Shown in pieces: positions 1-64,000 of a stretch of 64,000 nt of DNA. The position numbers and the translations under genes were made by a program. The stretch's first letter is position 1. Each line of letters starts with the position of its first letter. Under the pieces are notes generated by a model. The model was not told the origin of the DNA, ran no database searches, and was given only the letters and a program-made list of their open reading frames with translations. Source of the stretch: an uncultured Lachnospiraceae bacterium (GTDB lineage Bacteria > Bacillota > Clostridia > Lachnospirales > Lachnospiraceae). The stretch covers positions 166,332 through 230,331 of the forward strand of contig CANQBH010000001.1 in assembly GCA_947589155.1 (NCBI GenBank). Direction: 5' to 3'.

Positions 1-1
1 T

Positions 2-2140
2 CTGATATGTGATGAAGACGAGATAACGTGCGTAGGAATCTTCCCTGTCGTTAGCGAAGGGGAGGTTCTTTTCGTTCGCGGGGAATATACCCGCCATCCC
101 GGCTACGGCCTGCAATTTAAGATGGCGTCGTTTGAGACGCGCGCGCCGGAGGACGCCGTCTCCATCGAGCGGTATCTGGCGTCCGGCGCCGTCAAGGGGA
201 TAGGGGCGAAACTGGCCGCGCGGCTTGTTCGGGAATTTGGCGGCGACACGCTCCGGATCATGGAGGAGGAGCCCGAGCGCCTTGCGGAAGTCAAAGGGAT
301 CAGCGAGAGGATGGCGATGGAGATCGCCGAGCAGATGGAAGAAAAGAAGGATCTGCGCGACGCGATGCTCTTTCTCGCGAAGTACCGCATTTCCGCAAAT
401 CTGGCGGCGAAGATCTATCAGCGTTACGGCGACGGGGTCTATCGCGTGATCTCCGAAAATCCCTACCGGATGGCCGAGGAAGTGCCGGGGGTGGGGTTCC
501 GTATCGCGGACGAGATCGCTTCCCGCGTGGGTATCCGCACGGATTCGGACTACCGCGTCCAATGCGGGATCCTCTACTGCCTGACGCAGGCCGCGTCGGC
601 GGGGCACACTTACCTTCCAAAAGAAGAATTGCGCCGCTGTGCATATGAACTTCTCGGCGTGCCGTGGGAGAGCGTCGACGCGCAGCTGGCCGGACTTGCG
701 ATGGACCGCAGGATCGTCATGAAGGGCGACAAGGTCTACGCGGCTTCCTTTTACCGGATGGAGGAAGCGTCGGCGGGGATGCTGCACGCCTTAAACTGCT
801 CCTACGACATTTCTCCGGCGGAGTGGGAAACGGCCGTGAAGTTCATCGAAAAAGAAGAAGGGCTCGAACTGGATCAGGGACAACTGGAGGCGGTCCGGCA
901 GGCATATACGCACGGGCTTTTCCTTCTGACCGGCGGGCCGGGCACCGGAAAGACGACGACGATCCGCGCGATGATCCGCCTGTTTGAGCGCGAAGGATAC
1001 GATATCTTCCTCGCCGCGCCGACCGGACGCGCGGCAAAGCGGATGAGCGAGGCGACCGGTTACGAGGCGCGCACGATCCACCGGATGCTTGAAGTCAACG
1101 GCGCGCTCGTGGAGGAGAACGAGGGGCGGCGCGGGATGTTCGAGCGCAACGCCGACAACCCGCTGGAGGCCGACGTCGTCATCATCGACGAGATGTCCAT
1201 GGTGGATATCACGCTCCTTTACGCGCTGCTTCAGGCAATCGACGGAGATACGCGCCTGATCCTCGTGGGGGATACGGACCAGCTGCCGAGCGTCGGCCCC
1301 GGCAACGTGTTGAAAGACATCATCGCATCCGGCTGCTTCCCGACGGTCACGCTGCAAAAGATCTTCCGGCAGGCGGCCGAGAGCGATATCGTGGTGAACG
1401 CCCACAGGATCAACCGCGGAGAACACATCGCCGCGGACAATCAGAGCCGCGATTTCTTTTTCCTGCGCCGCGAGAGGGCGGACGTCATCATTAAGATCAT
1501 CCTGCAGCTCGTGCATGAAAAACTGCCCGCCTATGTCGGGGCGGAGGAGCAGGACATTCAGGTGTTGACGCCGACGCGCAAAGGGCTGCTCGGCGTGGAG
1601 CGGCTGAACGGGATATTGCAGCAATACTTAAATCCGCCGTCCGCCGCAAAAAAAGAGTATAAGAGCGGCGACAGGCTGTTCCGCGAGGGCGACAAGGTCA
1701 TGCAGATCCGCAACAACTATCAGCTCGAATGGGAAGTGCGCGGCAAATACGGCCTTGTGTCGGAACGCGGGACCGGCGTCTTTAACGGCGACGTCGGCGT
1801 GATCGAGGAGATCAACGAGTTTGCGTCGTCTCTGACGGTGCGCTACGAGGACAGCAGGGCGGTCGAGTATCCGTTCAAGGGTTTGGACGAACTCGAACTT
1901 GCCTATGCGATCACGATCCATAAGTCGCAGGGGAGCGAATACCCCGCGGCCGTCATCCCGCTGCTGCCGGGGCCGAGGATGCTGATGAACCGCAACCTGC
2001 TCTATACGGCCGTTACCCGCGCCAGAAAATGTATCGCGATCGTCGGCGACGAACGGGTCTTTTACGATATGATCGACAATACGACGCAGCAAAAAAGATA
2101 CTCAGGACTGAAGGAGCGTCTGCTCGATCTTCAGATCTGA
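2..2140 (+). CDS. recD2: ATP-dependent DNA helicase RecD2 (5' end outside window)
   Basis: A RecD/TraA-type superfamily 1 helicase that unwinds DNA 5' to 3' in repair. The reading frame is open from base 2, before the first ATG at 122, and the residues there (HPGYGLQF) fit the N-terminal OB-like part of RecD2, so the gene starts upstream of the window and 122 is not its start. 712 residues are visible; the family is usually about 740, so only a few tens of residues are missing. Helix-hairpin-helix repeats (KGIGAKLA, VPGVGFRI) precede Walker A GGPGTGKTTT near bases 931-960, the DEMSM Walker B near 1189, and the C-terminal motifs AITIHKSQGSE and YTAVTRAR. The RecBCD partners are not present, as expected for the stand-alone RecD2 class. 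Confidence 0.95.
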   Translation: MICDEDEITCVGIFPVVSEGEVLFVRGEYTRHPGYGLQFKMASFETRAPEDAVSIERYLASGAVKGIGAKLAARLVREFGGDTLRIMEEEPERLAEVKGISERMAMEIAEQMEEKKDLRDAMLFLAKYRISANLAAKIYQRYGDGVYRVISENPYRMAEEVPGVGFRIADEIASRVGIRTDSDYRVQCGILYCLTQAASAGHTYLPKEELRRCAYELLGVPWESVDAQLAGLAMDRRIVMKGDKVYAASFYRMEEASAGMLHALNCSYDISPAEWETAVKFIEKEEGLELDQGQLEAVRQAYTHGLFLLTGGPGTGKTTTIRAMIRLFEREGYDIFLAAPTGRAAKRMSEATGYEARTIHRMLEVNGALVEENEGRRGMFERNADNPLEADVVIIDEMSMVDITLLYALLQAIDGDTRLILVGDTDQLPSVGPGNVLKDIIASGCFPTVTLQKIFRQAAESDIVVNAHRINRGEHIAADNQSRDFFFLRRERADVIIKIILQLVHEKLPAYVGAEEQDIQVLTPTRKGLLGVERLNGILQQYLNPPSAAKKEYKSGDRLFREGDKVMQIRNNYQLEWEVRGKYGLVSERGTGVFNGDVGVIEEINEFASSLTVRYEDSRAVEYPFKGLDELELAYAITIHKSQGSEYPAAVIPLLPGPRMLMNRNLLYTAVTRARKCIAIVGDERVFYDMIDNTTQQKRYSGLKERLLDLQI

Positions 2141-2182
2141 GTATCTCAAAGAATTTCTAAAAAAGCCTTTTATTCTGACGGA

Positions 2183-3499
2183 TCATTCTTCGTCTTCTTC
2201 CTGATCAGTGATCCTTTCCGTGCCGGAGCCGATCTCATAACTTTCAAAAAACGAGTGGATCTCCTGGAAGGATTTCGGGAAAGTCCTTCCGAGGCGTTCC
2301 GCCATTTCCCCGTTATACAGTTTGATATTGTCGGCGTTTGACGAGGCGATCCGGATATCGCCCGGATCCTCCTGCGCGATCAGGATACGGTACGCCATCT
2401 TTCCCGCCTGATAGCCCATCGCGTACGGGTCGGAAAACAGACAGGTCAGCGTATCCTTTCCGGATGTGCTGTCCCCGCCGACGGTAGCGACGCCGGCCTC
2501 CGCGGCGGTCTGCATGATCTGCGGCAGCGCGTCCGAGAAGCGGTTTTCGGCGGGAAGATAGAGGCAGCTGCACTCCCTGCAGGCGTAGGAGAGGATCTCC
2601 TCCGTGGAAGCGTCCTCGGGCAGGGGTTCGGTATTTGCGGCGGAAAGATCATCCGTCCAGAACGCGGAAACGGACGGCGCGTGAACGCTTTCCGGCGCGA
2701 TGATACCGTCGATCAGGCCGCTGCCGCCGATGTCTTCCGCATCCGCATAGCGCCCTTCCGTGGCGGACGGCGCGACAATCTTGGACGGCGTGATCACGGT
2801 CGGATCAGTGAAATAGTTCTCCTCCGGCTCGGCGCTGTCCGCGGAAGACGGCAGCAGATATTCTTTCCATGGAATACCCGCCTGATCCAGATAGGTCTCC
2901 ATGATCCGGTTCTGAAAGACGGCCGTAGGGTCGTCCGAGGTATAGAGCAGGCCGACGGACCGGAGATCCGGCGTCGATTCGATCAGCAGGGACAGCATGG
3001 CTTCCATGTCCGGCAGAGAAGAAACGCCGGTGACATTGGTGCCGGTCTTTTTATTCCATTCGCCGTCGGAAGATCCCGTCAGGTGCAGCGTGCTCCGAAA
3101 GTCCATGACGCCCGCGCCGACGACCGGCGTGCTTTCCGTCATTTCCGCCGCGACGACGAGGCTTTCCGGGCCGTTGGCAAACAATAACTGCGTTTCGTCG
3201 GAGAGGTGCATGGCGATATCGCTGTCCGCGCTGAGGCCGTCCGATTCTTCGCTGGAGACGACCGTTGAGGTCAGGCGGATATGCGATTCGCCGAACAGAT
3301 CGTTCAGCGCTTCGGAAAAACCGAGTGCGATCGCGTTATGGTAATCGTCGTCTTTGTCCTGACAGATATGGATCGCGTAGACCGCGTCGTTATCTTCCGG
3401 CAGCGGATCGTAAGTGACCGACTGCTTCTCGGCGCAGGCCGTCAGAGAAAGGCAGAGGGCCAGAGACGCGGCGCATAACAAACGTTTTTTTTCAAACAT
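2183..3499 (-). CDS. Putative ABC-type substrate-binding lipoprotein
   Basis: A 438-residue exported lipoprotein. The start at 3499 is chosen because GGAGG lies nine bases upstream; the longer form from 3526 lacks this. The N-terminus is a lipoprotein signal: positive MFEKKR, a hydrophobic stretch, then LTAC with the lipidation Cys at about residue 23. The rest resembles the periplasmic-binding ABC_sub_bind type (short motifs GLLYTSDD, VGGDST, AYRIL). It would sit on the outer face of the membrane and bind a small ligand. No permease or ATPase gene is adjacent, so the ligand and partner are unknown. It converges on recD2 and is divergent from comF. The C-terminus is very acidic. Confidence 0.7.
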   Translation of the reverse strand: MFEKKRLLCAASLALCLSLTACAEKQSVTYDPLPEDNDAVYAIHICQDKDDDYHNAIALGFSEALNDLFGESHIRLTSTVVSSEESDGLSADSDIAMHLSDETQLLFANGPESLVVAAEMTESTPVVGAGVMDFRSTLHLTGSSDGEWNKKTGTNVTGVSSLPDMEAMLSLLIESTPDLRSVGLLYTSDDPTAVFQNRIMETYLDQAGIPWKEYLLPSSADSAEPEENYFTDPTVITPSKIVAPSATEGRYADAEDIGGSGLIDGIIAPESVHAPSVSAFWTDDLSAANTEPLPEDASTEEILSYACRECSCLYLPAENRFSDALPQIMQTAAEAGVATVGGDSTSGKDTLTCLFSDPYAMGYQAGKMAYRILIAQEDPGDIRIASSNADNIKLYNGEMAERLGRTFPKSFQEIHSFFESYEIGSGTERITDQEEDEE

Positions 3500-3562
3500 G
3501 ACGGGTATCCTCCTGAGACGGAACATTTACATAAATTTTAATGAGAAGGAGAAAGAAAGTCA

Positions 3563-4297
3563 ATGCCATTTCACAGAAAAATAGAAGATCTGCTGTTCCC
3601 TCCGAGGTGCGCCTGCTGCGATACGCTGCTGGCGAAAGACGAGTGGGAAGGCGGATTTTGCGGGGAATGCAGGGAAAATGTCGTCAGGGTCTCAAAGACC
3701 CACTGTATGCGGTGCGGAAGGCCGATCGCCTCTCCCACGGAGGAATACTGCGCCGATTGCAGGGAGCGCGGGGAACGCGGGGGACGAAAAACGTTTTTGC
3801 AGAACAAAGGCGTGTATCTCTATCGGGGCGACATGAAAACGGCGATGTACCGGTTCAAATACGGAAACCGACGGGAGTATGCCAAAGCCTACGCGAGGGA
3901 CGCGGCGCGGATGTACGGGGAATGGATACGGGGGCAGGCGTTCTCGCTGATCGTTCCGGTGCCGATGTATAAAAGGAAGGAAAACCTGCGCGGATACAAT
4001 CAGGCGGAGGTCTTTGCAAAGGAACTCGGGAAGGCGACGGGGCTGCCGGTACGCTCCGATCTCGTGGTCAGGATCCGTGATACGAGGCCTCTGAAGACGT
4101 TAAATGCCGCAGAAAGAAAAAATAATCTGAAAAATGCTTTCAAAATCCGCAGGATTGGTGTAAAATTAAATCGTATTTTAGTTGTTGATGACATCTATAC
4201 CACAGGAAGCACTCTGGAAGGGGTAGCCGGAGCGCTTCTGGACGGCGGAGCGCATCTCGTATGCGGTCTGAGCGTCTGCATAGGTAACGGGTGTTAG
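3563..4297 (+). CDS. comF: ComF family phosphoribosyltransferase-like protein
   Basis: A 244-residue ComF/GntX-type protein. The N-terminus carries zinc-binding cysteine pairs (CACC, CGEC, CMRCG, CADC), and the C-terminus the PRPP-binding loop ILVVDDIYTTGST (residues ~210-222). In Bacillus, ComF is needed for DNA uptake during transformation; in other bacteria its role is less clear. AAGGAG lies about 11 bases before the ATG. The next gene, a flagellar-region zinc protein, follows after 13 bases, matching the comF-yvyF order at the start of the Bacillus late flagellar operon. Confidence 0.9.
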   Translation: MPFHRKIEDLLFPPRCACCDTLLAKDEWEGGFCGECRENVVRVSKTHCMRCGRPIASPTEEYCADCRERGERGGRKTFLQNKGVYLYRGDMKTAMYRFKYGNRREYAKAYARDAARMYGEWIRGQAFSLIVPVPMYKRKENLRGYNQAEVFAKELGKATGLPVRSDLVVRIRDTRPLKTLNAAERKNNLKNAFKIRRIGVKLNRILVVDDIYTTGSTLEGVAGALLDGGAHLVCGLSVCIGNGC

Positions 4298-4310
4298 GGA
4301 GGTGTGTGCA

Positions 4311-4715
4311 ATGGAAGTAAGAAATTGTAAGCAGTGCGGAAGACTATTCAACTATCTGGGTGGCGTGCCTCTTTGCCCGGCGTGTAAAGATGCCTTGGAA
4401 GACAAGTTTATGCAGACCAAGGAATTTGTGCGTGACAACCCGGGAGCAACGATTCAGATGGTGTCGGAGGAAAACGACGTGTCCATCCCGCAGATCCGTC
4501 AGTGGATCCGCGAGGAGCGGCTGGAATTTTCCAAGGACTCTCCGGTCGGGATCGAGTGCGAGATGTGCGGCGCGAATATTCGGACCGGACGTTTCTGCGA
4601 GGCCTGCAAGAGCCGTATGCAGAACGAATTCAGCCACGCTTACGCCAAACCGAAGGCGGAGCCGCAGCCGGAACGGAAACTGCAGCGTGACCGCGATAAG
4701 ATGCGCTTCATCTGA
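4311..4715 (+). CDS. Flagellar-region zinc-ribbon protein (YvyF/TIGR03826 type)
   Basis: A 134-residue protein with two zinc-ribbon cysteine sets (CKQCG...CPAC near residues 5-25; CEMCG...CEAC near 83-100) flanking a helix-turn-helix-like segment (VSIPQIRQWIREERL). The AGGGAGGTG ribosome site precedes ATG 4311 by about seven bases, so I use this rather than an upstream GTG. The family is found between comF and flgM in flagellated Firmicutes. It implies that the organism is motile. A strong terminator follows directly, so no further flagellar genes are in this transcript. Confidence 0.85.
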   Translation: MEVRNCKQCGRLFNYLGGVPLCPACKDALEDKFMQTKEFVRDNPGATIQMVSEENDVSIPQIRQWIREERLEFSKDSPVGIECEMCGANIRTGRFCEACKSRMQNEFSHAYAKPKAEPQPERKLQRDRDKMRFI

Positions 4716-4739
4716 GAACGCGCGGCATCATAAAAGACA

Positions 4740-4767
4740 AACTCCCGCAAGCCCTGCGGGAGTTTTT
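4740..4767 (+). terminator. Rho-independent terminator after comF operon
   Basis: A perfect 9-bp stem (AACTCCCGC / GCGGGAGTT) with a 7-base loop, ending in a run of T. It ends the comF transcript; the next promoter begins just downstream. Confidence 0.9.
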
Positions 4768-4788
4768 ATGTCATGTTTTCGTTTGGAT

Positions 4789-4816
4789 TTGCTTTCATAC
4801 CCGAATATGATATAAT
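4789..4816 (+). promoter_or_regulatory. Probable sigma-A promoter for the cdaA-region operon
   Basis: TTGCTT, 16 bases, TATAAT. The perfect -10 box lies about 35 bases before the ATG at 4851, and an AAGGTGGTGA ribosome site lies between. Confidence 0.65.
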
Positions 4817-4850
4817 AAAAAAGAATCGTAATCATACAAGGTGGTGAAGT

Positions 4851-5270
4851 ATGCTCAGCGAAGAACGCGTAAAACTCATGACCAGAATGGCCATGTTTGA
4901 AAAAAAAGAAGGAAGAAAGATGCAGCCCGCGGAAAGATACACGAAAAAAGACTATCTTTCCCTGTGCACGATGCGCGGTTTCGTGGTGGGGAGCCTTGTG
5001 TACGCCGCGGTCTATCTCGGCGTGCTGGCGTGGCTTTTCAGCGCGGTGGTCGTAAATATCAGCATGATGCTCTTTCTCCTTTGTATCATACTGGGCGTGC
5101 TTTGCTATGTGCTGTATCTCTTTTTCTATCTCCGGATCGTCAGAAGGAGGGCGGAACTGCGTTACCGGCAGGGGCGCGAACTCGTAAAACAGTACCGCGG
5201 CGCTCTGCAGAGATTGTTGCAGTTCTACGAAAAAGAGGAGGCTCTCAAGAGCCCTGAAGGATGGAATTGA
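4851..5270 (+). CDS. Small two-TM membrane protein, function unknown
   Basis: 139 residues with a cytoplasmic, charged N-terminus, two hydrophobic segments (about residues 43-65 and 67-92) and a long positively charged, helical C-terminal tail. I recognise no family. It is the first gene of the run that leads into cdaA: the next ORF starts one base after its stop, so the two membrane proteins are probably cotranscribed with the cyclic-di-AMP genes and may act at the envelope with them. The start has a good ribosome site (AAGGTGGTGA). Confidence 0.7.
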   Translation: MLSEERVKLMTRMAMFEKKEGRKMQPAERYTKKDYLSLCTMRGFVVGSLVYAAVYLGVLAWLFSAVVVNISMMLFLLCIILGVLCYVLYLFFYLRIVRRRAELRYRQGRELVKQYRGALQRLLQFYEKEEALKSPEGWN

Positions 5271-5271
5271 C

Positions 5272-6204
5272 ATGACGTTTTTTATTCAGATCAGGACATC
5301 GATCAAACAATTTATCTCCCGTCACGAAGAATGGGCCGGACGCATCCTGCGTTTTGTCATCGCTTTTGTGGCGCTTTTCGCGTTGAATCAGAACTTCGGT
5401 TATCAGAAGACGTTAAGCCAGTGGTGGGTGGCGCTGCTGCTTGCGTTGGTGTGCATGTTCCTCCCGATACGGGGGCTGACCGTCGTCGTTTTGTTTTTCG
5501 GAATGATCCAGCTGCTCGTCCTCTCGCCCGGCGTGGCGGGCGTCACGCTGCTGCTGATCGTGGTCAGTTACGCGGTCTGCGCGTATTTTTCCGCGGGGGA
5601 CACATACAATTTCATTATGATGCCGCTGTTCCTGTATCTGAAGATCCCGTTTGCCATGCCGCTTGGCGTAGGACTGCTGCGGCGCATGGAGGAGATCACG
5701 ACGGTGATCTGCGGAGGGATCCTGTCTTTCTATCTGAGCGTCGTCAGGGACAACGCCTCCCTGTTTCTGGATGAGACGTCCGACATGACGGTAACGCGCC
5801 TGCTCCAGAATCAGCTTCTGAACAACAATATGTTTTACATCTATCTGATCTCGCTGGTGGTCTGCTATCTGGCCGTTTATTATATCCGCACGCTCAAGAT
5901 CAGTTACGCGTGGTTCGTCGCCGTATCGGCGGGGCTGGCGGCGGAGTTTATCCTCATGCTGGCGGGCTGCCTCTTTTCCGGCGGCCGTTCGGAGATCCCG
6001 TCGCTGATCATCGGCAATCTGATCGTTCTGGGGCTCGGATATCTGGCGGTGTTCTTCCTGCAGGGGCTCGATTATGCAAGGACGGAGCGCGTACAGTATG
6101 AAGACGACGAATACTATTATTTTGTAACGGCGGTACCAAAGAGCCACATCGCGCAGCCGTCCAAGGAAATTAAAAAGATCACGGATGACGACGTCACGAA
6201 CTGA
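5272..6204 (+). CDS. Multi-pass membrane protein upstream of cdaA, function unknown
   Basis: 310 residues with about eight hydrophobic segments in two blocks (residues ~25-165 and ~190-265) and a hydrophilic, tyrosine-rich acidic tail (EDDEYYYF). No catalytic motif stands out. It lies directly between the two-TM protein and the diadenylate cyclase gene, with a 29-base gap before cdaA. The position suggests an envelope role coupled to c-di-AMP or peptidoglycan precursor supply, but that is inference from context only. Confidence 0.7.
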   Translation: MTFFIQIRTSIKQFISRHEEWAGRILRFVIAFVALFALNQNFGYQKTLSQWWVALLLALVCMFLPIRGLTVVVLFFGMIQLLVLSPGVAGVTLLLIVVSYAVCAYFSAGDTYNFIMMPLFLYLKIPFAMPLGVGLLRRMEEITTVICGGILSFYLSVVRDNASLFLDETSDMTVTRLLQNQLLNNNMFYIYLISLVVCYLAVYYIRTLKISYAWFVAVSAGLAAEFILMLAGCLFSGGRSEIPSLIIGNLIVLGLGYLAVFFLQGLDYARTERVQYEDDEYYYFVTAVPKSHIAQPSKEIKKITDDDVTN

Positions 6205-6233
6205 AAGCAGCGGCGGCCGTCAGAGGAAGGGAA

Positions 6234-7142
6234 GTGAACTTTTTGGAAAATCTCATCAACGATATCGACGCTTTTTTGGATGATTTCTTCGGCCTGAGTA
6301 TCCCGAACATACAGGTGACGGATATCGTCGAGATCATCATTATCGCGTTTTTTATCTATACGATCCTCAACTGGTTCAAGACGACGCAGAAGTGGATGCT
6401 GTTCCGCGGGCTTCTCGTGATCGTGGCGCTCTTTGTGCTGGCGGCGCTGTTTCAGATGAACACGATCCTATGGCTGGGGGAGCGACTGCTTGACATCGCG
6501 CTCATCATGATCGTTGTCGTCTTTCAGCCGGAACTGCGCAAGGCGCTGGAAGATCTGGGACGGAAAAACCTCTTTTCTTTCCTCTCCTCGCTCGGTTTGG
6601 GCAGGAACGCAGGACGCCGCTTTGAAGACCGCACGATGAACGATATGGTCAAGGCGAGTTTCGAGATGGGCGCGGTCAAGACCGGCGCGCTGATCGTCGT
6701 GGAAAACGAGATGCGACTGGACGAGTATGTGCGTACCGGAATCACCTTGGATTCGGTTTTGTCAAGGCAGCTTCTTATCAATATCTTTGAAAAAAACACG
6801 CCGCTGCATGACGGCGCGGTAATCGTGCGCGGCGACCGCGTACTTTCCGCGACCTGTTATCTGCCGCTTTCGGATAACCTTTCTTTGAGCAAGGAACTGG
6901 GCACGCGCCACCGCGCGGCCGTCGGGATCAGCGAGGTCTGCGACGCGCTGGTGATCGTAGTGTCCGAGGAGACCGGCGAGGTCTCCATCGCGCAGGGCGG
7001 CGACATCATCAGAAACATCGGAGAGGAAAGACTGACCGAAGAATTGCGCAGGATCCAGAATCCTGCGGAAACGGACGACGCTTCCGGATCCGCGAAGGGA
7101 AGGAGGGAAGACGATGAAACAGCAAATGTCCCTCAAGATTAA
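6234..7142 (+). CDS. cdaA: Membrane diadenylate cyclase CdaA
   Basis: A 302-residue CdaA/DacA protein that makes cyclic di-AMP from two ATP. Three N-terminal membrane segments (residues ~25-100) are followed by the DAC domain with the diagnostic LHDGA (about residue 192) and GTRHRAA (about 225) active-site motifs. The start codon is GTG, preceded by GAGGAAGG. The C-terminus overlaps the start of cdaR by 29 bases. The order cdaA-cdaR-glmM is the conserved Firmicute arrangement in which CdaR and GlmM modulate the cyclase. Confidence 0.97.
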   Translation: MNFLENLINDIDAFLDDFFGLSIPNIQVTDIVEIIIIAFFIYTILNWFKTTQKWMLFRGLLVIVALFVLAALFQMNTILWLGERLLDIALIMIVVVFQPELRKALEDLGRKNLFSFLSSLGLGRNAGRRFEDRTMNDMVKASFEMGAVKTGALIVVENEMRLDEYVRTGITLDSVLSRQLLINIFEKNTPLHDGAVIVRGDRVLSATCYLPLSDNLSLSKELGTRHRAAVGISEVCDALVIVVSEETGEVSIAQGGDIIRNIGEERLTEELRRIQNPAETDDASGSAKGRREDDETANVPQD

Positions 7143-8361
7143 GCGGATACTGACGCAGAACATCGGCTTAAAGATCCTTGCCGTGATCCTTTCCTTCGTT
7201 CTCTGGCTGCTTGTGGTCAATGTGGACGACCCGACGCAGAGCAGGACGTTTTCTACGGCGGTCGAGATCCTGAACGAAGACGTACTGACCGACGCGGGCA
7301 AGTATTACGATATCGCCGACAGCAGCCGGACGGTGAGTTTCAGGGTAACGGCGAAGCGTTCCGTGATCGAGCGCCTCTCGGGAAGCGATTTTACGGCGAC
7401 GGCGGATATGAATTTTCTGGATGAAAACGGACGGATCCCTGTCACCATCGTCTATAAAGGCACATATAATGGTGTTGCCATTTCCACGAAGCGGGTCTAT
7501 CTGACGGTGACGGTCGGCGACGAGATGTCCACGAAATATCCGATCGAGGTAGAGACGACCGGCGAACCCGCCAATGGATGCGCCGTCACGGAGACTTCCG
7601 TGCAGCCGGACGCCGTTACGGTCACGGGGCCGGTGGACAATGTGCGCCGGATCGCCCGCGTCGTCGCTTACGCGGATGTGACGGATCTCAACGAGGATAC
7701 GTCGGCGAACGCGCTGCTGCATTTTATCGACGCGGACGGCAACGAAGTGGATCTGAGCAGGCTGAACGTGGAATTTGACCACGCGCAGCTCGAGGTGAAA
7801 GTGACGCACCGCAAATCCGTCCCGATACAGGTCTCCGCGAGCGGCGAACTTGCCGAAGGGCTCGTCCTTGAGAGCGTGACCGCCGAACCGAATACGGTGG
7901 AACTGCTCGGGGACAGCGACGTGCTGAACGGGATCACCGCGGTCGTGATACCGTCGACCGTGATCGATCTGTCGCAGATCACCGAAAGCCTGACGACGAC
8001 GGTCGATCTGACGTCTTACCTTCCGGAGGGCGCGACGCTGGCGGATAAGAACCATTCGCAGATCGAGATCCGCGTGACGCTTGGCAGCGGAAGCACGAAA
8101 AATCTCAACCTGCCGACGTCAAAGATCGAGGTACGCAATCTGGCGGACGGACTGAACGTGAGATTTTTGGACGATACGATAAACTTTACCGTCTCCGGCA
8201 GCAGGAGTGATCTGAACAGCCTGACGGAAGCCGGATTAAGCGGCCATGTGGACGCCGCCGGACTGGGCGCGGGCACGCACAGGGTCGCGCTGGTATTGGA
8301 CGGACTGGATCGGAAATATCAGGTGCAGGCGACGGCCGTAGAGATCGAGATCACGCAATAG
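7114..8361 (+). CDS. cdaR: YbbR-domain protein CdaR, regulator of CdaA
   Basis: A 415-residue protein with one N-terminal membrane anchor (residues ~18-38) and several extracellular YbbR repeats (for example from VNVDDPTQ onward, with repeated KxxPI/V patterns such as TKYPIEVETTG and KSVPIQVSA). CdaR binds CdaA and tunes c-di-AMP synthesis. A GGAAGGAGGG site within the cdaA end precedes the ATG, and the overlap suggests coupled translation. Confidence 0.93.
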   Translation: MKQQMSLKIKRILTQNIGLKILAVILSFVLWLLVVNVDDPTQSRTFSTAVEILNEDVLTDAGKYYDIADSSRTVSFRVTAKRSVIERLSGSDFTATADMNFLDENGRIPVTIVYKGTYNGVAISTKRVYLTVTVGDEMSTKYPIEVETTGEPANGCAVTETSVQPDAVTVTGPVDNVRRIARVVAYADVTDLNEDTSANALLHFIDADGNEVDLSRLNVEFDHAQLEVKVTHRKSVPIQVSASGELAEGLVLESVTAEPNTVELLGDSDVLNGITAVVIPSTVIDLSQITESLTTTVDLTSYLPEGATLADKNHSQIEIRVTLGSGSTKNLNLPTSKIEVRNLADGLNVRFLDDTINFTVSGSRSDLNSLTEAGLSGHVDAAGLGAGTHRVALVLDGLDRKYQVQATAVEIEITQ

Positions 8362-8381
8362 ACAGAAAGAAGGAAACATAT

Positions 8382-9728
8382 ATGGGGAGAATGTTTGGGA
8401 CCGACGGCGTCCGCGGCGTCGCCGGAAAGGAATTGACGATCGGGCTCGCCACGCAGCTGGGGCAGGCGGGCGCTTATGTACTGACAAAAGAGAGGGCGCA
8501 TAAACCTACGATCATCGTGGGCTGCGATACGCGGATCTCGGGAAATATGCTGGCAAGCGCGCTGATGGCGGGGATCTGCTCCGTGGGCGCAAACGCGATC
8601 TTTGTCGGCGTAATGCCGACGCCGGCGATCGCCTATCTGACGCGGAAACATAAGGTGGACGCGGGAGCCGTTATCTCCGCCTCCCACAATCCGATGGAAT
8701 TTAACGGGATCAAATTTTTTAACGGCGAGGGCTACAAACTTTCCGATTCCCTTGAGGACGAGATCGAGGAACTCATTACAAGCGGCAGGGAACTCAAACT
8801 GCCGACGGGTTCCGATATCGGGACCGTGGAATACCGGTTCGATATGTCGAGGGAATATATCGACTTTATGAAAAAAACGGTTCCCGTAGATCTGCGCGGC
8901 ATGAAGATCGTGATCGACTGCGCGGAGGGCGCGGCTTATGAAACGTCGGTGATAACGCTGCAGGAACTCGGCGCGGAACTCGTGGCGATCCATACGGATC
9001 CGGACGGCACCAACATCAACGCCAACTGCGGTTCGACCCATATGCAGGAATTGCAGGCGCGGGTCGTTTACGAGAAGGCGGCGCTCGGCCTCGCGTTCGA
9101 CGGCGACGCGGATCGGATGCTCGCGGTAGATGAAAACGGCCGTATCGTGGACGGCGATCAGGTCATGGCGATCTGCGCCAATTATATGAAAGAAAAAGGG
9201 ACGTTAAAGGACGATACGGTGGTTGTCACCGTGATGACAAACCTCGGCTTTACCCTGATGGGCGAGCGCGAAGGGCTGCACATCGAAAAGACCAAAGTCG
9301 GCGACCGCTATGTGCTGGAAAACATGCTGGAGAACGGCTACAACCTCGGCGGCGAACAGTCCGGCCATGTGATCTTTCTGGACGACAATACGACGGGCGA
9401 CGGACTGCTCAGCGCCCTTCATCTTCTGGAAGTCATGAAGGCGACGGGCAAACGCTTATCGGAACTGGCGGCGGTGATGGAAGTCCTGCCGCAGGCCTTG
9501 GTCAACGCGAAGGTGCCGAACCACAAAAAAGAAAGTTTTATGGAGTATCCGGAGATCGCGGGCGCGATCGAAGAACTGGAAGCGAAGTTTGCGGGCGAAG
9601 GCAGGGTGCTGATCCGGCCGTCGGGAACGGAGCCGCTGGTGCGCGTCATGATCGAAGGGAAAGACCAGAAACAGATAGAAGACGAGGCAAAGAAATTGGC
9701 AAAACTGATTACAAAGACAATGCTTTAA
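8382..9728 (+). CDS. glmM: Phosphoglucosamine mutase GlmM
   Basis: 448 residues, the usual length. It converts glucosamine-6-phosphate to glucosamine-1-phosphate for UDP-GlcNAc and cell wall synthesis. The start MFGTDGVRG motif, the phosphoserine loop SASHNP (about residue 100), the metal loop FDGDADR (about 240) and the C-terminal phosphate-binding RPSGTEPLVRVM are all present. It is the third gene of the cdaA operon. Its product also feeds the GDP-glucosamine route proposed for the legionaminic genes further on. Confidence 0.98.
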   Translation: MGRMFGTDGVRGVAGKELTIGLATQLGQAGAYVLTKERAHKPTIIVGCDTRISGNMLASALMAGICSVGANAIFVGVMPTPAIAYLTRKHKVDAGAVISASHNPMEFNGIKFFNGEGYKLSDSLEDEIEELITSGRELKLPTGSDIGTVEYRFDMSREYIDFMKKTVPVDLRGMKIVIDCAEGAAYETSVITLQELGAELVAIHTDPDGTNINANCGSTHMQELQARVVYEKAALGLAFDGDADRMLAVDENGRIVDGDQVMAICANYMKEKGTLKDDTVVVTVMTNLGFTLMGEREGLHIEKTKVGDRYVLENMLENGYNLGGEQSGHVIFLDDNTTGDGLLSALHLLEVMKATGKRLSELAAVMEVLPQALVNAKVPNHKKESFMEYPEIAGAIEELEAKFAGEGRVLIRPSGTEPLVRVMIEGKDQKQIEDEAKKLAKLITKTML

Positions 9729-9740
9729 CGAGGTGATGGT

Positions 9741-10007
9741 ATGGTCAGTCAAAAGGTGAAGATCGTCAATCCTACGGGATTGCATTTACGACCGGCCGGC
9801 ATATTCTGTCAGGAAGCGATGAATTATACGTCGAAGATCACGTTCCGATACAGGATGGATTCAACGGCCAACGCAAAAAGCGTACTCAGCGTTTTGGGCG
9901 CCTGCATTAAATCGGGCGACGAAATAGAGATCGTGTGCGAAGGGGAAGACGAAGAAGAGGCGCTGCAAAAACTGGTCGCGCTGGTAGAAAACGGTTTCGG
10001 AGAATAA
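9741..10007 (+). CDS. HPr family phosphocarrier protein
   Basis: 88 residues, the usual HPr length. The phosphorylatable His15 sits in GLHLRPAG, and Ser47 in NAKSVLSVL matches the HPr kinase site (Ser46 in Bacillus). It could be the general PTS phosphocarrier PtsH or a regulatory paralogue (Crh-like proteins lack His15, which is present here). It lies 12 bases after glmM and 18 before leuA, so it is likely in the same transcript; ptsI is not nearby. Confidence 0.88.
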   Translation: MVSQKVKIVNPTGLHLRPAGIFCQEAMNYTSKITFRYRMDSTANAKSVLSVLGACIKSGDEIEIVCEGEDEEEALQKLVALVENGFGE

Positions 10008-10025
10008 GAGGGAGAGAAAAGAGAG

Positions 10026-11708
10026 ATGTTAAACTATAAAAGATATAAACGCAATCCGGTGCTGCACTATCCGCAGAGGCAGTGGCCCGATAAGGAGATT
10101 GAAAAAGCGCCGATCTGGTGCAGCGTAGATCTGCGCGACGGCAATCAGGCGCTGATCGAGCCGATGAACGTGGCGGAAAAGATGGAGATGTTTGAACTCC
10201 TTTTGAAACTGGGATTTAAGGAGATCGAGATCGGTTTTCCGGCGGCGTCGCAGATCGAGTACGATTTTCTGCGGGAACTTGTCAGAAAGAACAAGATTCC
10301 GGACGACGTCAAAGTACAGGTATTGACGCAGTGCCGGAAGGAACTGATCGACCGCACGTTTGAAGCGATCGAGGGAATCAAAAACGTCGTCGTGCATATC
10401 TATAATTCCACGTCCACGCTGCAAAGAGACGTCGTTTTCCACAAAAGCCAGGATGAGATCATCGATATCGCCGTGGAAGGCACGCGGATGGTCAAGGAAC
10501 ATCTTTCGGATTTCGACGGCAATGTGCAGTTGGAATATTCGCCGGAGAGTTTTACCGGAACCGAAGTAGACTTCGCGCTGCGGATCTGTACGGCGGTACA
10601 GAAGGAGTGGGATCACGCGACGGATGCGCCGATCATCTTCAACCTGCCCGCCACGGTGGAAATGAACACGCCGAACGTATACGCGGATCAGATCGAATGG
10701 ATGAGCACGCATTTTGAGGAGCGGGAGAACATCGTTTTGAGCGTCCACCCGCATAACGACCGCGGCACCGGCGTCGCGATCACCGAGCTTGCCCTGCTGG
10801 CAGGCGCCGACCGCGTGGAAGGAACGCTTCTTGGCAACGGCGAACGCACCGGCAACGTCGATATCCTGACGATCGCTTACAATATGTTCTCACAGGGGAT
10901 CGATCCGAAACTGGAGATCGAAAACGTTCGGGAGATCGTCGAGGTGTACGAGCGCTGCTGCAAGATGCAGGTGGATATGCGCCATCCTTATGCGGGGCAG
11001 TTGGTATTCACCGCGTTTTCCGGTTCCCATCAGGACGCGATCAACAAAGGCGTCCATGCGATGCAGGAGCGGGGCAATCCTTATTGGGAAGTGCCGTATC
11101 TGCCGATCGATCCCGCGGATATCGGAAGGAAGTACGAGCCGGTGGTGCGGATCAACAGCCAGTCCGGAAAGGGCGGCGTCGCCTTTGTCATGGACACGGT
11201 CTACGGTTACAAACTGCCGAAAAAAATGCAGCGGGAATTTGCGGACGTCATCCAGTATATGTCGGAGAAGCAGGGCGGCGAGGTGCCGCCGCAGAAGATG
11301 ATGGAGGCGTTCAAGCAGGAATATCTCGAGTGCAAAGAGCCGTTTCGGCTGCTCTTTGTGGATATTGACGACAATATGGAAGACGACGAGACGCACGTAT
11401 CGCTGGACTTCTGCTATCACGGCGAGAAGATCCATTCCGAGGCGGACGGAAACGGCCCGATCGACGCGGTCAAGACCGCGATCCGCCAGTGCGTGCCGCA
11501 GGTGGATATCACGGTGCTGGATTACAGCGAACACTCGCTGGGCGAAGGTTCCGGCGCGAAAGCCGCGGCCTATATCGAGATGCGGGATAACCGCTCCGGC
11601 AACGTCACCTACGGCGTCGGCGTAAGTTCCAACATCACGAGGGCTTCGATCCGCGGAATGTTTTCCGCGTTGAACCGTATTGTAAAAAAAGCGAACGACT
11701 ATGTCTGA
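10026..11708 (+). CDS. leuA: 2-isopropylmalate synthase
   Basis: A 560-residue LeuA of the long type. It condenses 2-ketoisovalerate with acetyl-CoA, the first committed step of leucine synthesis. The catalytic DLRDGNQ (residues 36-42), metal-binding VHPHNDRG (about 240), GNGERTGN, and a C-terminal LeuA allosteric domain (ending in the SSNITRASIRG region) are present. No leader peptide, T-box or attenuator is visible; only 18 bases separate it from the HPr gene, so it appears to be expressed from upstream. Confidence 0.96.
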   Translation: MLNYKRYKRNPVLHYPQRQWPDKEIEKAPIWCSVDLRDGNQALIEPMNVAEKMEMFELLLKLGFKEIEIGFPAASQIEYDFLRELVRKNKIPDDVKVQVLTQCRKELIDRTFEAIEGIKNVVVHIYNSTSTLQRDVVFHKSQDEIIDIAVEGTRMVKEHLSDFDGNVQLEYSPESFTGTEVDFALRICTAVQKEWDHATDAPIIFNLPATVEMNTPNVYADQIEWMSTHFEERENIVLSVHPHNDRGTGVAITELALLAGADRVEGTLLGNGERTGNVDILTIAYNMFSQGIDPKLEIENVREIVEVYERCCKMQVDMRHPYAGQLVFTAFSGSHQDAINKGVHAMQERGNPYWEVPYLPIDPADIGRKYEPVVRINSQSGKGGVAFVMDTVYGYKLPKKMQREFADVIQYMSEKQGGEVPPQKMMEAFKQEYLECKEPFRLLFVDIDDNMEDDETHVSLDFCYHGEKIHSEADGNGPIDAVKTAIRQCVPQVDITVLDYSEHSLGEGSGAKAAAYIEMRDNRSGNVTYGVGVSSNITRASIRGMFSALNRIVKKANDYV

Positions 11709-11737
11709 ATGTTTGCGGATGAGGAGAAGGAAACGGA

Positions 11738-12613
11738 ATGAAAAAGATTTTGGTAACGGGATGCAACGGTCAGCTGGGGCGGGCCGTCAGATGTGAATAC
11801 GCGGAACAGGCGGATTTTCTGCTGACGGACGTGGCGCAGCAAGACGGGATCGTCTCTTTGGATATCACCGATATCGACGCCGTAACGGCGCTCGTTCGGA
11901 AAGAGCGGCCGGACGTCATCATCAACTGCGCGGCGCATACGAACGTCGACGCCTGCGAGCAGCAGTGGGATCTTGCGTATCGGATCAACGCCATCGGCCC
12001 GCGGAACTTGAGCATTGCCGCGGCGGAGATGGACGCGAAGATGATCCATATCTCTACGGATTATGTCTTTGAAGGGAACGGGACGCGCCCGTACACCGAA
12101 TTTGACGCGCCGAATCCCGTGAGCGCCTACGGCAAGACAAAATTAGAAGGCGAAAAGTTTGTGCAGGCCTTTGCAAAGAGATATTTCATTATCCGTACCG
12201 CGTGGCTGTACGGCGACGGAAAGAATTTCGTCAAAACGATGCTTGGACTGGCAAAGACGCACGACGAGGTCAGCGTCGTCTGCGACCAGCGCGGAACGCC
12301 GACGTCCGCGGCGGAACTGGCGAAGATGATCCGTTTTCTGGAAAACACGGACAACTACGGCGTTTTCCACGGCACCTGCGAAGGGGATACCAACTGGGCG
12401 GATTTTACCGACATGATCTTTCAAAAGACCGGAACGGACTGCAGGGTACGCCATGTGACGAGCGCGGAATACGCGAAGATGAATCCTGCGGCGGCAAACA
12501 GGCCGGCGTATTCCATCCTCGACAACTATATGCTGCGCCTGACGACCGACGGTTTTGCCATGGCGCAGTGGGAGGACGCGCTGGATGCGTACTTAGGCGG
12601 GATCGAACGGTAA
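11738..12613 (+). CDS. rfbD: dTDP-4-dehydrorhamnose reductase
   Basis: 291 residues. An SDR-extended enzyme that reduces dTDP-4-keto-L-rhamnose to dTDP-L-rhamnose. It has the NAD(P) motif GCNGQLGR (residues 8-15), the STDYVF element and the catalytic YGKTK (about residue 132). It opens the rhamnose/galactofuranose glycan locus. rfbB and rfbA lie downstream, but rfbC (3,5-epimerase) is not in the window. Confidence 0.95.
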   Translation: MKKILVTGCNGQLGRAVRCEYAEQADFLLTDVAQQDGIVSLDITDIDAVTALVRKERPDVIINCAAHTNVDACEQQWDLAYRINAIGPRNLSIAAAEMDAKMIHISTDYVFEGNGTRPYTEFDAPNPVSAYGKTKLEGEKFVQAFAKRYFIIRTAWLYGDGKNFVKTMLGLAKTHDEVSVVCDQRGTPTSAAELAKMIRFLENTDNYGVFHGTCEGDTNWADFTDMIFQKTGTDCRVRHVTSAEYAKMNPAAANRPAYSILDNYMLRLTTDGFAMAQWEDALDAYLGGIER

Positions 12614-12622
12614 GGAGGAGAG

Positions 12623-13480
12623 ATGCGGCAGCCCTTAGTGAGTATTTGCATACCGACGTATAACAGCGCGGATACGATCGCCGAGACCATGCGCTCCGTG
12701 CTGGCGCAGACCTATCCGCGGATGGAACTGATCGTCGTGGACGACGGTTCTTCGGACGACACTTTTCAGGTGATCTCGGCGGAGAAGGCGCGCTATGAAA
12801 AAGAAGCGGGCGGGGATGCAAAAAAAGAGATCCGCCTTTATCAGAACGAAAGCAACCTCGGCATGGCGGGCAACTGGAACCGGTGTCTGGAACTGTGCGC
12901 CGGAACATACATGAAACTGCTGTGCGCCGACGATCTGCTGGAACCGGAACTGACGGCCCGCGAAGTGGAGATGATGGAACGCCATCCGGAGGTGGATCTG
13001 GTTCAGAGCGATACAAAGTTTATTGACGTCAGCGGCCGCATTACGGGATATTACCGCAGATATTACCGCTCCGGCGTTGTGGAAGGGAAAAAGGCCTGCC
13101 GCTTTTCGCTGTTCACGAGGGATTATCTCGGAGCGCCGCTTGCCAATCTGATCCGGCGTTCCGCGTATGAGCGGCTCGGAGGGTTCGATCCGGCGTTCGT
13201 CTATATCGTGGATTACGATTTTTTCATGAAACTCTGCTGCCGCGGCAAGGTCTATATCATCCACGAACCTTTGAACGCGTTCCGTATCCGGAAGGATTCC
13301 AACACCGGACAGGTGATGAACGGCGACAAAGGGGAGCAATACATCGAAGAACACCGGCGGCTGGTGGAAAAATACGCGAAGAAACTGAAACTCTCGCGGC
13401 CGGAGATCGCGCTCAGCGTGCAGATCAGGAAACTGATGAGTTTTCTGGGCGGGATTTATCTGAAACTGTTTTTACGATAG
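12623..13480 (+). CDS. GT2 family glycosyltransferase
   Basis: A 285-residue GT-A fold transferase: SICIPTYNSADTI near the start, the VVDDGSSDDT nucleotide-binding segment (about residue 40) and LLCADDLLEPE (about 96) as the DxD region. It likely adds a sugar such as rhamnose on the cytoplasmic side. It starts nine bases after rfbD and is followed by a DUF2304 gene, a pairing often seen in Gram-positive rhamnose-polymer loci. The acceptor and donor cannot be read from sequence. Confidence 0.88.
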   Translation: MRQPLVSICIPTYNSADTIAETMRSVLAQTYPRMELIVVDDGSSDDTFQVISAEKARYEKEAGGDAKKEIRLYQNESNLGMAGNWNRCLELCAGTYMKLLCADDLLEPELTAREVEMMERHPEVDLVQSDTKFIDVSGRITGYYRRYYRSGVVEGKKACRFSLFTRDYLGAPLANLIRRSAYERLGGFDPAFVYIVDYDFFMKLCCRGKVYIIHEPLNAFRIRKDSNTGQVMNGDKGEQYIEEHRRLVEKYAKKLKLSRPEIALSVQIRKLMSFLGGIYLKLFLR

Positions 13481-13502
13481 CGGAGTGGTAAAGGAGAAAA
13501 GG

Positions 13503-13943
13503 ATGTCATTAAAAGTACAGATCGTGGTTGCCGCGGCGGCCGTGATCGCGTTGGTCTATATAGGAAATCTGGTACGGATCCGGCGGCTGGAACTCAAATA
13601 CGCCCTGATCTGGTTTTTGGTCGGCGTCCTGCTTCTGGTCTTTGACCTTTCGCCGGGGCTGCTTAATTCCATGACGGAACTGCTGGGGATCACGCTGCCC
13701 ATCAATATGCTGTTTTTTCTGGGATTTGCGTTTGTACTGATGATCATTTTTTCGCAGACGATCGTCATATCGAACCTGACGCGGCGGACGAAGCGGCTGA
13801 CGCAGGAGATCGCGCTCCTGCACCGCAGGATCGACAACATCAAGAGCCGCGAGCAGGAGACGAAAGAGATCATCGCTTCCATCCGCGGGAGCGGCTATGA
13901 GGAAGACGTTCAAAAAGAAGGAGCACAGGAGGAGGAAAGATGA
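13503..13943 (+). CDS. DUF2304 membrane protein
   Basis: 146 residues. Three hydrophobic segments (about residues 5-23, 32-52, 63-88) and a cytoplasmic coiled-coil-like tail (TRRTKRLTQEIALLHRRI) are typical of DUF2304 proteins that accompany polyprenyl-linked glycosyltransferases. I chose ATG 13503 because AAAGGAG lies seven bases before it; the GTG at 13485 has no such site. Its stop overlaps the rfbB start as ATGA, so the two are translationally coupled. Confidence 0.85.
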   Translation: MSLKVQIVVAAAAVIALVYIGNLVRIRRLELKYALIWFLVGVLLLVFDLSPGLLNSMTELLGITLPINMLFFLGFAFVLMIIFSQTIVISNLTRRTKRLTQEIALLHRRIDNIKSREQETKEIIASIRGSGYEEDVQKEGAQEEER

Positions 13944-15025
13944 GAACCTATTTGGTAACAGGCGGCGCGGGATTTATCGGGAGCAATTATATCCACTATA
14001 TGTTCCGCAAGTACGGCGATGCGATCCGCATCATCAATGTGGACAAACTGACCTACGCCGGCAATCTTGAAAATCTGAAGGATATCGAGGACAGAAAAAA
14101 TTATACCTTTGTCCGCGCCGATATCTGCGACAAGGAGGCCATTGCAAAGATCTTCGCCGAAAACGAGATCGACCGTGTGGTGCATTTTGCGGCGGAGTCC
14201 CATGTGGACCGTTCGATCCGGGATCCCGAGGTCTTTGTCAGGACGAACGTCTTAGGGACGGCGGTCATGCTCAATTGCGCGAAAGCGGCGTGGGAAAAAG
14301 AAGACGGAACGTTTGCCGAAGACAAAAAATTCCTGCACGTTTCCACGGACGAGGTGTACGGTTCGCTCGACGACGATCCGAACGCGTATTTCTACGAGAC
14401 GACGCCTTATGACCCGCACAGCCCGTACTCGGCGAGCAAGGCTTCTTCCGACCTGCTGGTGAAGGCGTATATGGATACCTACCGTTTCCCCGCCAACATC
14501 ACGAACTGTTCCAACAACTACGGCCCGTACCAGTTTCCGGAGAAACTGATCCCGCTCATCATCAACAATGCGCTGCACGGACGGAAACTTCCGGTGTACG
14601 GCGACGGCAGGAACATCCGCGACTGGCTCTATGTGGACGACCACGCCAAAGGGATCGATATGGTGCAGGAGCAGGGACGGCTGTTTGAAACATATAATAT
14701 CGGCGGCCACAACGAAAAGCGCAACATCGAGATCATCCATATCATCTTAGATACGCTCCTTGAGATGCTGCCGGAAAACGATCCGCGCCGCGCAAACGTC
14801 AGCGAGGAACTCATCACTTATGTGGAAGACCGGAAGGGGCACGACAGGCGTTACGCCATTGCGCCGGACAAGATCAAGGCCGAGGTCGGCTGGGAGCCGG
14901 AGACGATGTTTAAGGACGGGATCCGGAAGACGATCGCATGGTTCTTTGAACATGAAGAATGGATGGAACATGTGACTTCCGGAGATTATCAGAAATATTA
15001 CGAGGACATGTATGCCGGAAAATAA
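13940..15025 (+). CDS. rfbB: dTDP-glucose 4,6-dehydratase
   Basis: 361 residues. It converts dTDP-glucose to dTDP-4-keto-6-deoxyglucose. The NAD motif GGAGFIGSNY (residues 7-16), the STDEVYG signature (about 134-140) and catalytic YSASKASSD (about 160) are present. Its product is the branch point for rhamnose (RfbD here) and, through the WecE aminotransferase at 29284, for dTDP-4-amino-4,6-dideoxygalactose. It overlaps the next GT2 gene by 14 bases. Confidence 0.96.
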   Translation: MRTYLVTGGAGFIGSNYIHYMFRKYGDAIRIINVDKLTYAGNLENLKDIEDRKNYTFVRADICDKEAIAKIFAENEIDRVVHFAAESHVDRSIRDPEVFVRTNVLGTAVMLNCAKAAWEKEDGTFAEDKKFLHVSTDEVYGSLDDDPNAYFYETTPYDPHSPYSASKASSDLLVKAYMDTYRFPANITNCSNNYGPYQFPEKLIPLIINNALHGRKLPVYGDGRNIRDWLYVDDHAKGIDMVQEQGRLFETYNIGGHNEKRNIEIIHIILDTLLEMLPENDPRRANVSEELITYVEDRKGHDRRYAIAPDKIKAEVGWEPETMFKDGIRKTIAWFFEHEEWMEHVTSGDYQKYYEDMYAGK

Positions 15026-15962
15026 AAACGGAGTCGTCATTGTAACCTATAACCGGCGGGAACTGCTGACAGAATGTCTCGGGCGCGTGTTCGCGCAGAC
15101 CGTTCCGTTTGCGGCGGTCTTTGTGGTGGATAACGGCAGTACGGACGGCACGCGGGAATATCTGCGGGGGCTTTCGGATCCGCGGCTGCGACTTCTGTTT
15201 CAGGAGGAAAACCTCGGCGGGGCCGGCGGCTTTTACGAGGGAGTGAAAGCGGCGCGGGAAGGCGGTTTCGACTGGGTGCTTCTGATCGACGACGACGCGA
15301 TGATCGCGCCGGATTATATGCAGCGCCTTCTCGAGGCGGCGGAGGAGAGAGAACGGCGGGAAGGCCGCACGGTCTATGCCGCGGCGGGAAGCGTATGGAC
15401 GAACGGCAGGATCGATCTGAGCCACCGGCGACGCATATCCGTCCCGCTGCTGTTTCTTGAGCGGCCCGTGCCGGAGAAAGAATACAAAAGCGGCGGCGCG
15501 CCGGTCTGCGACTGCGCCACTTTCTGCGGACTGGCGGTGCGCGGCGCGGCCATCCGGGAGATCGGGCTGCCGAAGAAAGAATATTTCCTTTGGTATGACG
15601 ATGTGGAATACTGCCTGCGGCTGCGCGGGCGGGGCGGCGTCACGCTGGCGGCGTCTGCGGTGCTGGAGCACAAGACCGCGGCTTCCGCGGAGGGCATGAC
15701 CATATCCGGTCTGCTGGATCGTATCGGATGGCGGCAGTATTACGGCTACCGCAACCGCTACGACACGGCGAAGATCCACTTCGGGGCGGCAAGCGCCTTC
15801 TGCGTTGCCGCGGAATACCGTATGATCGCATTTTGCAGCAGGATCCTCATGCTGAAAAAGGAGAACAGGGAGAAGGGCCGGTACGATCTGGCCGTGATCC
15901 ACGATGCGTTGCGTGACGGAAAGAGGGGCGCGCTCGGAAAGAACGCCGCTTACCATCCGTAG
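15012..15962 (+). CDS. GT2 family glycosyltransferase (GlfT-like)
   Basis: 316 residues. It has VVIVTYNRRELL at the start, DNGSTDGT (about residue 38), NLGGAGGF (about 67) and LLIDDDAMI (about 94) as the DxD. The NLGGAGGF signature is shared by rhamnosyl- and galactofuranosyl-transferases such as WbbL/GlfT1. It overlaps rfbB, so it is coupled to donor synthesis. The donor is probably dTDP-rhamnose or UDP-galactofuranose. Confidence 0.87.
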   Translation: MPENKNGVVIVTYNRRELLTECLGRVFAQTVPFAAVFVVDNGSTDGTREYLRGLSDPRLRLLFQEENLGGAGGFYEGVKAAREGGFDWVLLIDDDAMIAPDYMQRLLEAAEERERREGRTVYAAAGSVWTNGRIDLSHRRRISVPLLFLERPVPEKEYKSGGAPVCDCATFCGLAVRGAAIREIGLPKKEYFLWYDDVEYCLRLRGRGGVTLAASAVLEHKTAASAEGMTISGLLDRIGWRQYYGYRNRYDTAKIHFGAASAFCVAAEYRMIAFCSRILMLKKENREKGRYDLAVIHDALRDGKRGALGKNAAYHP

Positions 15963-15979
15963 GAGACAAGGGGGTTAAT

Positions 15980-16978
15980 ATGAAACGATGCAATATTACG
16001 GCGGTTGTGGTAACGAATAACCGCAAGCAGATGCTGGGAGAATGTCTGGAAGCGCTGGAGGCGCAGAAAGCGAAACCGATGACGGTCGCGAACCTTCTCG
16101 GAGAGGATCTGGGCGTCAGCAAGATCAAGCAGTACGGCCCGGGCGGTTTTCATTTTGACGTGCTTGTAGTGGACAACGCCAGCACGGACGGCACTGAAGA
16201 ATATATTCAGGACATGATCGACAGGCATCCGAATAATCTGTCCTATATCCGGCTGGAAGAAAATCTTGGCGGCGCGGGCGGATTTTCCTTCGGAATGAAA
16301 TACGCCGTGGAGCACGGCGCCACTTATGTTTGGGTGATGGACGACGATACGGTACCGGAAAAGGATGCGCTGGAAAAACTCGTGCAGGCGATGATCGCGC
16401 TGAAGGGCGCGAACGAGAGGTTCGGTTTTTTGTCTTCGCAGGCGGTCTGGTCCGACGGCGAGCCGTGCCGGATGAACCGGCAGGAGGAACTCGAGCCGAA
16501 GAACGAAAAACAGCGCCGCCTGATGGAGCAGGATCGGATCATTCCGGTCAAATCGGCGACGTTCGTTTCCCTGCTGATTCCGGCCGGTATGATCACTTCG
16601 ATCGGTCTGCCGCTGAAAGACTATTTTATCTGGGGGGACGACAAGGAATTTACGCTGCGCCTTTCCAATGTGCGCAACTGCTATAAAGTCGAGGACAGCG
16701 TCGTCGTTCACAAGACGAAGAACAACGTGGGATCGAACATCGTGGAGGACGATCTGGAACGGATCCACCGCTACTATTACGCGTACCGGAACGATCTGGC
16801 GACGGCGAGAAAGCGCGGTTTCCGCGAGGTCATGGTATATCACATGGCGTACTGCCTCAACTTCCTGCGCGTGATCTTCCTGAGCAAGGAAGGAAAGGGC
16901 AAGCGCCTCGCCGTAATGCGGCAGGGGAAAAAAGAAGGCAGGAGATTTATGCCTGAGACGGAGTTTCCGGAGATCTGA
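15980..16978 (+). CDS. GT2 family glycosyltransferase (GlfT-like)
   Basis: 332 residues. It is built like the preceding enzyme: AVVVTNNRKQML, a longer insert, then DNASTDGTE, NLGGAGGF and VMDDDTVPE, followed by a conserved WGDDKEF. It is probably a rhamnosyl- or galactofuranosyl-transferase. It has a G6 run at 16632-16637 inside the WGDD codons, but the frame is intact there. Its 3' end overlaps the convergent GT2 gene by 32 bases. Confidence 0.87.
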   Translation: MKRCNITAVVVTNNRKQMLGECLEALEAQKAKPMTVANLLGEDLGVSKIKQYGPGGFHFDVLVVDNASTDGTEEYIQDMIDRHPNNLSYIRLEENLGGAGGFSFGMKYAVEHGATYVWVMDDDTVPEKDALEKLVQAMIALKGANERFGFLSSQAVWSDGEPCRMNRQEELEPKNEKQRRLMEQDRIIPVKSATFVSLLIPAGMITSIGLPLKDYFIWGDDKEFTLRLSNVRNCYKVEDSVVVHKTKNNVGSNIVEDDLERIHRYYYAYRNDLATARKRGFREVMVYHMAYCLNFLRVIFLSKEGKGKRLAVMRQGKKEGRRFMPETEFPEI

Positions 16979-17975
16979 GCGGCAGGAAATGCAAAAAGAG
17001 CCAGAGGGCGAACTCGCGGCTGCGGACCGGAACATGGAGCGTGCGCGGCCGGATCCGGCGGCAGAGCGCGTGAAAATGGCGCAGGGTCTTTTTATACTGC
17101 CGTCTGTGGTCGCGGCCCGTTGCCTTTTCGTCTTCTTTCAGGAAGCGCAGGTCGTGCAGGCAGAAAGAAAAATAAAAGTTGTATGCAGTGATGTATGCAG
17201 CTTTATTTTTTTCCTCGAGGCAGTCAAGGATCAGGTCGTAAGAATGATACGCCGCGAGAAGGCGCGGAATCCGCCGGGATTCGTCCTGCGTCAGGCTGGA
17301 GGAAAGATAGCGGTAGTGGTAGAGGACGTCGGGCATGAGCAGGATCTTCGCGTCGTTGGCGACGGCCTGCAGGATCCAGAGTTTGTCCTCGTAGATGTTG
17401 ATGGCGGTATTGAAGGGAAGCGGCGCCGACGGATCGGACGGATCCCGCTTTAGGGACGAAGCGCGCCAGAGTTTGTTCCACGGATAACCGCCGCCGCAGC
17501 GGTAGTTGTCCGCGGCGACTTCCGCCTGAAAATAGACGCCGGAGACGATCTGCGGCCGCTCCGCGACGATGTGGTCGAACGAGGCGTCCTGCGAGAAATC
17601 TTTCCAGCCGAATACCACGCAGTCGGCGCGGGCGTTTTCCAGTGCCGCAACCGCTCGCTCCCATGCGTCCGGAAGCAGGAGATCGTCGGAATCCAAAAAA
17701 GTCAGATACGCGCCGCGCGCCAGAGGAAGCGCCGCGTTCCTCGCCGCGCTGACGCCCGCGTTTTTCTGGTGGATCACGGTGATCCGCGCGTCTTTTTTGG
17801 CATAGGAATCGCAAAGAAGCGCCGCGCCGTTCTTGGAGCCGTCGTCGACAAGGAACAGTTCAAAATGCGGATAGGTCTGGCACAGGACGCTGTCAATGCA
17901 GGCCCGCAGATACGCTTCCGGCGTTTCGTATATCGGAATGATGGCGGAGATGACCGCCGCTTGTTCCCGCTCCAT
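16947..17975 (-). CDS. GT2 family glycosyltransferase, convergent orientation
   Basis: 342 residues on the minus strand, against the direction of the rest of the locus. It has ISAIIPIYETPEAYL, LVDDGSKNGA (about residue 40) and FLDSDDLLLPD (about 95), a typical GT-A core, then a basic C-terminal tail. It is likely made from its own promoter between it and the flippase gene. The donor is not predictable. Confidence 0.87.
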   Translation of the reverse strand: MEREQAAVISAIIPIYETPEAYLRACIDSVLCQTYPHFELFLVDDGSKNGAALLCDSYAKKDARITVIHQKNAGVSAARNAALPLARGAYLTFLDSDDLLLPDAWERAVAALENARADCVVFGWKDFSQDASFDHIVAERPQIVSGVYFQAEVAADNYRCGGGYPWNKLWRASSLKRDPSDPSAPLPFNTAINIYEDKLWILQAVANDAKILLMPDVLYHYRYLSSSLTQDESRRIPRLLAAYHSYDLILDCLEEKNKAAYITAYNFYFSFCLHDLRFLKEDEKATGRDHRRQYKKTLRHFHALCRRIRPRTLHVPVRSREFALWLFLHFLPLRSPETPSQA

Positions 17976-18064
17976 AGAGTTGATCCCTTTGCCCTTTCAT
18001 AAGATACTTTTATTATCGCCAATCCGGTTTTGAATTGCAAGTTGAATTGCAGGCACGGTATTTT

Positions 18065-18093
18065 TTTACATTTGCCTGCAATTATGTTACAAT
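18065..18093 (+). promoter_or_regulatory. Sigma-A type promoter before flippase gene
   Basis: TTTACA, 17 bases, TACAAT, ending about 58 bases before the flippase ATG. It would restart transcription after the reverse-oriented GT2 gene. Confidence 0.7.
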
Positions 18094-18151
18094 GATGATA
18101 ATTTTACAGCGGGATGCGCTTACTATGAGGGAAAGATAAGGTTTTTGTATT

Positions 18152-19720
18152 ATGCGGACCAGAAATTCATTCATCAATTTTATGGCGAACAGCGGCAGTT
18201 ACATGATAAATCTGATCCTGTCCTTTATTACGCGGACGATCTTTATCCATGTGCTTTCCCTCGATTATCTCGGCATTAACGGCGTGTTCGGCAATATCTT
18301 ATCCGTGCTCTCCCTGTCGGAACTCGGGATCGGTACGGCGATGAGTTATTACCTCTACCGTCCGATCGCGGAGGAGGATGAGACGCGGATCCGCGAACTG
18401 ATGAACCTTTACCGCGTGCTTTATACCGTGGTCGGTTCCTTTGTCGGTATCGCAGGGCTCTGCCTTGTGCCGTTCCTTGACGTTTTTATGAAAGACCAGC
18501 CGGATCTTCCGGGAATCACGCTGATCTATCTGATGTTTCTGGCAAACACTGTCGTCTCCTATCTGTGGGGATACAAGCGCGCCATTATCGACGGCCATCA
18601 GAAAAGTTATATCGGCACGATCTATAACACGGTCTTTACGACGGCGCAGTTCCTCTGTCAGATCGTCGTACTGCTCGTCTTCCGCGATTTTATCCTCTAT
18701 CTGAGTATACAGATCGCGTGCAGCGTTCTTACCAACCTGCTGGTGGCGAGGAAGGCGGATCGGATGTATCCGTATCTGAAAGCGGACAAGACAAGCCTGC
18801 CGGACAAAGAAACGCGCAAAGGGATCTTTAAGAATGTGGGCGCGATGTCCATTCACAAACTCGGGGACGTGGTCGTCAACAATACGGACAACCTTATCAC
18901 GTCGTCCTTTGTGGGCGTTTCCATCGTGGGGATCCTTTCCAACTACCAGATGATCCAGGCCAGTATCGTCACAGCCCTAAACGGGATCTTCGGCGCGTTT
19001 ACCGCCAGTATCGGAAACCTGAGCGTCGAGGGGGATGAAGAAAGCGTCTTTCGGGTCTTTCGGACGCTTGAGTTTTTATGTTTCTGGCTGTACAGTTTCT
19101 GCTCCGTTGCGTTTATGACGCTTTTTCCGCCGTTCATGCGCTTCTGGGCGGCCGCCGTCGGGCGCGAAGCGGACGCGCTGGAGATCCCGACCGCGCTTTT
19201 GCTCGTCTTTGTCGCCAATTTTTACATGGGCGGTATGCGGCGGGTCGTTTTGACGTTTCGGGACGCCATGGGGCTCTATTGGTACGACCGTTATAAACCG
19301 ATCTTTGAAGTGCTGGTCAATCTCGCGGCCTCCATTGTGCTCGTTATCCGTTTCGGTACGATCGGCGTAATGCTCGGCACCCTCATCAGTACGATGACGA
19401 CCTGCTTCTGGGTGGAACCGCTGGTGACGTATAAGTACGGCTTCCATCGGAAGGTCGGACATTATTTCAAGGTCTTTACCGTTTATACCGTTACGACGGT
19501 CGCGGTGGGCTGGCTGACCTATCGCGTCTGCGCGCTGATCCATACGGGCGGTTTTTTGGAAGTCCTGTTGAAACTGGCCGTATGCACCGTGCTATATAAC
19601 GGCGTCATTTTTCTGCTGTACGGGCGGTGCGAGGAATTTAAGATCCTCTGGCAGGAATTTTTCAAGATCGTCCGCGGATGGGTGGAGAAGAAACGCCGGA
19701 GAGGACAAGAAGGAGAGTAA
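18152..19720 (+). CDS. Oligosaccharide flippase (Wzx-like)
   Basis: A 522-residue MOP/MATE superfamily exporter with about 12-14 membrane segments along its length. It would move polyprenyl-linked repeat units across the membrane. Its start MRTRNSFINF and long hydrophobic pattern match polysaccharide exporters. The ribosome site is weak. It is followed after one base by the GlfT2-like gene, which suggests export of a galactofuranose-containing chain. This is the first of two flippases in the window, consistent with two separate glycans. Confidence 0.87.
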   Translation: MRTRNSFINFMANSGSYMINLILSFITRTIFIHVLSLDYLGINGVFGNILSVLSLSELGIGTAMSYYLYRPIAEEDETRIRELMNLYRVLYTVVGSFVGIAGLCLVPFLDVFMKDQPDLPGITLIYLMFLANTVVSYLWGYKRAIIDGHQKSYIGTIYNTVFTTAQFLCQIVVLLVFRDFILYLSIQIACSVLTNLLVARKADRMYPYLKADKTSLPDKETRKGIFKNVGAMSIHKLGDVVVNNTDNLITSSFVGVSIVGILSNYQMIQASIVTALNGIFGAFTASIGNLSVEGDEESVFRVFRTLEFLCFWLYSFCSVAFMTLFPPFMRFWAAAVGREADALEIPTALLLVFVANFYMGGMRRVVLTFRDAMGLYWYDRYKPIFEVLVNLAASIVLVIRFGTIGVMLGTLISTMTTCFWVEPLVTYKYGFHRKVGHYFKVFTVYTVTTVAVGWLTYRVCALIHTGGFLEVLLKLAVCTVLYNGVIFLLYGRCEEFKILWQEFFKIVRGWVEKKRRRGQEGE

Positions 19721-19721
19721 C

Positions 19722-21548
19722 ATGATCGTTCAAAAAATACTGTTTCCGGAAGAGGATATCTGCAGCGAGTGGGAAATGTATTTCCACGGCGGAGCAAGGA
19801 CAAACGACAAGGCGGACGAGATCTTTCTGCGGGCGGGAGAGGAATTGTCTCTGGAGACCTATTTCAACGCCTTTTCCGTCTGCAAATGGAAAAAATACAC
19901 ACGGCTTGGCGATCTGACGCTCCGGCTGTACGTCCGCGGCAGGGTCGGGATCCGCGCCTTTCATGCCGTCGGCAGCGCGTACCACGAGGGCGATCCCCGA
20001 GATAACACCAAGGACGTTTATCTGTATCGGGAAGCGCGGCGGGAGGAGATCGCGGTCGAGAGGCGGCAGACCGAGGACGGCTGTGAACTGACGTTTCCGC
20101 AGTTGTACGATGAAGGGATCGTCTACGTCACGATCCAAGCGGAAGAAGACGCGGTCTTCTACGGCGGCCATTATATGACAACGGAGAGCAAAACGAACAG
20201 GGTGGATCTTGCGCTCTGTATCTGCACGTTTAAGCGCGAGGAGTTCCTCAAGCGCAACGTGGAGAAGATACGGACGCAGATTCTGGAATCGCCGGCGTCC
20301 CCGCTCTACGGCCATACGCAGGTCTTTATCTCCGATAACGGACAGACGCTGCCAACGGATGCGTTTGCAAACCCGCTGATCCACCTGTATCCGAACAAGA
20401 ACGCCGGCGGCGCGGGAGGTTTTACGCGGACGATGATCGAGTCGGTTTTGCGCGGGGAAGACAGTCCGTTTACCCATGTGGTTCTGATGGACGACGATAT
20501 CGTTCTGGACCGCAACGTGCTTGAGCGGAACTACCTGTTCCTCTGCCTGTTAAAAGAGGAATACGCGGGCGCCATGGTCGGCGGTGAACTGTTTGAACTG
20601 GACAAACGTTATTTGCAGTTCGAGGCGGGCGCGGCGTTCCGCGGGACGGTGATCCAGTCTTACAACCAACGCTGGGATATGAGAAAAAGAGACGCGGTCT
20701 CCGCCAACGAGATCGAGAATCCGATGAACTTTAACGGCTGGTGGTACTGCTGCGTCCCGACGGAGTATGTGCGGCATAACCTGCCGATTCCGGTCTTCAT
20801 TCACCGCGACGACGTGGAGTTTGGCGCAAGAAATGAAAAAGAAGGGACGATCCTCTTAAACGGGATCTGCGTCTGGCATCCGCAGGGGCCGAACAAAGCG
20901 CCGGTCGCGATGAACTATTATGACGTGAGGAACGATCTGATCGCGATGTGCGATCTGCCCGACCGCGCGAGCCGCGGACAGGTCATGGGACATATCACAC
21001 GGAGCACGCTGGGCAATATCCTGCGCTACCGCTACCGCGTCATCGACTGCGTGTTCCATGGGCTTGCGGATTTTTACCGCGGGCCGGAATACTTTATGCA
21101 GTTGGATCCGGTGGAGAATCATAAGCAGCTGGCGCGTTACAATTACCGGACGCAGCCGCTGCCGGATACGATCGCGGAGGAGGAGATCCTGCATGAAAAG
21201 GCGGAGGATATGAAAGGACACGTCTTCCTTCGGGCGGCGCTCTGCTGGCTGCTTCCGTCAAAGGATGAAACGAGGATTTCCGGACTTGAGGATATCGGCT
21301 GCGCGTTCCGCGCCAGACGGATCTGTTTTGTGGACGAGATCCGAAAAGAGGTCATTGTGACGGAAAAGAGTTACCGCGAGGCGTTCCGCTGTTTCGGCGG
21401 TTATCTGAAAGCCATGGCGACGATCTTTTTCCGGCATGAAACGATGATGAAGCGCTGGGCGGAGAAAAAGCCGGAGTACACCAGCCGGACATTCTGGGAA
21501 TCCTATCTGGAGATCAAAGGAACGGAGGAAAGAGATGAAACATTATGA
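19722..21548 (+). CDS. Galactofuranosyltransferase, GlfT2-like
   Basis: 608 residues, close to mycobacterial GlfT2. An N-terminal beta-rich domain (residues 1-160) precedes a GT2 core with NKNAGGAGGFTR (about 226), the LMDDDIVLD acceptor/metal site (about 257) and FIHRDDVEFG (about 365), then a helical C-terminal part. GlfT2 adds repeated galactofuranose from UDP-Galf. Its 3' end overlaps glf (UDP-Galp mutase) by 14 bases, which couples donor synthesis and polymerisation. GAGAGGACAAGAAGGAGAG precedes the ATG. Confidence 0.9.
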   Translation: MIVQKILFPEEDICSEWEMYFHGGARTNDKADEIFLRAGEELSLETYFNAFSVCKWKKYTRLGDLTLRLYVRGRVGIRAFHAVGSAYHEGDPRDNTKDVYLYREARREEIAVERRQTEDGCELTFPQLYDEGIVYVTIQAEEDAVFYGGHYMTTESKTNRVDLALCICTFKREEFLKRNVEKIRTQILESPASPLYGHTQVFISDNGQTLPTDAFANPLIHLYPNKNAGGAGGFTRTMIESVLRGEDSPFTHVVLMDDDIVLDRNVLERNYLFLCLLKEEYAGAMVGGELFELDKRYLQFEAGAAFRGTVIQSYNQRWDMRKRDAVSANEIENPMNFNGWWYCCVPTEYVRHNLPIPVFIHRDDVEFGARNEKEGTILLNGICVWHPQGPNKAPVAMNYYDVRNDLIAMCDLPDRASRGQVMGHITRSTLGNILRYRYRVIDCVFHGLADFYRGPEYFMQLDPVENHKQLARYNYRTQPLPDTIAEEEILHEKAEDMKGHVFLRAALCWLLPSKDETRISGLEDIGCAFRARRICFVDEIRKEVIVTEKSYREAFRCFGGYLKAMATIFFRHETMMKRWAEKKPEYTSRTFWESYLEIKGTEERDETL

Positions 21549-22728
21549 TTACCTTGTCGTAGGCGCGGGCCTGTTTGGCGCGACCTTCGCGTATGAAGCA
21601 AAGCAGCGGGGAAAAGAGGTGCTGGTGATCGATAAGCGGGATCACATCGCCGGAAATATCTATACCCGTCAGGAGGACGGGATCAACGTGCATGTCTACG
21701 GCGCGCACATTTTCCACACGTCGGACAAACGGATCTGGGAATATGTCAACAGATTTGCGGAGTTCAACAATTATATCAACTCTCCGATCGCGGTTTATAA
21801 GGACGAACTCTACAATCTGCCGTTTAACATGAATACCTTCAGCAAGATGTGGAACATCCGCACGCCGCAGGAGGCAAAAGAGATCATCGCTTCGCAGATC
21901 GCGGAACTGCATATCACGGATCCGCAGAATCTCGAGGAGCAGGCGCTCTCGCTGGCCGGAAGGGACGTCTATGAAAAACTGGTCAAGGGTTACACGGAAA
22001 AGCAGTGGGGACGGGACTGCAGGGAACTTCCCGCCTTCATCATCAAGCGGCTGCCGCTGCGCTTCACCTATGACAACAACTACTTCAATGACCGTTATCA
22101 GGGGATCCCGATTGGCGGCTATACGCAGATCGTGGAAAAAATGCTCGAGGGGATCGACGTGGTAACGGGCGAGGATTTCTTTGCGCTGAGAGAGACCGCC
22201 GAAGCCGGTGAAAAGAAGGTCTGCCCGTCCTGCGGAAAAGTCCTCTGCCCAACGACGGCGACGCTTTCCAATGGACAAAAGATCGCCTACGACAGGATCT
22301 TGTTTACGGGCCAGATCGACGAGTATTTTGACGAGCGCTTCGGCCCGCTGGAATACCGCAGCGTGCGCTTTGAGACGGAACGCCTTGAAACGGAGAATTA
22401 TCAGGGCAACGCGGTCGTCAACTATACCGAGCGGGAAGTGCCTTATACAAGGATCATTGAACACAAGCATTTTGAATTCGGCACGCAGCCGGTCACGATC
22501 ATTTCACGGGAGTATTCTTCCGAATGGAAGCCGGGCGTGGAGCCGTACTATCCGGTCAACAACGAAAAGAACAACGCGCTGTATGAGAAATATGCCGCGC
22601 TGGCGGAAGCCGAGGGCAGCGTGATCTTCGGCGGACGTCTGGGGCAGTACAAATATTACGATATGGACAAGGTGCTGATGGCGGCGCTGGAACTTGTAGA
22701 AAAAGAATTTCAGGGAGGCGCAAGATGA
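21535..22728 (+). CDS. glf: UDP-galactopyranose mutase
   Basis: 397 residues. A flavoenzyme that interconverts UDP-galactopyranose and UDP-galactofuranose. The FAD-binding [12 protein letters not shown] is at residues 6-17, with [15 protein letters not shown] and the C-terminal [12 protein letters not shown] signature. A CPSC...C insert near residue 225 is slightly unusual. It overlaps the GlfT2-like gene and is joined to rfbA by ATGA. Confidence 0.96.
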
Positions 22729-23603
22729 AAGGGATCATTTTAGCAGGAGGCTCAGGAACAAGGCTTTATCCGTTGACAAAGGCGATCAGCAAACAGATCA
22801 TGCCGGTGTATGACAAGCCGATGATCTATTATCCGCTGTCAACGCTGATGCTGGCGGGGATCCGTCAGGTGCTCATCATTTCCACGCCGCGCGACCTGAC
22901 GGTGTTTCAGGATCTGCTCGGCGACGGCGGGCAATTGGGCATGGAGATCTCCTATGCGGTGCAGGAGCAGCCGAACGGTCTGGCGGAGGCGTTTCTGATC
23001 GGCGCGGATTTTATCGGGGCGGATCCGGTGGCGCTCGTGCTGGGCGACAATATTTTTTACGGGCAGAGTTTTTCGCAGGTATTGCGCCGCACGGCGGAGC
23101 GCACGCAACAGGAAGCGGGCGCGACAATCTTCGGTTATTATGTGCGCGACCCGCGGGAATACGGCGTCGTCGAGTTTGACGAGAACGGCGTGGCGATCTC
23201 CATTGAGGAGAAACCGCAAAAACCGAAGTCCAATTACGCGGTGCCGGGCCTGTATTTCTATGACAATTCCGTCGTCGATATCGCAAGGACCATAGAGCCT
23301 TCGGCCAGAGGGGAACTGGAGATCACGGCGGTCAACAACGCGTATCTGGAGCGCGGCGATCTGCATGTGGAGACGCTGGGCCGCGGGTTTGCATGGCTGG
23401 ATACGGGAAACCACGATATGCTGCTGGCTGCGGCGGATTTCGTGTCTTCCCTGCAAAAGCGTCAGGGGCTGTATGTGTCCTGTATCGAGGAGATCGCCTT
23501 CAAGCGCGGCTTCATCGATAAAGAGCAGTTGGTGAAACTGGCGCAGCCGCTTCTGAAAACGGATTACGGGAAGTATCTGATGGAAGTGGCCGAGGGACTG
23601 TGA
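22725..23603 (+). CDS. rfbA: Glucose-1-phosphate thymidylyltransferase
   Basis: 292 residues. It makes dTDP-glucose, the start of the dTDP-rhamnose route. [11 protein letters not shown] (residues 8-18), [16 protein letters not shown] and GDNIFYG are diagnostic of RmlA. Its start overlaps the glf stop (ATGA), and its stop shares bases with the next ATG (TGATG), so the tail of this locus is tightly coupled. Confidence 0.96.
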
Positions 23604-24580
23604 TGCAGCGGATCGGAGATGGCAGGACGGCGATCCTTATGGCGGTTTTTCAGGGCGCGCCGTATTTACAAGAAATGATCGAATCGCTTCTGGCGCAGAC
23701 CTGCGGGGAGTTTGTCGTCTTTTTTCACGACGACGGATCGACGGACGGATCCGTCGCGATTCTCCGCGCCTATGCAAAGCAGGATCCGGAGAAGTTTCGT
23801 ATTCTTGAGGGGGCGCCGCTGGGATCGGCGAAAGCAAATTTTTTCTGGATGCTTTCCCAAGTCGAAGCGGATCACTATATGTTCGCGGATCAGGACGACG
23901 TCTGGCTTCCGGAGAAAGTCGAAAAGACCGTGGCGTTTTATCGGAAGACGGCGCAGGAAGCACCGAAAGCGGCGCGGGACTTCGCCTGCGTCTTTACGGA
24001 TATGTATGTGGCGGACGAAACGCTGGAGGTCCGTTCGGATTCCATGATCCGCGCGATCGGCCGCGATATCGAAAGGACGGCGGCCGGACAGATATTGATG
24101 GACAATCCGGCGGCGGGCTGCACGATGTTCTTTGGCAGGGCGCTGCGGGACGAGATCGTCGAGGCCGTGGCGCGCGCGGACGTTTCAAAGATTGAAATGC
24201 ACGACCAGTTCATTCTTGCGGCGGCCTCGCTTCTGGGCGTCGCGACGGGACTGGACGAACCGCTGGTTTATTACCGACAGCATGAAAATAACGTGATGGG
24301 CGCGCAGAAAAAGAGCCTGCCGGAAAAGATCCGGCGTATTTTTTCCGACTTTTTTTCCGGCAGATTCCGCGCGGAAAAGCAGGCGTTCCTGCAAAGTTCG
24401 CGCGACACGGCGGGCGAATTGCAGAAACTCCGGAGTTTGTCGAAAGAGGACCGGCGCTTCCTGTCGCAATATGTATCTCTTGGCGGGGAGAGCAAACGCG
24501 CGCGCCTGCGTTTTTATAAAAAATACCATATAGAACGGACGACAAAGGCGCAGACGCTGTGGATGTATCTGTGGGCCTGA
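23603..24580 (+). CDS. GT2 family glycosyltransferase (rhamnosyltransferase-like)
   Basis: 325 residues. It has AVFQGAPYLQEMIESLLAQT, FHDDGSTDGS (about residue 38), FADQDDVWLPEK (about 93) and a late HDQF motif. The DQDDxW form is common among rhamnosyltransferases of the RgpB/RfbN type. It begins within the rfbA stop codon. It is the last gene of the rhamnose/galactofuranose locus. Confidence 0.88.
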   Translation: MQRIGDGRTAILMAVFQGAPYLQEMIESLLAQTCGEFVVFFHDDGSTDGSVAILRAYAKQDPEKFRILEGAPLGSAKANFFWMLSQVEADHYMFADQDDVWLPEKVEKTVAFYRKTAQEAPKAARDFACVFTDMYVADETLEVRSDSMIRAIGRDIERTAAGQILMDNPAAGCTMFFGRALRDEIVEAVARADVSKIEMHDQFILAAASLLGVATGLDEPLVYYRQHENNVMGAQKKSLPEKIRRIFSDFFSGRFRAEKQAFLQSSRDTAGELQKLRSLSKEDRRFLSQYVSLGGESKRARLRFYKKYHIERTTKAQTLWMYLWA

Positions 24581-24680
24581 GAGAAAAATATATTTTTGCC
24601 GGTTTTTAGAAAAAATTCGACACATTTCAGCGGAAGAAAGGGGGATGATACTGCGAGAAAAAAAGAAAAGAGGGAAAAAA

Positions 24681-25112
24681 ATGGAATATTACAAGAAAAT
24701 CATGGATCATTCTTATATCTCAATGAGTGATTTGAAGACGATGATGGAGTGCGCCGATCTGGTGCAGGTCATGATGACCTATCACAATCTGGAAGTGCAG
24801 ATGCAAAATCCCACGAGAAGCGGGATGATCGAGGCGCTGCGCAACAGCGTGATCTATGCGAAAGAAGATATCAGAAAGGTCTATGACGAAGCAGCAAAAC
24901 AGCAGGAAGGTTCCTACCATGCCATGGTGACGTCCACTATGGAATTTGCCGTCATGGAGGAAGAAGACCTGCTTTCTTTTTTACCTGTCTATAAGCAGGG
25001 GCTTGCCAATCACTGTATCGCGGAGATCGGGGAAGCCCTGTTCTTTAAGTGCGCGCGCTGCGCATGGCTCTGCGATCACGCGGAATCATCGAAAGGGTCG
25101 CTGGCAAGTTAA
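24681..25112 (+). CDS. Hypothetical protein at the end of the glycan locus
   Basis: 143 residues, soluble and mostly helical, with no signal peptide and two cysteine pairs near the end (CARCAWLC). I do not recognise a family. I choose ATG 24681, with AGAGGG about six bases upstream; ATG 24645 in the same frame is possible. It converges on the histidine kinase gene, overlapping it by four bases. A role with the neighbouring kinase is possible but not shown. Confidence 0.6.
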   Translation: MEYYKKIMDHSYISMSDLKTMMECADLVQVMMTYHNLEVQMQNPTRSGMIEALRNSVIYAKEDIRKVYDEAAKQQEGSYHAMVTSTMEFAVMEEEDLLSFLPVYKQGLANHCIAEIGEALFFKCARCAWLCDHAESSKGSLAS

Positions 25113-26602
25113 AACATACTGTTTTTGGAAGGGTCAACGATCATCAGATCGGTGCGGGATTGCTTTGAGAGGATTTCGTTATAACGAGGGGAAGAGATCA
25201 GATAGCGGTTTTTTCGATCGAATAAGAAAGTGATGCGCTTTTGATAAGGCGTGTTGTCTGAAAACTCCTGAATATAAAGAGATAGTCTATATTTGTTCTT
25301 ACATTTCCAGATATCCAAAAGCCCGATACCGCTGCCGCCGTCGTCCGTATGGGTGGAAGCGCGTTCCAGGCCAAAGTTCATATAGGTCGCGATCTCAAAG
25401 GGAATGCCGCTGTCGGCAATGGAAACCGTGGGGACGCCTTTGATGACCAGCAGGGAGATCTCGATGGCTCCGCCGCCCGCATACCTCGAAGCGGTGATGG
25501 CGTTGGCGGTCAGGTCGGACAAGAGATGTACCAGATCGTTTTCTTCCATGCAGGGCGAGGGTCGTTGGAAGAACGCCTCCTGAAAGTGAAACTTGAGGTC
25601 GATATGATACTGCGCCGCTTCTTTGCTCAGGAAGGCGAGCAGGGCGTCGACTCCGACAAAACCCGTCGAAGGGAAGGTGTTGATGGAGGCGGTGCTTTGC
25701 GAGAGAAGTTCCTGCCTGTCCGAGCGGATGGCGGCGATCTCGCGGGAAAGGGCAAGGCCCTTTTCTTTTTGTTCCCGAGGAAGGACCGAATCCATGGTCT
25801 CTAAATACAGGCTGACGGAATCGGCCATGGCGTTGAGCAGGCGGTTGTCCTTGTGGATCAGGAGCCCCATCCGCTCGTTGTCCGTTTCCAGACGCGCGAT
25901 ATAGCGGTCTTTTTCCAACTGCTCCGCGCGCAGGTTCTCCATCTCCAGGATCCGCAGTTTATCCCGATACGACTTCGTGATCTGCGTCCGCCACCAGAGG
26001 ATAAAGAGGAAGGCGGAGAGGAAGACGAGGGTAATACGAATAAATCGCAAATAAGAGAAAGAGACGCTTGGCAGATAAATTTGTTCTAAAGTCACAATGA
26101 CAAGAATGGTTGTGCATATGAAACAACCGATATTTATTATTGGTTTTGACTGAAGAATGGAACTGCCGGCTTGAAAACGTTTGCTGTGAGAAATGATGTG
26201 ATATAAAACAAGATACACGGCGGTAATAATCAGTGTGAGAAGATCTAAAAATCGTCGGTTGCTATAAAATGGCAGAGGAGATAGAGATGCACAAAGTAAG
26301 AGTGTAATACTTTCAATGGCAATTAAATTTATTCCATATGACAAAAGGGAATAATATAAACTGTCTTTTATTGAAAAACGATAGAAAAGCAGGGTGAAAG
26401 AAAACAGCGTCAAAAATGGAATGAGATAAGAAAGTTCGGGATAAGAACTTTTTAACAGCAGTGTTTCGACGCAAAGTATAATAGCAGATAATCCGCATGG
26501 TATATAATGCTTTTGAAGGATATGTTTCTGTCCGGAAAGAATAGAGATCATGTGAATACAACAAAAAGCGACGCTGAGATTTTTCATGATAGAAGCAAAC
26601 AT
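25109..26602 (-). CDS. GHKL-domain sensor histidine kinase (AgrC-like)
   Basis: 497 residues. Six or seven N-terminal membrane helices (residues ~1-215), a coiled coil (LRILEMENLRAEQLEKDR), then a C-terminal GHKL ATPase with the N-box DLTANAITAS and the G-box DDGGSGIGLLDI. A canonical phospho-accepting His is not obvious in the coiled-coil region. Architecture resembles peptide-sensing kinases such as AgrC. The start at 26602 has AAAGGA six bases upstream; the longer TTG form lacks this. The response regulator gene lies upstream on the same strand, 152 bases away. The N-terminal half is AT-rich compared with the C-terminal half. Confidence 0.85.
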   Translation of the reverse strand: MFASIMKNLSVAFCCIHMISILSGQKHILQKHYIPCGLSAIILCVETLLLKSSYPELSYLIPFLTLFSFTLLFYRFSIKDSLYYSLLSYGINLIAIESITLLLCASLSPLPFYSNRRFLDLLTLIITAVYLVLYHIISHSKRFQAGSSILQSKPIINIGCFICTTILVIVTLEQIYLPSVSFSYLRFIRITLVFLSAFLFILWWRTQITKSYRDKLRILEMENLRAEQLEKDRYIARLETDNERMGLLIHKDNRLLNAMADSVSLYLETMDSVLPREQKEKGLALSREIAAIRSDRQELLSQSTASINTFPSTGFVGVDALLAFLSKEAAQYHIDLKFHFQEAFFQRPSPCMEENDLVHLLSDLTANAITASRYAGGGAIEISLLVIKGVPTVSIADSGIPFEIATYMNFGLERASTHTDDGGSGIGLLDIWKCKNKYRLSLYIQEFSDNTPYQKRITFLFDRKNRYLISSPRYNEILSKQSRTDLMIVDPSKNSMF

Positions 26603-26694
26603 AATTGATCCTTTCAAACAAAAAATAACAGAGCAGAAATAATATCTTAAACGAAACCGACAAGGTATCCTTTTTCACGAGGAGGTGAGAAAGG

Positions 26695-26751
26695 ATGCGT
26701 GAGTGGTTAGCAAGAGTCATGTATATGTGGAGTTACATTACACGCAAGTAA
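26695..26751 (+). CDS. 18-codon micro-ORF with a perfect Shine-Dalgarno
   Basis: ATG to TAA encodes MREWLARVMYMWSYITRK. It lies on the plus strand between the kinase and regulator genes, which run the other way. GAGGAGGTGA ends seven bases before the ATG and matches the anti-Shine-Dalgarno over nine bases, far better than chance sites nearby. The peptide is cationic, rich in Trp, Tyr and Met, and has no cysteine, so it is not a classical AgrD thiolactone precursor. No clear promoter is visible. It may be a signal or regulatory peptide; function unknown. Confidence 0.4.
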   Translation: MREWLARVMYMWSYITRK

Positions 26752-26754
26752 TCC

Positions 26755-27537
26755 CTACAACTCATTCCGCAGGATATTGGCATAGTGGTAGATAAATTCC
26801 GTCAAAGTCGGTACGCCGCGCTCGCAGTTGATAGCGGCCGTGTAGTATTTCTTGAGGTCGACCGGATCGGCAGCGGACCAAGCGCGGTTGATGGCGTTCT
26901 GCATAGCGCGTTCCACGCTGGCCTGTGTTTTGCCGATCTTGTTGGCGATCTGGCGGGCCAGATTAGGCGAAGGAGCGCGGGTGGCGATCAGGATCGCCTC
27001 TGTCAGATAGTTGTATCCAACAGCCTTTGGACTGATGCCGACACGATCCAGTTCATGATGGATCCGGATCCTGAGTTTCCGGTCAAGTTCTGCGGGAGAC
27101 GGAAGTGTTTTCGTCTCTGTTGCGGCGTGCCGCTGAATGGTATTACGCATCATGCGGAGCACTTCCACGGGCCTTTGCCCGGAATAATCTTTCTCGTATT
27201 TCGTAATGATAAAATCTGCGCCCAGTTGTCGGGCGGCTTCCAAAGTGACGTTGCTGGTGTTTTGCGTTGTGACAAGCACATAGGGCATCCTTTCCATTGC
27301 CAGATCGTGGAGTTTGGAAAGGAAGAAGATCCCGTTCCCTCCGCCAAGATGTAATTCCAGATCCAGAATGATGGCGTCGGGGATATGGTATTTTACCATG
27401 TCCAGAGCCTCTGTGGCGTCGTCCGTCACACCGACCAGACGGATGTCGTCCAGTTGGTCGATGTAGAGGCGGATCTCGTCGCAGGCGCTTTTGTCATCTT
27501 CCACCAGCAGTACGGTCAGTTCTTTTTGTACGCTCAT
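26755..27537 (-). CDS. Response regulator with Spo0A-type DNA-binding domain
   Basis: 260 residues. An N-terminal receiver domain (LLVEDDKSAC with acidic pocket, phospho-Asp in IILDLELH near residue 57, Lys in ITKYEKD) is joined to a C-terminal domain like that of Spo0A (HELDRVGISPKAVGYNYL, then SVERAMQNAINRAW, then PTLTEFIYHYAN). True Spo0A orthologues are more conserved; this looks like a paralogue used in a two-component pair with the downstream GHKL kinase. GGAGG precedes the ATG. Confidence 0.85.
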   Translation of the reverse strand: MSVQKELTVLLVEDDKSACDEIRLYIDQLDDIRLVGVTDDATEALDMVKYHIPDAIILDLELHLGGGNGIFFLSKLHDLAMERMPYVLVTTQNTSNVTLEAARQLGADFIITKYEKDYSGQRPVEVLRMMRNTIQRHAATETKTLPSPAELDRKLRIRIHHELDRVGISPKAVGYNYLTEAILIATRAPSPNLARQIANKIGKTQASVERAMQNAINRAWSAADPVDLKKYYTAAINCERGVPTLTEFIYHYANILRNEL

Positions 27538-27556
27538 GGTTTCCTCCGTTTTTTAT

Positions 27557-27585
27557 ATTATACGACGTTTTCTAATGCTTTACAA
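27557..27585 (-). promoter_or_regulatory. Sigma-A promoter for the Spo0A-like regulator
   Basis: On the minus strand: TTGTAA, 17 bases, TATAAT, about 20 bases before the start codon. Upstream of the -35 are phased direct repeats (GTTGGTTCCT, GTTAGTTATT, GTTG; plus-strand 27582-27609) spaced 10 bp, a possible activator site. Confidence 0.65.
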
Positions 27586-27622
27586 CAATAACTAACAGGA
27601 ACCAACAAAACCTATGTCGAAA

Positions 27623-27656
27623 ACAAACTTCCTTTTTCGGAGTTTGTATTTATAAT
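27623..27656 (+). promoter_or_regulatory. Inverted repeat plus -10 box before LytTR regulator
   Basis: ACAAACTTCC and GGAGTTTGT form an imperfect inverted repeat (27623-27647), immediately followed by TATAAT at 27651-27656. The -35 region is poor, as expected of an activator-dependent promoter. It would serve the LytTR gene; the repeat may be an operator or an RNA hairpin. Confidence 0.4.
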
Positions 27657-27679
27657 CAATACAAAGGAGTGTGATGGAT

Positions 27680-28438
27680 ATGCTGCATCCAAAGGAATTA
27701 CTGAAGATAGCGATTGTTGACGAAGATGTTTTCTGGTGCAGGCGAACGATGCAGTACATAGAAGGCCTGTATCAGGACGTTCTGCCGGAAATTGAGATCT
27801 ACACCAAAGGGGAGGAATTCCTCAGCGCGGACCGGTTCTTCGAGGTCGTCCTTACGGACGTCAAGATCGGTGAGGTGAATGGCTTTGCCATGGTGCAGGC
27901 GTACAGGACAAAGCATGACGGGAGCAAGATCGTTTTCCTGACCGACCATGAGGAACTGGCAAGACGCGGGTATCTGGTGGACGCGTTCCGCTTTATCCCA
28001 AAAGCGCGGATGAAAGAGGAATTGCCGGAGGCGCTCCGTGCGGTGCACCATCTCAAAATGAAACGGCAGTATATTAAATTGTCTGTTTTGGAAAGAGGCC
28101 CGCTGGTCCTGCCGGTGGCGGATATCATCTACGCCCAGAAGGATGGGCGGCACGTCCGGATCCATACGCGGACCGGCGACTATCTGTGCAACCTGTCCGT
28201 GACGAAAGTGGAGAAAATGGTAAAGGAGTATTTCGGCTTTTTCAGAAGCCATCGCTCGTGTCTGATCAATCTGTACGAACTGGACACGCTGGAGAATTTT
28301 GGCGTGCACATGAAGGACCGTTCTTCGACCTATCTCAGTTCGCACAAGATCCGCGAACTGCGCCTGCTGCTGAAGAAGTATCAGTTTGAACTGGCGGAAG
28401 GGTTTAAGGATATTTTTGATCCGAAGCATAAAAAATAA
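27680..28438 (+). CDS. LytTR-family response regulator (AgrA/LytR type)
   Basis: About 252 residues. A receiver domain (KIAIVDEDVFWC, phospho-Asp in VVLTDVKIG, KARMKEE) is followed by a LytTR DNA-binding domain (PVADIIYAQKDGRHVRIHT ... GFFRSHRSCLINL). LytTR proteins bind direct repeats at virulence and exopolysaccharide promoters. ATG 27680 or 27674 could be the start; AAAGGAG lies 10 or 4 bases before them. It is divergent from the Spo0A-like gene, so a shared control region regulates both, and it faces the phase-variable glycan island. Confidence 0.88.
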   Translation: MLHPKELLKIAIVDEDVFWCRRTMQYIEGLYQDVLPEIEIYTKGEEFLSADRFFEVVLTDVKIGEVNGFAMVQAYRTKHDGSKIVFLTDHEELARRGYLVDAFRFIPKARMKEELPEALRAVHHLKMKRQYIKLSVLERGPLVLPVADIIYAQKDGRHVRIHTRTGDYLCNLSVTKVEKMVKEYFGFFRSHRSCLINLYELDTLENFGVHMKDRSSTYLSSHKIRELRLLLKKYQFELAEGFKDIFDPKHKK

Positions 28439-28490
28439 GATTTGGGGATTGTAAAAGAAGGCAAGTTTGAAGACATAGTCTTGTAAATGA

Positions 28491-28553
28491 TGCGACTAAA
28501 GAGGCTGAAAGTGCGACTAAAGAAACTAAAAGTGCGACTAAAGAGCAGCAAAA
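28491..28553 (+). repeat. Three 21-bp direct repeats (in a nuclease-gene remnant)
   Basis: TGCGACTAAAG recurs at 28491, 28512 and 28533 with a 21-base period. Read in frame it gives the seven-residue repeats ATKEAES, ATKETKS, ATKEQQK, then a stop. It looks like a repeat-bearing part of a decayed gene. Confidence 0.6.
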
Positions 28554-28587
28554 ATGAATAGTCAAATCCAAAGAAAGCAGCAAGATT

Positions 28588-28854
28588 ATGCAGATACAGT
28601 GGGATAACTATCGCAAGGGCGAAACGAGCGGTGACAACACGATCCGGCTGTTGAGTAAGATGTTTTCTACCGATCTCAGTTATAAGGAGAAACAGGATGC
28701 ACTGCAGAACGAGTTTAAGATCAGTGTGAATAGGGAAATGAGCAAGGAGGTGCAGAGAATGTGCAACTTGAGTATGGGAGTTTTTAATAAAGGCTACGAT
28801 TCAGAAATTTCCATAGGCGAGATGAAAAGAGCGCGGGAGACGCCCGAAAAGTAG
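28588..28854 (+). pseudogene. C-terminal remnant of Rpn/PD-(D/E)XK nuclease-type gene
   Basis: 88 codons. The stretch LSYKEKQDALQNEFKISVN ... EVQRMCNLSMGV matches the usual end of Rpn-family recombination-promoting nuclease/putative transposase proteins, which are typically about 300 residues; the catalytic N-terminal part is absent. The ORF has no convincing ribosome site and is closed by a terminator. I judge it a decayed insertion at the left edge of the low-GC island. Confidence 0.5.
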
Positions 28855-28878
28855 CGGATACGATACCGGAGGTTTTAC

Positions 28879-28906
28879 AAGGCGCGCAGCCAAAGCGCGC
28901 CTTTTT
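28879..28906 (+). terminator. Rho-independent terminator
   Basis: A 9-bp stem (AAGGCGCGC / GCGCGCCTT), 7-base loop and T-run. It separates the regulatory region from the glycan island. Confidence 0.88.
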
Positions 28907-29185
28907 CAGGAGACAGGTACACATGGAGAAAAGAAATTTCAGAAACAGATGATCGTTGTGCTGTTTAGTATAAGGGCATGAGATGGGAATAAAAGGATTC
29001 GTTTCCGGCGGCGGAGAGAGGGTAAACCTTCCATCCTGCCGTTTTTTATGTTGCTGATAAAGAATAACGGTTTTCGCGTATATGATCTCGACGATCTGCG
29101 GCGTATAAGTATATAAAAACTGAGAAAAGGATATACTCTCATTGCTCTACATACCGGTCCAATACCGTCGATGATAGTCATAAGA
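28907..29185. other. Noncoding gap before the glycan island
   Basis: No convincing gene on either strand. A short minus-strand ORF (28939-29181) has no ribosome site or recognisable product. The base composition shifts to AT-rich here. The island promoter follows. Confidence 0.5.
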
Positions 29186-29214
29186 TTGACAGATTAGACT
29201 TTTTGAGTTAATAT
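29186..29214 (+). promoter_or_regulatory. Strong sigma-A promoter driving the glycan island
   Basis: Consensus TTGACA, 17 bases, TAATAT (with TATAAT overlapping three bases later). It lies about 70 bases before the wecE start. No other strong promoter was found in the long run of closely spaced genes that follows. Confidence 0.75.
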
Positions 29215-29283
29215 AATTTAGCATACGGCAAATTTCTACATTTTATGCAGGAATCCAATGTTATAGAGGCAGGAGCCATGGCA

Positions 29284-30414
29284 ATGATAAATTTTAATGA
29301 ACCGCCTTGTGTTGGTACGGAAGAAAAGTATATTGCGCAGGCAATAAAAAATAAAAAGATATGCGGTGATGGAGAGTTTACCGGGAAATGTAATGCATGG
29401 ATCGAGGCAAAAACCGGTACGGCGAAGGCACTGCTGACGACTTCATGCACTCACGCGACGGAGTTGGCAGCATTGTTGTCGGATATCATGCCGGGTGATG
29501 AAGTCATCATGCCCTCCTATACGTTTGTATCAACAGCGGACGCTTTTGCTTTACGCGGAGCGAAAATTGTATTTGTAGATATACGACCGGATACGATGAA
29601 CATAGATGAGACTTTGATCGAAGACGCGATCACTGCGAAAACGAGGGCGATCGTTCCGGTTCATTATGCAGGGGTAGCCTGTGAGATGGATACAATCTTG
29701 GAGATCGCCAAACGTCATCATTTGCTTGTGATTGAAGATGCGGCACAAGGGATTATGAGTACTTACAAGGGACGGGCTTTGGGAAGTATTGGAGACTATG
29801 GCTGTTACAGTTTTCATGAGACCAAGAATTTCAGTATGGGAGAAGGCGGAGCGCTTTTGATTCGCGATGCTAAGAATGTAGAGCGTGCTGAGATCATTCG
29901 CGAGAAAGGAACGAACCGTACAAAATTCTTCCGCGGAGAGATCGATAAATACACATGGGTCGAGGCGGGATCTTCGTATCTTCCAAGTGAACTTAATGCG
30001 GCTTACCTTTGGGCACAGTTAGAGCAGGCGCAGCAGATCATAGATGATAGGCTGCATACTTGGAATTTGTATTATGAACTTCTGGAACCGCTGGCAAAAA
30101 AAGGATATATTGAACTTCCGATCGTTCCGAAAGAATGTGTACACAATGGACATATGTTTTATATCAAAATGAAAAATCTGCAGGAACGGACACAAATGTT
30201 GGATTGGTTGAAAGGTAATGGCATTGGGGCCGTATTTCACTATGTGCCGTTACACACAGCTCCGGCCGGAAATGCGTACAGTGTATTTCATGGCGAAGAT
30301 CGCTATACGACCAAAGAGAGCGAAAGATTGATAAGACTACCGCTATATTACGGTATGGGAGCCGAAGTGATCCATCAGATTTGTGAGTGTTTATCAAATT
30401 ATTGGAACAGGTAA
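29284..30414 (+). CDS. wecE: dTDP-4-amino-4,6-dideoxygalactose transaminase (WecE/RffA)
   Basis: 376 residues, the same length as E. coli WecE and alike throughout: FNEPPCVGTE, LCGDG-like KICGDGEFT, MPGDEVIMPSYTFVST, PDTMNIDETLIE, VPVHYAGVACEMDT, the PLP-lysine segment SFHETKNFS, REKGTNR and HGEDRYTTKESERL. It uses glutamate and PLP to make dTDP-Fuc4N from dTDP-4-keto-6-deoxy sugar. RfbA and RfbB, encoded 6-15 kb upstream, can supply the substrate. ATG 29284 has AGGAG eight bases upstream; earlier in-frame starts do not. It is the first gene of the low-GC island. Confidence 0.93.
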   Translation: MINFNEPPCVGTEEKYIAQAIKNKKICGDGEFTGKCNAWIEAKTGTAKALLTTSCTHATELAALLSDIMPGDEVIMPSYTFVSTADAFALRGAKIVFVDIRPDTMNIDETLIEDAITAKTRAIVPVHYAGVACEMDTILEIAKRHHLLVIEDAAQGIMSTYKGRALGSIGDYGCYSFHETKNFSMGEGGALLIRDAKNVERAEIIREKGTNRTKFFRGEIDKYTWVEAGSSYLPSELNAAYLWAQLEQAQQIIDDRLHTWNLYYELLEPLAKKGYIELPIVPKECVHNGHMFYIKMKNLQERTQMLDWLKGNGIGAVFHYVPLHTAPAGNAYSVFHGEDRYTTKESERLIRLPLYYGMGAEVIHQICECLSNYWNR

Positions 30415-30427
30415 AAAGAGTGAACAT

Positions 30428-31567
30428 ATGAAAAAAATAGCGATTATTGGCGCCTCTCAGTTTCAGGAACCGCTGATCAAGAAAGCAAAAGATATGGGAT
30501 TAGAGACGCATGTTTTTGCATGGGCTTCCGGTGATGTGGGAGAAAAAGTTGCTGATTTTTTTTATCCGATCAGTATCACGGAAAAAGAACAGATCTTAGA
30601 GAAATGTCGCAATATCGGTATTGATGGGATCTGTACGATTGCTTCCGATTTGGCGACGATTACAGTTAGTTATGTGGCTGAACACATGGGGTTGCCGGGC
30701 AATTCTGTAGAAACCAGTATTCGATCGACAAATAAGAATCTCATGCGCCAATGTTTTGAGGAACACGGAGATCCTTCTCCTAAAAGCAGGATGGTTTCTT
30801 CGCTTGAGGAAGCGGAAGAATACGATTTGCAATTCCCTCTTATTGTCAAGCCAACCGACAGATCGGGAAGCCGAGGCATTTATAAAGTCAGTTCTGCAGA
30901 TGAATTAGCCGCGGCAATCGAAAATGCAAAGAAGCAGAGTTTCCAGAAAAAAGTTTTACTTGAAGATTATGTAGAAGGAAAGGAATATAGCGTTGAATAT
31001 ATCTCGTTTGCGGGCAGACATAGTTTCCTGTCTGTGACAGAGAAATTTACAACTGGTGCGCCGCTGTTCATAGAAACGGGACATATGGAGCCTGCCGGAT
31101 TGGATGATGACAAGGTTGCTGATATTAGAAATGTTGTAGAGCACGCTTTGGATAGTCTTGGCGTAACAATAGGTGCATCGCATACGGAATTAAAAATCGA
31201 TGCCGCGGGAAAAATAAAATTGATCGAAATTGGCGCTCGGATGGGGGGAGATTTTATAGGAAGCCATCTGGTCATGCAATCTACCGGAAATGATTATGTG
31301 GCGCTGGTTATACAGTGCGCAATGGGTGAAAAACCGATCGTCAAAATGCAGACGGAAGAAAATGTTGTTGCAGTGAAGTTTGCGTTTGATGATAAGGATT
31401 GTGATCTGATTGAGGGTTTTGTTAAACTCCATCCCAAAAACGTTCTCCAATACGATGTGGTGAGAAAGCAAGGAGAGCCGGTGACGGATAGTTCGTCAAG
31501 ATGGGGTTATTGCCTTGCAAATTTCCTCACAAGAGAAGAAGCAAAGATTCAATTAGATTTAAGATGA
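30428..31567 (+). CDS. ATP-grasp carboxylate-amine ligase 1
   Basis: 379 residues. It has an N-terminal pre-ATP-grasp domain (IAIIGASQFQEPLI), an ATP-grasp core with PLIVKPTDRSGSRGI (about residue 140) and EDYVEGKEYSVE, and a metal-binding IEIGARMGGDF near 270. Such enzymes join a carboxylate to an amine through an acyl-phosphate. Next to WecE it might attach an amino acid to the 4-amino group of Fuc4N; that is inference. A G6 run at 31243-31248 sits in the RMGGD codons without breaking the frame. A second ATP-grasp gene follows one gene later. Confidence 0.85.
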   Translation: MKKIAIIGASQFQEPLIKKAKDMGLETHVFAWASGDVGEKVADFFYPISITEKEQILEKCRNIGIDGICTIASDLATITVSYVAEHMGLPGNSVETSIRSTNKNLMRQCFEEHGDPSPKSRMVSSLEEAEEYDLQFPLIVKPTDRSGSRGIYKVSSADELAAAIENAKKQSFQKKVLLEDYVEGKEYSVEYISFAGRHSFLSVTEKFTTGAPLFIETGHMEPAGLDDDKVADIRNVVEHALDSLGVTIGASHTELKIDAAGKIKLIEIGARMGGDFIGSHLVMQSTGNDYVALVIQCAMGEKPIVKMQTEENVVAVKFAFDDKDCDLIEGFVKLHPKNVLQYDVVRKQGEPVTDSSSRWGYCLANFLTREEAKIQLDLR

Positions 31568-31577
31568 AAGAGTGGAA

Positions 31578-32528
31578 ATGAACGGAAAATTGTCGGTAGT
31601 TATACCATGTTACAATGCTGAAAAAAATATCGGTAATGTTATTAGTACAAATATACAGATATTCAAAGAACAGGGAATAGATGATTATGAATTTATTCTT
31701 GTCAATGACTGTTCGCTGGATCGTACTTGGGATGTGATCAGATCTTTATCAAAAAAATATGAAAATGTGACGGCAATCGATCTGGCAAAAAATTCCGGGC
31801 AGCATAGGGCAATCATGGCGGGATTTCATTATGTTTCGGGCGACTATGTGGTCGTTAGTGATGACGACGGTCAGACGCAAATGCAAATGATAGGCGTCAT
31901 GCTCGAAAAGATCAAAGAAGGCTATGATGTAGTTTCAACAGAATGGGTGGATCGGGGAAAACGTTCCTTATTTCGGAAGATCGGGACAATGATAAATCAG
32001 AAGATGACAAATGTTCTGATGGACAATCCAAAAGGGATGATCGTTTCGATCTTTTTTTTGGCACGCAGATATATCATAGAAGAGATGATTCGTTATCAGA
32101 ATCCATATCCGTATATCATCGGATTGCTGCTTAGAACGACCCATAATATTGCGACGATCCAGACGAAGCAGATGGATCGTCTGAGTGGCAGCAGCGGATA
32201 TTCTTTAAGGAAATTGATATCTCTTTGGCTGGATGGTATCACGGCATTTTCCATTCTGCCGTTAAGGATGGCAGTGGGACTGGGAATTTTTAGTGCCATA
32301 TGTGGGTTTATCTACGGGATCGTTATTGTGATTCAAAGGTTGGTTGTGCATAATGTGGTTGCGGGATGGAGTTCCCTTGCGGCACTTCTTTTATTTATGT
32401 TCGGAATTGTACTTTGCGTTCTTGGTATGATAGGAGAGTATATAGGAAGAATTTATATGTGTATTAACAATACTCCGCAATATGTTATAAAGGAAATATC
32501 AAAAGGGGACAAAGCAGAGGATGAGTAA
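31578..32528 (+). CDS. Polyprenyl-phosphate glycosyltransferase (GtrB/ArnC/DPM1-like)
   Basis: 316 residues. A GT2 core (LSVVIPCYNAEKNI, LVNDCSLDRTWD, DYVVVSDDDGQTQ) is followed by two C-terminal membrane helices (about residues 230-255 and 270-295) and the GEYIGRIY end typical of GtrB and ArnC. These load a sugar onto undecaprenyl phosphate; the lipid-linked sugar is then used outside the cell by a GT-C enzyme. Placed after wecE and an ATP-grasp gene, the likely cargo is Fuc4N or an acylated form. Its stop overlaps the next ATP-grasp gene by eight bases. Confidence 0.88.
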   Translation: MNGKLSVVIPCYNAEKNIGNVISTNIQIFKEQGIDDYEFILVNDCSLDRTWDVIRSLSKKYENVTAIDLAKNSGQHRAIMAGFHYVSGDYVVVSDDDGQTQMQMIGVMLEKIKEGYDVVSTEWVDRGKRSLFRKIGTMINQKMTNVLMDNPKGMIVSIFFLARRYIIEEMIRYQNPYPYIIGLLLRTTHNIATIQTKQMDRLSGSSGYSLRKLISLWLDGITAFSILPLRMAVGLGIFSAICGFIYGIVIVIQRLVVHNVVAGWSSLAALLLFMFGIVLCVLGMIGEYIGRIYMCINNTPQYVIKEISKGDKAEDE

Positions 32529-33708
32529 ACAAAAACGCGTATTGCTGCTAAATGCAGGACATACGGAAATACCGATCATTGAAGAATTAAAAAAAATGGG
32601 CTGCTATATTATCACATCTGGCACTCGAAAGGACATGCCGGGGCATAAATTGGCAGATACTTATATTTTTTGTGATTATTCAAATAAAGAAGAAATCCTT
32701 GAAGTTGCTAAAAAAGAGGATATAGACGGTATTGTTTCGTGTGCATATGACACAGCTTATGTTACGAGTGCGTATGTGGCGGAACAATTAAATTTGCCAG
32801 GACATGATTCATATAAAAACGCATGCTTATTGCATCAAAAAGATCTATTCAAAAATTTGTGTGAGGATCTGAAGATTCCCAATCCAAGATCAACCCCCTT
32901 TTTATCTGAGGAGCAGGCAATCTCATATGCGAAGGAGGTGCAATATCCCATTATTGTAAAGGCCGTTGATCAAGCAAGCGGTATAGGGATCATGCGTGCA
33001 GATGATTTCAAAGAAGCGGTCACAGCCATTCGAGGAGCATTTGACAAATCAAAAGAAAAAAGAATAGTGATCGAACCGTATATTGTAGGTCATCAGGAAT
33101 CGTTTGTAGCGTTTGTCGTAGATAAAAAAGTAAAAGTTTGTACGGCATGCAACTGTTATTCACCTATCAATCCATACCTGATCCAAACAGAAACAATGCC
33201 AAGTAAGAATTTCTTGAATCTAAAGGAAAGTTTGATCACGATCACGGAAAGATTATTTGAGCAATTAAATCTGGTTGATGGATTGATTACGCTTCAGTAC
33301 ATTGTAAAAGACGGACAGCCCTATATCATAGAGATGATGAGGCGTTGCTTAGGAAACCGTTTTCTTTTTCCGGTATCATATGTTACCGGATTTAATTGGT
33401 ATAAAGCAATGACGATGGCCGAATTGGGGATGGATTGTGCATTTTTGCCTATTGAGGGAAAAAAATCCGCCTACGCCGGACATCATGCTATCATGGCAAC
33501 ACAGAATGGGATATATCGTGGAACGGAGATACCGGATGAAATCATGAGTCATGTTGTGGAATATGATAAGTTGATGCAAGAAGGAGACGTTGTCAAGAAC
33601 TATCTTTCAGAAAGGATTGGATATCTTTATTATGTCTATGAAACGGAAAACGAAATGGAGCAAGCGGTTAGGAACTTTAATAGTAAGATAAAAATTACGA
33701 TGGAGTAA
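32521..33708 (+). CDS. ATP-grasp carboxylate-amine ligase 2
   Basis: 395 residues. Layout is as in ligase 1: VLLLNAGHTEIPII at the N-terminus, YPIIVKAVDQASGIGI (about residue 142) and the acidic IIEMMRRCLGNR (about 270) for ATP/metal binding. The two ligases differ throughout, so they are not recent duplicates and probably act on different substrates. The gene starts inside the preceding glycosyltransferase gene, and the sialyltransferase-like gene begins six bases after its stop. Confidence 0.85.
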   Translation: MSKQKRVLLLNAGHTEIPIIEELKKMGCYIITSGTRKDMPGHKLADTYIFCDYSNKEEILEVAKKEDIDGIVSCAYDTAYVTSAYVAEQLNLPGHDSYKNACLLHQKDLFKNLCEDLKIPNPRSTPFLSEEQAISYAKEVQYPIIVKAVDQASGIGIMRADDFKEAVTAIRGAFDKSKEKRIVIEPYIVGHQESFVAFVVDKKVKVCTACNCYSPINPYLIQTETMPSKNFLNLKESLITITERLFEQLNLVDGLITLQYIVKDGQPYIIEMMRRCLGNRFLFPVSYVTGFNWYKAMTMAELGMDCAFLPIEGKKSAYAGHHAIMATQNGIYRGTEIPDEIMSHVVEYDKLMQEGDVVKNYLSERIGYLYYVYETENEMEQAVRNFNSKIKITME

Positions 33709-33714
33709 AGAGTA

Positions 33715-34809
33715 ATGAAAAAAAGGGCGATTGCTTATATTGGCGGGCCGAGACAGTTACAGGATTTTATATGGTATTATCTCGCAAACGGAAAAGATTA
33801 TGTATGGGATCTTGTATGCCAGCCGATGTATAAAGAGATGGGGTTGGAAACTGTATGCAGACAATCGGGATTATTTGAAGAGATCTATATGCCCGATTCC
33901 TTTTTATCGCGTTCTAAGAAAGAATTGGTTAAAATAGGCGCGACGATGGGTCTATATTGGTTGTTTGGAAAGAGCAAACAATATGCCAAAAAAGAAATCG
34001 CAAAATTTATGGATATGAATCGCTATGAACATATGTGTTTGTCGACAGTTCGTGGAGTTACATGTGGAATGATGGCACTTGCAGCAGATGATTCTATCAG
34101 CATCGACCTGATGGAAGATGGTTATGGCGATAATACTGATGCTCATGCAAAACTGGAACTATACAGGTTGAAAGAACCTTTTTATTTAGTGGCCTATTTT
34201 TTTGCTAAAATGGGTTACTGTAATCCGAATGGTCTATTTCCACTCAAGTCGACAAAAAAATGTTGCAGGTATTCAGCGAAGCCGGAAACGTTATCCAAAG
34301 AGTTGTATAAGGAAGTGCGGCTGCTTGGAGACATGTCTTGCGTGAATGCCGGAGAATATGACGATCTGATGAGAAAGACGTTTGGAGAACTTGAGGATTA
34401 TAGTAATGCGCAGGCGATTCTTTATACTACCGCTATGAAAGATTTTTCGGAAGATTATCTGTATTATATTGATCTGGCGTGTAAATATCTGGCTGATAAA
34501 GAATACACGGAAGTGGCGGTAAAGAGGCATCCTCGAGATCAGGAGGATTATGTTATTCAGGGATGTGATGTTATTTCGTTAAATCCGCAGATACCCGGGG
34601 AAATTATTGCTAAAAATTTATGCAATCAGGAAATATATCTGATGTTTCCGTCGAGCACACTTGATGCTTTTGAAGACAGTGAAAAAAGCGTAAATATTTT
34701 TGAATTTACCGGGTTGGCGGATCAAGCATATTATACATCTAGTTTTTCAAATGCAATACAGACGGTGCGGAAGATTCGTGGACTTTCCGTAAACATCATT
34801 AAATTATAA
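33715..34809 (+). CDS. Sialyltransferase-like protein (GT52/polysialyltransferase type)
   Basis: 364 residues. The short motifs DLMEDGYGD (about residue 129) and VKRHPRDQED (about 266), with MFPSSTLDA (about 304), fit the (D/E)DG, HP and SS/TS motifs of bacterial sialyltransferases. It would transfer a nonulosonic acid from a CMP donor. The window encodes a legionaminic-type CMP-sugar route, which supports the call. Family assignment is by motif only; a lipooligosaccharide-type transferase for another sugar remains possible. Confidence 0.6.
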   Translation: MKKRAIAYIGGPRQLQDFIWYYLANGKDYVWDLVCQPMYKEMGLETVCRQSGLFEEIYMPDSFLSRSKKELVKIGATMGLYWLFGKSKQYAKKEIAKFMDMNRYEHMCLSTVRGVTCGMMALAADDSISIDLMEDGYGDNTDAHAKLELYRLKEPFYLVAYFFAKMGYCNPNGLFPLKSTKKCCRYSAKPETLSKELYKEVRLLGDMSCVNAGEYDDLMRKTFGELEDYSNAQAILYTTAMKDFSEDYLYYIDLACKYLADKEYTEVAVKRHPRDQEDYVIQGCDVISLNPQIPGEIIAKNLCNQEIYLMFPSSTLDAFEDSEKSVNIFEFTGLADQAYYTSSFSNAIQTVRKIRGLSVNIIKL

Positions 34810-34827
34810 AAGCGAGGTATGATCATT

Positions 34828-36607
34828 ATGGGAAGAATGATAGTAACAAATAATTGTCAGTGGAAAGATAATCTGGTGAAGGAATGTGAGGACAGCGGTT
34901 TTCGCCTGTCGGGAGATGATAACAATATAGCGGTTTTTCATAAATTGAATATTGATAATGAAAACTATTATCAGGATGGTGAAAACTGTATCGCATGTGC
35001 GGGCACGCTTATCTATAAAGAGGAGATCGGTGAAAAAGCGTTGCGCGCGTTTCTTCATGATGCCATGGAAGTAGAAAAAGAGGGGATACTTTCGTTGAGA
35101 GATCAGGCAATCGGAATGTATGCGGTTGCTATGAGAATCAATGACATAACTTATATTTTTGTTGATAATGAGAGCATTTATCAGTTCTTTTATTATGCGA
35201 AAAACGATCAATATCTGGCAATGCCAACCATATATCATATTGCGCAGCAGACGCAGGCGGAACTTGATGTGGACAATTTATACAAATGGTTGAGTGTGAG
35301 AGCCTATTATGACTGTTTCACCTGCTTTAAGGGTGTCAAAAAAATAGAAAGAGACGAGTTGATTGTAGTGGATGGAAATATTCTTGAAGTAGAACACTAT
35401 CCGATGGAACGCCTCAATTGGCAATCGAAAGATTTTAAGAGTGTGGCGGATGCGTTGGAGAAACAACTTGCAAACATCGGAAGGATAAGAAAGAAAGTAT
35501 TTAACAGATCCATCCTGTATCTCACGGGGGGGGGTAGACTCCCGCCTGGAATATGCCCTGAATGTGTCTGGTGATGAAAACGTAACGATCGGATATTGGT
35601 TAGGAAAGGACAGGATCTCAAACGGCCGTGTAGAAGACGCCAAACTTTCTCAAAGAATGGCGGAGATGTTCGGAAAAGAATTTAAGTTGTTTGACGTATC
35701 GGAGGAACTGGAAGACAGTTTTGATGGGATCGATAAAAAATATTGCGATAAATACGGCGAGTGGGTTAATATTTTTGCAAACAACATTAAATGGAAAGAA
35801 ATGTTTGAAAATCTGGACAAGGACATCGATTTTATCAATTTTGGAGCCATGTCTCAGCCGTTGCGGGAAGAGGTGGGACTTGATGTGCATTATAAGCGGC
35901 CTTATTCGATTGAGCAATTTGTGCAAAATGAATGTTTGCATTTGAATATCGCAGAAAAACTTTTTAGAAGCGATGCTGGGAAAATTGCGGAACTCTTATG
36001 CGATGCAGTCAAGCGCAATTTTGCGACTTCGGAGATGGATCTAAAAGATCTTACATATGAGGACTATGACCATTTGGTTGCTGAATTGTTTTATGCTCCG
36101 GAAGGATGGGCGTATTTGGTGGCAAATATGTTCTGTTATAGTTTTCCGCCGCTGGGCATGAAAACCATACACGATATGGCGGTTTCGATGAAGCCGGAAT
36201 ACAAGAAGGGAAGTAGGCCGCATATAGAACTGATACATCGGTTTTGCGATGACTTATTGGGGGTACCGTTCTTTACGCGCCATGCCTATGCAAAACTGGA
36301 TAGAAAGACGGGCAAGATCCAATTTAGTCTCTTCAGCCGCGCAAGACGAGCATTGATTCCAAAATTATCAGGCACGTGGTTGTTTGAAAAAGTAGCAGTC
36401 GGTATGCTTGCTAATATCATTTGGCCACAGATGAAAGAGGACAAGAGAATCTTTGAGGTGTGTCATAATCGTTTGGTTCATTCTAAGACGGTACAAAAAA
36501 ATCATATTGAAGTAAACGAGCCGAAGTCGATCACCGAAATCGACGTTACGGCATATGCTTCAACAGTGGCATTTATCCTTATGTTGGATTGTATAGGGGA
36601 GAGTTGA
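34828..36607 (+). CDS. Asparagine-synthase-like amidotransferase A (phase-OFF at G9)
   Basis: Read across the G run, this is one gene of 592 residues; as sequenced it is broken. The first frame stops at 35574 after 248 residues (LTGGGRLPPG...), while the downstream frame carries DSRLEYAL and runs on to 36607. With eight instead of nine G the protein reads LTGGVDSRLEY, the PP-loop motif of asparagine synthase. The N-terminal part resembles a class II amidotransferase fold but lacks the catalytic Cys2, as in beta-lactam synthetase and lasso cyclase. Such proteins in O-antigen loci form amides on sugar acids. ATG 34828 has GAGG ten bases upstream. Followed by a close paralogue. Confidence 0.85.
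35526..35534 (+). repeat. Poly-G phase-variation tract, G9 (gene OFF)
   Basis: Nine G within the SGGxDS-type motif of amidotransferase A. In frame at eight (or eleven) G; nine gives a stop 40 bases later. Confidence 0.9.
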
Positions 36608-36645
36608 TCTTAGATTAATAAAAAGGAAAGAGAGTCTTGGTTATT

Positions 36646-38425
36646 ATGGGAAGAATGATAGTAACAAATGATCATCAGTGGAAAGGCAAACTTGTAGAGG
36701 AATTTACAGAAAGCGGTTTCCGCCTATCCGGCGATGATGGCGAGATAACTGTTTTCCATAAACTCAATATCAATAATGAAAATTATTATCAGGAGGGAGA
36801 AGACTGTATTGCATGTGCGGGCACGTTCATTTACAAAGAGGAAATTGGTGAAAAGGCTTTGTCTATATTTCTGCATGATGCAAAAGCAATAGGGAAAAGC
36901 AACATTCTTTCATTGAGAGAGCAGGCTGTCGGCATGTATGCAGTCGCTATGAGAATTGACGGTACGACTTATATCTTTGTTGATAATGAGAGTATTTATC
37001 AATTTTTTTATTTTGTTGACAACAACAGATATCTGGCGACATCAACCATATATCATATTGCGCAGCAGACACAGACAGATCTTGACAAAGAGCAGTTATT
37101 TAAATGGTTGAGCGTAAGATCGTATTACGACAGTTCTACTTGTTTTCAGGGTGTCCGTAAATTAGGAAAAGACGAATTGCTCGTAGCAAATGGAGAAATT
37201 TGTGAGATCCAAGAATATCCGGCTGAGAAAGTTTGTCTTCATCTGGATGATTTTGACAGGACGGCGGATGAATTGGAGAGGCAACTTGCCAATATTGGAA
37301 GAATAAAGAAAAAAGTCTTCCATAAATCTATCTTGTACTTGACTGGGGGGGGTAGATTCCCGTCTGGAATATGCTTTGAATGTATTTGAAGGCGAAAATG
37401 TAACGATTGGGTATTGGCTAGGAAAGGACAGAATCTCGAACGGTCGCGTAGAAGACGCCAAACTCTCACAAAGAATGGCGGAAATGTTTGGAAACAAATT
37501 TAGTTTGTTTGACGTATCAGAAGATCTGACATACAGTTTTGATCGTATCGACAAAAAGCAATGCGATAAATATGGCGAATGGGTGAATACTTTTGCAAAT
37601 AACACAAAGTGGAAAGAGATGTTTGCAAATTTAGATGAAGACATTGACTTTATCAATTTTGGCGCGATGTCGGAACCTTTAAGGGATGATTATGGCTTTG
37701 CAAAAAATTATAAACGACCGTATTCGTTTGAACAATTTGTGCGGGATGAATTCTGTCATTTGAACATAGCGGAAAAACTCTTTAAAGATCAATCAGGAAA
37801 GATCCAAGAGGCAATAGGCAATGCAGCAAAATGTAATTTTGTCACACCGGAGATGGATTTAAGCGATCTCACATATCAGGATTGCGACCGTCTGGTTGCC
37901 GAACAATATTATGTTTTGGAAGACTGGGCGTATTGTATTGCCAATATGTTTTGTTACAGTTTCCCGACGCTTGGCATGAAAGCAACGCATGATGTAGCAG
38001 TGTCTATGGATCCGGATTATAAAAAGGGAAGCAAGTTGCATATAGAATTGATTCATCGGTTTTGCGATGAACTCTTAGAGGTTCCTATTTTTTCCAGACA
38101 TGCCTATGCGGAGTTGGACAGAAGATCCGGAAGGATCACAAGCAGTCTCTTCAGCCGTGTAAGAAGGGCGCTGATTCCAAAATTATCAGGGACATGGTTG
38201 TTTGAAAAAGTGGCGGTCGGTATGCTTGCTAATATTATTTGGCCGCAGATGAAAGAGGATAAGAGTATTTTTGAGATATGCCATAACCGTTTGGTTCATT
38301 CTAAGACTGTGCAAAAGAATAAAATAGAGGTGAATGAGCCAAAGTCGATCACTGAGATTGATGTGACGGCGTATTCCTCAACAGTCGCATTTATATTGAT
38401 GTTGGATTGCATATGGGAGAATTGA
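36646..38425 (+). CDS. Asparagine-synthase-like amidotransferase B (phase-OFF at G8)
   Basis: A tandem paralogue of A, again 592 residues when the frames are joined. The first frame ends at 37389 (247 residues, LTGGGRFPSG...); the second, from DSRLEYALNV, runs to 38425. Seven G would give LTGGVDSRLEY. A and B share long near-identical stretches (for example GYWLGKDRISNGRVEDAK and the last ~100 residues) but differ elsewhere, so substrate choice may differ. Like A it lacks Cys2. Its 3' end overlaps the next membrane-protein gene by 13 bases, so switching it off may also reduce that protein's translation. Confidence 0.85.
37345..37352 (+). repeat. Poly-G phase-variation tract, G8 (gene OFF)
   Basis: Eight G at the same codons as in paralogue A (after ACT rather than ACG, so the in-frame length is seven or ten). 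Confidence 0.9.
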
Positions 38426-40155
38426 TCGCTAAAGTAAGAAAAAACAAAATATGCTGCGCTTTATTGATGACGGTCATACAGTTTGCAGTTGGTCTGCTTT
38501 TTTTTGAGCCAACAGAAAAATCCGATGATTTTGATATGTGTTGTTTTTTGTACGGCGCATTTGATGGCAACTATGATTATCACATGCTTTATCCGCATCC
38601 GCTATTAGGACGTCTATTGGTGTGTTTACTTCGGTGGGTACCGAATCTGCCTTGGTATGCGATCTATATGACATCTATGGTTTTTATATCATGCTTCTGT
38701 TTCCATTATCTTTTTATAAGCGAATATGGAAGCAAACCGGCTTTTGGCGTAGCATATGCAATCGTCAGTTTTTTGATTATTTACGATTTTTTCATACGTT
38801 TTACATTTACAAAGATCGCCGGACTGGTAGCGATCGCTGGGATGCTGTTGCTGTCGTATGCAATATATCATCGGAAATATATGCGGTGGATCCCGTTGGC
38901 GATTCTTTTGCTGATAAATTCACTGTTGATGCGCGATCTGGCAACTGTTGCGGTCATGGGATTGTTCTTGTCTCTTTACGGGATTTATTTTATCGAGAAC
39001 AGAAAGCAAATTTTTTCCAGCAGATTTCTAAAAACAACGGTAAAGATATTCTTGCTTTCCGCTTGTATTTTGGGTGCAAGCCGGCTATCCGCTATTACGA
39101 CGCAAAATGCGTATGATGCTACGGAGGATTGGAGATTCTATATGGATAGCAATCCTGCGCGCGCGGGTGTGTATGATTACGGAGTCCCTTCTTATAAGGA
39201 CTATGCAGAAGAATATGAGGCGCTTGGCGTATCGGAAAATGATTATAAAATGTGGTTTGTAGATTATAATTACAGCGACAGGGACGTTCTTACGATTGAA
39301 CTTCTGCAGGACATAGCAAGTATAAGATCTGAATCTAAGAAAGATTTTTGGGACACTGTATTAGAGGGAACGCGTTACTGTTTTATCAACATTTCTTCAC
39401 AAGTTATTATGGCGGGATTTGTTCTTGCGGCACTTGTGTTTTTTCTTTTTTCTGCAAAAGGAGATCTTTGGAAAGGACAGATCATCCTAGTTGCTATGAT
39501 GGGAGGATATCTTTACTTATATTTGCGAGGCAGAGTACAGTCTCATGTTGACGCCATCATTATTTTAACGGGGATCATACTTCTTATTTTTACATTGCGA
39601 CCCCAAGCCGTTAGTATGAAAGAAAAGATAGGGTTTTCGATTTTGTCTTTGGCGGTCGGGATCTTTGCAATAGGATGGTTTTATGAAGCGTTTGCGCATA
39701 GTTCTTATTATTATAAAGGCAGCAGTGAATTTGTTTTGTCATATCGAGAGCAAATGGAACAAAATTATGACAGGCTGAGCATACTTTCCAAAGATCATGA
39801 CCACTTATATTTGATAGGGGCGCTGGAAACAGGTGTGACCTATCCGGCTTTTACGGTCACATCCGAAGTTGTGGAACGCGATTTTTATGGAAATCTCTTT
39901 CTGATGAATGAGTATAGTATGCCGACATACGGATATACGGTCAAACGTTTTTTTGGTGAAGGCGAATCTTTATATGGAAATATTGTAAACAATGATAAGG
40001 TGTATTATTGCGCAATGGATAAGGAGAGAGATTATTCAGAGACCATAGCAACATATCTGAGTGAGCATTATCAAGAAGATACGCACGCAAAATTAGTGAA
40101 AGAAATAGATGGTATGATGATTTACAGATTTATAAGCAGGGGGAAAGTCAAATGA
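38413..40155 (+). CDS. Large multi-pass membrane protein, putative GT-C glycosyltransferase A
   Basis: 580 residues. About 11 membrane segments with an early acidic loop (KSDDFDM, residues ~36-42) and a C-terminal soluble domain (~residues 450-580). The DxD-like early loop and length fit GT-C enzymes that use polyprenyl-phosphate sugars outside the membrane; I cannot name the family. It is distantly like the protein at 57623 (both have LYG... then a P..WY motif after the first loop). It starts inside amidotransferase B and joins the next gene by ATGA. Confidence 0.6.
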   Translation: MGELIAKVRKNKICCALLMTVIQFAVGLLFFEPTEKSDDFDMCCFLYGAFDGNYDYHMLYPHPLLGRLLVCLLRWVPNLPWYAIYMTSMVFISCFCFHYLFISEYGSKPAFGVAYAIVSFLIIYDFFIRFTFTKIAGLVAIAGMLLLSYAIYHRKYMRWIPLAILLLINSLLMRDLATVAVMGLFLSLYGIYFIENRKQIFSSRFLKTTVKIFLLSACILGASRLSAITTQNAYDATEDWRFYMDSNPARAGVYDYGVPSYKDYAEEYEALGVSENDYKMWFVDYNYSDRDVLTIELLQDIASIRSESKKDFWDTVLEGTRYCFINISSQVIMAGFVLAALVFFLFSAKGDLWKGQIILVAMMGGYLYLYLRGRVQSHVDAIIILTGIILLIFTLRPQAVSMKEKIGFSILSLAVGIFAIGWFYEAFAHSSYYYKGSSEFVLSYREQMEQNYDRLSILSKDHDHLYLIGALETGVTYPAFTVTSEVVERDFYGNLFLMNEYSMPTYGYTVKRFFGEGESLYGNIVNNDKVYYCAMDKERDYSETIATYLSEHYQEDTHAKLVKEIDGMMIYRFISRGKVK

Positions 40156-41114
40156 AAAATCTTTTAATCGTAGGATGCGGAAATATTGGTTTCCGGCATT
40201 TACAGGGAACTCTTGAGTATCTCGGGGGGGGCAATGAACATTTAACCGTTTATTGTGTAGACAAAGATAAGGAGGCACTGGACAGATGTCTTGCTGAGGC
40301 TGCATCAAGGAATATTCTCGTCAGGGTGACTTCAGAAATGTCCTCTTTACCAAAGTCGATAGAACTAGCAATTATAGCGACAGCATCCGCCGTCAGAAGG
40401 GAGGTGTTTGATCAACTCGTATCCGTATGTAATATAAAATATATTATATTTGAAAAAGTGCTTTTTCAAAAAGTAGAAGATTATCATTATGTGAAGAAAA
40501 AACTGCATGAACTTCATATCTGCGCATGGGTTAATTGTCCGAGGCGAGGCATGGAACTGTGGCATACCTTAAAAGGACTTCTGGAAAAAGAAGAAACTTA
40601 TGAGATCTGTATTTCCGGAGGAAATTGGGGATTGTGCTGCAATACGGTACATTATTTAGACGCTATTTGCTATCTGACAGAAAACACAAAAATGCTCCAG
40701 ATCAAAAAAATGAAAATGGATGGACCGCCTGTCGCAGCCAAAAGAGTTGGATATAAGGAGGCTTATGGAACCATCCTAGGATCGTGCGGGAAATGCACTG
40801 GTTTTACGATTTCCTGTCAGGACGATAGCAGCGCACTCCTTTGTAAAGTGATTGGAAAAAGGCAATATGTAATCGATGAAACCAGAGGAGAGTTGACGGT
40901 GTTGGAGAGCGGGCATGAGGTTCAAAAACTGCATTTTCAGGCGCAATATGTCTCACACCTTACCGGTATTTTTGTAAGAGAGATTTTGGAACAGGGAGAT
41001 TGCGAGTTGACGACCTTCGAAGACTCGGTTATTATACACGAAGGCTTTATCGAACGGCTGGGAGAGTATTTTGCGGAGTATGGATATGGCGACGGAAGTT
41101 GCCCTATTACTTGA
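40152..41114 (+). CDS. Gfo/Idh/MocA-type sugar dehydrogenase 1 (phase-ON at G8)
   Basis: 320 residues. The NAD-binding GCGNIGFRH is at residues 8-16, and FEKVLF near residue 100 stands where related enzymes have the EKP motif. Members oxidise or isomerise nucleotide sugars. A G8 run encodes residues ~25-27 (YLGGGNEH); it is in frame here, but seven or nine G would stop translation within a few codons. The usual catalytic EKP is altered (EKV), so activity may differ from the family. ATGA overlap with the preceding membrane-protein gene. Confidence 0.75.
   Translation: MKNLLIVGCGNIGFRHLQGTLEYLGGGNEHLTVYCVDKDKEALDRCLAEAASRNILVRVTSEMSSLPKSIELAIIATASAVRREVFDQLVSVCNIKYIIFEKVLFQKVEDYHYVKKKLHELHICAWVNCPRRGMELWHTLKGLLEKEETYEICISGGNWGLCCNTVHYLDAICYLTENTKMLQIKKMKMDGPPVAAKRVGYKEAYGTILGSCGKCTGFTISCQDDSSALLCKVIGKRQYVIDETRGELTVLESGHEVQKLHFQAQYVSHLTGIFVREILEQGDCELTTFEDSVIIHEGFIERLGEYFAEYGYGDGSCPIT
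40224..40231 (+). repeat. Poly-G phase-variation tract, G8 (gene ON)
   Basis: Eight G near the 5' end of dehydrogenase 1. With seven G the frame reads GGAMNI then stop; with nine it reads GGGQ then stop. Confidence 0.85.
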
Positions 41115-41136
41115 TAGAAAATGGAGGAAGATGATA

Positions 41137-42105
41137 ATGGATACAAATAAAAAAGTACTTTTGATTGGTCCGGGCAATATGGGACTGGAGTACAGCAAAG
41201 TTTTAGAGGGATTGGATGTTTCTTATGATGTGCTTGGGCGTGGAAAGCAAAGTGCGGATCATTTTTATTCGGTAACGGGAAAGAGCGTAATCAGAAAAAC
41301 GGTAGACGAATATTTCACGCAAACATCTTCCAAACCAACGCATGCTATTATCGCCACGGATGTACTTTCATTATCTAAGTGTGTTCTTGACGTAATGGAA
41401 TATGGTGTTAGAAATATATTGATCGAGAAACCGGCGGGACTATCTGCTCTTGAGATATCCGAAGTTGTAAAAAAAGCAGAGGAAACAGGAAGCAATGTTT
41501 TTGTTGCTTATAACAGGCGGTTTTATGCGGCTACGGAACGGGCAAGAGAAATCATACGCGAAGATGGTGGAGTGTCGTCATTTTCATTTGAATTTACGGA
41601 ATGGCCCAATACTTTTCTGCCAATGTATGAAGAACGACAGGAAATTTTAAGATCATGGTTTCTGTGTAATAGCACACATGTGGTGGATCTGGCGTTCTTT
41701 TTAGGTGGAAGACCGGTGACAATGGCGGCGAATGTTTCAGGAGGACTTGATTGGCACCCGCAAAGTAGTATTTTTGCCGGAACAGGTGTCACTGACAGAA
41801 ATGCGTTATTTACGTATCAGGCAAATTGGGAGGCTCCGGGAAGATGGGGCGTCGAGGTGCTGACAAAGAAGCACCGGCTTTATTTCCGTCCTATGGAAAA
41901 ATTGCAGATTCAAGAATTGGATTCTGTAAAGATCAGTATGGTGGAACTGGATGATACGGACGATGTCACATATAAGCCAGGACTATATAAACAAACGCAG
42001 GCATTTTTACATGCTAGGTGTGAGGATATGAAAACGATTGTCGAGCAGTTAAGCGATATGGAATTGTATCATATCATTGAAACAGGTGGAACGATAAACG
42101 AGTAG
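41137..42105 (+). CDS. Gfo/Idh/MocA-type sugar dehydrogenase 2
   Basis: 322 residues. It has VLLIGPGNMGLEY at the N-terminus, LIEKPAGLSA (about residue 93) as the EKP motif, AYNRRFY and a C-terminal alpha/beta domain. ATG 41137 has GGAGG nine bases before it. Its start region overlaps no other gene. It follows dehydrogenase 1 and precedes the flippase. It probably modifies a nucleotide sugar of the island, but the substrate is unknown. Confidence 0.82.
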   Translation: MDTNKKVLLIGPGNMGLEYSKVLEGLDVSYDVLGRGKQSADHFYSVTGKSVIRKTVDEYFTQTSSKPTHAIIATDVLSLSKCVLDVMEYGVRNILIEKPAGLSALEISEVVKKAEETGSNVFVAYNRRFYAATERAREIIREDGGVSSFSFEFTEWPNTFLPMYEERQEILRSWFLCNSTHVVDLAFFLGGRPVTMAANVSGGLDWHPQSSIFAGTGVTDRNALFTYQANWEAPGRWGVEVLTKKHRLYFRPMEKLQIQELDSVKISMVELDDTDDVTYKPGLYKQTQAFLHARCEDMKTIVEQLSDMELYHIIETGGTINE

Positions 42106-42130
42106 GGATATAGCGGATCATATTAGTGCG

Positions 42131-43564
42131 ATGAATTTTCAGAAAATAAAGGACATATTTCATAATAGTGTATTCAAATATGGAATGACCGGCATAGTGA
42201 CGACGGTATTAGTGAGGGCAGTTAATCTGATCAGCATACCGATCTTTACAAGATTGCTTGCGACATCAGATTATGGGTCATGTGATGTTTTTTTCTCGGC
42301 ATCGTATATCCTTTATTTCTTTTTTGGATTATCGGCATTTAGTATAGTAGAGCGGGCGTTTATTGATTTCAAACAGGATATCAACAAATATATGTCGACA
42401 GTCATGAGTATGACGCTGATCCATACGCTGATCATTACGTTGTTTGTAAACGCTTTATGTAGTTTTTATCCGAATCTTCGTAGTGAAAGAGCGTCGTTGA
42501 ACGCATTGATCCTGTATAGTTATATGCTCTTTATCACGACTTATAAAGTCTCAGAATTAAATTATAAGTTTCAATATAAAACATGTATGTTTTATATTTT
42601 GTCATATGTGATAGCCAATGTCGTGCTTTCTATTCTGTTTATTTTGACAGATTGTTTTTCTTCTGCTTATTGGGACAGGATTAACGGTGCGTTATTTCCG
42701 ACGGCCATTGCTGGAATAGGCGCTTTTCTCCTATATCAGATCAGAGGCGGATGGAGCATAAAAAAACAGTATATACAATATACGCTGAAATACGCAGTAC
42801 CGCTAATACCGAATGGGATTAGTCTTATATTGCTCAGTAATGCCGATAGGATCATGATCAAATATTATTATGGCGCGACATATGCAGCGATATATGCAGT
42901 CACATATACCAGTGGGATCTTATTAACCGTCGCTATCGAAGGGATCAATAAGGTTTATCTTCCGGTCTTTTTCCGCAAGATGGAAAAGAAGGAATATAAG
43001 GATGTCACATATTATCAGAAGATCATTATTTTTGGAATGTGCGCGTTGAGCGTATTGATGCTTAGTATTTCTCCTGAGGTGACGGTGTTGTTTGGCGGCG
43101 CAGCATATAAAGAGGGACAGCAGTTTGTGAACTGGATCATTTTGGCCACGTTTATCAATTTTTTATATACCATTTATTATAATATAGAATATTATCATAA
43201 AAAGGTTGTATGGATTACAACGGGGACGATCATCAGCACTGCAATCAATATCGTATTGAATTTTATCTTCCTTCCAATTTGCGGCTATCAATTTGGCGCG
43301 GTATCAACGATCGCTGCCTATGTGTTTTTGTTGCTTATGCATATGCTGATCACAAGAAAAACCATTCCACAAAGACTGTTAAAGGATAGATTTGTGATCT
43401 TTATTTTGATTGCAATGCTGTGCGTTACATCGGTCATGCAGTTTATGATAGGATCGTTTGTTGTCAGGATCATCACAGGCATTTTGACCGCAGGTGCGTT
43501 TGCGTTGTGTATATTGGCGACGTATAAGAAGGCACTGGCAGATTCCGTAAAGTTTAGATTATGA
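42131..43564 (+). CDS. Oligosaccharide flippase (Wzx-like) 2
   Basis: 477 residues with about 12-14 membrane segments; RAVNLISIPIFTRLLATSDYG near the start is the typical polysaccharide exporter pattern. It would export a lipid-linked glycan of the low-GC island, distinct from the flippase at 18152. If the island's glycan were built only on cytoplasmic flagellin a flippase would not be needed, so its presence argues for a surface or wall-linked glycan as at least one product. Confidence 0.87.
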   Translation: MNFQKIKDIFHNSVFKYGMTGIVTTVLVRAVNLISIPIFTRLLATSDYGSCDVFFSASYILYFFFGLSAFSIVERAFIDFKQDINKYMSTVMSMTLIHTLIITLFVNALCSFYPNLRSERASLNALILYSYMLFITTYKVSELNYKFQYKTCMFYILSYVIANVVLSILFILTDCFSSAYWDRINGALFPTAIAGIGAFLLYQIRGGWSIKKQYIQYTLKYAVPLIPNGISLILLSNADRIMIKYYYGATYAAIYAVTYTSGILLTVAIEGINKVYLPVFFRKMEKKEYKDVTYYQKIIIFGMCALSVLMLSISPEVTVLFGGAAYKEGQQFVNWIILATFINFLYTIYYNIEYYHKKVVWITTGTIISTAINIVLNFIFLPICGYQFGAVSTIAAYVFLLLMHMLITRKTIPQRLLKDRFVIFILIAMLCVTSVMQFMIGSFVVRIITGILTAGAFALCILATYKKALADSVKFRL

Positions 43565-43591
43565 AACCATTCATGTAATAGGAGGCATATC

Positions 43592-44797
43592 ATGTTTGAT
43601 TTGGATCATTTCATAGGTGAATATGTTACGAAGCGGTCTGAAAGTATGTTTTTATCAGACATCACAAATAACAGGGAGCAGCTCATAGATAAAATACGGA
43701 AAAAAAGTATTTTGGTTATAGGGGGCGCCGGCAGTATAGGAAGTTCGTTTATCAAAGCGGTGCTTCCGTTTGAACCTAAAAGTCTGGTCGTTGTCGATCT
43801 TAATGAAAATGCGTTGGCGGAACTGACGAGGGATCTGAGAAGTACGGCAGGGATGTATGTACCGGATGATTATGTGACCTATCCAATGGACTATGCTTCG
43901 CCTGTATTTGAAAAGATGTTCTGCGGCAGGGAAGGGTTTGATATCGTCGCGAATTTCTCTGCGCATAAGCATGTGCGGAGCGAGAAAGACGTTTATTCTA
44001 TCGAAGCGTTGCTGCGCAATAATGTATTAAATGCGAAATCGCTTTTAGACTTACTGACAAAATATCCGCCTGAGGAATATTTTTGTGTATCTACGGATAA
44101 AGCGGCTAACCCTGTAAATATCATGGGGGCGAGCAAGCGCATAATGGAAGATCTGATTTTTAGTTATTCCGACCGTTTTCCGGTCAAGACTGCGCGATTT
44201 GCAAATGTGGCGTTTTCCAACGGTTCTCTGCCTGCGGGCTTCTTGGAACGGATGAATAAAAAGCAGCCGATCAGCGCACCGTCGGATGTGCGGCGGTATT
44301 TTGTTTCTCCGGAAGAGAGCGGACAGATTTGTATGCTTTCCTGCATGTTGGGACAAAATCGGGAGATCTTTTTTCCAAAATTATGCGAGGATCAGATGAC
44401 GACATTCGATGCGATCGCCATGGATCTAATTCAGGAATCCGGATATGACGTCGTTTTCTGTAATTCTGACAGCGAAGCGATAGAAAAGGCGGAGGACATT
44501 GTTCAAAGCGGGAAATATCCGGTTCATTTTGAGGTTTCCGATACATCGGGCGAGAAATCGTTTGAAGAATTTTATACGGAAGGGGAAACGGTTGATCTTG
44601 ACCGATTCTGCGCTTTAGGAGTCATTACGGACAAGCAGCGCTGCGACTTGGACAAGATAGATGAATTGCTGGATCGTCTTATGGCGTTGTTTAGTCAGGA
44701 TCATATCGAAAAAGCGGATATCGTATATGCCATGGAAAGATATCTGCCGAATTTCTCTCATATTGAAACCGGAAGATCTCTGGATGGCAAGATGTAG
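43592..44797 (+). CDS. legB: NDP-N-acetylglucosamine 4,6-dehydratase (LegB-like)
   Basis: 401 residues. An SDR enzyme of the polysaccharide-synthesis type: GGAGSIGSSF (about residue 46), FSAHKHV, VSTDKAANPVNIMGASKRIME (catalytic region) and FANVAFSNGS. In Campylobacter LegB acts on GDP-GlcNAc as the first committed step to legionaminic acid. The catalytic tyrosine of the usual YxxxK is replaced in this alignment by MGASK, as in CapD/LegB-type proteins. A good AGGAGG site precedes the ATG. It heads the legB-legC-ptmE-acetyltransferase-neuB-neuC block. Confidence 0.83.
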   Translation: MFDLDHFIGEYVTKRSESMFLSDITNNREQLIDKIRKKSILVIGGAGSIGSSFIKAVLPFEPKSLVVVDLNENALAELTRDLRSTAGMYVPDDYVTYPMDYASPVFEKMFCGREGFDIVANFSAHKHVRSEKDVYSIEALLRNNVLNAKSLLDLLTKYPPEEYFCVSTDKAANPVNIMGASKRIMEDLIFSYSDRFPVKTARFANVAFSNGSLPAGFLERMNKKQPISAPSDVRRYFVSPEESGQICMLSCMLGQNREIFFPKLCEDQMTTFDAIAMDLIQESGYDVVFCNSDSEAIEKAEDIVQSGKYPVHFEVSDTSGEKSFEEFYTEGETVDLDRFCALGVITDKQRCDLDKIDELLDRLMALFSQDHIEKADIVYAMERYLPNFSHIETGRSLDGKM

Positions 44798-44826
44798 GGT
44801 TTTTTTCAAGAAAGAAGGGCATGAGG

Positions 44827-46002
44827 ATGATACCTTTATCGATTCCTAATTTTGAAGGTAATGAAAAAAAATATGTAGAAGATGCCGTGGAGCAGGGTTG
44901 GGTCTCTACGGGCGGCGCTTATATCACGCAACTGGAAAACATGATGGCGGGATATTTAAGGGCGGAGAGCGTCGCGGCTTGTCAGAGCGGAACGGCTGCG
45001 CTGCATCTGTCTTTAGTGGATGCCGGCGTTGGTGCAGAAGATATGGTGATCGTACCGACGCTTACTTTTATTGCAGCGGTCAATCCCGTCAAATATCAGC
45101 AGGCCGAACCGATTTTTATGGATTGTGATGAAACGCTATGTATAGATCCTAAAAAACTCAGAAAGTTTTGTGAAGAAGAATGTGACGATATTGATGGCAG
45201 GCTGATCTATAAAGGAAACGGCAAACAGATAAAAGCGGTTGTTGTGGTTCATGTTTTCGGAAATCTTGCAGATATGGAACAGATCATGGAGATTGCAGAA
45301 GACCATCACCTGATCGTTATTGAAGATGCCACGGAGGCTTTGGGAACGCATTATATCGGCGGGCGTTTTGAAGGAAAATATGCCGGAACCATAGGGCACT
45401 ATGGCGCATTTTCATTTAATGGGAACAAGATCATTACGACCGGCGGCGGTGGAGCGGCGATTGCGCGGACCGGAGAAATGACGGAACATATCAAATATCT
45501 TTCCACACAGGCAAAGGATGATCCGCATCTTTATATTCATAATGAAGTGGGATATAACTACCGAATGACGAATTTGCAGGCGGCGCTTGGTGTTGCACAA
45601 CTGGAAGAATTGCCGGAGTTTATACGGAGAAAGCAAAGGAATTACGCACTGTATCAGGAATTGTTCAGTGATATGCCGTTAGTAAAGATCTTGCCGTTTC
45701 GGGAAGGGACAGATTCCAATCAGTGGTTTTATGCACTGGATCTGTCTATGGAAAAGATCTGTGGAAGTCTGTATGATGTTATGAATGAGATGGAAAAGCG
45801 CGGTGTACAGACGCGGGCAATATGGGGACTGGTACATGAACAAAAACCATATAAAAACGCGATCGCGTATCAGATCGAGAAGGCGGTTTATTATAGCGGC
45901 AGGATCTTAAATATACCGTGCAGTACGCAGATCACAGAACAGGAGATACGGGAGGTCGCATCCGTACTTACAGATGTTTTGGGAGAAATGTCATATGAAT
46001 AA
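44827..46002 (+). CDS. legC: Aminotransferase, LegC-like (DegT/DnrJ/EryC1)
   Basis: 391 residues. It starts MIPLSIPNFEGNE and has EQGWVSTGGAY, SGTAALHLSL, the DATEALG aspartate and the PLP-lysine segment SFNGNKIITTGGGG, all as in LegC. It adds the 4-amino group to the 4-keto-6-deoxy intermediate. ATG 44821 is an alternative start two codons earlier. It overlaps the next gene by eight bases. Confidence 0.88.
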   Translation: MIPLSIPNFEGNEKKYVEDAVEQGWVSTGGAYITQLENMMAGYLRAESVAACQSGTAALHLSLVDAGVGAEDMVIVPTLTFIAAVNPVKYQQAEPIFMDCDETLCIDPKKLRKFCEEECDDIDGRLIYKGNGKQIKAVVVVHVFGNLADMEQIMEIAEDHHLIVIEDATEALGTHYIGGRFEGKYAGTIGHYGAFSFNGNKIITTGGGGAAIARTGEMTEHIKYLSTQAKDDPHLYIHNEVGYNYRMTNLQAALGVAQLEELPEFIRRKQRNYALYQELFSDMPLVKILPFREGTDSNQWFYALDLSMEKICGSLYDVMNEMEKRGVQTRAIWGLVHEQKPYKNAIAYQIEKAVYYSGRILNIPCSTQITEQEIREVASVLTDVLGEMSYE

Positions 46003-47047
46003 AACATATCTGGAGCGCTATCTGGCAAACGAAAATACGAAACTGATAGATGCCATGAATATGATCGATCAGAATGCTGACGGCGTGCTTTTCGTATTAA
46101 ATGAAGAAGGAAAATTGTACGGTGCTGTTTCAGACGGAGATATCAGGCGATGGATCTTAGGAAACGGCGTACTGGATACAGAGATCAAAAAGATCATGAA
46201 TATGTCGCCGAAGTATTTATTCGAGGAAGACAGACGGCTTGCCAGAGAGACGATGGAACGCTATAACGTACGCGCAATTCCTATTGTAGATCATTCGCTG
46301 CGTGTTGTTGATATGGAGACCCTGAAGAAGCGAAAGGTCGAAGAGACCGCATCGGTCAATGCGTCCGTTATCATTATGGCAGGGGGACAAGGGACAAGAC
46401 TGTATCCGCTCACCAAGATCCTGCCGAAGCCTTTGATACCAATAGGAGATATTCCTATTATGGAAAGGATCATCCATAATTTCTGCACATACGGGATGAA
46501 GGATTACTATATCACAGTGAATTACAAGAAAAATATGATCAAATCATATTTTTCTGAACAGGATACAGAGTATCAGTTGACTTACGTGGAAGAAGATCGC
46601 CCGTTGGGAACGGCGGGCAGCATACGGCTGATCGAAAAAAAGTTTAGCGACCCAATTTTTGTTACAAATTGTGATATACTGATTCAGGCGGATTATGCGG
46701 ATATCTATGAATATCACAAGAAGAACCATAATGCCATTACAATCGTCACATCTCTAAAGAATACGACCATTCCCTATGGCGTTATTCATGCGCAAGAGGA
46801 TGGTCAAGTCGTTGGAATGGAAGAAAAGCCATGCACTGCCTATTTTGTCAATACAGGAATGTATGTGATAGATCCTGCATTGATCGATCTCATCCCCGCT
46901 GATGAGTGTTTTCATATGACAGATCTGGTAGAAAAAGTACTCGGATCCGGACAGCGGGTCGGAATGTATCCGGTAAGTGAAGAAGCTTTTCTGGACATGG
47001 GAGAATTTGAGGAAATGAAGCGCATGGAGGAAAGGATAAAACAATGA
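45995..47047 (+). CDS. ptmE: CBS-domain sugar nucleotidyltransferase (PtmE-like)
   Basis: 350 residues. Two CBS domains (residues ~1-120; GVLFVLNEEGKLYGAVSDGDIRR, VRAIPIVD) are fused to a nucleotidyltransferase ([22 protein letters not shown] from ~130). This fusion matches PtmE, which makes GDP-glucosamine from glucosamine-1-phosphate and GTP in Campylobacter legionaminic synthesis. GlmM, encoded in the window, could supply the substrate. ATG 45995 overlaps the legC end; it joins the acetyltransferase gene by ATGA. Confidence 0.85.
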   Translation: MNKTYLERYLANENTKLIDAMNMIDQNADGVLFVLNEEGKLYGAVSDGDIRRWILGNGVLDTEIKKIMNMSPKYLFEEDRRLARETMERYNVRAIPIVDHSLRVVDMETLKKRKVEETASVNASVIIMAGGQGTRLYPLTKILPKPLIPIGDIPIMERIIHNFCTYGMKDYYITVNYKKNMIKSYFSEQDTEYQLTYVEEDRPLGTAGSIRLIEKKFSDPIFVTNCDILIQADYADIYEYHKKNHNAITIVTSLKNTTIPYGVIHAQEDGQVVGMEEKPCTAYFVNTGMYVIDPALIDLIPADECFHMTDLVEKVLGSGQRVGMYPVSEEAFLDMGEFEEMKRMEERIKQ

Positions 47048-47682
47048 GCGAGCGGATCATTCTTTTAGGCGCAGGCGGGCATGCGAGGTCTATGGTAGAT
47101 ACGATCGAGGCGTTGGGAAGATATGAGATTGCGGGATTTGTCATGCCGGAACAGGGGATGGAAATGTCCTTTAGGTCTTATCATACGATAGGAACGGATC
47201 ATGATCTGAGGGAAATATATTCCGCCGGTATCAGGAAAGCCTGCATAGGAATCGGTTATTTAGGGCGCAAAGATGTGCGCCGACGGGTATATGAAAGCCT
47301 AAAAGAGATCGGTTTTGAAATGCCAAATATCATAGATAATACGGCTGTCATTGCTTCTGACGTAAAATTGGACGAAGGGTGTTTTATTGGGAAAAAAGCG
47401 GTCGTTAATACAAATGCGCAGATAGGGAAATGTGTTATTGTCAATACCGGCGCGATTATAGAGCATGACTGCTGCGTAGGGGATTTTTCCCATATTTCCG
47501 TAGGATCGACACTGTGCGGAGAAGTTTGTGTGGGGGAGCATGCGATGATCGGTGCAAATGCAACGGTCATCCAAGGAAGATCCATAGGCAACAACAGTAT
47601 TGTCGGCGCCAATAGTACGGTGCTGATAGATGTGGAGGATGACATGAAAGTGTATGGAATTGTAAAAGAACAACACTGGTGA
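47044..47682 (+). CDS. Sugar O/N-acetyltransferase (NeuD/LegH-like)
   Basis: 212 residues. A PglD-type N-terminal domain (IILLGAGGHARSMVD) and a left-handed beta-helix of hexapeptide repeats (residues ~90-200) with the catalytic His in EHDCCVGDFSHIS. It would acetylate the 4-amino group of the legionaminic precursor from acetyl-CoA. The neighbours on both sides are legionaminic genes. Confidence 0.85.
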   Translation: MSERIILLGAGGHARSMVDTIEALGRYEIAGFVMPEQGMEMSFRSYHTIGTDHDLREIYSAGIRKACIGIGYLGRKDVRRRVYESLKEIGFEMPNIIDNTAVIASDVKLDEGCFIGKKAVVNTNAQIGKCVIVNTGAIIEHDCCVGDFSHISVGSTLCGEVCVGEHAMIGANATVIQGRSIGNNSIVGANSTVLIDVEDDMKVYGIVKEQHW

Positions 47683-47718
47683 AAAAGAATTTGGAATCAC
47701 CCTAGGAGACAGAATGAT

Positions 47719-48714
47719 ATGAAAAAGACTTTAATCATTGCAGAAGCAGGCGTCAATCATAACGGCGATTTAAGCATGGCAAAAAAACTTGTGGAGGAAG
47801 CCAAAAGATGCGGCGCGGATATTGTTAAATTCCAAACGTTTCATTCCAAGAAACTGGCTTCAAAGTATGCAGCGATGGCGGAATATCAGAAAGAAAATCT
47901 GGGGACAGAGGAAACGCAGGCGGATATGCTGAGCAAACTGGCTCTTACACACGAGGAGTATATTGAATTAGCGCAGCATTGTAAAAAAGTTGGCATACAA
48001 TTCCTATCGACGCCATTTGATATCGAGAGCATCCGTTTTTTGGATGATCTTCAGGAAATATGGAAGATCCCTTCCGGAGAGATCACAAATTATCCTTATC
48101 TTGTAGAGATTGGAAAGACGAAAAAAAAGGTGATCATTTCTACGGGTATGGCGGAAATGGAGGAGATCGCAGAGGCGATCAAACTACTTAAAGAAAACGG
48201 TACAAAAGATATTACTATTTTGCATTGTACCACCGAGTATCCGGCAGAGATCAGAGACGTCAACCTACGGGCGATGGAGCGCATGAGAGAAGAATTCGGT
48301 TATCCGGTCGGCTATTCCGACCATACGGAAGGAATTGAAGTCGATCTGGCTGCAGTTGCACTTGGAGCAGCGGTCATAGAAAAGCATTTTACGCTGGATC
48401 GAGGACTTCCGGGGCCGGATCACAAAGCAAGTCTTGAGCCGGATGAGTTGAAGTTGATGGTAGACGGTATCAGGAAGATCGAAGCGGCATTGGGATCGAC
48501 AGAAAAAAAACTTTCTGAAACAGAATTACGAAATAGGGAAACGGTGCGTAAAAGTATTGTAGCCGGAAGAAAGATAAGAGCCGGAGAATGCTTTACGGAA
48601 GAAAACATAACGACAAAACGGCCGGGAACGGGTATCAGCCCTATGAAGTGGAACGAGGTATTGGGGATGAGAGCCGGCAGAGATTTTGAGGAGGATGAAT
48701 TGATAGAATTATGA
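47719..48714 (+). CDS. neuB: N-acetylneuraminate/legionaminate synthase (NeuB/LegI)
   Basis: 331 residues. It condenses a 6-carbon amino sugar with phosphoenolpyruvate. IIAEAGVNHNGD at the start, KFQTFHSKKL, FLSTPFD, IPSGEITNYP, YSDHTEG, IEKHFTLDR and a C-terminal SAF domain (KSIVAGRKIRAGE) are all present. Gene order and the PtmE/LegB/LegC neighbours favour the legionaminic rather than the sialic substrate. ATGA overlap with neuC. Confidence 0.93.
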   Translation: MKKTLIIAEAGVNHNGDLSMAKKLVEEAKRCGADIVKFQTFHSKKLASKYAAMAEYQKENLGTEETQADMLSKLALTHEEYIELAQHCKKVGIQFLSTPFDIESIRFLDDLQEIWKIPSGEITNYPYLVEIGKTKKKVIISTGMAEMEEIAEAIKLLKENGTKDITILHCTTEYPAEIRDVNLRAMERMREEFGYPVGYSDHTEGIEVDLAAVALGAAVIEKHFTLDRGLPGPDHKASLEPDELKLMVDGIRKIEAALGSTEKKLSETELRNRETVRKSIVAGRKIRAGECFTEENITTKRPGTGISPMKWNEVLGMRAGRDFEEDELIEL

Positions 48715-49868
48715 AAAAAGTGGTGATCTTAACGGCAACGCGGGCAGAATACGGATTATTAAAACCGCTTATGACAGGTATGTTGACGGATCCGTTTTTT
48801 GATACGCGGATCGTGGCGACCGGTATGCATCTGTCACCGGAATTTGGTATGACCATAAAGGAGATCGAAGCAGACGGAATAAAAATAGACAAAAAAATCG
48901 AGATTCTTCTGAGTTCGGATACGCCGGTGGCCGTATCAAAAGCCATGGGACTGGCTATGATAAGTTTTTCAGAGTATTTTGAAGAATGTCGACCGGACGC
49001 TTTGTTAGTGTTGGGCGACAGATATGAAACGCTTGCTGTATGCTGTGCTGCGATGAATGCGCGAATCCCGATCTTTCATCTGCATGGAGGAGAGACGTCG
49101 GAGGGGCTGATCGACGAAGCGATACGGCACAGCATTACAAAAATGAGTTATCTGCATTTTACAAGCACCGAGCCGTATCGGCGCAGGGTTATCCAATTGG
49201 GGGAAGCGCCGGAGCGTGTTTTTAATGTCGGCGCTATGGGAGTAGAGAATGCGCTGCATGTGGATCTGATGACGGCGGAGGAGTTAAGTGAAGATATAGG
49301 TTTTCCTTTAGGAACGGCCTATGCGGTCGGGACATTCCATCCGCTCACATTGGAAAATGCCACGGCGCAGGAGCAGATGATGGCATTATTGAATGCGATC
49401 GATCGTTATCCGTCTATGCGCTTCCTCTTTACAAAGGCAAATGCCGATGCAAACGGCAGAATTATCAATCAAATGTTGAGCGACTATGCAAAGACGCATG
49501 TCAATTTTTGCCTAGTAGATTCGCTGGGGATGAGGCGGTATTTAAGTGCGCTCAGGTATGCAGAGTTTGTGATTGGAAATTCTTCGAGCGGTCTGATCGA
49601 GGTTCCGACGTTTCATATACCGACGATCAATATAGGCGATAGGCAGCGAGGAAGGATCGCAGGAAAGACCGTGATTTCATGCGAACCGGCAGAAGACGCC
49701 ATTGGCGAGGCCATAGAAAAGGCGCTGGATCCGCGCTTCAGGGAAGATATCCGCACGGCGCAGAATCCATATGGCGACGGTCACACTTCAGAAAAAATAC
49801 TGAACGTGATCAAAGATGTTTTCTTAAATGATAAGATCGATTTGAAAAAGCAATTTTACGATCTTTGA
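48711..49868 (+). CDS. neuC: Hydrolysing NDP-sugar 2-epimerase (NeuC/LegG)
   Basis: 385 residues. It has TATRAEYGLL (UDP-binding), LVLGDRYE, FHLHGGETSEG and GNSSSGLIEVP. It hydrolyses the GDP-2,4-diamino sugar and inverts C2 to give the 6-carbon substrate of NeuB. Pathway order here would be PtmE, LegB, LegC, acetyltransferase, NeuC, NeuB, CMP-synthetase. Confidence 0.92.
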   Translation: MKKVVILTATRAEYGLLKPLMTGMLTDPFFDTRIVATGMHLSPEFGMTIKEIEADGIKIDKKIEILLSSDTPVAVSKAMGLAMISFSEYFEECRPDALLVLGDRYETLAVCCAAMNARIPIFHLHGGETSEGLIDEAIRHSITKMSYLHFTSTEPYRRRVIQLGEAPERVFNVGAMGVENALHVDLMTAEELSEDIGFPLGTAYAVGTFHPLTLENATAQEQMMALLNAIDRYPSMRFLFTKANADANGRIINQMLSDYAKTHVNFCLVDSLGMRRYLSALRYAEFVIGNSSSGLIEVPTFHIPTINIGDRQRGRIAGKTVISCEPAEDAIGEAIEKALDPRFREDIRTAQNPYGDGHTSEKILNVIKDVFLNDKIDLKKQFYDL

Positions 49869-49916
49869 GACAGATATCTTTATGATAAAGTTCGTTAAAC
49901 ATAGGAGGATACTTAT

Positions 49917-51344
49917 ATGCAATTTACAGATACGTTTTTTCTTTTCTTTTTTTTACCGGGATTGCTGGTCCTTTATCATTTAAGTAAGAACTCTCTTCAA
50001 CCGTATATTCTTTTGGTAGCCAGTTTGATCTTTTATGCCTGCGGAGCGAAGGAGTACTTCTTTCTATTCGTTGCCGCGACGGCATTCAATGTATTGATAG
50101 GATATGCCATAGGAAGATGTTCAAAGAAATATGGTAAGAGTCGTATCATTTTGCTTGCCTTTGGTATTGCGATAAATGTTGGAGTTTTGTTTTACTACAA
50201 ATATGCGGATTTCGTTCTGGGCAGTTTTTGGAGATGGAAGGGGGCGGAGTATCTGTCGCGTGGAATAGCACTGCCTCTTGGAATATCTTTTTTTGTATTC
50301 AAGGCGATCTCATATTTGATAGATGTTTATACCGAGCAGATTGAAAATCCGAGTTCACCAATATATGCAGCGTTATATCTTACGCTGTTTACGCAGATAT
50401 CTTCCGGACCGTTAGCGAGAGCGGCAACCGTATTGCCAACGCCGCACGGGGGGGGCAAAATTGCTTGGAACAAATTCTGTGATGGCATGAGCCGATTCGT
50501 GACAGGCGTTTGTAAAAAAGTGCTACTGTCTAACCCGCTTTATGGGATCGTAGAGGAGGTATATAGTTCAAACGCAGGAGATCTTACCACAGCGCAGGCA
50601 TGGATGGGATCGATTTGTTTTTCGCTCCAGTTATTTTATGATTTTGCGGGTTATTCGGACATGGCGATAGGCCTTACGATGATGTTTGGCTATGACTGTC
50701 CGGAAAATTTTCTTTATCCTTATACAACGCGTTCCATATCAGAATTTTGGCGAAAATGGCATGTGACGCTTGGTGCATGGTTTCGGGATTATATTTATAT
50801 ACCTTTGGGAGGATCACGCGTTGATAAGAACTGGAAATTGTATCGGAATCTATTTATTGTATGGCTATTGACAGGATTGTGGCATGGTGCGAATTGGACG
50901 TTCGTTATCTGGGGATTAGCCTATTTTGTATTGATAGCGGTAGAAAAAGCAACGGGTTTACCCAAACGCTTTTCCTCGCCGGTCGCCGCCTTTTTATATA
51001 GGATCATTACATTATTTATCATTAATATTTTATGGGTAGTATTTCGTGCAGATAATATTCAGACAGCATTGATCTTTATTGGAAGAATGTTTAGTTACCA
51101 TGCTGACAGTATGATCAATGCAAGAGTACAGTTTTTGATAAAGGATAATTTTGTTTTTCTGATCTTCGCTTTACTTTTTACAGTTCCGATCATTCCTTGG
51201 ATTCGATCGAAATGTCAAAAGTATCGTGCGACCAATGTGATATATCAATGTTTCTTTGTAGTGGCCAGTATTTTTTTGTTCTTTTGGGCAGTTTCATATG
51301 TGGTTGCAGGTGCAAATGATCCTTTTGTTTATGCGAACTTCTAG
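49917..51344 (+). CDS. MBOAT O-acyltransferase (AlgI-like; phase-ON at G8)
   Basis: 475 residues with about 11 membrane segments. SGPLARAATV, FWRKWHVTLGAWFRDYIYIPLGG and the catalytic LTGLWHGANWTFV are the AlgI/DltB-type motifs. It moves acyl groups across the membrane for O-acetylation of a surface glycan. A G8 run encodes PHGGGKIA (about residues 177-180). It is in frame here; seven or nine G would end translation within 20 codons. AGGAGG precedes the ATG. Its partner follows at 51357. Confidence 0.9.
   Translation: MQFTDTFFLFFFLPGLLVLYHLSKNSLQPYILLVASLIFYACGAKEYFFLFVAATAFNVLIGYAIGRCSKKYGKSRIILLAFGIAINVGVLFYYKYADFVLGSFWRWKGAEYLSRGIALPLGISFFVFKAISYLIDVYTEQIENPSSPIYAALYLTLFTQISSGPLARAATVLPTPHGGGKIAWNKFCDGMSRFVTGVCKKVLLSNPLYGIVEEVYSSNAGDLTTAQAWMGSICFSLQLFYDFAGYSDMAIGLTMMFGYDCPENFLYPYTTRSISEFWRKWHVTLGAWFRDYIYIPLGGSRVDKNWKLYRNLFIVWLLTGLWHGANWTFVIWGLAYFVLIAVEKATGLPKRFSSPVAAFLYRIITLFIINILWVVFRADNIQTALIFIGRMFSYHADSMINARVQFLIKDNFVFLIFALLFTVPIIPWIRSKCQKYRATNVIYQCFFVVASIFLFFWAVSYVVAGANDPFVYANF
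50448..50455 (+). repeat. Poly-G phase-variation tract, G8 (gene ON)
   Basis: Eight G in the MBOAT gene just after the SGPLAR motif and well before the catalytic histidines, so either frameshift removes the active site. Confidence 0.85.
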
Positions 51345-51356
51345 GAGGAAAACTGT

Positions 51357-52505
51357 ATGAAGGATAAAAAGTTATTGGCGGTTATTATATCTGGGATCAT
51401 GTTGGTAGTAGGAGCGTTGTCTTTTCAGCCACAAGGAGGATGGCAAACGGGAGCAGATGTGGTTGCAGCGTACCAAACGAATCTTTATCCGCAGCATGCG
51501 TGGATTGATCTGAATGGTTTTATGGCAAGAAAATTGCATATCAAAGGCCTCTATCAGGACATGGGGATGTATGTTCTGGGGGATGATTATATTATAACAA
51601 GAGGCGAGGGGCAGACATCTGCAGATTATGAATACGATGAGATTTGTTCCTTAAAGGACTTTTTGGATGAGAGGGACATTGGCCTGTTGTATGTGAATGC
51701 TCCGGTGAAATTTTTAGATGATAATATCTTTATACAGAATTTTGGTGTCCCGTCCTATTCAAATTCAAATGCTGACCTTTTTCTGCAACGTATTGATGAA
51801 GCCGGCATAGACTTCTTGGATTTGAGAGAAGAATTGTTATCGGATGGAAAGAATATCTTCGATATGTTTTATAGAACGGATCATCACTGGACGGTAGAAA
51901 GCGGATTTTGGGCGACAGAAAAAATAACTGAGCGCTTGAATTGGGATTTTGGCTATCAGATCAATAAAGGGATATATGATAAGGACAAGTATTTGGTTAC
52001 GGAATATCCGAAGTGCTGGCTGGGGGAACAAGGACGTAAGGTGGGAGAGGCTTATGTTGGATTGGATGATTATGTTAGAATAGAACCGAATTATGAGACA
52101 AGTTTTGACCTGATTACTCCTTCCGGAACACAAAGCGGCACGTTTAGCGAACTTTTTATCAATGAAGGAGCCTATACGTTTACGCAGGATGTGTACAGTG
52201 CACTGTCGATGCATTATTCTTATTTGTCAGGAGGCATCAGTCAGACAAAGATCATCAACCATGATCAGAGCGAAGGCAAGATCCTGTTGCTTGGAGATTC
52301 TTATTCCCAATGTGTGGTTCCATTTCTTGCACAGGGAGTCCATGAAGTAGATTCTCTGATCTTGCGTTCATATGATGGCAGCCTGAGAGATTACATCGAG
52401 GCAGGGGATTATGATACAGTTGTTATATTGTATGCGGAATTTATGATCGGAGCTCATGATAGCGGCGAGAGTGATGCAAATTATAAGATGTTTTCTTTTG
52501 AATGA
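51357..52505 (+). CDS. AlgX/AlgJ-like SGNH acyltransferase partner (DHHW family)
   Basis: 382 residues. One N-terminal membrane anchor (residues ~5-22), then an extracellular domain with FYRTDHHWT (about residue 178) and LLGDSYSQ (about 312), the DHHW and GDSxS motifs of alginate-type acetyltransferases. It would take the acyl group from the MBOAT protein and place it on the glycan. It is not itself phase-variable by sequence, but depends on the MBOAT gene being ON. Confidence 0.85.
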   Translation: MKDKKLLAVIISGIMLVVGALSFQPQGGWQTGADVVAAYQTNLYPQHAWIDLNGFMARKLHIKGLYQDMGMYVLGDDYIITRGEGQTSADYEYDEICSLKDFLDERDIGLLYVNAPVKFLDDNIFIQNFGVPSYSNSNADLFLQRIDEAGIDFLDLREELLSDGKNIFDMFYRTDHHWTVESGFWATEKITERLNWDFGYQINKGIYDKDKYLVTEYPKCWLGEQGRKVGEAYVGLDDYVRIEPNYETSFDLITPSGTQSGTFSELFINEGAYTFTQDVYSALSMHYSYLSGGISQTKIINHDQSEGKILLLGDSYSQCVVPFLAQGVHEVDSLILRSYDGSLRDYIEAGDYDTVVILYAEFMIGAHDSGESDANYKMFSFE

Positions 52506-52568
52506 GAAACACTGGGAAATCAAGTGAAAGGAGACGGTGTTTGGCTATCAACGCCGGATGAGCGAAAC

Positions 52569-53465
52569 ATGGAACAGATGCGGATACTATTTATCGGATG
52601 CGTTGAAAGTTCTCAGCGATTGCTGCTGAAACTGATCGAGAAGGAGAAGAACGTTGTAGGCGTTATTACCAGAGAGAGAAGTAACTTCAATGCGGATTTT
52701 GTGGATCTGATGCCTTTGTGTAAGGAACATGAGATTCCCTGTCATTATGTAAATAATGTGAATGATGAAGATAGTATAGAGTTTATCCGCTCGCTTTCGC
52801 CGGATATCGGATATTGTTTCGGGTGGTCGCAACTATTGAAAGAAGAATTGCTCCAAATGTTTCCGCGTGGAGTGGTGGGGTTCCATCCGGCGGCGCTGCC
52901 AAATAACCGTGGGAGACATCCGATCATCTGGGCACTGGCGCTGGGACTTCAGGAAACGGCTTCGAGTTTTTTTATGATGAATGTCGGAGCCGACGAGGGA
53001 GAGATCGTTTCGCAGCGCAAGATAGAGATCAGTTATTATGATGACGCGAAGACGTTATATGATAAAATATTGAATGAAGCGGAAGAACAGGAGATCGAGT
53101 TTACAGAGGCGTATGAAACGGGGACGATTCAGTTCATACCGCAAAGCCCGCAGGAAGGTAATTCGTGGAGAAAGCGTGGCAAAGAAGATGGACGCATTGA
53201 TTGGAGAATGTCCGGCAGGAGTATCTATAATCTTGTGAGGAGTCTTACCAGACCATACGTAGGCGCCCATTTCGTCTATCAGGGACAGGATCATAAGGTA
53301 TGGAAAGTTATGGAACTGCAGTTAGACGGTCAGGAAAATATTGAGCCGGGCAAAGTGCTGGACGTCCATGAAGATGGTACGATAGATGTTAAGGTGGCGG
53401 ACGGAGCGGTCAGACTGATGGACTTTGAACAACTGCAGATACAGAAAGGAGAATATATCATATGA
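52569..53465 (+). CDS. Sugar N-formyltransferase (methionyl-tRNA formyltransferase fold)
   Basis: 298 residues. It has ILFIGCVESS at the N-terminus, VVGFHPAALPNNRGRHPIIWAL (the HxSLLP-like region, Asn/His catalytic pair) and ADEGEIVSQ. A C-terminal OB-like domain (residues ~205-298) as in ArnA/VioF-type enzymes follows. It would put a formyl group from N10-formyl-THF onto a sugar amine. ATG 52569 or 52578 can be the start. ATGA overlap with the deacetylase gene suggests the two act together. Confidence 0.85.
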   Translation: MEQMRILFIGCVESSQRLLLKLIEKEKNVVGVITRERSNFNADFVDLMPLCKEHEIPCHYVNNVNDEDSIEFIRSLSPDIGYCFGWSQLLKEELLQMFPRGVVGFHPAALPNNRGRHPIIWALALGLQETASSFFMMNVGADEGEIVSQRKIEISYYDDAKTLYDKILNEAEEQEIEFTEAYETGTIQFIPQSPQEGNSWRKRGKEDGRIDWRMSGRSIYNLVRSLTRPYVGAHFVYQGQDHKVWKVMELQLDGQENIEPGKVLDVHEDGTIDVKVADGAVRLMDFEQLQIQKGEYII

Positions 53466-54121
53466 ATGTAATGGTCGTTTCTCCGCATCCGGATGATGAA
53501 ACTCTGGGAGCGGGCGGCACGATATTAAAATTAAAAAAGCAAGGAGACAGTGTTTTTTGGCTCAACATCACGGATATGAGCGAAGAAGAAGGCTGGGACA
53601 AAAAACTGGTCACACACAGGCAGGAGCAGATCAAGGATGTAAAACGGTACTATGGCTTCGACGGTTTTTATAATTTGAAACTGCCGCCTACAAAATTGAC
53701 AGCAATGGACGAAGGCAGTATTATCGGTAAAATCAAAGGGGTTTTTGAGGAAGTAAAGCCGGATTGGATCATATTGCCCGGCCAGTATGATGCGCATTCG
53801 GATCACCATGTTGTTTATAATTGTTGTATGGCATGCGCGAAATCTTTCCGTGCACCGTATATTAAACGAATCACGACCATGGAGATCGTATCTGAAACAG
53901 AATTTGGCTTTCAGAAAGAAAAGTTTGAACCGAATTTCTTCGTGGATATTACAGACGAATTAGAAGGGAAAATAGGTGCAATGAAGATCTATGATACGGA
54001 AATCGATCAAGTGCCTTTTCCGCGCAGTTTGGATAATATCAGAGCCGTTGCCTCTTATCGGGGAGGTCATATAGCCAGTAGATATGCGGAGGCGTTTTCT
54101 TTATTAAAACAGATAGAATAA
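53462..54121 (+). CDS. PIG-L family deacetylase
   Basis: 219 residues. The zinc motif SPHPDDETLGAGG is at residues 7-19 and the second His region YDAHSDHH near 109-116. It removes N-acetyl groups from sugars. Coupled to the formyltransferase (ATGA), it suggests exchange of an acetyl for a formyl group. Substrate unknown. Confidence 0.88.
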   Translation: MNVMVVSPHPDDETLGAGGTILKLKKQGDSVFWLNITDMSEEEGWDKKLVTHRQEQIKDVKRYYGFDGFYNLKLPPTKLTAMDEGSIIGKIKGVFEEVKPDWIILPGQYDAHSDHHVVYNCCMACAKSFRAPYIKRITTMEIVSETEFGFQKEKFEPNFFVDITDELEGKIGAMKIYDTEIDQVPFPRSLDNIRAVASYRGGHIASRYAEAFSLLKQIE

Positions 54122-54165
54122 ACGATATACATCAGAGCAACAGTCAATAGTTGGAGGCGGTTGAT

Positions 54166-54849
54166 ATGAAAAACATAGCGATCATACCGGCGAGGAGCGG
54201 ATCAAAAGGAATAAAAGACAAGAATATACAAAAGTTCTGTGGGAAACCGTTGATGGCATCTGCGATCGAAACGGCGATGGAATCAGGATGTTTTGATGAG
54301 ATCATGGTTTCTACCGATTCTGAGATCTATGCGGATATTGCAAAGAAATATGGAGCAAACGTTCCGTTTTTGCGTAGTGAAGCGGCATCTTCAGATGAGG
54401 CATCTTCTTGGAGCGCAGTCGAAGAAGTTTTGGAGATGTATGAGAGGGAAGGACGGAATTTTGACACCTTCTGCCTGCTTCAGCCGACATCCCCGCTGCG
54501 GACTGCGGAAGATGTCAGGGAGGCATATCAACTTTTCAGGGAGAAGGCTTCTTTTGCTGTGGTCTCTGTGTGTGTGGCGGAACATTCGCCGCTTTGGTGC
54601 GGGCATTTGCCGGATGATCATGAGTTCTCAGATTTTGTCAGCGCAAAGCAAGTAAATCGGAGACAAGATGGAGGGACTTTTTATAGAATCAACGGTGCGA
54701 TCTATATTGCTAAAACAGACAGATTTAAGGAGGACAAGTTTTTTTATCAAAAGGGAAGTTATGCATATATCATGCCACAGGACAGGAGCATAGATATCGA
54801 TACATGGATGGATTTTAGATTTGCTGAATTATTGAGTGCGGGGGGGTAA
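54166..54849 (+). CDS. neuA: CMP-nonulosonate cytidylyltransferase (NeuA/LegF-like; length set by G7)
   Basis: 227 residues as sequenced. It has IIPARSGSKGIKDKNIQ (residues 5-21), STDSEIYADIAK, LLQPTSPLR (about 105) and the C-terminal DIDTWMDF. It activates the nonulosonic acid with CTP. ATG 54166 has GGAGG eight bases before it. A G7 run is followed at once by TAA. With eight G the frame would continue 33 residues (VIYRTVVSV...VCAA) to a TGA that overlaps the next ATG as ATGA, so the native end may lie at 54947. Confidence 0.87.
   Translation: MKNIAIIPARSGSKGIKDKNIQKFCGKPLMASAIETAMESGCFDEIMVSTDSEIYADIAKKYGANVPFLRSEAASSDEASSWSAVEEVLEMYEREGRNFDTFCLLQPTSPLRTAEDVREAYQLFREKASFAVVSVCVAEHSPLWCGHLPDDHEFSDFVSAKQVNRRQDGGTFYRINGAIYIAKTDRFKEDKFFYQKGSYAYIMPQDRSIDIDTWMDFRFAELLSAGG
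54840..54846 (+). repeat. Poly-G tract, G7, at the 3' end of neuA
   Basis: Seven G then TAA. One more G gives the 33-residue extension; one fewer adds two residues (Asn-Ile) and stops. Confidence 0.75.
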
Positions 54850-54943
54850 TATATAGAACCGTCGTAAGCGTTATTCCTGCAGGGAAGGAGGTTCTGCTTG
54901 TATCAGTCGCAGACACAACTCTGGGAAAAGAGGTGTGCGCGGC

Positions 54944-55912
54944 ATGAAGATTGTTGTTATTGGATTGGGATCTATGGGAAAACGCAGGATACGCTTGATT
55001 AAAGAAATGTATCCTGAATTTCAAATTGCAGGCATTGACGGGAGAGAAGACAGGAGAAACGAGGCGATCAGTAAACATGGAATCACTTGTTATGAAACGA
55101 TCACGGATATAAAAGAAAAAATGGATTGTGCATTTGTCTGTACGTCGCCTCTGTCACATGCGGATATCATAACCGAATGTTTAGATAAAGGCTGGCATGT
55201 TTTTACGGAGATCAATCTTGTGGCGGATCGGTATGCGGATAACATACGGCTGGCGCAGGAAAAAAACCGCATACTATTTTTGTCTTCCACATTCCTTTAC
55301 CGTGAAGAAATCAACTATATACGATCAAAAATTGAGAAAGAAAAGAAGTGGAATTATATTTATCATGTCGGACAATATCTGCCGACATGGCATCCGTGGG
55401 AAAATTACAAAGATTTTTTTGTCGGGAACGAGAGAACGAACGGTTGCAGAGAACTTATGGCGATAGAATTTCCGTGGTTAGCGGAAACCTTTGGAGAGAT
55501 CGCGTCGGTCAATGCTGTTTCCGATAAAATGTCAGATCTTGATATCGGATATTCCGATAATTATATGATTCAGATCAGGCATGAGAATGGCAATAAGGGA
55601 GTTGTGATCGTTGACGTTGTATCTCCGGTTGCGGTTAGAAAATTAGAGGCATATGCTGAAAATGTGTATCTTTCTTGGGGCGGTACGCCGGATAGTCTTA
55701 GTGAATTTGATACGAAAGAAGAACTATTGAAAAGCGTGGCGTTAGACGAGAAAGAAGAACATGAACAGGGATATAGCAGGTTTATTGTAGAAAATGCCTA
55801 TAAAAATGAGATTCAGGCTTTTTTTGAAACTGTTGTCGGTCATAGGCAACCGTCCTATGGCTTTGCGGAAGATAAAAAGATACTGGAGATCATAGATTCG
55901 TTAGGAGCCTGA
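54944..55912 (+). CDS. Gfo/Idh/MocA-type sugar dehydrogenase 3
   Basis: 322 residues. IVVIGLGSMGKRR at the start and FTEINLV near residue 89 in place of the EKP lysine region, so the catalytic motif is atypical. I use ATG 54944 rather than the GTG at 54935 because it forms ATGA with the extended neuA frame. It lies between two CMP-transferase genes, so a nonulosonic acid or its precursor is a likely substrate. Confidence 0.8.
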   Translation: MKIVVIGLGSMGKRRIRLIKEMYPEFQIAGIDGREDRRNEAISKHGITCYETITDIKEKMDCAFVCTSPLSHADIITECLDKGWHVFTEINLVADRYADNIRLAQEKNRILFLSSTFLYREEINYIRSKIEKEKKWNYIYHVGQYLPTWHPWENYKDFFVGNERTNGCRELMAIEFPWLAETFGEIASVNAVSDKMSDLDIGYSDNYMIQIRHENGNKGVVIVDVVSPVAVRKLEAYAENVYLSWGGTPDSLSEFDTKEELLKSVALDEKEEHEQGYSRFIVENAYKNEIQAFFETVVGHRQPSYGFAEDKKILEIIDSLGA

Positions 55913-55913
55913 T

Positions 55914-56840
55914 ATGGAAGAAATGCGGATTTGTTTTGTGGGCATTGGGTCGATTGCACAAAGACATATAAAAAATATCAGAAGGATCGGTCGAGAAAGA
56001 GGGATCAGATTCAGGATAGACGCGTACAGGAGAGAAAAGATAAAGGTTGACGGCGTTGACCATATTTATACAGCGATCAAAGATGTGCCTTGCGATTATC
56101 ATGCCGTTTTTATTACCAATCCTACTGCGCTGCATTTAGAAAGTCTGATAAGTTTTCATGATAAAGGAAAAAATTTCTTTATTGAGAAACCGGTCGTTGT
56201 TCCGGAGCAGATGGAAAAAGCGAAGGAGTTTCCGCTATGCCGTGACAAAGTATATTATGTGGCGGCGCCGCTCAGATATCATGCAGTTATCCAATGGATC
56301 AAAAAGAATGTGGATCCGCGCGATGTGATATCGGTAAGAAGCATTTGCTCAAGTTATCTGCCTGAATGGCGTCCGGGACAGAATTATAAAGATTCATACA
56401 GCGCACATAAGGATATGGGAGGCGGTGTCAGTATCGATCTGATTCATGAATGGGATTATCTGGCCTATTTATTTGGCTGGCCTCAAAAAGTGCAAAGCAT
56501 GCGGGGAAAGAAATCAGATCTGGAGATAGACAGCGACGATTATGCGATTTATATTGCGGAATATGCGGACAGGATAGCGGAACTTCATCTTGATTATTTT
56601 GGTAGACATGCGTTGCGGGAAATCCAGTTATTTACGAAAGAAGACACGATCATCGGCGACCTGAACCATAATACGATCCGTTTTTTGCGTAAAGGAGATG
56701 TGATTGATTTTCACGAAGAACGCGATGATTATCAGATCAGGGAATTGTTGCATTTCTTTGATATGGTCAGTGGAAAGATAGAAGCGGAAGACGGATATCG
56801 CCATGGACTTCGCGTATTACAGGTCACGGAAGGGAAGTAG
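55914..56840 (+). CDS. Gfo/Idh/MocA-type sugar dehydrogenase 4
   Basis: 308 residues. ICFVGIGSIAQRHIKN (NAD site) and FIEKPVVVPEQM (EKP, about residue 87) are intact. AGGAG is eight bases upstream. Same neighbourhood and probable role class as dehydrogenase 3; the paired genes suggest a two-step oxidation-reduction or epimerisation. Confidence 0.83.
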   Translation: MEEMRICFVGIGSIAQRHIKNIRRIGRERGIRFRIDAYRREKIKVDGVDHIYTAIKDVPCDYHAVFITNPTALHLESLISFHDKGKNFFIEKPVVVPEQMEKAKEFPLCRDKVYYVAAPLRYHAVIQWIKKNVDPRDVISVRSICSSYLPEWRPGQNYKDSYSAHKDMGGGVSIDLIHEWDYLAYLFGWPQKVQSMRGKKSDLEIDSDDYAIYIAEYADRIAELHLDYFGRHALREIQLFTKEDTIIGDLNHNTIRFLRKGDVIDFHEERDDYQIRELLHFFDMVSGKIEAEDGYRHGLRVLQVTEGK

Positions 56841-56844
56841 AAAT

Positions 56845-57600
56845 ATGAAGATTTTATTTACAATTTGCGGCAGAGCGGGATCAAAAGGATTTAAGAATAA
56901 AAATCTCAAAAAGATGCGCGGGATACCGCTGATATTTTATACATTGGCGGCAATCAAAGAATATAGCGATGCACATACAGAGGACGAGGTGACAGTTGCG
57001 CTGAATACGGATAGTCAGGCGTTGGCGACGTTGGCCTGCAGTCAGGATGTACTGGAACTGCAGTGCGTGGAAAGAAAAAAAGAACTGGCGGGAGACAGGG
57101 TCCCGAAGGTAGATGTTATACGCGATACCTTTTTTGCATTTGATGCCGTGGATGTTGTCATCGATCTGGATCTTACATCCCCTTTGCGGAGAGTGGAAGA
57201 TATTGAGAATATTATAAACGAATATAAAAGGAAACCGTACGACATTGTCTTTAGTGTGGTAAACGCCAGACGGAGCCCATATTTTAATATGGTAGAATCC
57301 CAGCCGGACGGATATTTCAGAAAAATATGCAGGTCGGATTATACGGCAAGGCAGCAGGCGCCGGCGGGCTATGAGTTAAATGCCAGCATATATGCGTATC
57401 AGCCGGATTTTCTTAGGCAAAAGATAGGAAAGACGATCTTAGATTATAGATGCGGCATTGCGGTCATGCCGGATTTTCTTGTGTTGGATATAGATTCAGA
57501 AGAAGATTTTGAGATGATGCAGTTTTTACATGAGTTTTATTGCCAAACAGATTCTGGTTTACAAAAAATATATGAAACGGCCGGAGCAATGTGCCGGTAA
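56845..57600 (+). CDS. Second CMP-nonulosonate cytidylyltransferase (PtmB/NeuA-like)
   Basis: 251 residues. It has ILFTICGRAGSKGFKNKNLKKM (residues 3-24), LDLTSPLRRVEDI and LDIDSEEDFEM at the end. It differs clearly from the NeuA at 54166, so the island likely activates two different nonulosonic acids, or one that is modified before activation. ATG 56845 is preceded by GGAAGGGAAG; the longer frame from 56803 overlaps the dehydrogenase. Confidence 0.87.
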   Translation: MKILFTICGRAGSKGFKNKNLKKMRGIPLIFYTLAAIKEYSDAHTEDEVTVALNTDSQALATLACSQDVLELQCVERKKELAGDRVPKVDVIRDTFFAFDAVDVVIDLDLTSPLRRVEDIENIINEYKRKPYDIVFSVVNARRSPYFNMVESQPDGYFRKICRSDYTARQQAPAGYELNASIYAYQPDFLRQKIGKTILDYRCGIAVMPDFLVLDIDSEEDFEMMQFLHEFYCQTDSGLQKIYETAGAMCR

Positions 57601-57622
57601 ATATTCGTATTGAGGTGAGGGT

Positions 57623-59335
57623 ATGACGAAAGCGGAGATCACAAAAGAATTAAAGAAGCAATGGGGATTTCCCATCTTTATGAATGTTGTTGTTATGGCG
57701 CTTCTGGTAGTGTTTTTTTATGCTGCCTATAAGAGCGAATTGGATATTATCATGCAGACGTTACTCTATGGGGTAAGCGAAGAAGGAGATTTTATCGCAC
57801 ATCTTATTTTCAGCAATGTTATTTTGGGGAAAATATTGACGTTGTTGATGCAATTGATGCCTCATATCGCGTGGTATACGGTTTTTCATTATGCAATGGC
57901 ATATCTTTGTCTGGTAGTCATTTCCTATGTTATTCTCTGCCGTGTTCAAAACAATACAGGTAAGGTCGTTTCAACGGTGGTCTCAGTGTTTTTGGGGTAT
58001 GAATGTTATCTCATGCCTATGTATATGAAGACTGCGGCGTTACTGGCAGCGACAGGTGTTTTATTACTTTGGTGCTCTTTGGAAAGCACCGAAAAAAAAC
58101 GGATAGTTTATATACTGGCAGGTGTGTTGTCGTTAATAGGTGCGCTGGTTAGTTATCGCGTATTTCTTTTGACGTTTCTAAGTTCTACTGTTGTGATGGT
58201 ACTGGGTAATATCGAACGTATCCGTGCATGGGCAAAAGCACGCAGGAACGGAAAGACTGCAATATCCAAAAGCGTCTTATATGTAGAATGTACGTTTGCG
58301 TGCATTTTATTGTTCTCTCTTGCTATGAATATGGCGGATAAATATAGTTATCAGAGAAATGCAGAATGGAATACGATTGCCGGTATCAGGAATTCATATG
58401 AACAGTTATATTCCTGCGGATTTCCGGCATATAACGATATTGAGGATGTTTTGAAGGACAACGGTTTTCCGGATCTCACAGAAGGAGAATATGAAGCAAT
58501 AAAGGAGGGAATCTATCCGGATCGTTTGGATATGTTTGCTCTTTTACAGTTCTTGGCAAAACAGCATGAGACGATCAATACGGAAAAGTTGTTGCTTTTT
58601 TTCCATACAGTACCAATTCGGGCTTTTCACACAGGTATGTTTTATCTTTGGATGATGCTCGCGGTTATCTTACTTTATCAAAAGCCATCCATAAAAACTG
58701 CACTTCATGTGGCTGTTTCGCTGTTATTAGCGAGTATCCCATATTGCTTTGCATATTTTTTGTATGGTTATGAAAGTCAGCAGTTAGGTGTGATCGCGTA
58801 TTTGCCGGCGTTGATGTATCTTGGAAGTTTCTTAAGGGATTTTCAGACGGAAAAGGTAAGATATTTCATTGTTTTTTGTGCTTTGACAGGGATAGCATTG
58901 TACTACATTTTCTCAGATGCGATGACAACGAGCCGCGAGAACACAGAGGCGTTATATGATATCATGGAGATCGCGGAAGAAAATCCGGATCACCTATGTT
59001 GTTTTGACTTTAATCGATATATTTCAAGATTTTCTATTTATCAACCATATCCGCAAGGGGTAAATACGGAAAACCGATATCTCATTAACGGTATTTATGC
59101 TATGGTGCCAGGATATCGGTCGATACGGGATCTGTCTGCGGAGGAGGGTATGCAATACCGATTCTATGATTTTTACAGCAGAGGAGACGGTGATATGATC
59201 AAGTTGCCGATCGATAATGTAGACGCGCGATTGGGAATCTGGCAACTCCCTATGGACTATGGAGATGATTTTCACTATATGGTGCATATTGTTTTTGAAC
59301 GGCATAAAGTTGTATTTATGGAGGATCCCTTATGA
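57623..59335 (+). CDS. Large multi-pass membrane protein, putative GT-C glycosyltransferase B
   Basis: 570 residues with about 11 membrane segments and a C-terminal soluble domain (~residues 430-570) with the motif CCFDFNRYISRFS. It is a distant relative of the protein at 38413 (same length and the LYG...WYxxF pattern near residues 48-88). A clear family name is not recognised; a GT-C role is inferred from topology and context. GAGGTGAGG precedes the ATG. ATGA overlap with the next gene. Confidence 0.6.
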   Translation: MTKAEITKELKKQWGFPIFMNVVVMALLVVFFYAAYKSELDIIMQTLLYGVSEEGDFIAHLIFSNVILGKILTLLMQLMPHIAWYTVFHYAMAYLCLVVISYVILCRVQNNTGKVVSTVVSVFLGYECYLMPMYMKTAALLAATGVLLLWCSLESTEKKRIVYILAGVLSLIGALVSYRVFLLTFLSSTVVMVLGNIERIRAWAKARRNGKTAISKSVLYVECTFACILLFSLAMNMADKYSYQRNAEWNTIAGIRNSYEQLYSCGFPAYNDIEDVLKDNGFPDLTEGEYEAIKEGIYPDRLDMFALLQFLAKQHETINTEKLLLFFHTVPIRAFHTGMFYLWMMLAVILLYQKPSIKTALHVAVSLLLASIPYCFAYFLYGYESQQLGVIAYLPALMYLGSFLRDFQTEKVRYFIVFCALTGIALYYIFSDAMTTSRENTEALYDIMEIAEENPDHLCCFDFNRYISRFSIYQPYPQGVNTENRYLINGIYAMVPGYRSIRDLSAEEGMQYRFYDFYSRGDGDMIKLPIDNVDARLGIWQLPMDYGDDFHYMVHIVFERHKVVFMEDPL

Positions 59336-60822
59336 ACAGTGTTTTAATTTCATTACGAAAGATGATGGATGCGATCGCAAAAAATACACTGCTCGTTGTC
59401 TTTTCAATCATTTTGATTGCAGCAATGTTTATTAAGGCAATGTATTGTTTTGATGACAGCCCGTATTTTACAACCAACACCCTGATCGATTATATCTTTC
59501 TTGTAGTAGCGTTGCTGGGAGTTGGAGTTTTGTATCGTTTCCGTGAAAAGATTCAAGGCTTCTTTGAAAAGCGGCGTTATTGCTATATTATTCTGTTTGG
59601 TTGTTATTTTGGCGCGGTTTGTTTGTATTTTAATCTGGTTCCGCTGATTCCTTTTTCTGATATGGGGGCGGTGGCACGCGGTGCGATCCATTTTTCCCAA
59701 TCAGATTGGACATCCTTTTTTTCGGATGAATATTGGAATGTTTTTCCGGGAAATATGTGGCAGTGTGCTTTTTGGGGGACTTTGTTATTACCTTTCCCAA
59801 AAACTTACTTGTCATTGAAGATTCTGAACGGACTCATGACATATGGAGTGATTTTTTTGACCAGAAAGATCGCGCAGGCTTATGGAGTGCGATATTATGC
59901 GATCGTATATCTGCTTACGTTGACTTTTTTGCCGCTTTTTTTCTATGCGGGACATATTTATATGGATATACCGGTTACATTTTTCCTATTGCTGGCAGTC
60001 TATCTCTATAAACGTGAACATGTGATTGCGGCATTCGTTTTTCTTGGCATAGCAAGGTATTTCCGGCAAAATGCTCAAATTTGGGCGCTGGCGCTTGTTT
60101 TTATTTTTGTATTTGGATTGGTTAAAGAAGAAGGAGGAGAGACAAGAGGGACGGAAGAAAGTTTGCGCAAGAAATTATTGGGCAGAAAAGTTCTGATCTT
60201 CATTTTTGCACTGTGCATATATCTGATCATACCGAAGGGAATTACAGCGGTTGTCAGAGAGAAACTGGCTGTTGGAGGAGAATATCCAAGATATCCCGGT
60301 TGGAATCAGTATTACATCGGTATCAATGAGGCGGAATTCGGATTTATGGATAATGATTTCAGTTATGATCGTACGGCGCAGGATGTTATTGATCGTGTTG
60401 TAGAATATGGACCGATCCGCTTAGGGAAAATCTTGATAAAGAAGACCTTTTGGCTATGGAGCCAGGGAACGTATCAGGCGCAGCGATATGCCTTCGGAAA
60501 TGATGTGGCTGTTGGCACGGATAAATTTGAATATGACACGTTTTTGACAGGGCATTTGCTCAGAGATGATCAGCCTTTGCGCGTTCTTCTCAACAGTTTG
60601 ATGCGTGCACAGTATTTGGTCGTTTTTGCATTGATGATTTTTTCTTTTGCAAAAACAAAGAGACGAGCCGATTTTCGATTGTTTTATTATATTATCATGG
60701 CCACATTCTTAGCGCTGATCGTCTATGAGTTGAAGTCAAGATATATTTTACAAATCATGCCGTTTATGATGATCATGGCGGGTGATGCAATGGAGATCAT
60801 TAGCGATAAGCATAAACAATAA
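59332..60822 (+). CDS. Membrane glycosyltransferase, PMT/ArnT-like (GT-C)
   Basis: 496 residues. About 11 membrane helices; the first loop carries acidic residues (PFSDMGAVARG, residues ~107-117), as in PMT/ArnT enzymes that transfer sugars from polyprenyl-phosphate donors. HIYMDIPVTFFLLL (about 206) fits the ArnT/PMT_2 pattern. It would work with the GtrB-like loader at 31578. Probably the last large enzyme of the island. Confidence 0.7.
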   Translation: MNSVLISLRKMMDAIAKNTLLVVFSIILIAAMFIKAMYCFDDSPYFTTNTLIDYIFLVVALLGVGVLYRFREKIQGFFEKRRYCYIILFGCYFGAVCLYFNLVPLIPFSDMGAVARGAIHFSQSDWTSFFSDEYWNVFPGNMWQCAFWGTLLLPFPKTYLSLKILNGLMTYGVIFLTRKIAQAYGVRYYAIVYLLTLTFLPLFFYAGHIYMDIPVTFFLLLAVYLYKREHVIAAFVFLGIARYFRQNAQIWALALVFIFVFGLVKEEGGETRGTEESLRKKLLGRKVLIFIFALCIYLIIPKGITAVVREKLAVGGEYPRYPGWNQYYIGINEAEFGFMDNDFSYDRTAQDVIDRVVEYGPIRLGKILIKKTFWLWSQGTYQAQRYAFGNDVAVGTDKFEYDTFLTGHLLRDDQPLRVLLNSLMRAQYLVVFALMIFSFAKTKRRADFRLFYYIIMATFLALIVYELKSRYILQIMPFMMIMAGDAMEIISDKHKQ

Positions 60823-60852
60823 GGGGATTTTATCGTACAAAGGAGAATAAAC

Positions 60853-61535
60853 ATGATTTGTGAGTATAATGATCAACAACTCTTTGAACTGGTAAATCAT
60901 CAGATTCGCAATTTTTGGAATAATACGGGGGGGTAAATGACAACGGAGTTCATTCTTTGAAAATCGCAATAAAGCGATTGGAGGAAAATTTTAGACATAA
61001 GGCCGGTAAAGTCTATGAAGAAAACGGAGAAGTAAAATTCAGCGTCACGCATTCCGTCCAGTACGCCATTTTTTTATATTTATATTCTAATCAACTGTAT
61101 TTGGACGATGATGAAGCAAACGCTGCAAAAGTATATTATCTGAATAAGGTCATGAACTGTGTGGAATGGTTTTATGCAGTGAAATTTCCAACAGTTTTTT
61201 CTGCAGAGCATCCCATGGGTTCCGTTGTAGGAAAGGCGCAGCTTGCTGACCATCTGTTTTTATATCAGGGGACGACTATCGGCGGGAATAGAAATGACAA
61301 TGTACTCTATTATCCGACCATAGGTTCCCATGTTGTTATGTGTGCCGACAGCAAAGTGTTGGGAAACAGTCATGTGGGAAACAATGTAATTTTGTCAGCA
61401 AATTCCTATGTGATCAATGAGGACATACCGGATAATTGTATCGTATTTGGACAAAGCCCTAACTTGACGATCAAATCAATGAACCAAGAGACTATGAGGA
61501 GAAGGATAAATGAAATGTGTATGTGGAGAGAATGA
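60853..61535 (+). CDS. Serine O-acetyltransferase-like protein (phase-OFF at G7)
   Basis: Joined across the tract this is a 227-residue protein; as sequenced it stops after 27 residues (MICEYNDQQL...NTGG). Adding one G continues as GGVNDNGVHSLKIAIKRLEENF into the downstream frame. The C-terminal part is a left-handed beta-helix acetyltransferase with AEHPMGSVVG, YQGTTIGGN and SHVGNNVILSANSYVI, as in CysE-like enzymes found in nonulosonate loci. ATG 60853 has AGGAG upstream. The downstream half could start weakly at TTG 60957. It may acylate a sugar of the island rather than serine. Confidence 0.82.
60927..60933 (+). repeat. Poly-G phase-variation tract, G7 (gene OFF)
   Basis: Seven G followed by TAA. 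Eight G opens the full 227-codon frame. Confidence 0.88.
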
Positions 61536-61672
61536 GAGGGGAAGTTAAGTGAAAGTGTTAAAAAATAGTTGTGTATATTAGTCAATGATGTGACACCAAC
61601 TTTTCCAAAATAAAAAAGGCAGTTTGCTACAATGAATGCTAATCCGTGAACAAGGAACCTTTATATCTCTGC

Positions 61673-62026
61673 TTATGCCTCAAGTTCAATGCGCTTTTGC
61701 AGCGGTGTTTTCCACCCTAGTATCTGCATGGGGATGTTGTTGGAACGCCGGAGGTACCTTTTCATCTGGATGATCAGATCCGCATAACTGTAAAAGGACA
61801 TATGGTTATAAAAGCGTTTCTGGTCATTGCGGTGGCTGCGTTCCACTTTCCCGTTATGTCTGGGTGTACGGGGGCGTATTAGTTGATGGCGGATCCCAAG
61901 CTGGCGGCACAGAATGTCCAGCGGGTGTTCCTTTTCGGTTTTTGCCAGATGGGTGAACTCAGGTCCATTATCTGTTTGAAGGGTCTGTGGCAGGTACCCG
62001 AAATGGACGATCGCTTTTTTGCAAAG
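61673..62026 (-). pseudogene. IS481-type transposase, C-terminal fragment
   Basis: 117 residues remain. QTDNGPEFTH holds the second catalytic Asp and HNGKVERSHRND the catalytic Glu of the DDE integrase core; the N-terminal HTH and first Asp are lost. The frame is closed upstream by a stop and a GC-rich hairpin at 62031. A full-length protein would be about 300-350 residues. Confidence 0.85.
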
Positions 62027-62030
62027 TCAA

Positions 62031-62048
62031 TCCCCCTCGTAAGGGGGA
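62031..62048. repeat. Perfect 7-bp palindrome inside the IS remnant
   Basis: TCCCCCT-CGTA-AGGGGGA. It lies exactly where the transposase frame breaks, so it may mark the deletion or a nested insertion. Confidence 0.55.
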
Positions 62049-62431
62049 AGATTTGGAGATATGCTAACGTCTGTATACAAAGGCGATATCAACGCCGGAG
62101 CGGTAAAGTTTGACTGCGTGCAATCTGGTGATAAATTCATGTGGTAAATAACGTTGCAAATGAGATATAGTATTCATGATGGTTGAGTATCCTTTTGTAG
62201 AAGTTTTTGGCGATTAACAGTCTAAAGGATTCAGCCGTCTTTGTATAGTGGAAGGTGTCACATCAATTGTAACCTTACAATGGCAGCAATCAAAAATCAT
62301 ATTTGGGGTTTGTAAAAGAGAATAAAAGGGATATAATGATGGAAAGATCTTCAGTTCTGGAACAGATCTCAGGGATACTCTGTCTATTCATTTCCTACAA
62401 TAAATTTACACGTTCGAAATACAATATGACA

Positions 62432-62460
62432 TTGAATTTGTTCCGAGAAAGGAATATAAT
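62432..62460 (+). promoter_or_regulatory. Sigma-A promoter for the HTH gene
   Basis: TTGAAT, 17 bases, TATAAT; ends 23 bases before the ATG at 62484, with GGAGGG in between. Confidence 0.7.
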
Positions 62461-62483
62461 ATATACAAATTTGGAGGGTTTGT

Positions 62484-62684
62484 ATGGAATATTTAACTTC
62501 TGAAGAAATTGCACAGAAATGGAATATATCATCGCGGCGTGTGACCACGTTATGCAAGGGCGGTAGAATAAGTGGAGCCATTCAAAAAAGTGGTGTTTGG
62601 CTGATACCTGATAATGCACAAAAACCTGAAAGCATGAAAAGGGGAAGAAAATCGAATAGAGGTGAAGATAGTGGCAGGAAATAG
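62484..62684 (+). CDS. Small excisionase-like HTH DNA-binding protein
   Basis: 66 residues. TSEEIAQKWNISSRRVTTLCKGGRI is a MerR/HTH_17-type helix-turn-helix, followed by WLIPDNAQKP. Such small proteins accompany mobile or defence cassettes in Lachnospiraceae. It has its own promoter and ribosome site and overlaps the methyltransferase fragment by 14 bases. It may regulate the downstream genes or be a leftover excisionase. Confidence 0.75.
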   Translation: MEYLTSEEIAQKWNISSRRVTTLCKGGRISGAIQKSGVWLIPDNAQKPESMKRGRKSNRGEDSGRK

Positions 62685-62889
62685 TAATTTGCATATGTCA
62701 AAAGATGCAAGAGAAGATGAGTATTATACAGATCTTGTGATGATAGAGAATGAAATCAAACATTATCGTTCCCATTTTAGAGGGAAAACAGTATTTTGTA
62801 ATTGTGATGATCCATATGAAAGTAACTTTTTTAAATATTGTTGTTGTGTACTATATAGTCTATATGAGGAAAGTTATGGAAGAAAATAA
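62671..62889 (+). pseudogene. Truncated EcoRI-type adenine methyltransferase
   Basis: 72 residues from GTG 62671. AGNSNLHMSKDAREDEYYTD and FCNCDDPYESNFFKY match the N-terminus of M.EcoRI-type enzymes, where CNCDDP and SNFFKY are conserved. After residue ~55 the frame leaves the family and stops, so about 80% of the gene is missing. A matching endonuclease gene is not seen. Confidence 0.65.
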
Positions 62890-63768
62890 AAAAGGCAAAG
62901 GGAAACAGATTATTCAAACTGCTTTAAATGTTGGTTCGCCAGTGGCTTCAGTGTTATCGCTGATTAATCCAGCGTTTTTATCAATACCAATTATTGCAAG
63001 TGTATACAACGAATCATGTGCTTATTTTGATGCAAAGAGTGTGGAAAAAAGGCTATTACAATTTCAGAAAAAAATTGAAGAGCAAGCAATCACCATTAAT
63101 GAGCTCCAAGAGAGCATTGATTTATTGAATGAACATTTCCAATATGTTTTTAGAAATAATATCAAGCATCTTTGCTTAAGTGCATTGCCAGAAACAACAG
63201 AACCACTTATAGAGTGTTTGATTTCGTATTTAATGAATGAAAAACAAGATATGGATGAAGAATTGTGCGAAATAATATGTTCTTGCAATGCTAATGATAT
63301 TGAACTGCTTAAAATAATAAAGCAATATATGAAGCATGGGGATAGGATATATCATCAGCAGATGATAGAAGAGTATCAAAGTGATATAAGGGAAATGCAA
63401 AGGCGACCTCAAATTGTAAACCAAGAAAGTACTACCATGAATAAGGCATACACCCCGCACAAATGGTATGATAGAAATATTATTTATGGAGAGAATACAA
63501 TATTTTGGAAAGATTTTACGGAATTTTTCAAACTAACTAATATACATGACATGGGAAGAATACTGAATAAGGCGGGGAAAAATGAAGATGGTTTTGAAGT
63601 GTATGATTGGGCTTTTTAATTCGTGCTTTGCTAAAGATGCAGAGTAAAGGAGTTGTGCAACTGGAATTTATATCTTCAACTGGTATAATTAGTCAAAATA
63701 ATATAGATCGATTCCATATAACTTTATTTGGTCAAAATTTATTAAAGCATATCAAGATTGATGACTAA
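62876..63768 (+). pseudogene. Unknown helical protein, frameshifted near its 3' end
   Basis: The first frame gives 247 residues and stops at 63619 (VYDWAF). One added T in CTTTTTAA (63613-63617) would continue in frame as LIRALLKMQSKGVVQLEF ... KIDD for 50 more residues to 63768. A hydrophobic segment (residues ~21-42) is followed by a coiled coil and helices. The C-terminal extension looks like a winged helix end. I do not recognise the family. GAGGA precedes ATG 62876, and the gene overlaps the methyltransferase fragment. Confidence 0.5.
63661..63689 (+). promoter_or_regulatory. Possible extended -10 promoter before the YhcG-type gene
   Basis: TGGTATAAT (TATAAT at 63684-63689) with a weak -35 CTGGAA 17 bases upstream. 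About 125 bases before the ATG at 63815. Confidence 0.4.
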
Positions 63769-63774
63769 ATTATA

Positions 63775-63801
63775 AAAAGTTGTAACACTGTCACAACTTT
63801 T
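63775..63801. promoter_or_regulatory. Inverted repeat abutting the YhcG ribosome site
   Basis: AAAAGTTGT and ACAACTTTT (9 bp, 9-base loop), directly followed by GGAGG at 63802. It could be an operator, a terminator of upstream transcripts or a hairpin near the ribosome site. Confidence 0.5.
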
Positions 63802-63814
63802 GGAGGTAATGTTT

Positions 63815-64000
63815 ATGAAAGAGATAATGCCGTTGGATGCGCTTAATCAAGTATATGAAGAAATAGGTTTGTTAATAAAGCAGAAAAAAAGTAGTGTTAA
63901 ACAAGTTGTTAATGACGCAATGATCACCTTGTATTGGGAAATTGGGAAAAGGTTATCTGAGGAGATAACAGGCATCAATAAACCAGAGTATGGTAAGAGA
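63815..64000 (+). CDS. YhcG/DUF1016-type nuclease-like protein (3' end outside window)
   Basis: 62 residues visible. VKQVVNDAMITLYWEIGKRL ... EYGKR matches the N-terminal DUF1016 domain of YhcG-family proteins, whose missing C-terminus is a PD-(D/E)XK-like nuclease. They are often found beside restriction-modification and defence genes. GGAGG lies eight bases before the ATG. The gene is complete at its start but cut by the window end. Confidence 0.75.
   Translation, partial: MKEIMPLDALNQVYEEIGLLIKQKKSSVKQVVNDAMITLYWEIGKRLSEEITGINKPEYGKR

What the first reader, a model, noticed from the sequence alone, without database searches (positions are those of the whole stretch)
35526..60933. Campylobacter-like poly-G phase-variation array in a Firmicute glycan island
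Six runs of 7-9 G (35526 G9, 37345 G8, 40224 G8, 50448 G8, 54840 G7, 60927 G7), all on the coding strand and all inside or ending surface-glycan genes. By reading, no G or C run of seven or more occurs elsewhere in the 64 kb, although the first 25 kb is more GC-rich. Assuming independent bases and 22% G, about 0.1 runs of eight or more would be expected here; four are seen. Three genes are out of frame by one base at the run, two are in frame, and one sets a stop. Slipped-strand mispairing at such tracts is the known switch in Campylobacter and Helicobacter surface loci; I know of no standard description for a Lachnospiraceae glycan island. Six binary switches allow up to 64 states.
Basis: partly seen in the sequence, partly recalled or inferred. 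Interest (0 to 1): 0.95.

Follow-up and report, generated by a model that had tools for sequence, protein, structure and literature searches.

The report
Poly-G switches in bacterial sugar-coat genes
A bacterium that probably belongs to the gut family Lachnospiraceae has runs of seven to nine G's in genes predicted to make and decorate its surface sugars, and three of those genes are out of frame exactly at the run, so its cells likely switch their coat on and off at random by copying slips, as Campylobacter does.

Summary
The six G runs are real, all on the coding strand, and in excess (four runs of 8 or more; 0 of 5000 synonymous-codon shuffles reach four). Tracts 35526 and 37345 each split a tandem copy of a ~592-aa asparagine-synthetase-like enzyme at its ATP-binding TGGVDS motif. 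Natural homologues are intact there, and dN/dS between the copies is 0.21 before and 0.09 after the break. Tract 60927 stops an acetyltransferase; one relative is intact there, another apparently also frameshifted.

The finding is part of something larger. The draft genome has 50 runs of 7 or more G; 27 lie in five stretches making up 7% of it, mostly with sugar- or surface-modifying enzymes. There, three more genes have one protein domain split in two frames at the run. Some runs sit in likely promoter spacers. Five other genera have similar genes, some split the same way.

Best reading: a Campylobacter-style poly-G repertoire in a Firmicute that keeps MutS. Switching itself is not shown: there are no reads or sister strains. 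The mechanism is known; nine paper searches, some with capped lists, showed no report for this lineage.

The parts
34819..35574 (+). N-terminal part of asparagine-synthetase-like enzyme, copy 1, ending out of frame just after the G run
   Evidence: aligns with the N-terminal part of P0003-P0007 (587-592 aa) up to the TGG of TGGVDS
35526..35534 (+). G9 tract on the TGGVDS motif of copy 1; out of frame
35564..36607 (+). C-terminal part of copy 1, open in another frame
   Evidence: 356 codons open from the tract
36637..37389 (+). N-terminal part of asparagine-synthetase-like enzyme, copy 2
37345..37352 (+). G8 tract on the TGGVDS motif of copy 2; out of frame
37376..38425 (+). C-terminal part of copy 2
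   Evidence: dN/dS between the copies' downstream parts 0.088
40152..41114 (+). Oxidoreductase-like gene (N-terminal motif resembles Gfo/Idh/MocA by eye; no Pfam match)
40224..40231 (+). G8 tract, in frame
43592..49868 (+). Nonulosonic-acid (legionaminic-type) block: dehydratase-like gene, LegC aminotransferase, nucleotidyltransferase-like gene, NeuD, NeuB, NeuC
   Evidence: LegC, NeuD, NeuB, NeuC above NCBIfam cut-offs
49917..51344 (+). MBOAT membrane O-acyltransferase
   Evidence: PF03062 E 1.1e-20
50448..50455 (+). G8 tract, in frame, in the MBOAT gene
51357..52505 (+). AlgX-like SGNH protein, likely partner of the acyltransferase
   Evidence: PF16822 E 3.2e-11
54151..54849 (+). CMP-sugar cytidylyltransferase (PseF-like, below cut-off)
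54840..54846 (+). G7 tract that sets the stop at the natural end of the cytidylyltransferase
60927..60933 (+). G7 tract running straight into a stop; gene out of frame
60957..61535 (+). Downstream part of serine-acetyltransferase-like gene; close homologues carry about 34 more N-terminal residues, whose counterpart lies upstream of the tract in another frame

Best explanation
The G runs are likely hypermutable switches that gain or lose single G's by slipped-strand mispairing, so that predicted surface-glycan genes would flip at random between in-frame (on) and out-of-frame (off). Shown: the runs, their excess in the island, their coding-strand placement, and their concentration in five stretches of the draft genome. 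Also shown: single enzymes split in two frames exactly at the run, intact natural homologues, and low dN/dS in the part beyond the break. Inferred: that tract length changes often in living cells, and that the change alters a surface glycan. In this island the switches would act on a duplicated asparagine-synthetase-like enzyme (cut in its ATP-binding motif), a membrane O-acyltransferase, an oxidoreductase-like protein, an acetyltransferase and possibly the tail of a CMP-sugar synthetase, around a legionaminic-type nonulosonic-acid pathway. A few runs elsewhere lie between likely -35 and -10 boxes and would switch transcription by changing the spacing. MutS is present, so loss of mismatch repair is probably not what sets this genome apart.
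For: Excess and placement: (4 runs of 8 or more; 0 of 5000 synonymous shuffles and 2 of 500 dinucleotide shuffles reach it). Genome: 13 runs of 8 or more and 37 of exactly 7 in 1.98 Mb; 27 of 50 (10 of 13 of the longer ones) lie in five stretches making up 7.2% of the genome, all on one strand within each stretch.

Frame: of the 26 coding runs in those stretches, 7 break a gene clearly, 1 probably, 17 are in frame (one of them only 3 codons before its stop), 1 sets a natural stop (my count). A single Pfam domain continues in a second frame across the run in three genes outside the window: Acyl_transf_3 positions 2-144 then 159-325 (C18:639) and 3-213 then 234-322 (C6:33197), AMP-binding 11-98 then 121-382 (C37:556). 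In the window, copies 1 and 2 are split at TGGVDS, which P0003-P0011 carry intact. dN/dS between the copies is 0.214 before and 0.088 after the break.

Second state in nature: P0014 (70% identical) continues from LVNHQ through GGV at the place of tract 60927, while the N-terminus of P0013 (70%) matches the same segment only when read in another frame (14 of 15 residues compatible; 0 of 2000 shuffled N-termini reach it).

Control: of 30 G7 runs read out of 52 in four same-genus genomes, 28 are in frame by the same rule and the other two lie between short open frames, probably non-coding; those genomes have 0-2 runs of 8 or more.

Other genera: split Acyl_transf_3 in G235, G266 and G347, split TupA ATP-grasp in G266. 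Promoter spacers.
Against: No reads, sister strains or clonal populations were available, so variation in tract length is unseen. The genome is an 84%-complete draft, probably assembled from metagenome reads, and its run lengths are consensus values. G7 is short for a switch: in C. jejuni tracts are mainly G9 and G10 (PMC8355987, passages), and most G7 runs here are in frame (13 of 17 island coding runs). Same-genus genomes have few such runs. MutS is present in 5 of 5, whereas C. jejuni lacks functional mismatch repair. Of five other loci with homologues of the 60927 gene, my script located the site in one (L124), which has no G run there. P0015, 71% identical and of full length, reads GGG where P0014 reads GGV, and does not clearly show either state. 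Over the whole window the 7-mer excess is not significant. The large dS (1.0 and 1.5) means that dN/dS averages over a long history and cannot date the breaks.
Confidence: 0.85

Rival explanations
1. The broken genes are ordinary pseudogenes: frameshifts fixed by drift at slippery G runs, with no reversible switching.
For: Three of six genes in the island are broken; no second length has been seen in this species; same-genus genomes have few long runs.
Against: The two split copies are each broken once, at the run, with no other stop: 235 and 236 plus 356 and 356 codons open. The part beyond the break has dN/dS 0.088. Long G runs in coding frames are in excess over synonymous choice, and in-frame genes carry the same runs. 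Split glycan-type genes recur in other genera.
Confidence: 0.07
2. The run lengths are assembly or sequencing errors and the genes are really in frame.
For: Homopolymers are the classic error site of some sequencing methods (recalled); the genome is a draft with 55 contigs.
Against: In four related drafts, 28 of the 30 G7 runs that I read (of 52) are in frame and the other two are probably non-coding, so drafts of this kind do not routinely misread G7. The excess of the runs themselves does not depend on their exact length. The relative P0013 appears broken at the same place, by back-translation. Frame states at A and T runs were not tested.
Confidence: 0.06
3. The runs are programmed slippage sites for RNA polymerase or the ribosome: a fixed tract gives a fixed mixture of full-length and short protein.
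For: Long G runs could in principle make polymerase slip; the runs could do both (recalled, not tested).
Against: Programmed sites are usually fixed in length and frame (recalled); here in-frame and out-of-frame runs of 7 and 8, and out-of-frame runs of 9, are mixed over many unrelated genes, and some runs are in likely promoter spacers.
Confidence: 0.05
4. The runs are by-products of Gly-Gly coding and G-rich codon use in these genes, without function.
For: Every coding run in the window encodes Gly-Gly; 5 of 41 Gly-Gly pairs in the island ORFs use GGG GGG, and GGG is an ordinary codon there (118 of 695 Gly codons).
Against: 0 of 5000 synonymous shuffles that keep protein and pooled codon use give four runs of 8 or more, though 6 of 5000 give five runs of 7 or more. 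No run of 7 or more occurs in the GC-richer first 29 kb of the window.
Confidence: 0.04

Closest known systems
Poly-G phase-variable glycan loci (phasome) of Campylobacter jejuni, including flagellar legionaminic-acid, capsule and LOS genes
   Same: G/C tracts in glycan genes, many per genome, with a minority intergenic; flagellar legionaminic acid is one of the variable glycans; most phase-variable genes lie in the flagellar-glycosylation and capsule regions (PMC8355987, passages seen).
   Different: Host is probably a Firmicute and has MutS; tracts are G7-G9 rather than mainly G9-G10; two tracts lie on a catalytic motif of a duplicated enzyme; switching not measured.
Homopolymeric tracts as a general switch in prokaryotes (Orsi et al. 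2010, PMC2831843; abstract, section list and one passage seen)
   Same: Frameshift in a tract within a coding gene inactivates it; [quoted passage not shown]
   Different: Its abstract reports poly(A) and poly(T) tracts near the 5' end of genes; here the tracts are poly-G, at varied positions in the gene, in glycan islands.
Promoter-spacer homopolymer switches (for example in Neisseria; recalled, not looked up)
   Same: Three tandem surface-protein genes carry G7 directly before TATAAT with a TTG-started -35-like box at spacings of 15, 15 and 17 bases.
   Different: No expression data; the three promoters look like copies of one another.
Asparagine synthetase / beta-lactam synthetase / TsnB9 fold
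   Same: Predicted fold of the natural homologue P0003 matches TsnB9 (7ylz, E 4.3e-15), carbapenam synthetase and asparagine synthetases; TGGVDS motif invariant in 9 of 9.
   Different: About 10% identity; no Pfam match at E 0.001 and only weak ones up to E 1; no cysteine at position 2, so probably not glutamine-using; substrate unknown.

Membership tests
Simple-sequence contingency locus (slipped-strand phase variation) | Homopolymer tract longer than chance within or before the gene | tested here: met
   (island); whole-window 7-mer count not significant
Simple-sequence contingency locus (slipped-strand phase variation) | One-unit change moves the gene between full-length and truncated product | tested here: met
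   at 35526, 37345, 60927 the current frame ends within 0-12 codons of the run while another frame is open for 199-356; at 40224 and 50448 the other two frames end within 3 and 10 codons. Not met at 54840 in the usual sense
Simple-sequence contingency locus (slipped-strand phase variation) | Off alleles otherwise intact | tested here: met
Simple-sequence contingency locus (slipped-strand phase variation) | Tract length varies within a population or between strains | not testable with these tools
   No reads or sister strains; indirect support only, from relatives P0013 and P0014
Campylobacter-type poly-G phasome | Many poly-G tracts per genome, concentrated in surface-glycan islands | tested here: met
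   27 of 50 runs in five stretches making up 7.2% of the genome; gene content mostly, not wholly, glycan-type (C37 has AMP-binding enzymes)
Campylobacter-type poly-G phasome | Absence of functional mismatch repair (C. jejuni) | tested here: not met
   MutS_I above cut-off in 5 of 5 genus genomes, G000 included; MutL not tested; other phase-variable genera keep mismatch repair (recalled)
Legionaminic-acid pathway | LegC aminotransferase, NeuB/LegI synthase, NeuC/LegG epimerase, NeuD-type acetyltransferase together | tested here: met
   all four above NCBIfam cut-offs within 44821-49868
Legionaminic-acid pathway | Dedicated cytidylyltransferase and dehydratase | tested here: inconclusive
   54151 is closest to PseF but below its cut-off (193.9 vs 205.7); 43592 is below all NCBIfam cut-offs though it matches PF02719
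Asparagine-synthetase-like PP-loop enzymes | SGGxDS-type ATP-binding motif and fold | tested here: met
   (on the natural homologue P0003, pLDDT 82)
Asparagine-synthetase-like PP-loop enzymes | N-terminal cysteine nucleophile of glutamine-using members | tested here: not met
   M1 G2 K3 invariant in five homologues; the requirement itself is recalled

The most novel reading that the evidence does not exclude
Members of the family (Lachnospiraceae by inference), a major commensal family, carry Campylobacter-scale poly-G switchboards, in this genus while keeping MutS. The targets are the same short list in different genera: O-acyltransferases, TupA-type ATP-grasp enzymes, hexapeptide acetyltransferases, glycosyltransferases and asparagine-synthetase-like enzymes. 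The switches would randomise how surface sugars are decorated, cell by cell, perhaps against phages or antibodies. In this genome one switch sits on the ATP-binding motif of a duplicated enzyme, so that motif and switch share the same bases.
Probability: 0.5. Interest if true: 0.8.

Novelty: new member of a known kind. Interest (0 to 1): 0.62.

Why it matters
Phase variation in gut anaerobes is mostly discussed as DNA inversion; poly-G slippage is associated with Campylobacter, Helicobacter and Neisseria (recalled). If commensal Firmicutes use poly-G switches on surface glycans too, then strain-level coat diversity, phage escape and antibody recognition in the gut could be read directly from tract lengths in existing metagenome reads. 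Standard gene calling would also list many such genes as fragments: the two pieces of the split enzyme appear as separate 347- and 349-aa proteins in the protein collection.

Tried and rejected
Two scans of genome contigs for the split enzyme found no named relative. The first structure prediction, with five sequences, was poor (pLDDT 47) and was not used; nine sequences gave pLDDT 82. A first family count with a variable-gap pattern over-counted reverse-strand runs and was replaced.

A general -35/-10 scan around the runs found 4 of 46, two of them inside coding runs and probably chance, against 1 of 126 G5-G6 and 7 of 837 G4 runs. It scores TTGCTT low and so missed the three surface-protein promoters, and it did not pick C18:29198. 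The narrower test (TATAAT directly after the run), made after seeing those three, found 3 of 46 against 1 of 5603 shorter runs (G3-G6); the three look like copies of one promoter.

Mismatch-repair loss as the cause was rejected for MutS; MutL was not tested. Longer runs are out of frame more often (5 of 9 against 3 of 16, Fisher p 0.087): suggestive only. One query piece (L112:1-200) was ill chosen and is ignored. Four of the 50 genome runs (C23, C26, C49, C50) were not fetched and have no frame call. In other genera, Pfam was run on 20 of 28 pieces from 6 of 11 stretches; G016, G080 and G149 genes were not scanned.
Full report
WHAT WAS CHECKED. The six G runs exist as described and are the only G or C runs of seven or more in the window. 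In the 32-kb glycan island (29245-61535) G runs of length 4, 5 and 6 number 43, 12 and 1, then lengths 7, 8 and 9 number 2, 3 and 1, a shape that a single geometric decay does not give (expected 0.36 runs of 7 or more, 0.07 of 8 or more). Keeping every protein and the pooled codon use of the listed ORFs, 5000 synonymous shuffles never gave four runs of 8 or more (mean 0.32); 6 of 5000 gave five runs of 7 or more. Against this, overlapping 7-mers over the whole window and both strands are not in significant excess (17 of 100 shuffles reach the count).

WHAT THE GENES ARE. The island holds a nonulosonic-acid block of legionaminic type: LegC (448 bits, cut-off 420), NeuD (200, cut-off 161), NeuB (495, cut-off 400) and NeuC (466, cut-off 236). 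Around it lie glycosyltransferase-type genes, a polysaccharide flippase-type gene, ATP-grasp enzymes, a formyltransferase, a PIG-L deacetylase, an MBOAT O-acyltransferase with an AlgX-like neighbour, and two cytidylyltransferases. The genome has four flagellin matches, three of them at C1:31.7-39.5 kb, about 12 kb before the first run of another run-rich stretch (C1:46-66 kb). Whether the sugar decorates flagella or another surface polymer is open.

THE SPLIT ENZYME. Runs 35526 and 37345 each cut a tandem copy of one protein. The pieces align with two parts of natural 587-592-aa proteins P0003-P0007, all reading TGGVDS exactly at the run. Four more distant relatives also read it. The family has no Pfam match at E 0.001 and only weak ones up to E 1; the predicted fold of P0003 (pLDDT 82) matches TsnB9 hydroxyamidotransferase, carbapenam and beta-lactam synthetases and asparagine synthetases at about 10% identity. 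The motif is their ATP-binding loop (recalled), so a slip at the run would remove the catalytic half. The two copies differ by dN/dS 0.214 upstream and 0.088 downstream of the break. The part that is now unread has been conserved, which a long-dead gene would not show; but dS is large, so the breaks themselves may be recent.

THE ACETYLTRANSFERASE. At 60927 the run leads straight into a stop. Homologues are mostly 215-240 aa (108 of the 119 that I counted; 262 proteins matched in all, 120 listed). The N-termini of close ones match the window's reading upstream of the run, with P0014 continuing intact through GGV. P0013, equally close at 70% identity, starts with residues that match the same segment only when read in another frame: 14 of 15 positions compatible, 0 of 2000 shuffled N-termini. 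P0015 has full length but reads GGG at that place and is not decisive. So at least one relative appears broken and one intact there. The one further homologue whose DNA I could read at the site, L124, has no G run there.

THE OTHER RUNS IN THE WINDOW. 40224 and 50448 are in frame; their other two frames end within 3 and 10 codons. 54840 ends a cytidylyltransferase whose present form already covers model positions 1-219 of 222, so its effect, if any, would be on the tail.

THE GENOME. The window lies in a draft of 1.98 Mb, 55 contigs, 84% complete. It has 13 runs of 8 or more and 37 of exactly 7. I examined 46 of these 50. Five stretches making up 7.2% of the genome hold 27 of 50 runs and 10 of 13 of the longer ones, all on one strand within each stretch. 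The stretches were chosen after seeing the runs; a scan-type control that allows for this gives 28 runs in the best five 35-kb windows against at most 23 in 2000 uniform placements. Their genes include Acyl_transf_3, hexapeptide and GNAT acetyltransferases, TupA and sugar-transfer ATP-grasp enzymes, FkbM methyltransferase, radical SAM, DUF6311 and AMP-binding enzymes, with a Wzz gene next to one run. Three of these genes outside the window have one Pfam domain continuing in another frame across the run. Of 26 coding runs there, 7 clearly break their gene, 1 probably does (C1:58274, where no family match was found beyond the run), 17 are in frame (one only 3 codons before its stop) and 1 is at a natural stop (my count).

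PROMOTERS. On contig C8 three tandem paralogous proteins, by eye with a signal peptide and a hydrophobic C-terminal anchor, stand near a sortase gene and each have G7 directly before TATAAT, with a TTG-started box at spacings of 15, 15 and 17 bases. Only 1 of 5603 shorter G runs (G3-G6) in the same stretches has TATAAT directly after it. They look like copies of one promoter, so this is one event multiplied. Similar settings before Wzz (C18:29198) and at C2:49590 are weaker; the general scan picked the second and not the first.

RELATIVES. Four same-genus drafts have 0-2 runs of 8 or more and 11-17 of exactly 7. Of 30 G7 runs read in them, out of 52, 28 are in frame, many in genes that look like housekeeping genes by eye; the two others lie between short open frames, probably non-coding. 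The repertoire is therefore not seen across the genus, though all five genomes are drafts. Across the family, 351 of 397 genomes have at least one run of 8 or more; by my reading of the table, with its rounded sizes, 13 are denser than this one. I looked at clusters of runs in eight other genomes, chosen because their runs were close together on one strand. Pfam was run on pieces from five of them (G120, G235, G266, G347, G367), and all five have runs in glycan-type genes. Of the 17 runs in those stretches, 11 are out of frame by the same rule. Single domains are split at the run: Acyl_transf_3 in G235, G266 and G347, TupA ATP-grasp in G266. A GT2 glycosyltransferase in G367 and acyltransferases in G120 and G235 are cut short. 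One in-frame G347 run is in an Asn_synthase-family gene (E 9.1e-5). G149 has its runs in genes that look like housekeeping genes by eye, 8 of 11 in frame, so a high count alone proves nothing.

TAXONOMY. No name is given for the genome. The family spans at least 334 genera in the collection, which fits Lachnospiraceae (recalled), and two named homologues are Roseburia hominis and Parasporobacterium. This is inference.

LITERATURE. Nine searches of the open library listed no paper whose title or abstract start describes poly-G phase variation in Lachnospiraceae. Some lists were capped (20 of 44, 20 of 2,829), and subscription papers are mostly not held. The one paper holding all four terms concerns phase variation in Campylobacter (PMC6437147, passages). 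From PMC8355987 (passages): C. jejuni strains have 18-39 potential phase-variable genes, tracts mainly G9 and G10, indel rates of 1e-4 to 1.6e-3 per division, and no functional mismatch repair.

VERDICT. It is a known kind of mechanism in a lineage where I found no description.

Noticed in passing
G149 (1.6 Mb, 68% complete), C1:10001-50000 = L110, L111: An outlier with 214 G runs of 8 or more; in the 40 kb read, 8 of 11 are in frame, in genes that look like housekeeping genes by eye. G298 has 121. Cause unknown: codon habit, lack of slippage, or assembly.
   Followed up: partly
L112 (G120:C1:345001-365000), runs at 15698, 6342, 5108 on the minus strand: Three lipoproteins with near-identical signal peptides carry G8, G9 and G8 directly after the lipobox cysteine; the two G8 copies are in frame and the G9 copy is not.
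   Followed up: partly
L053 (C8:46001-62000), 5323-9331 minus strand: Three tandem paralogous proteins with a signal peptide and hydrophobic C-terminal anchor by eye, whose promoters each hold G7 in the spacer; a sortase gene lies at 10399-11181.
   Followed up: partly
G000 C8:2823 (G9) and C7:41187 (G7): G runs just before a methyl-accepting chemotaxis gene and at the start of a PAS/GGDEF/EAL gene, so signalling genes may be switched too.
   Followed up: no
window 1-27500: The GC-richer first part holds RecD2, 2-isopropylmalate synthase, a phosphoglucomutase-type enzyme and a second glycan block (dTDP-glucose dehydratase, UDP-galactopyranose mutase, a flippase-like protein below cut-off) with no G run above 6. 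GC falls from about 0.55 to 0.39 into the island.
   Followed up: no
G002:C38: A same-genus genome has its NeuB gene at 28304 and an in-frame G8 at 16949 on the same contig.
   Followed up: no
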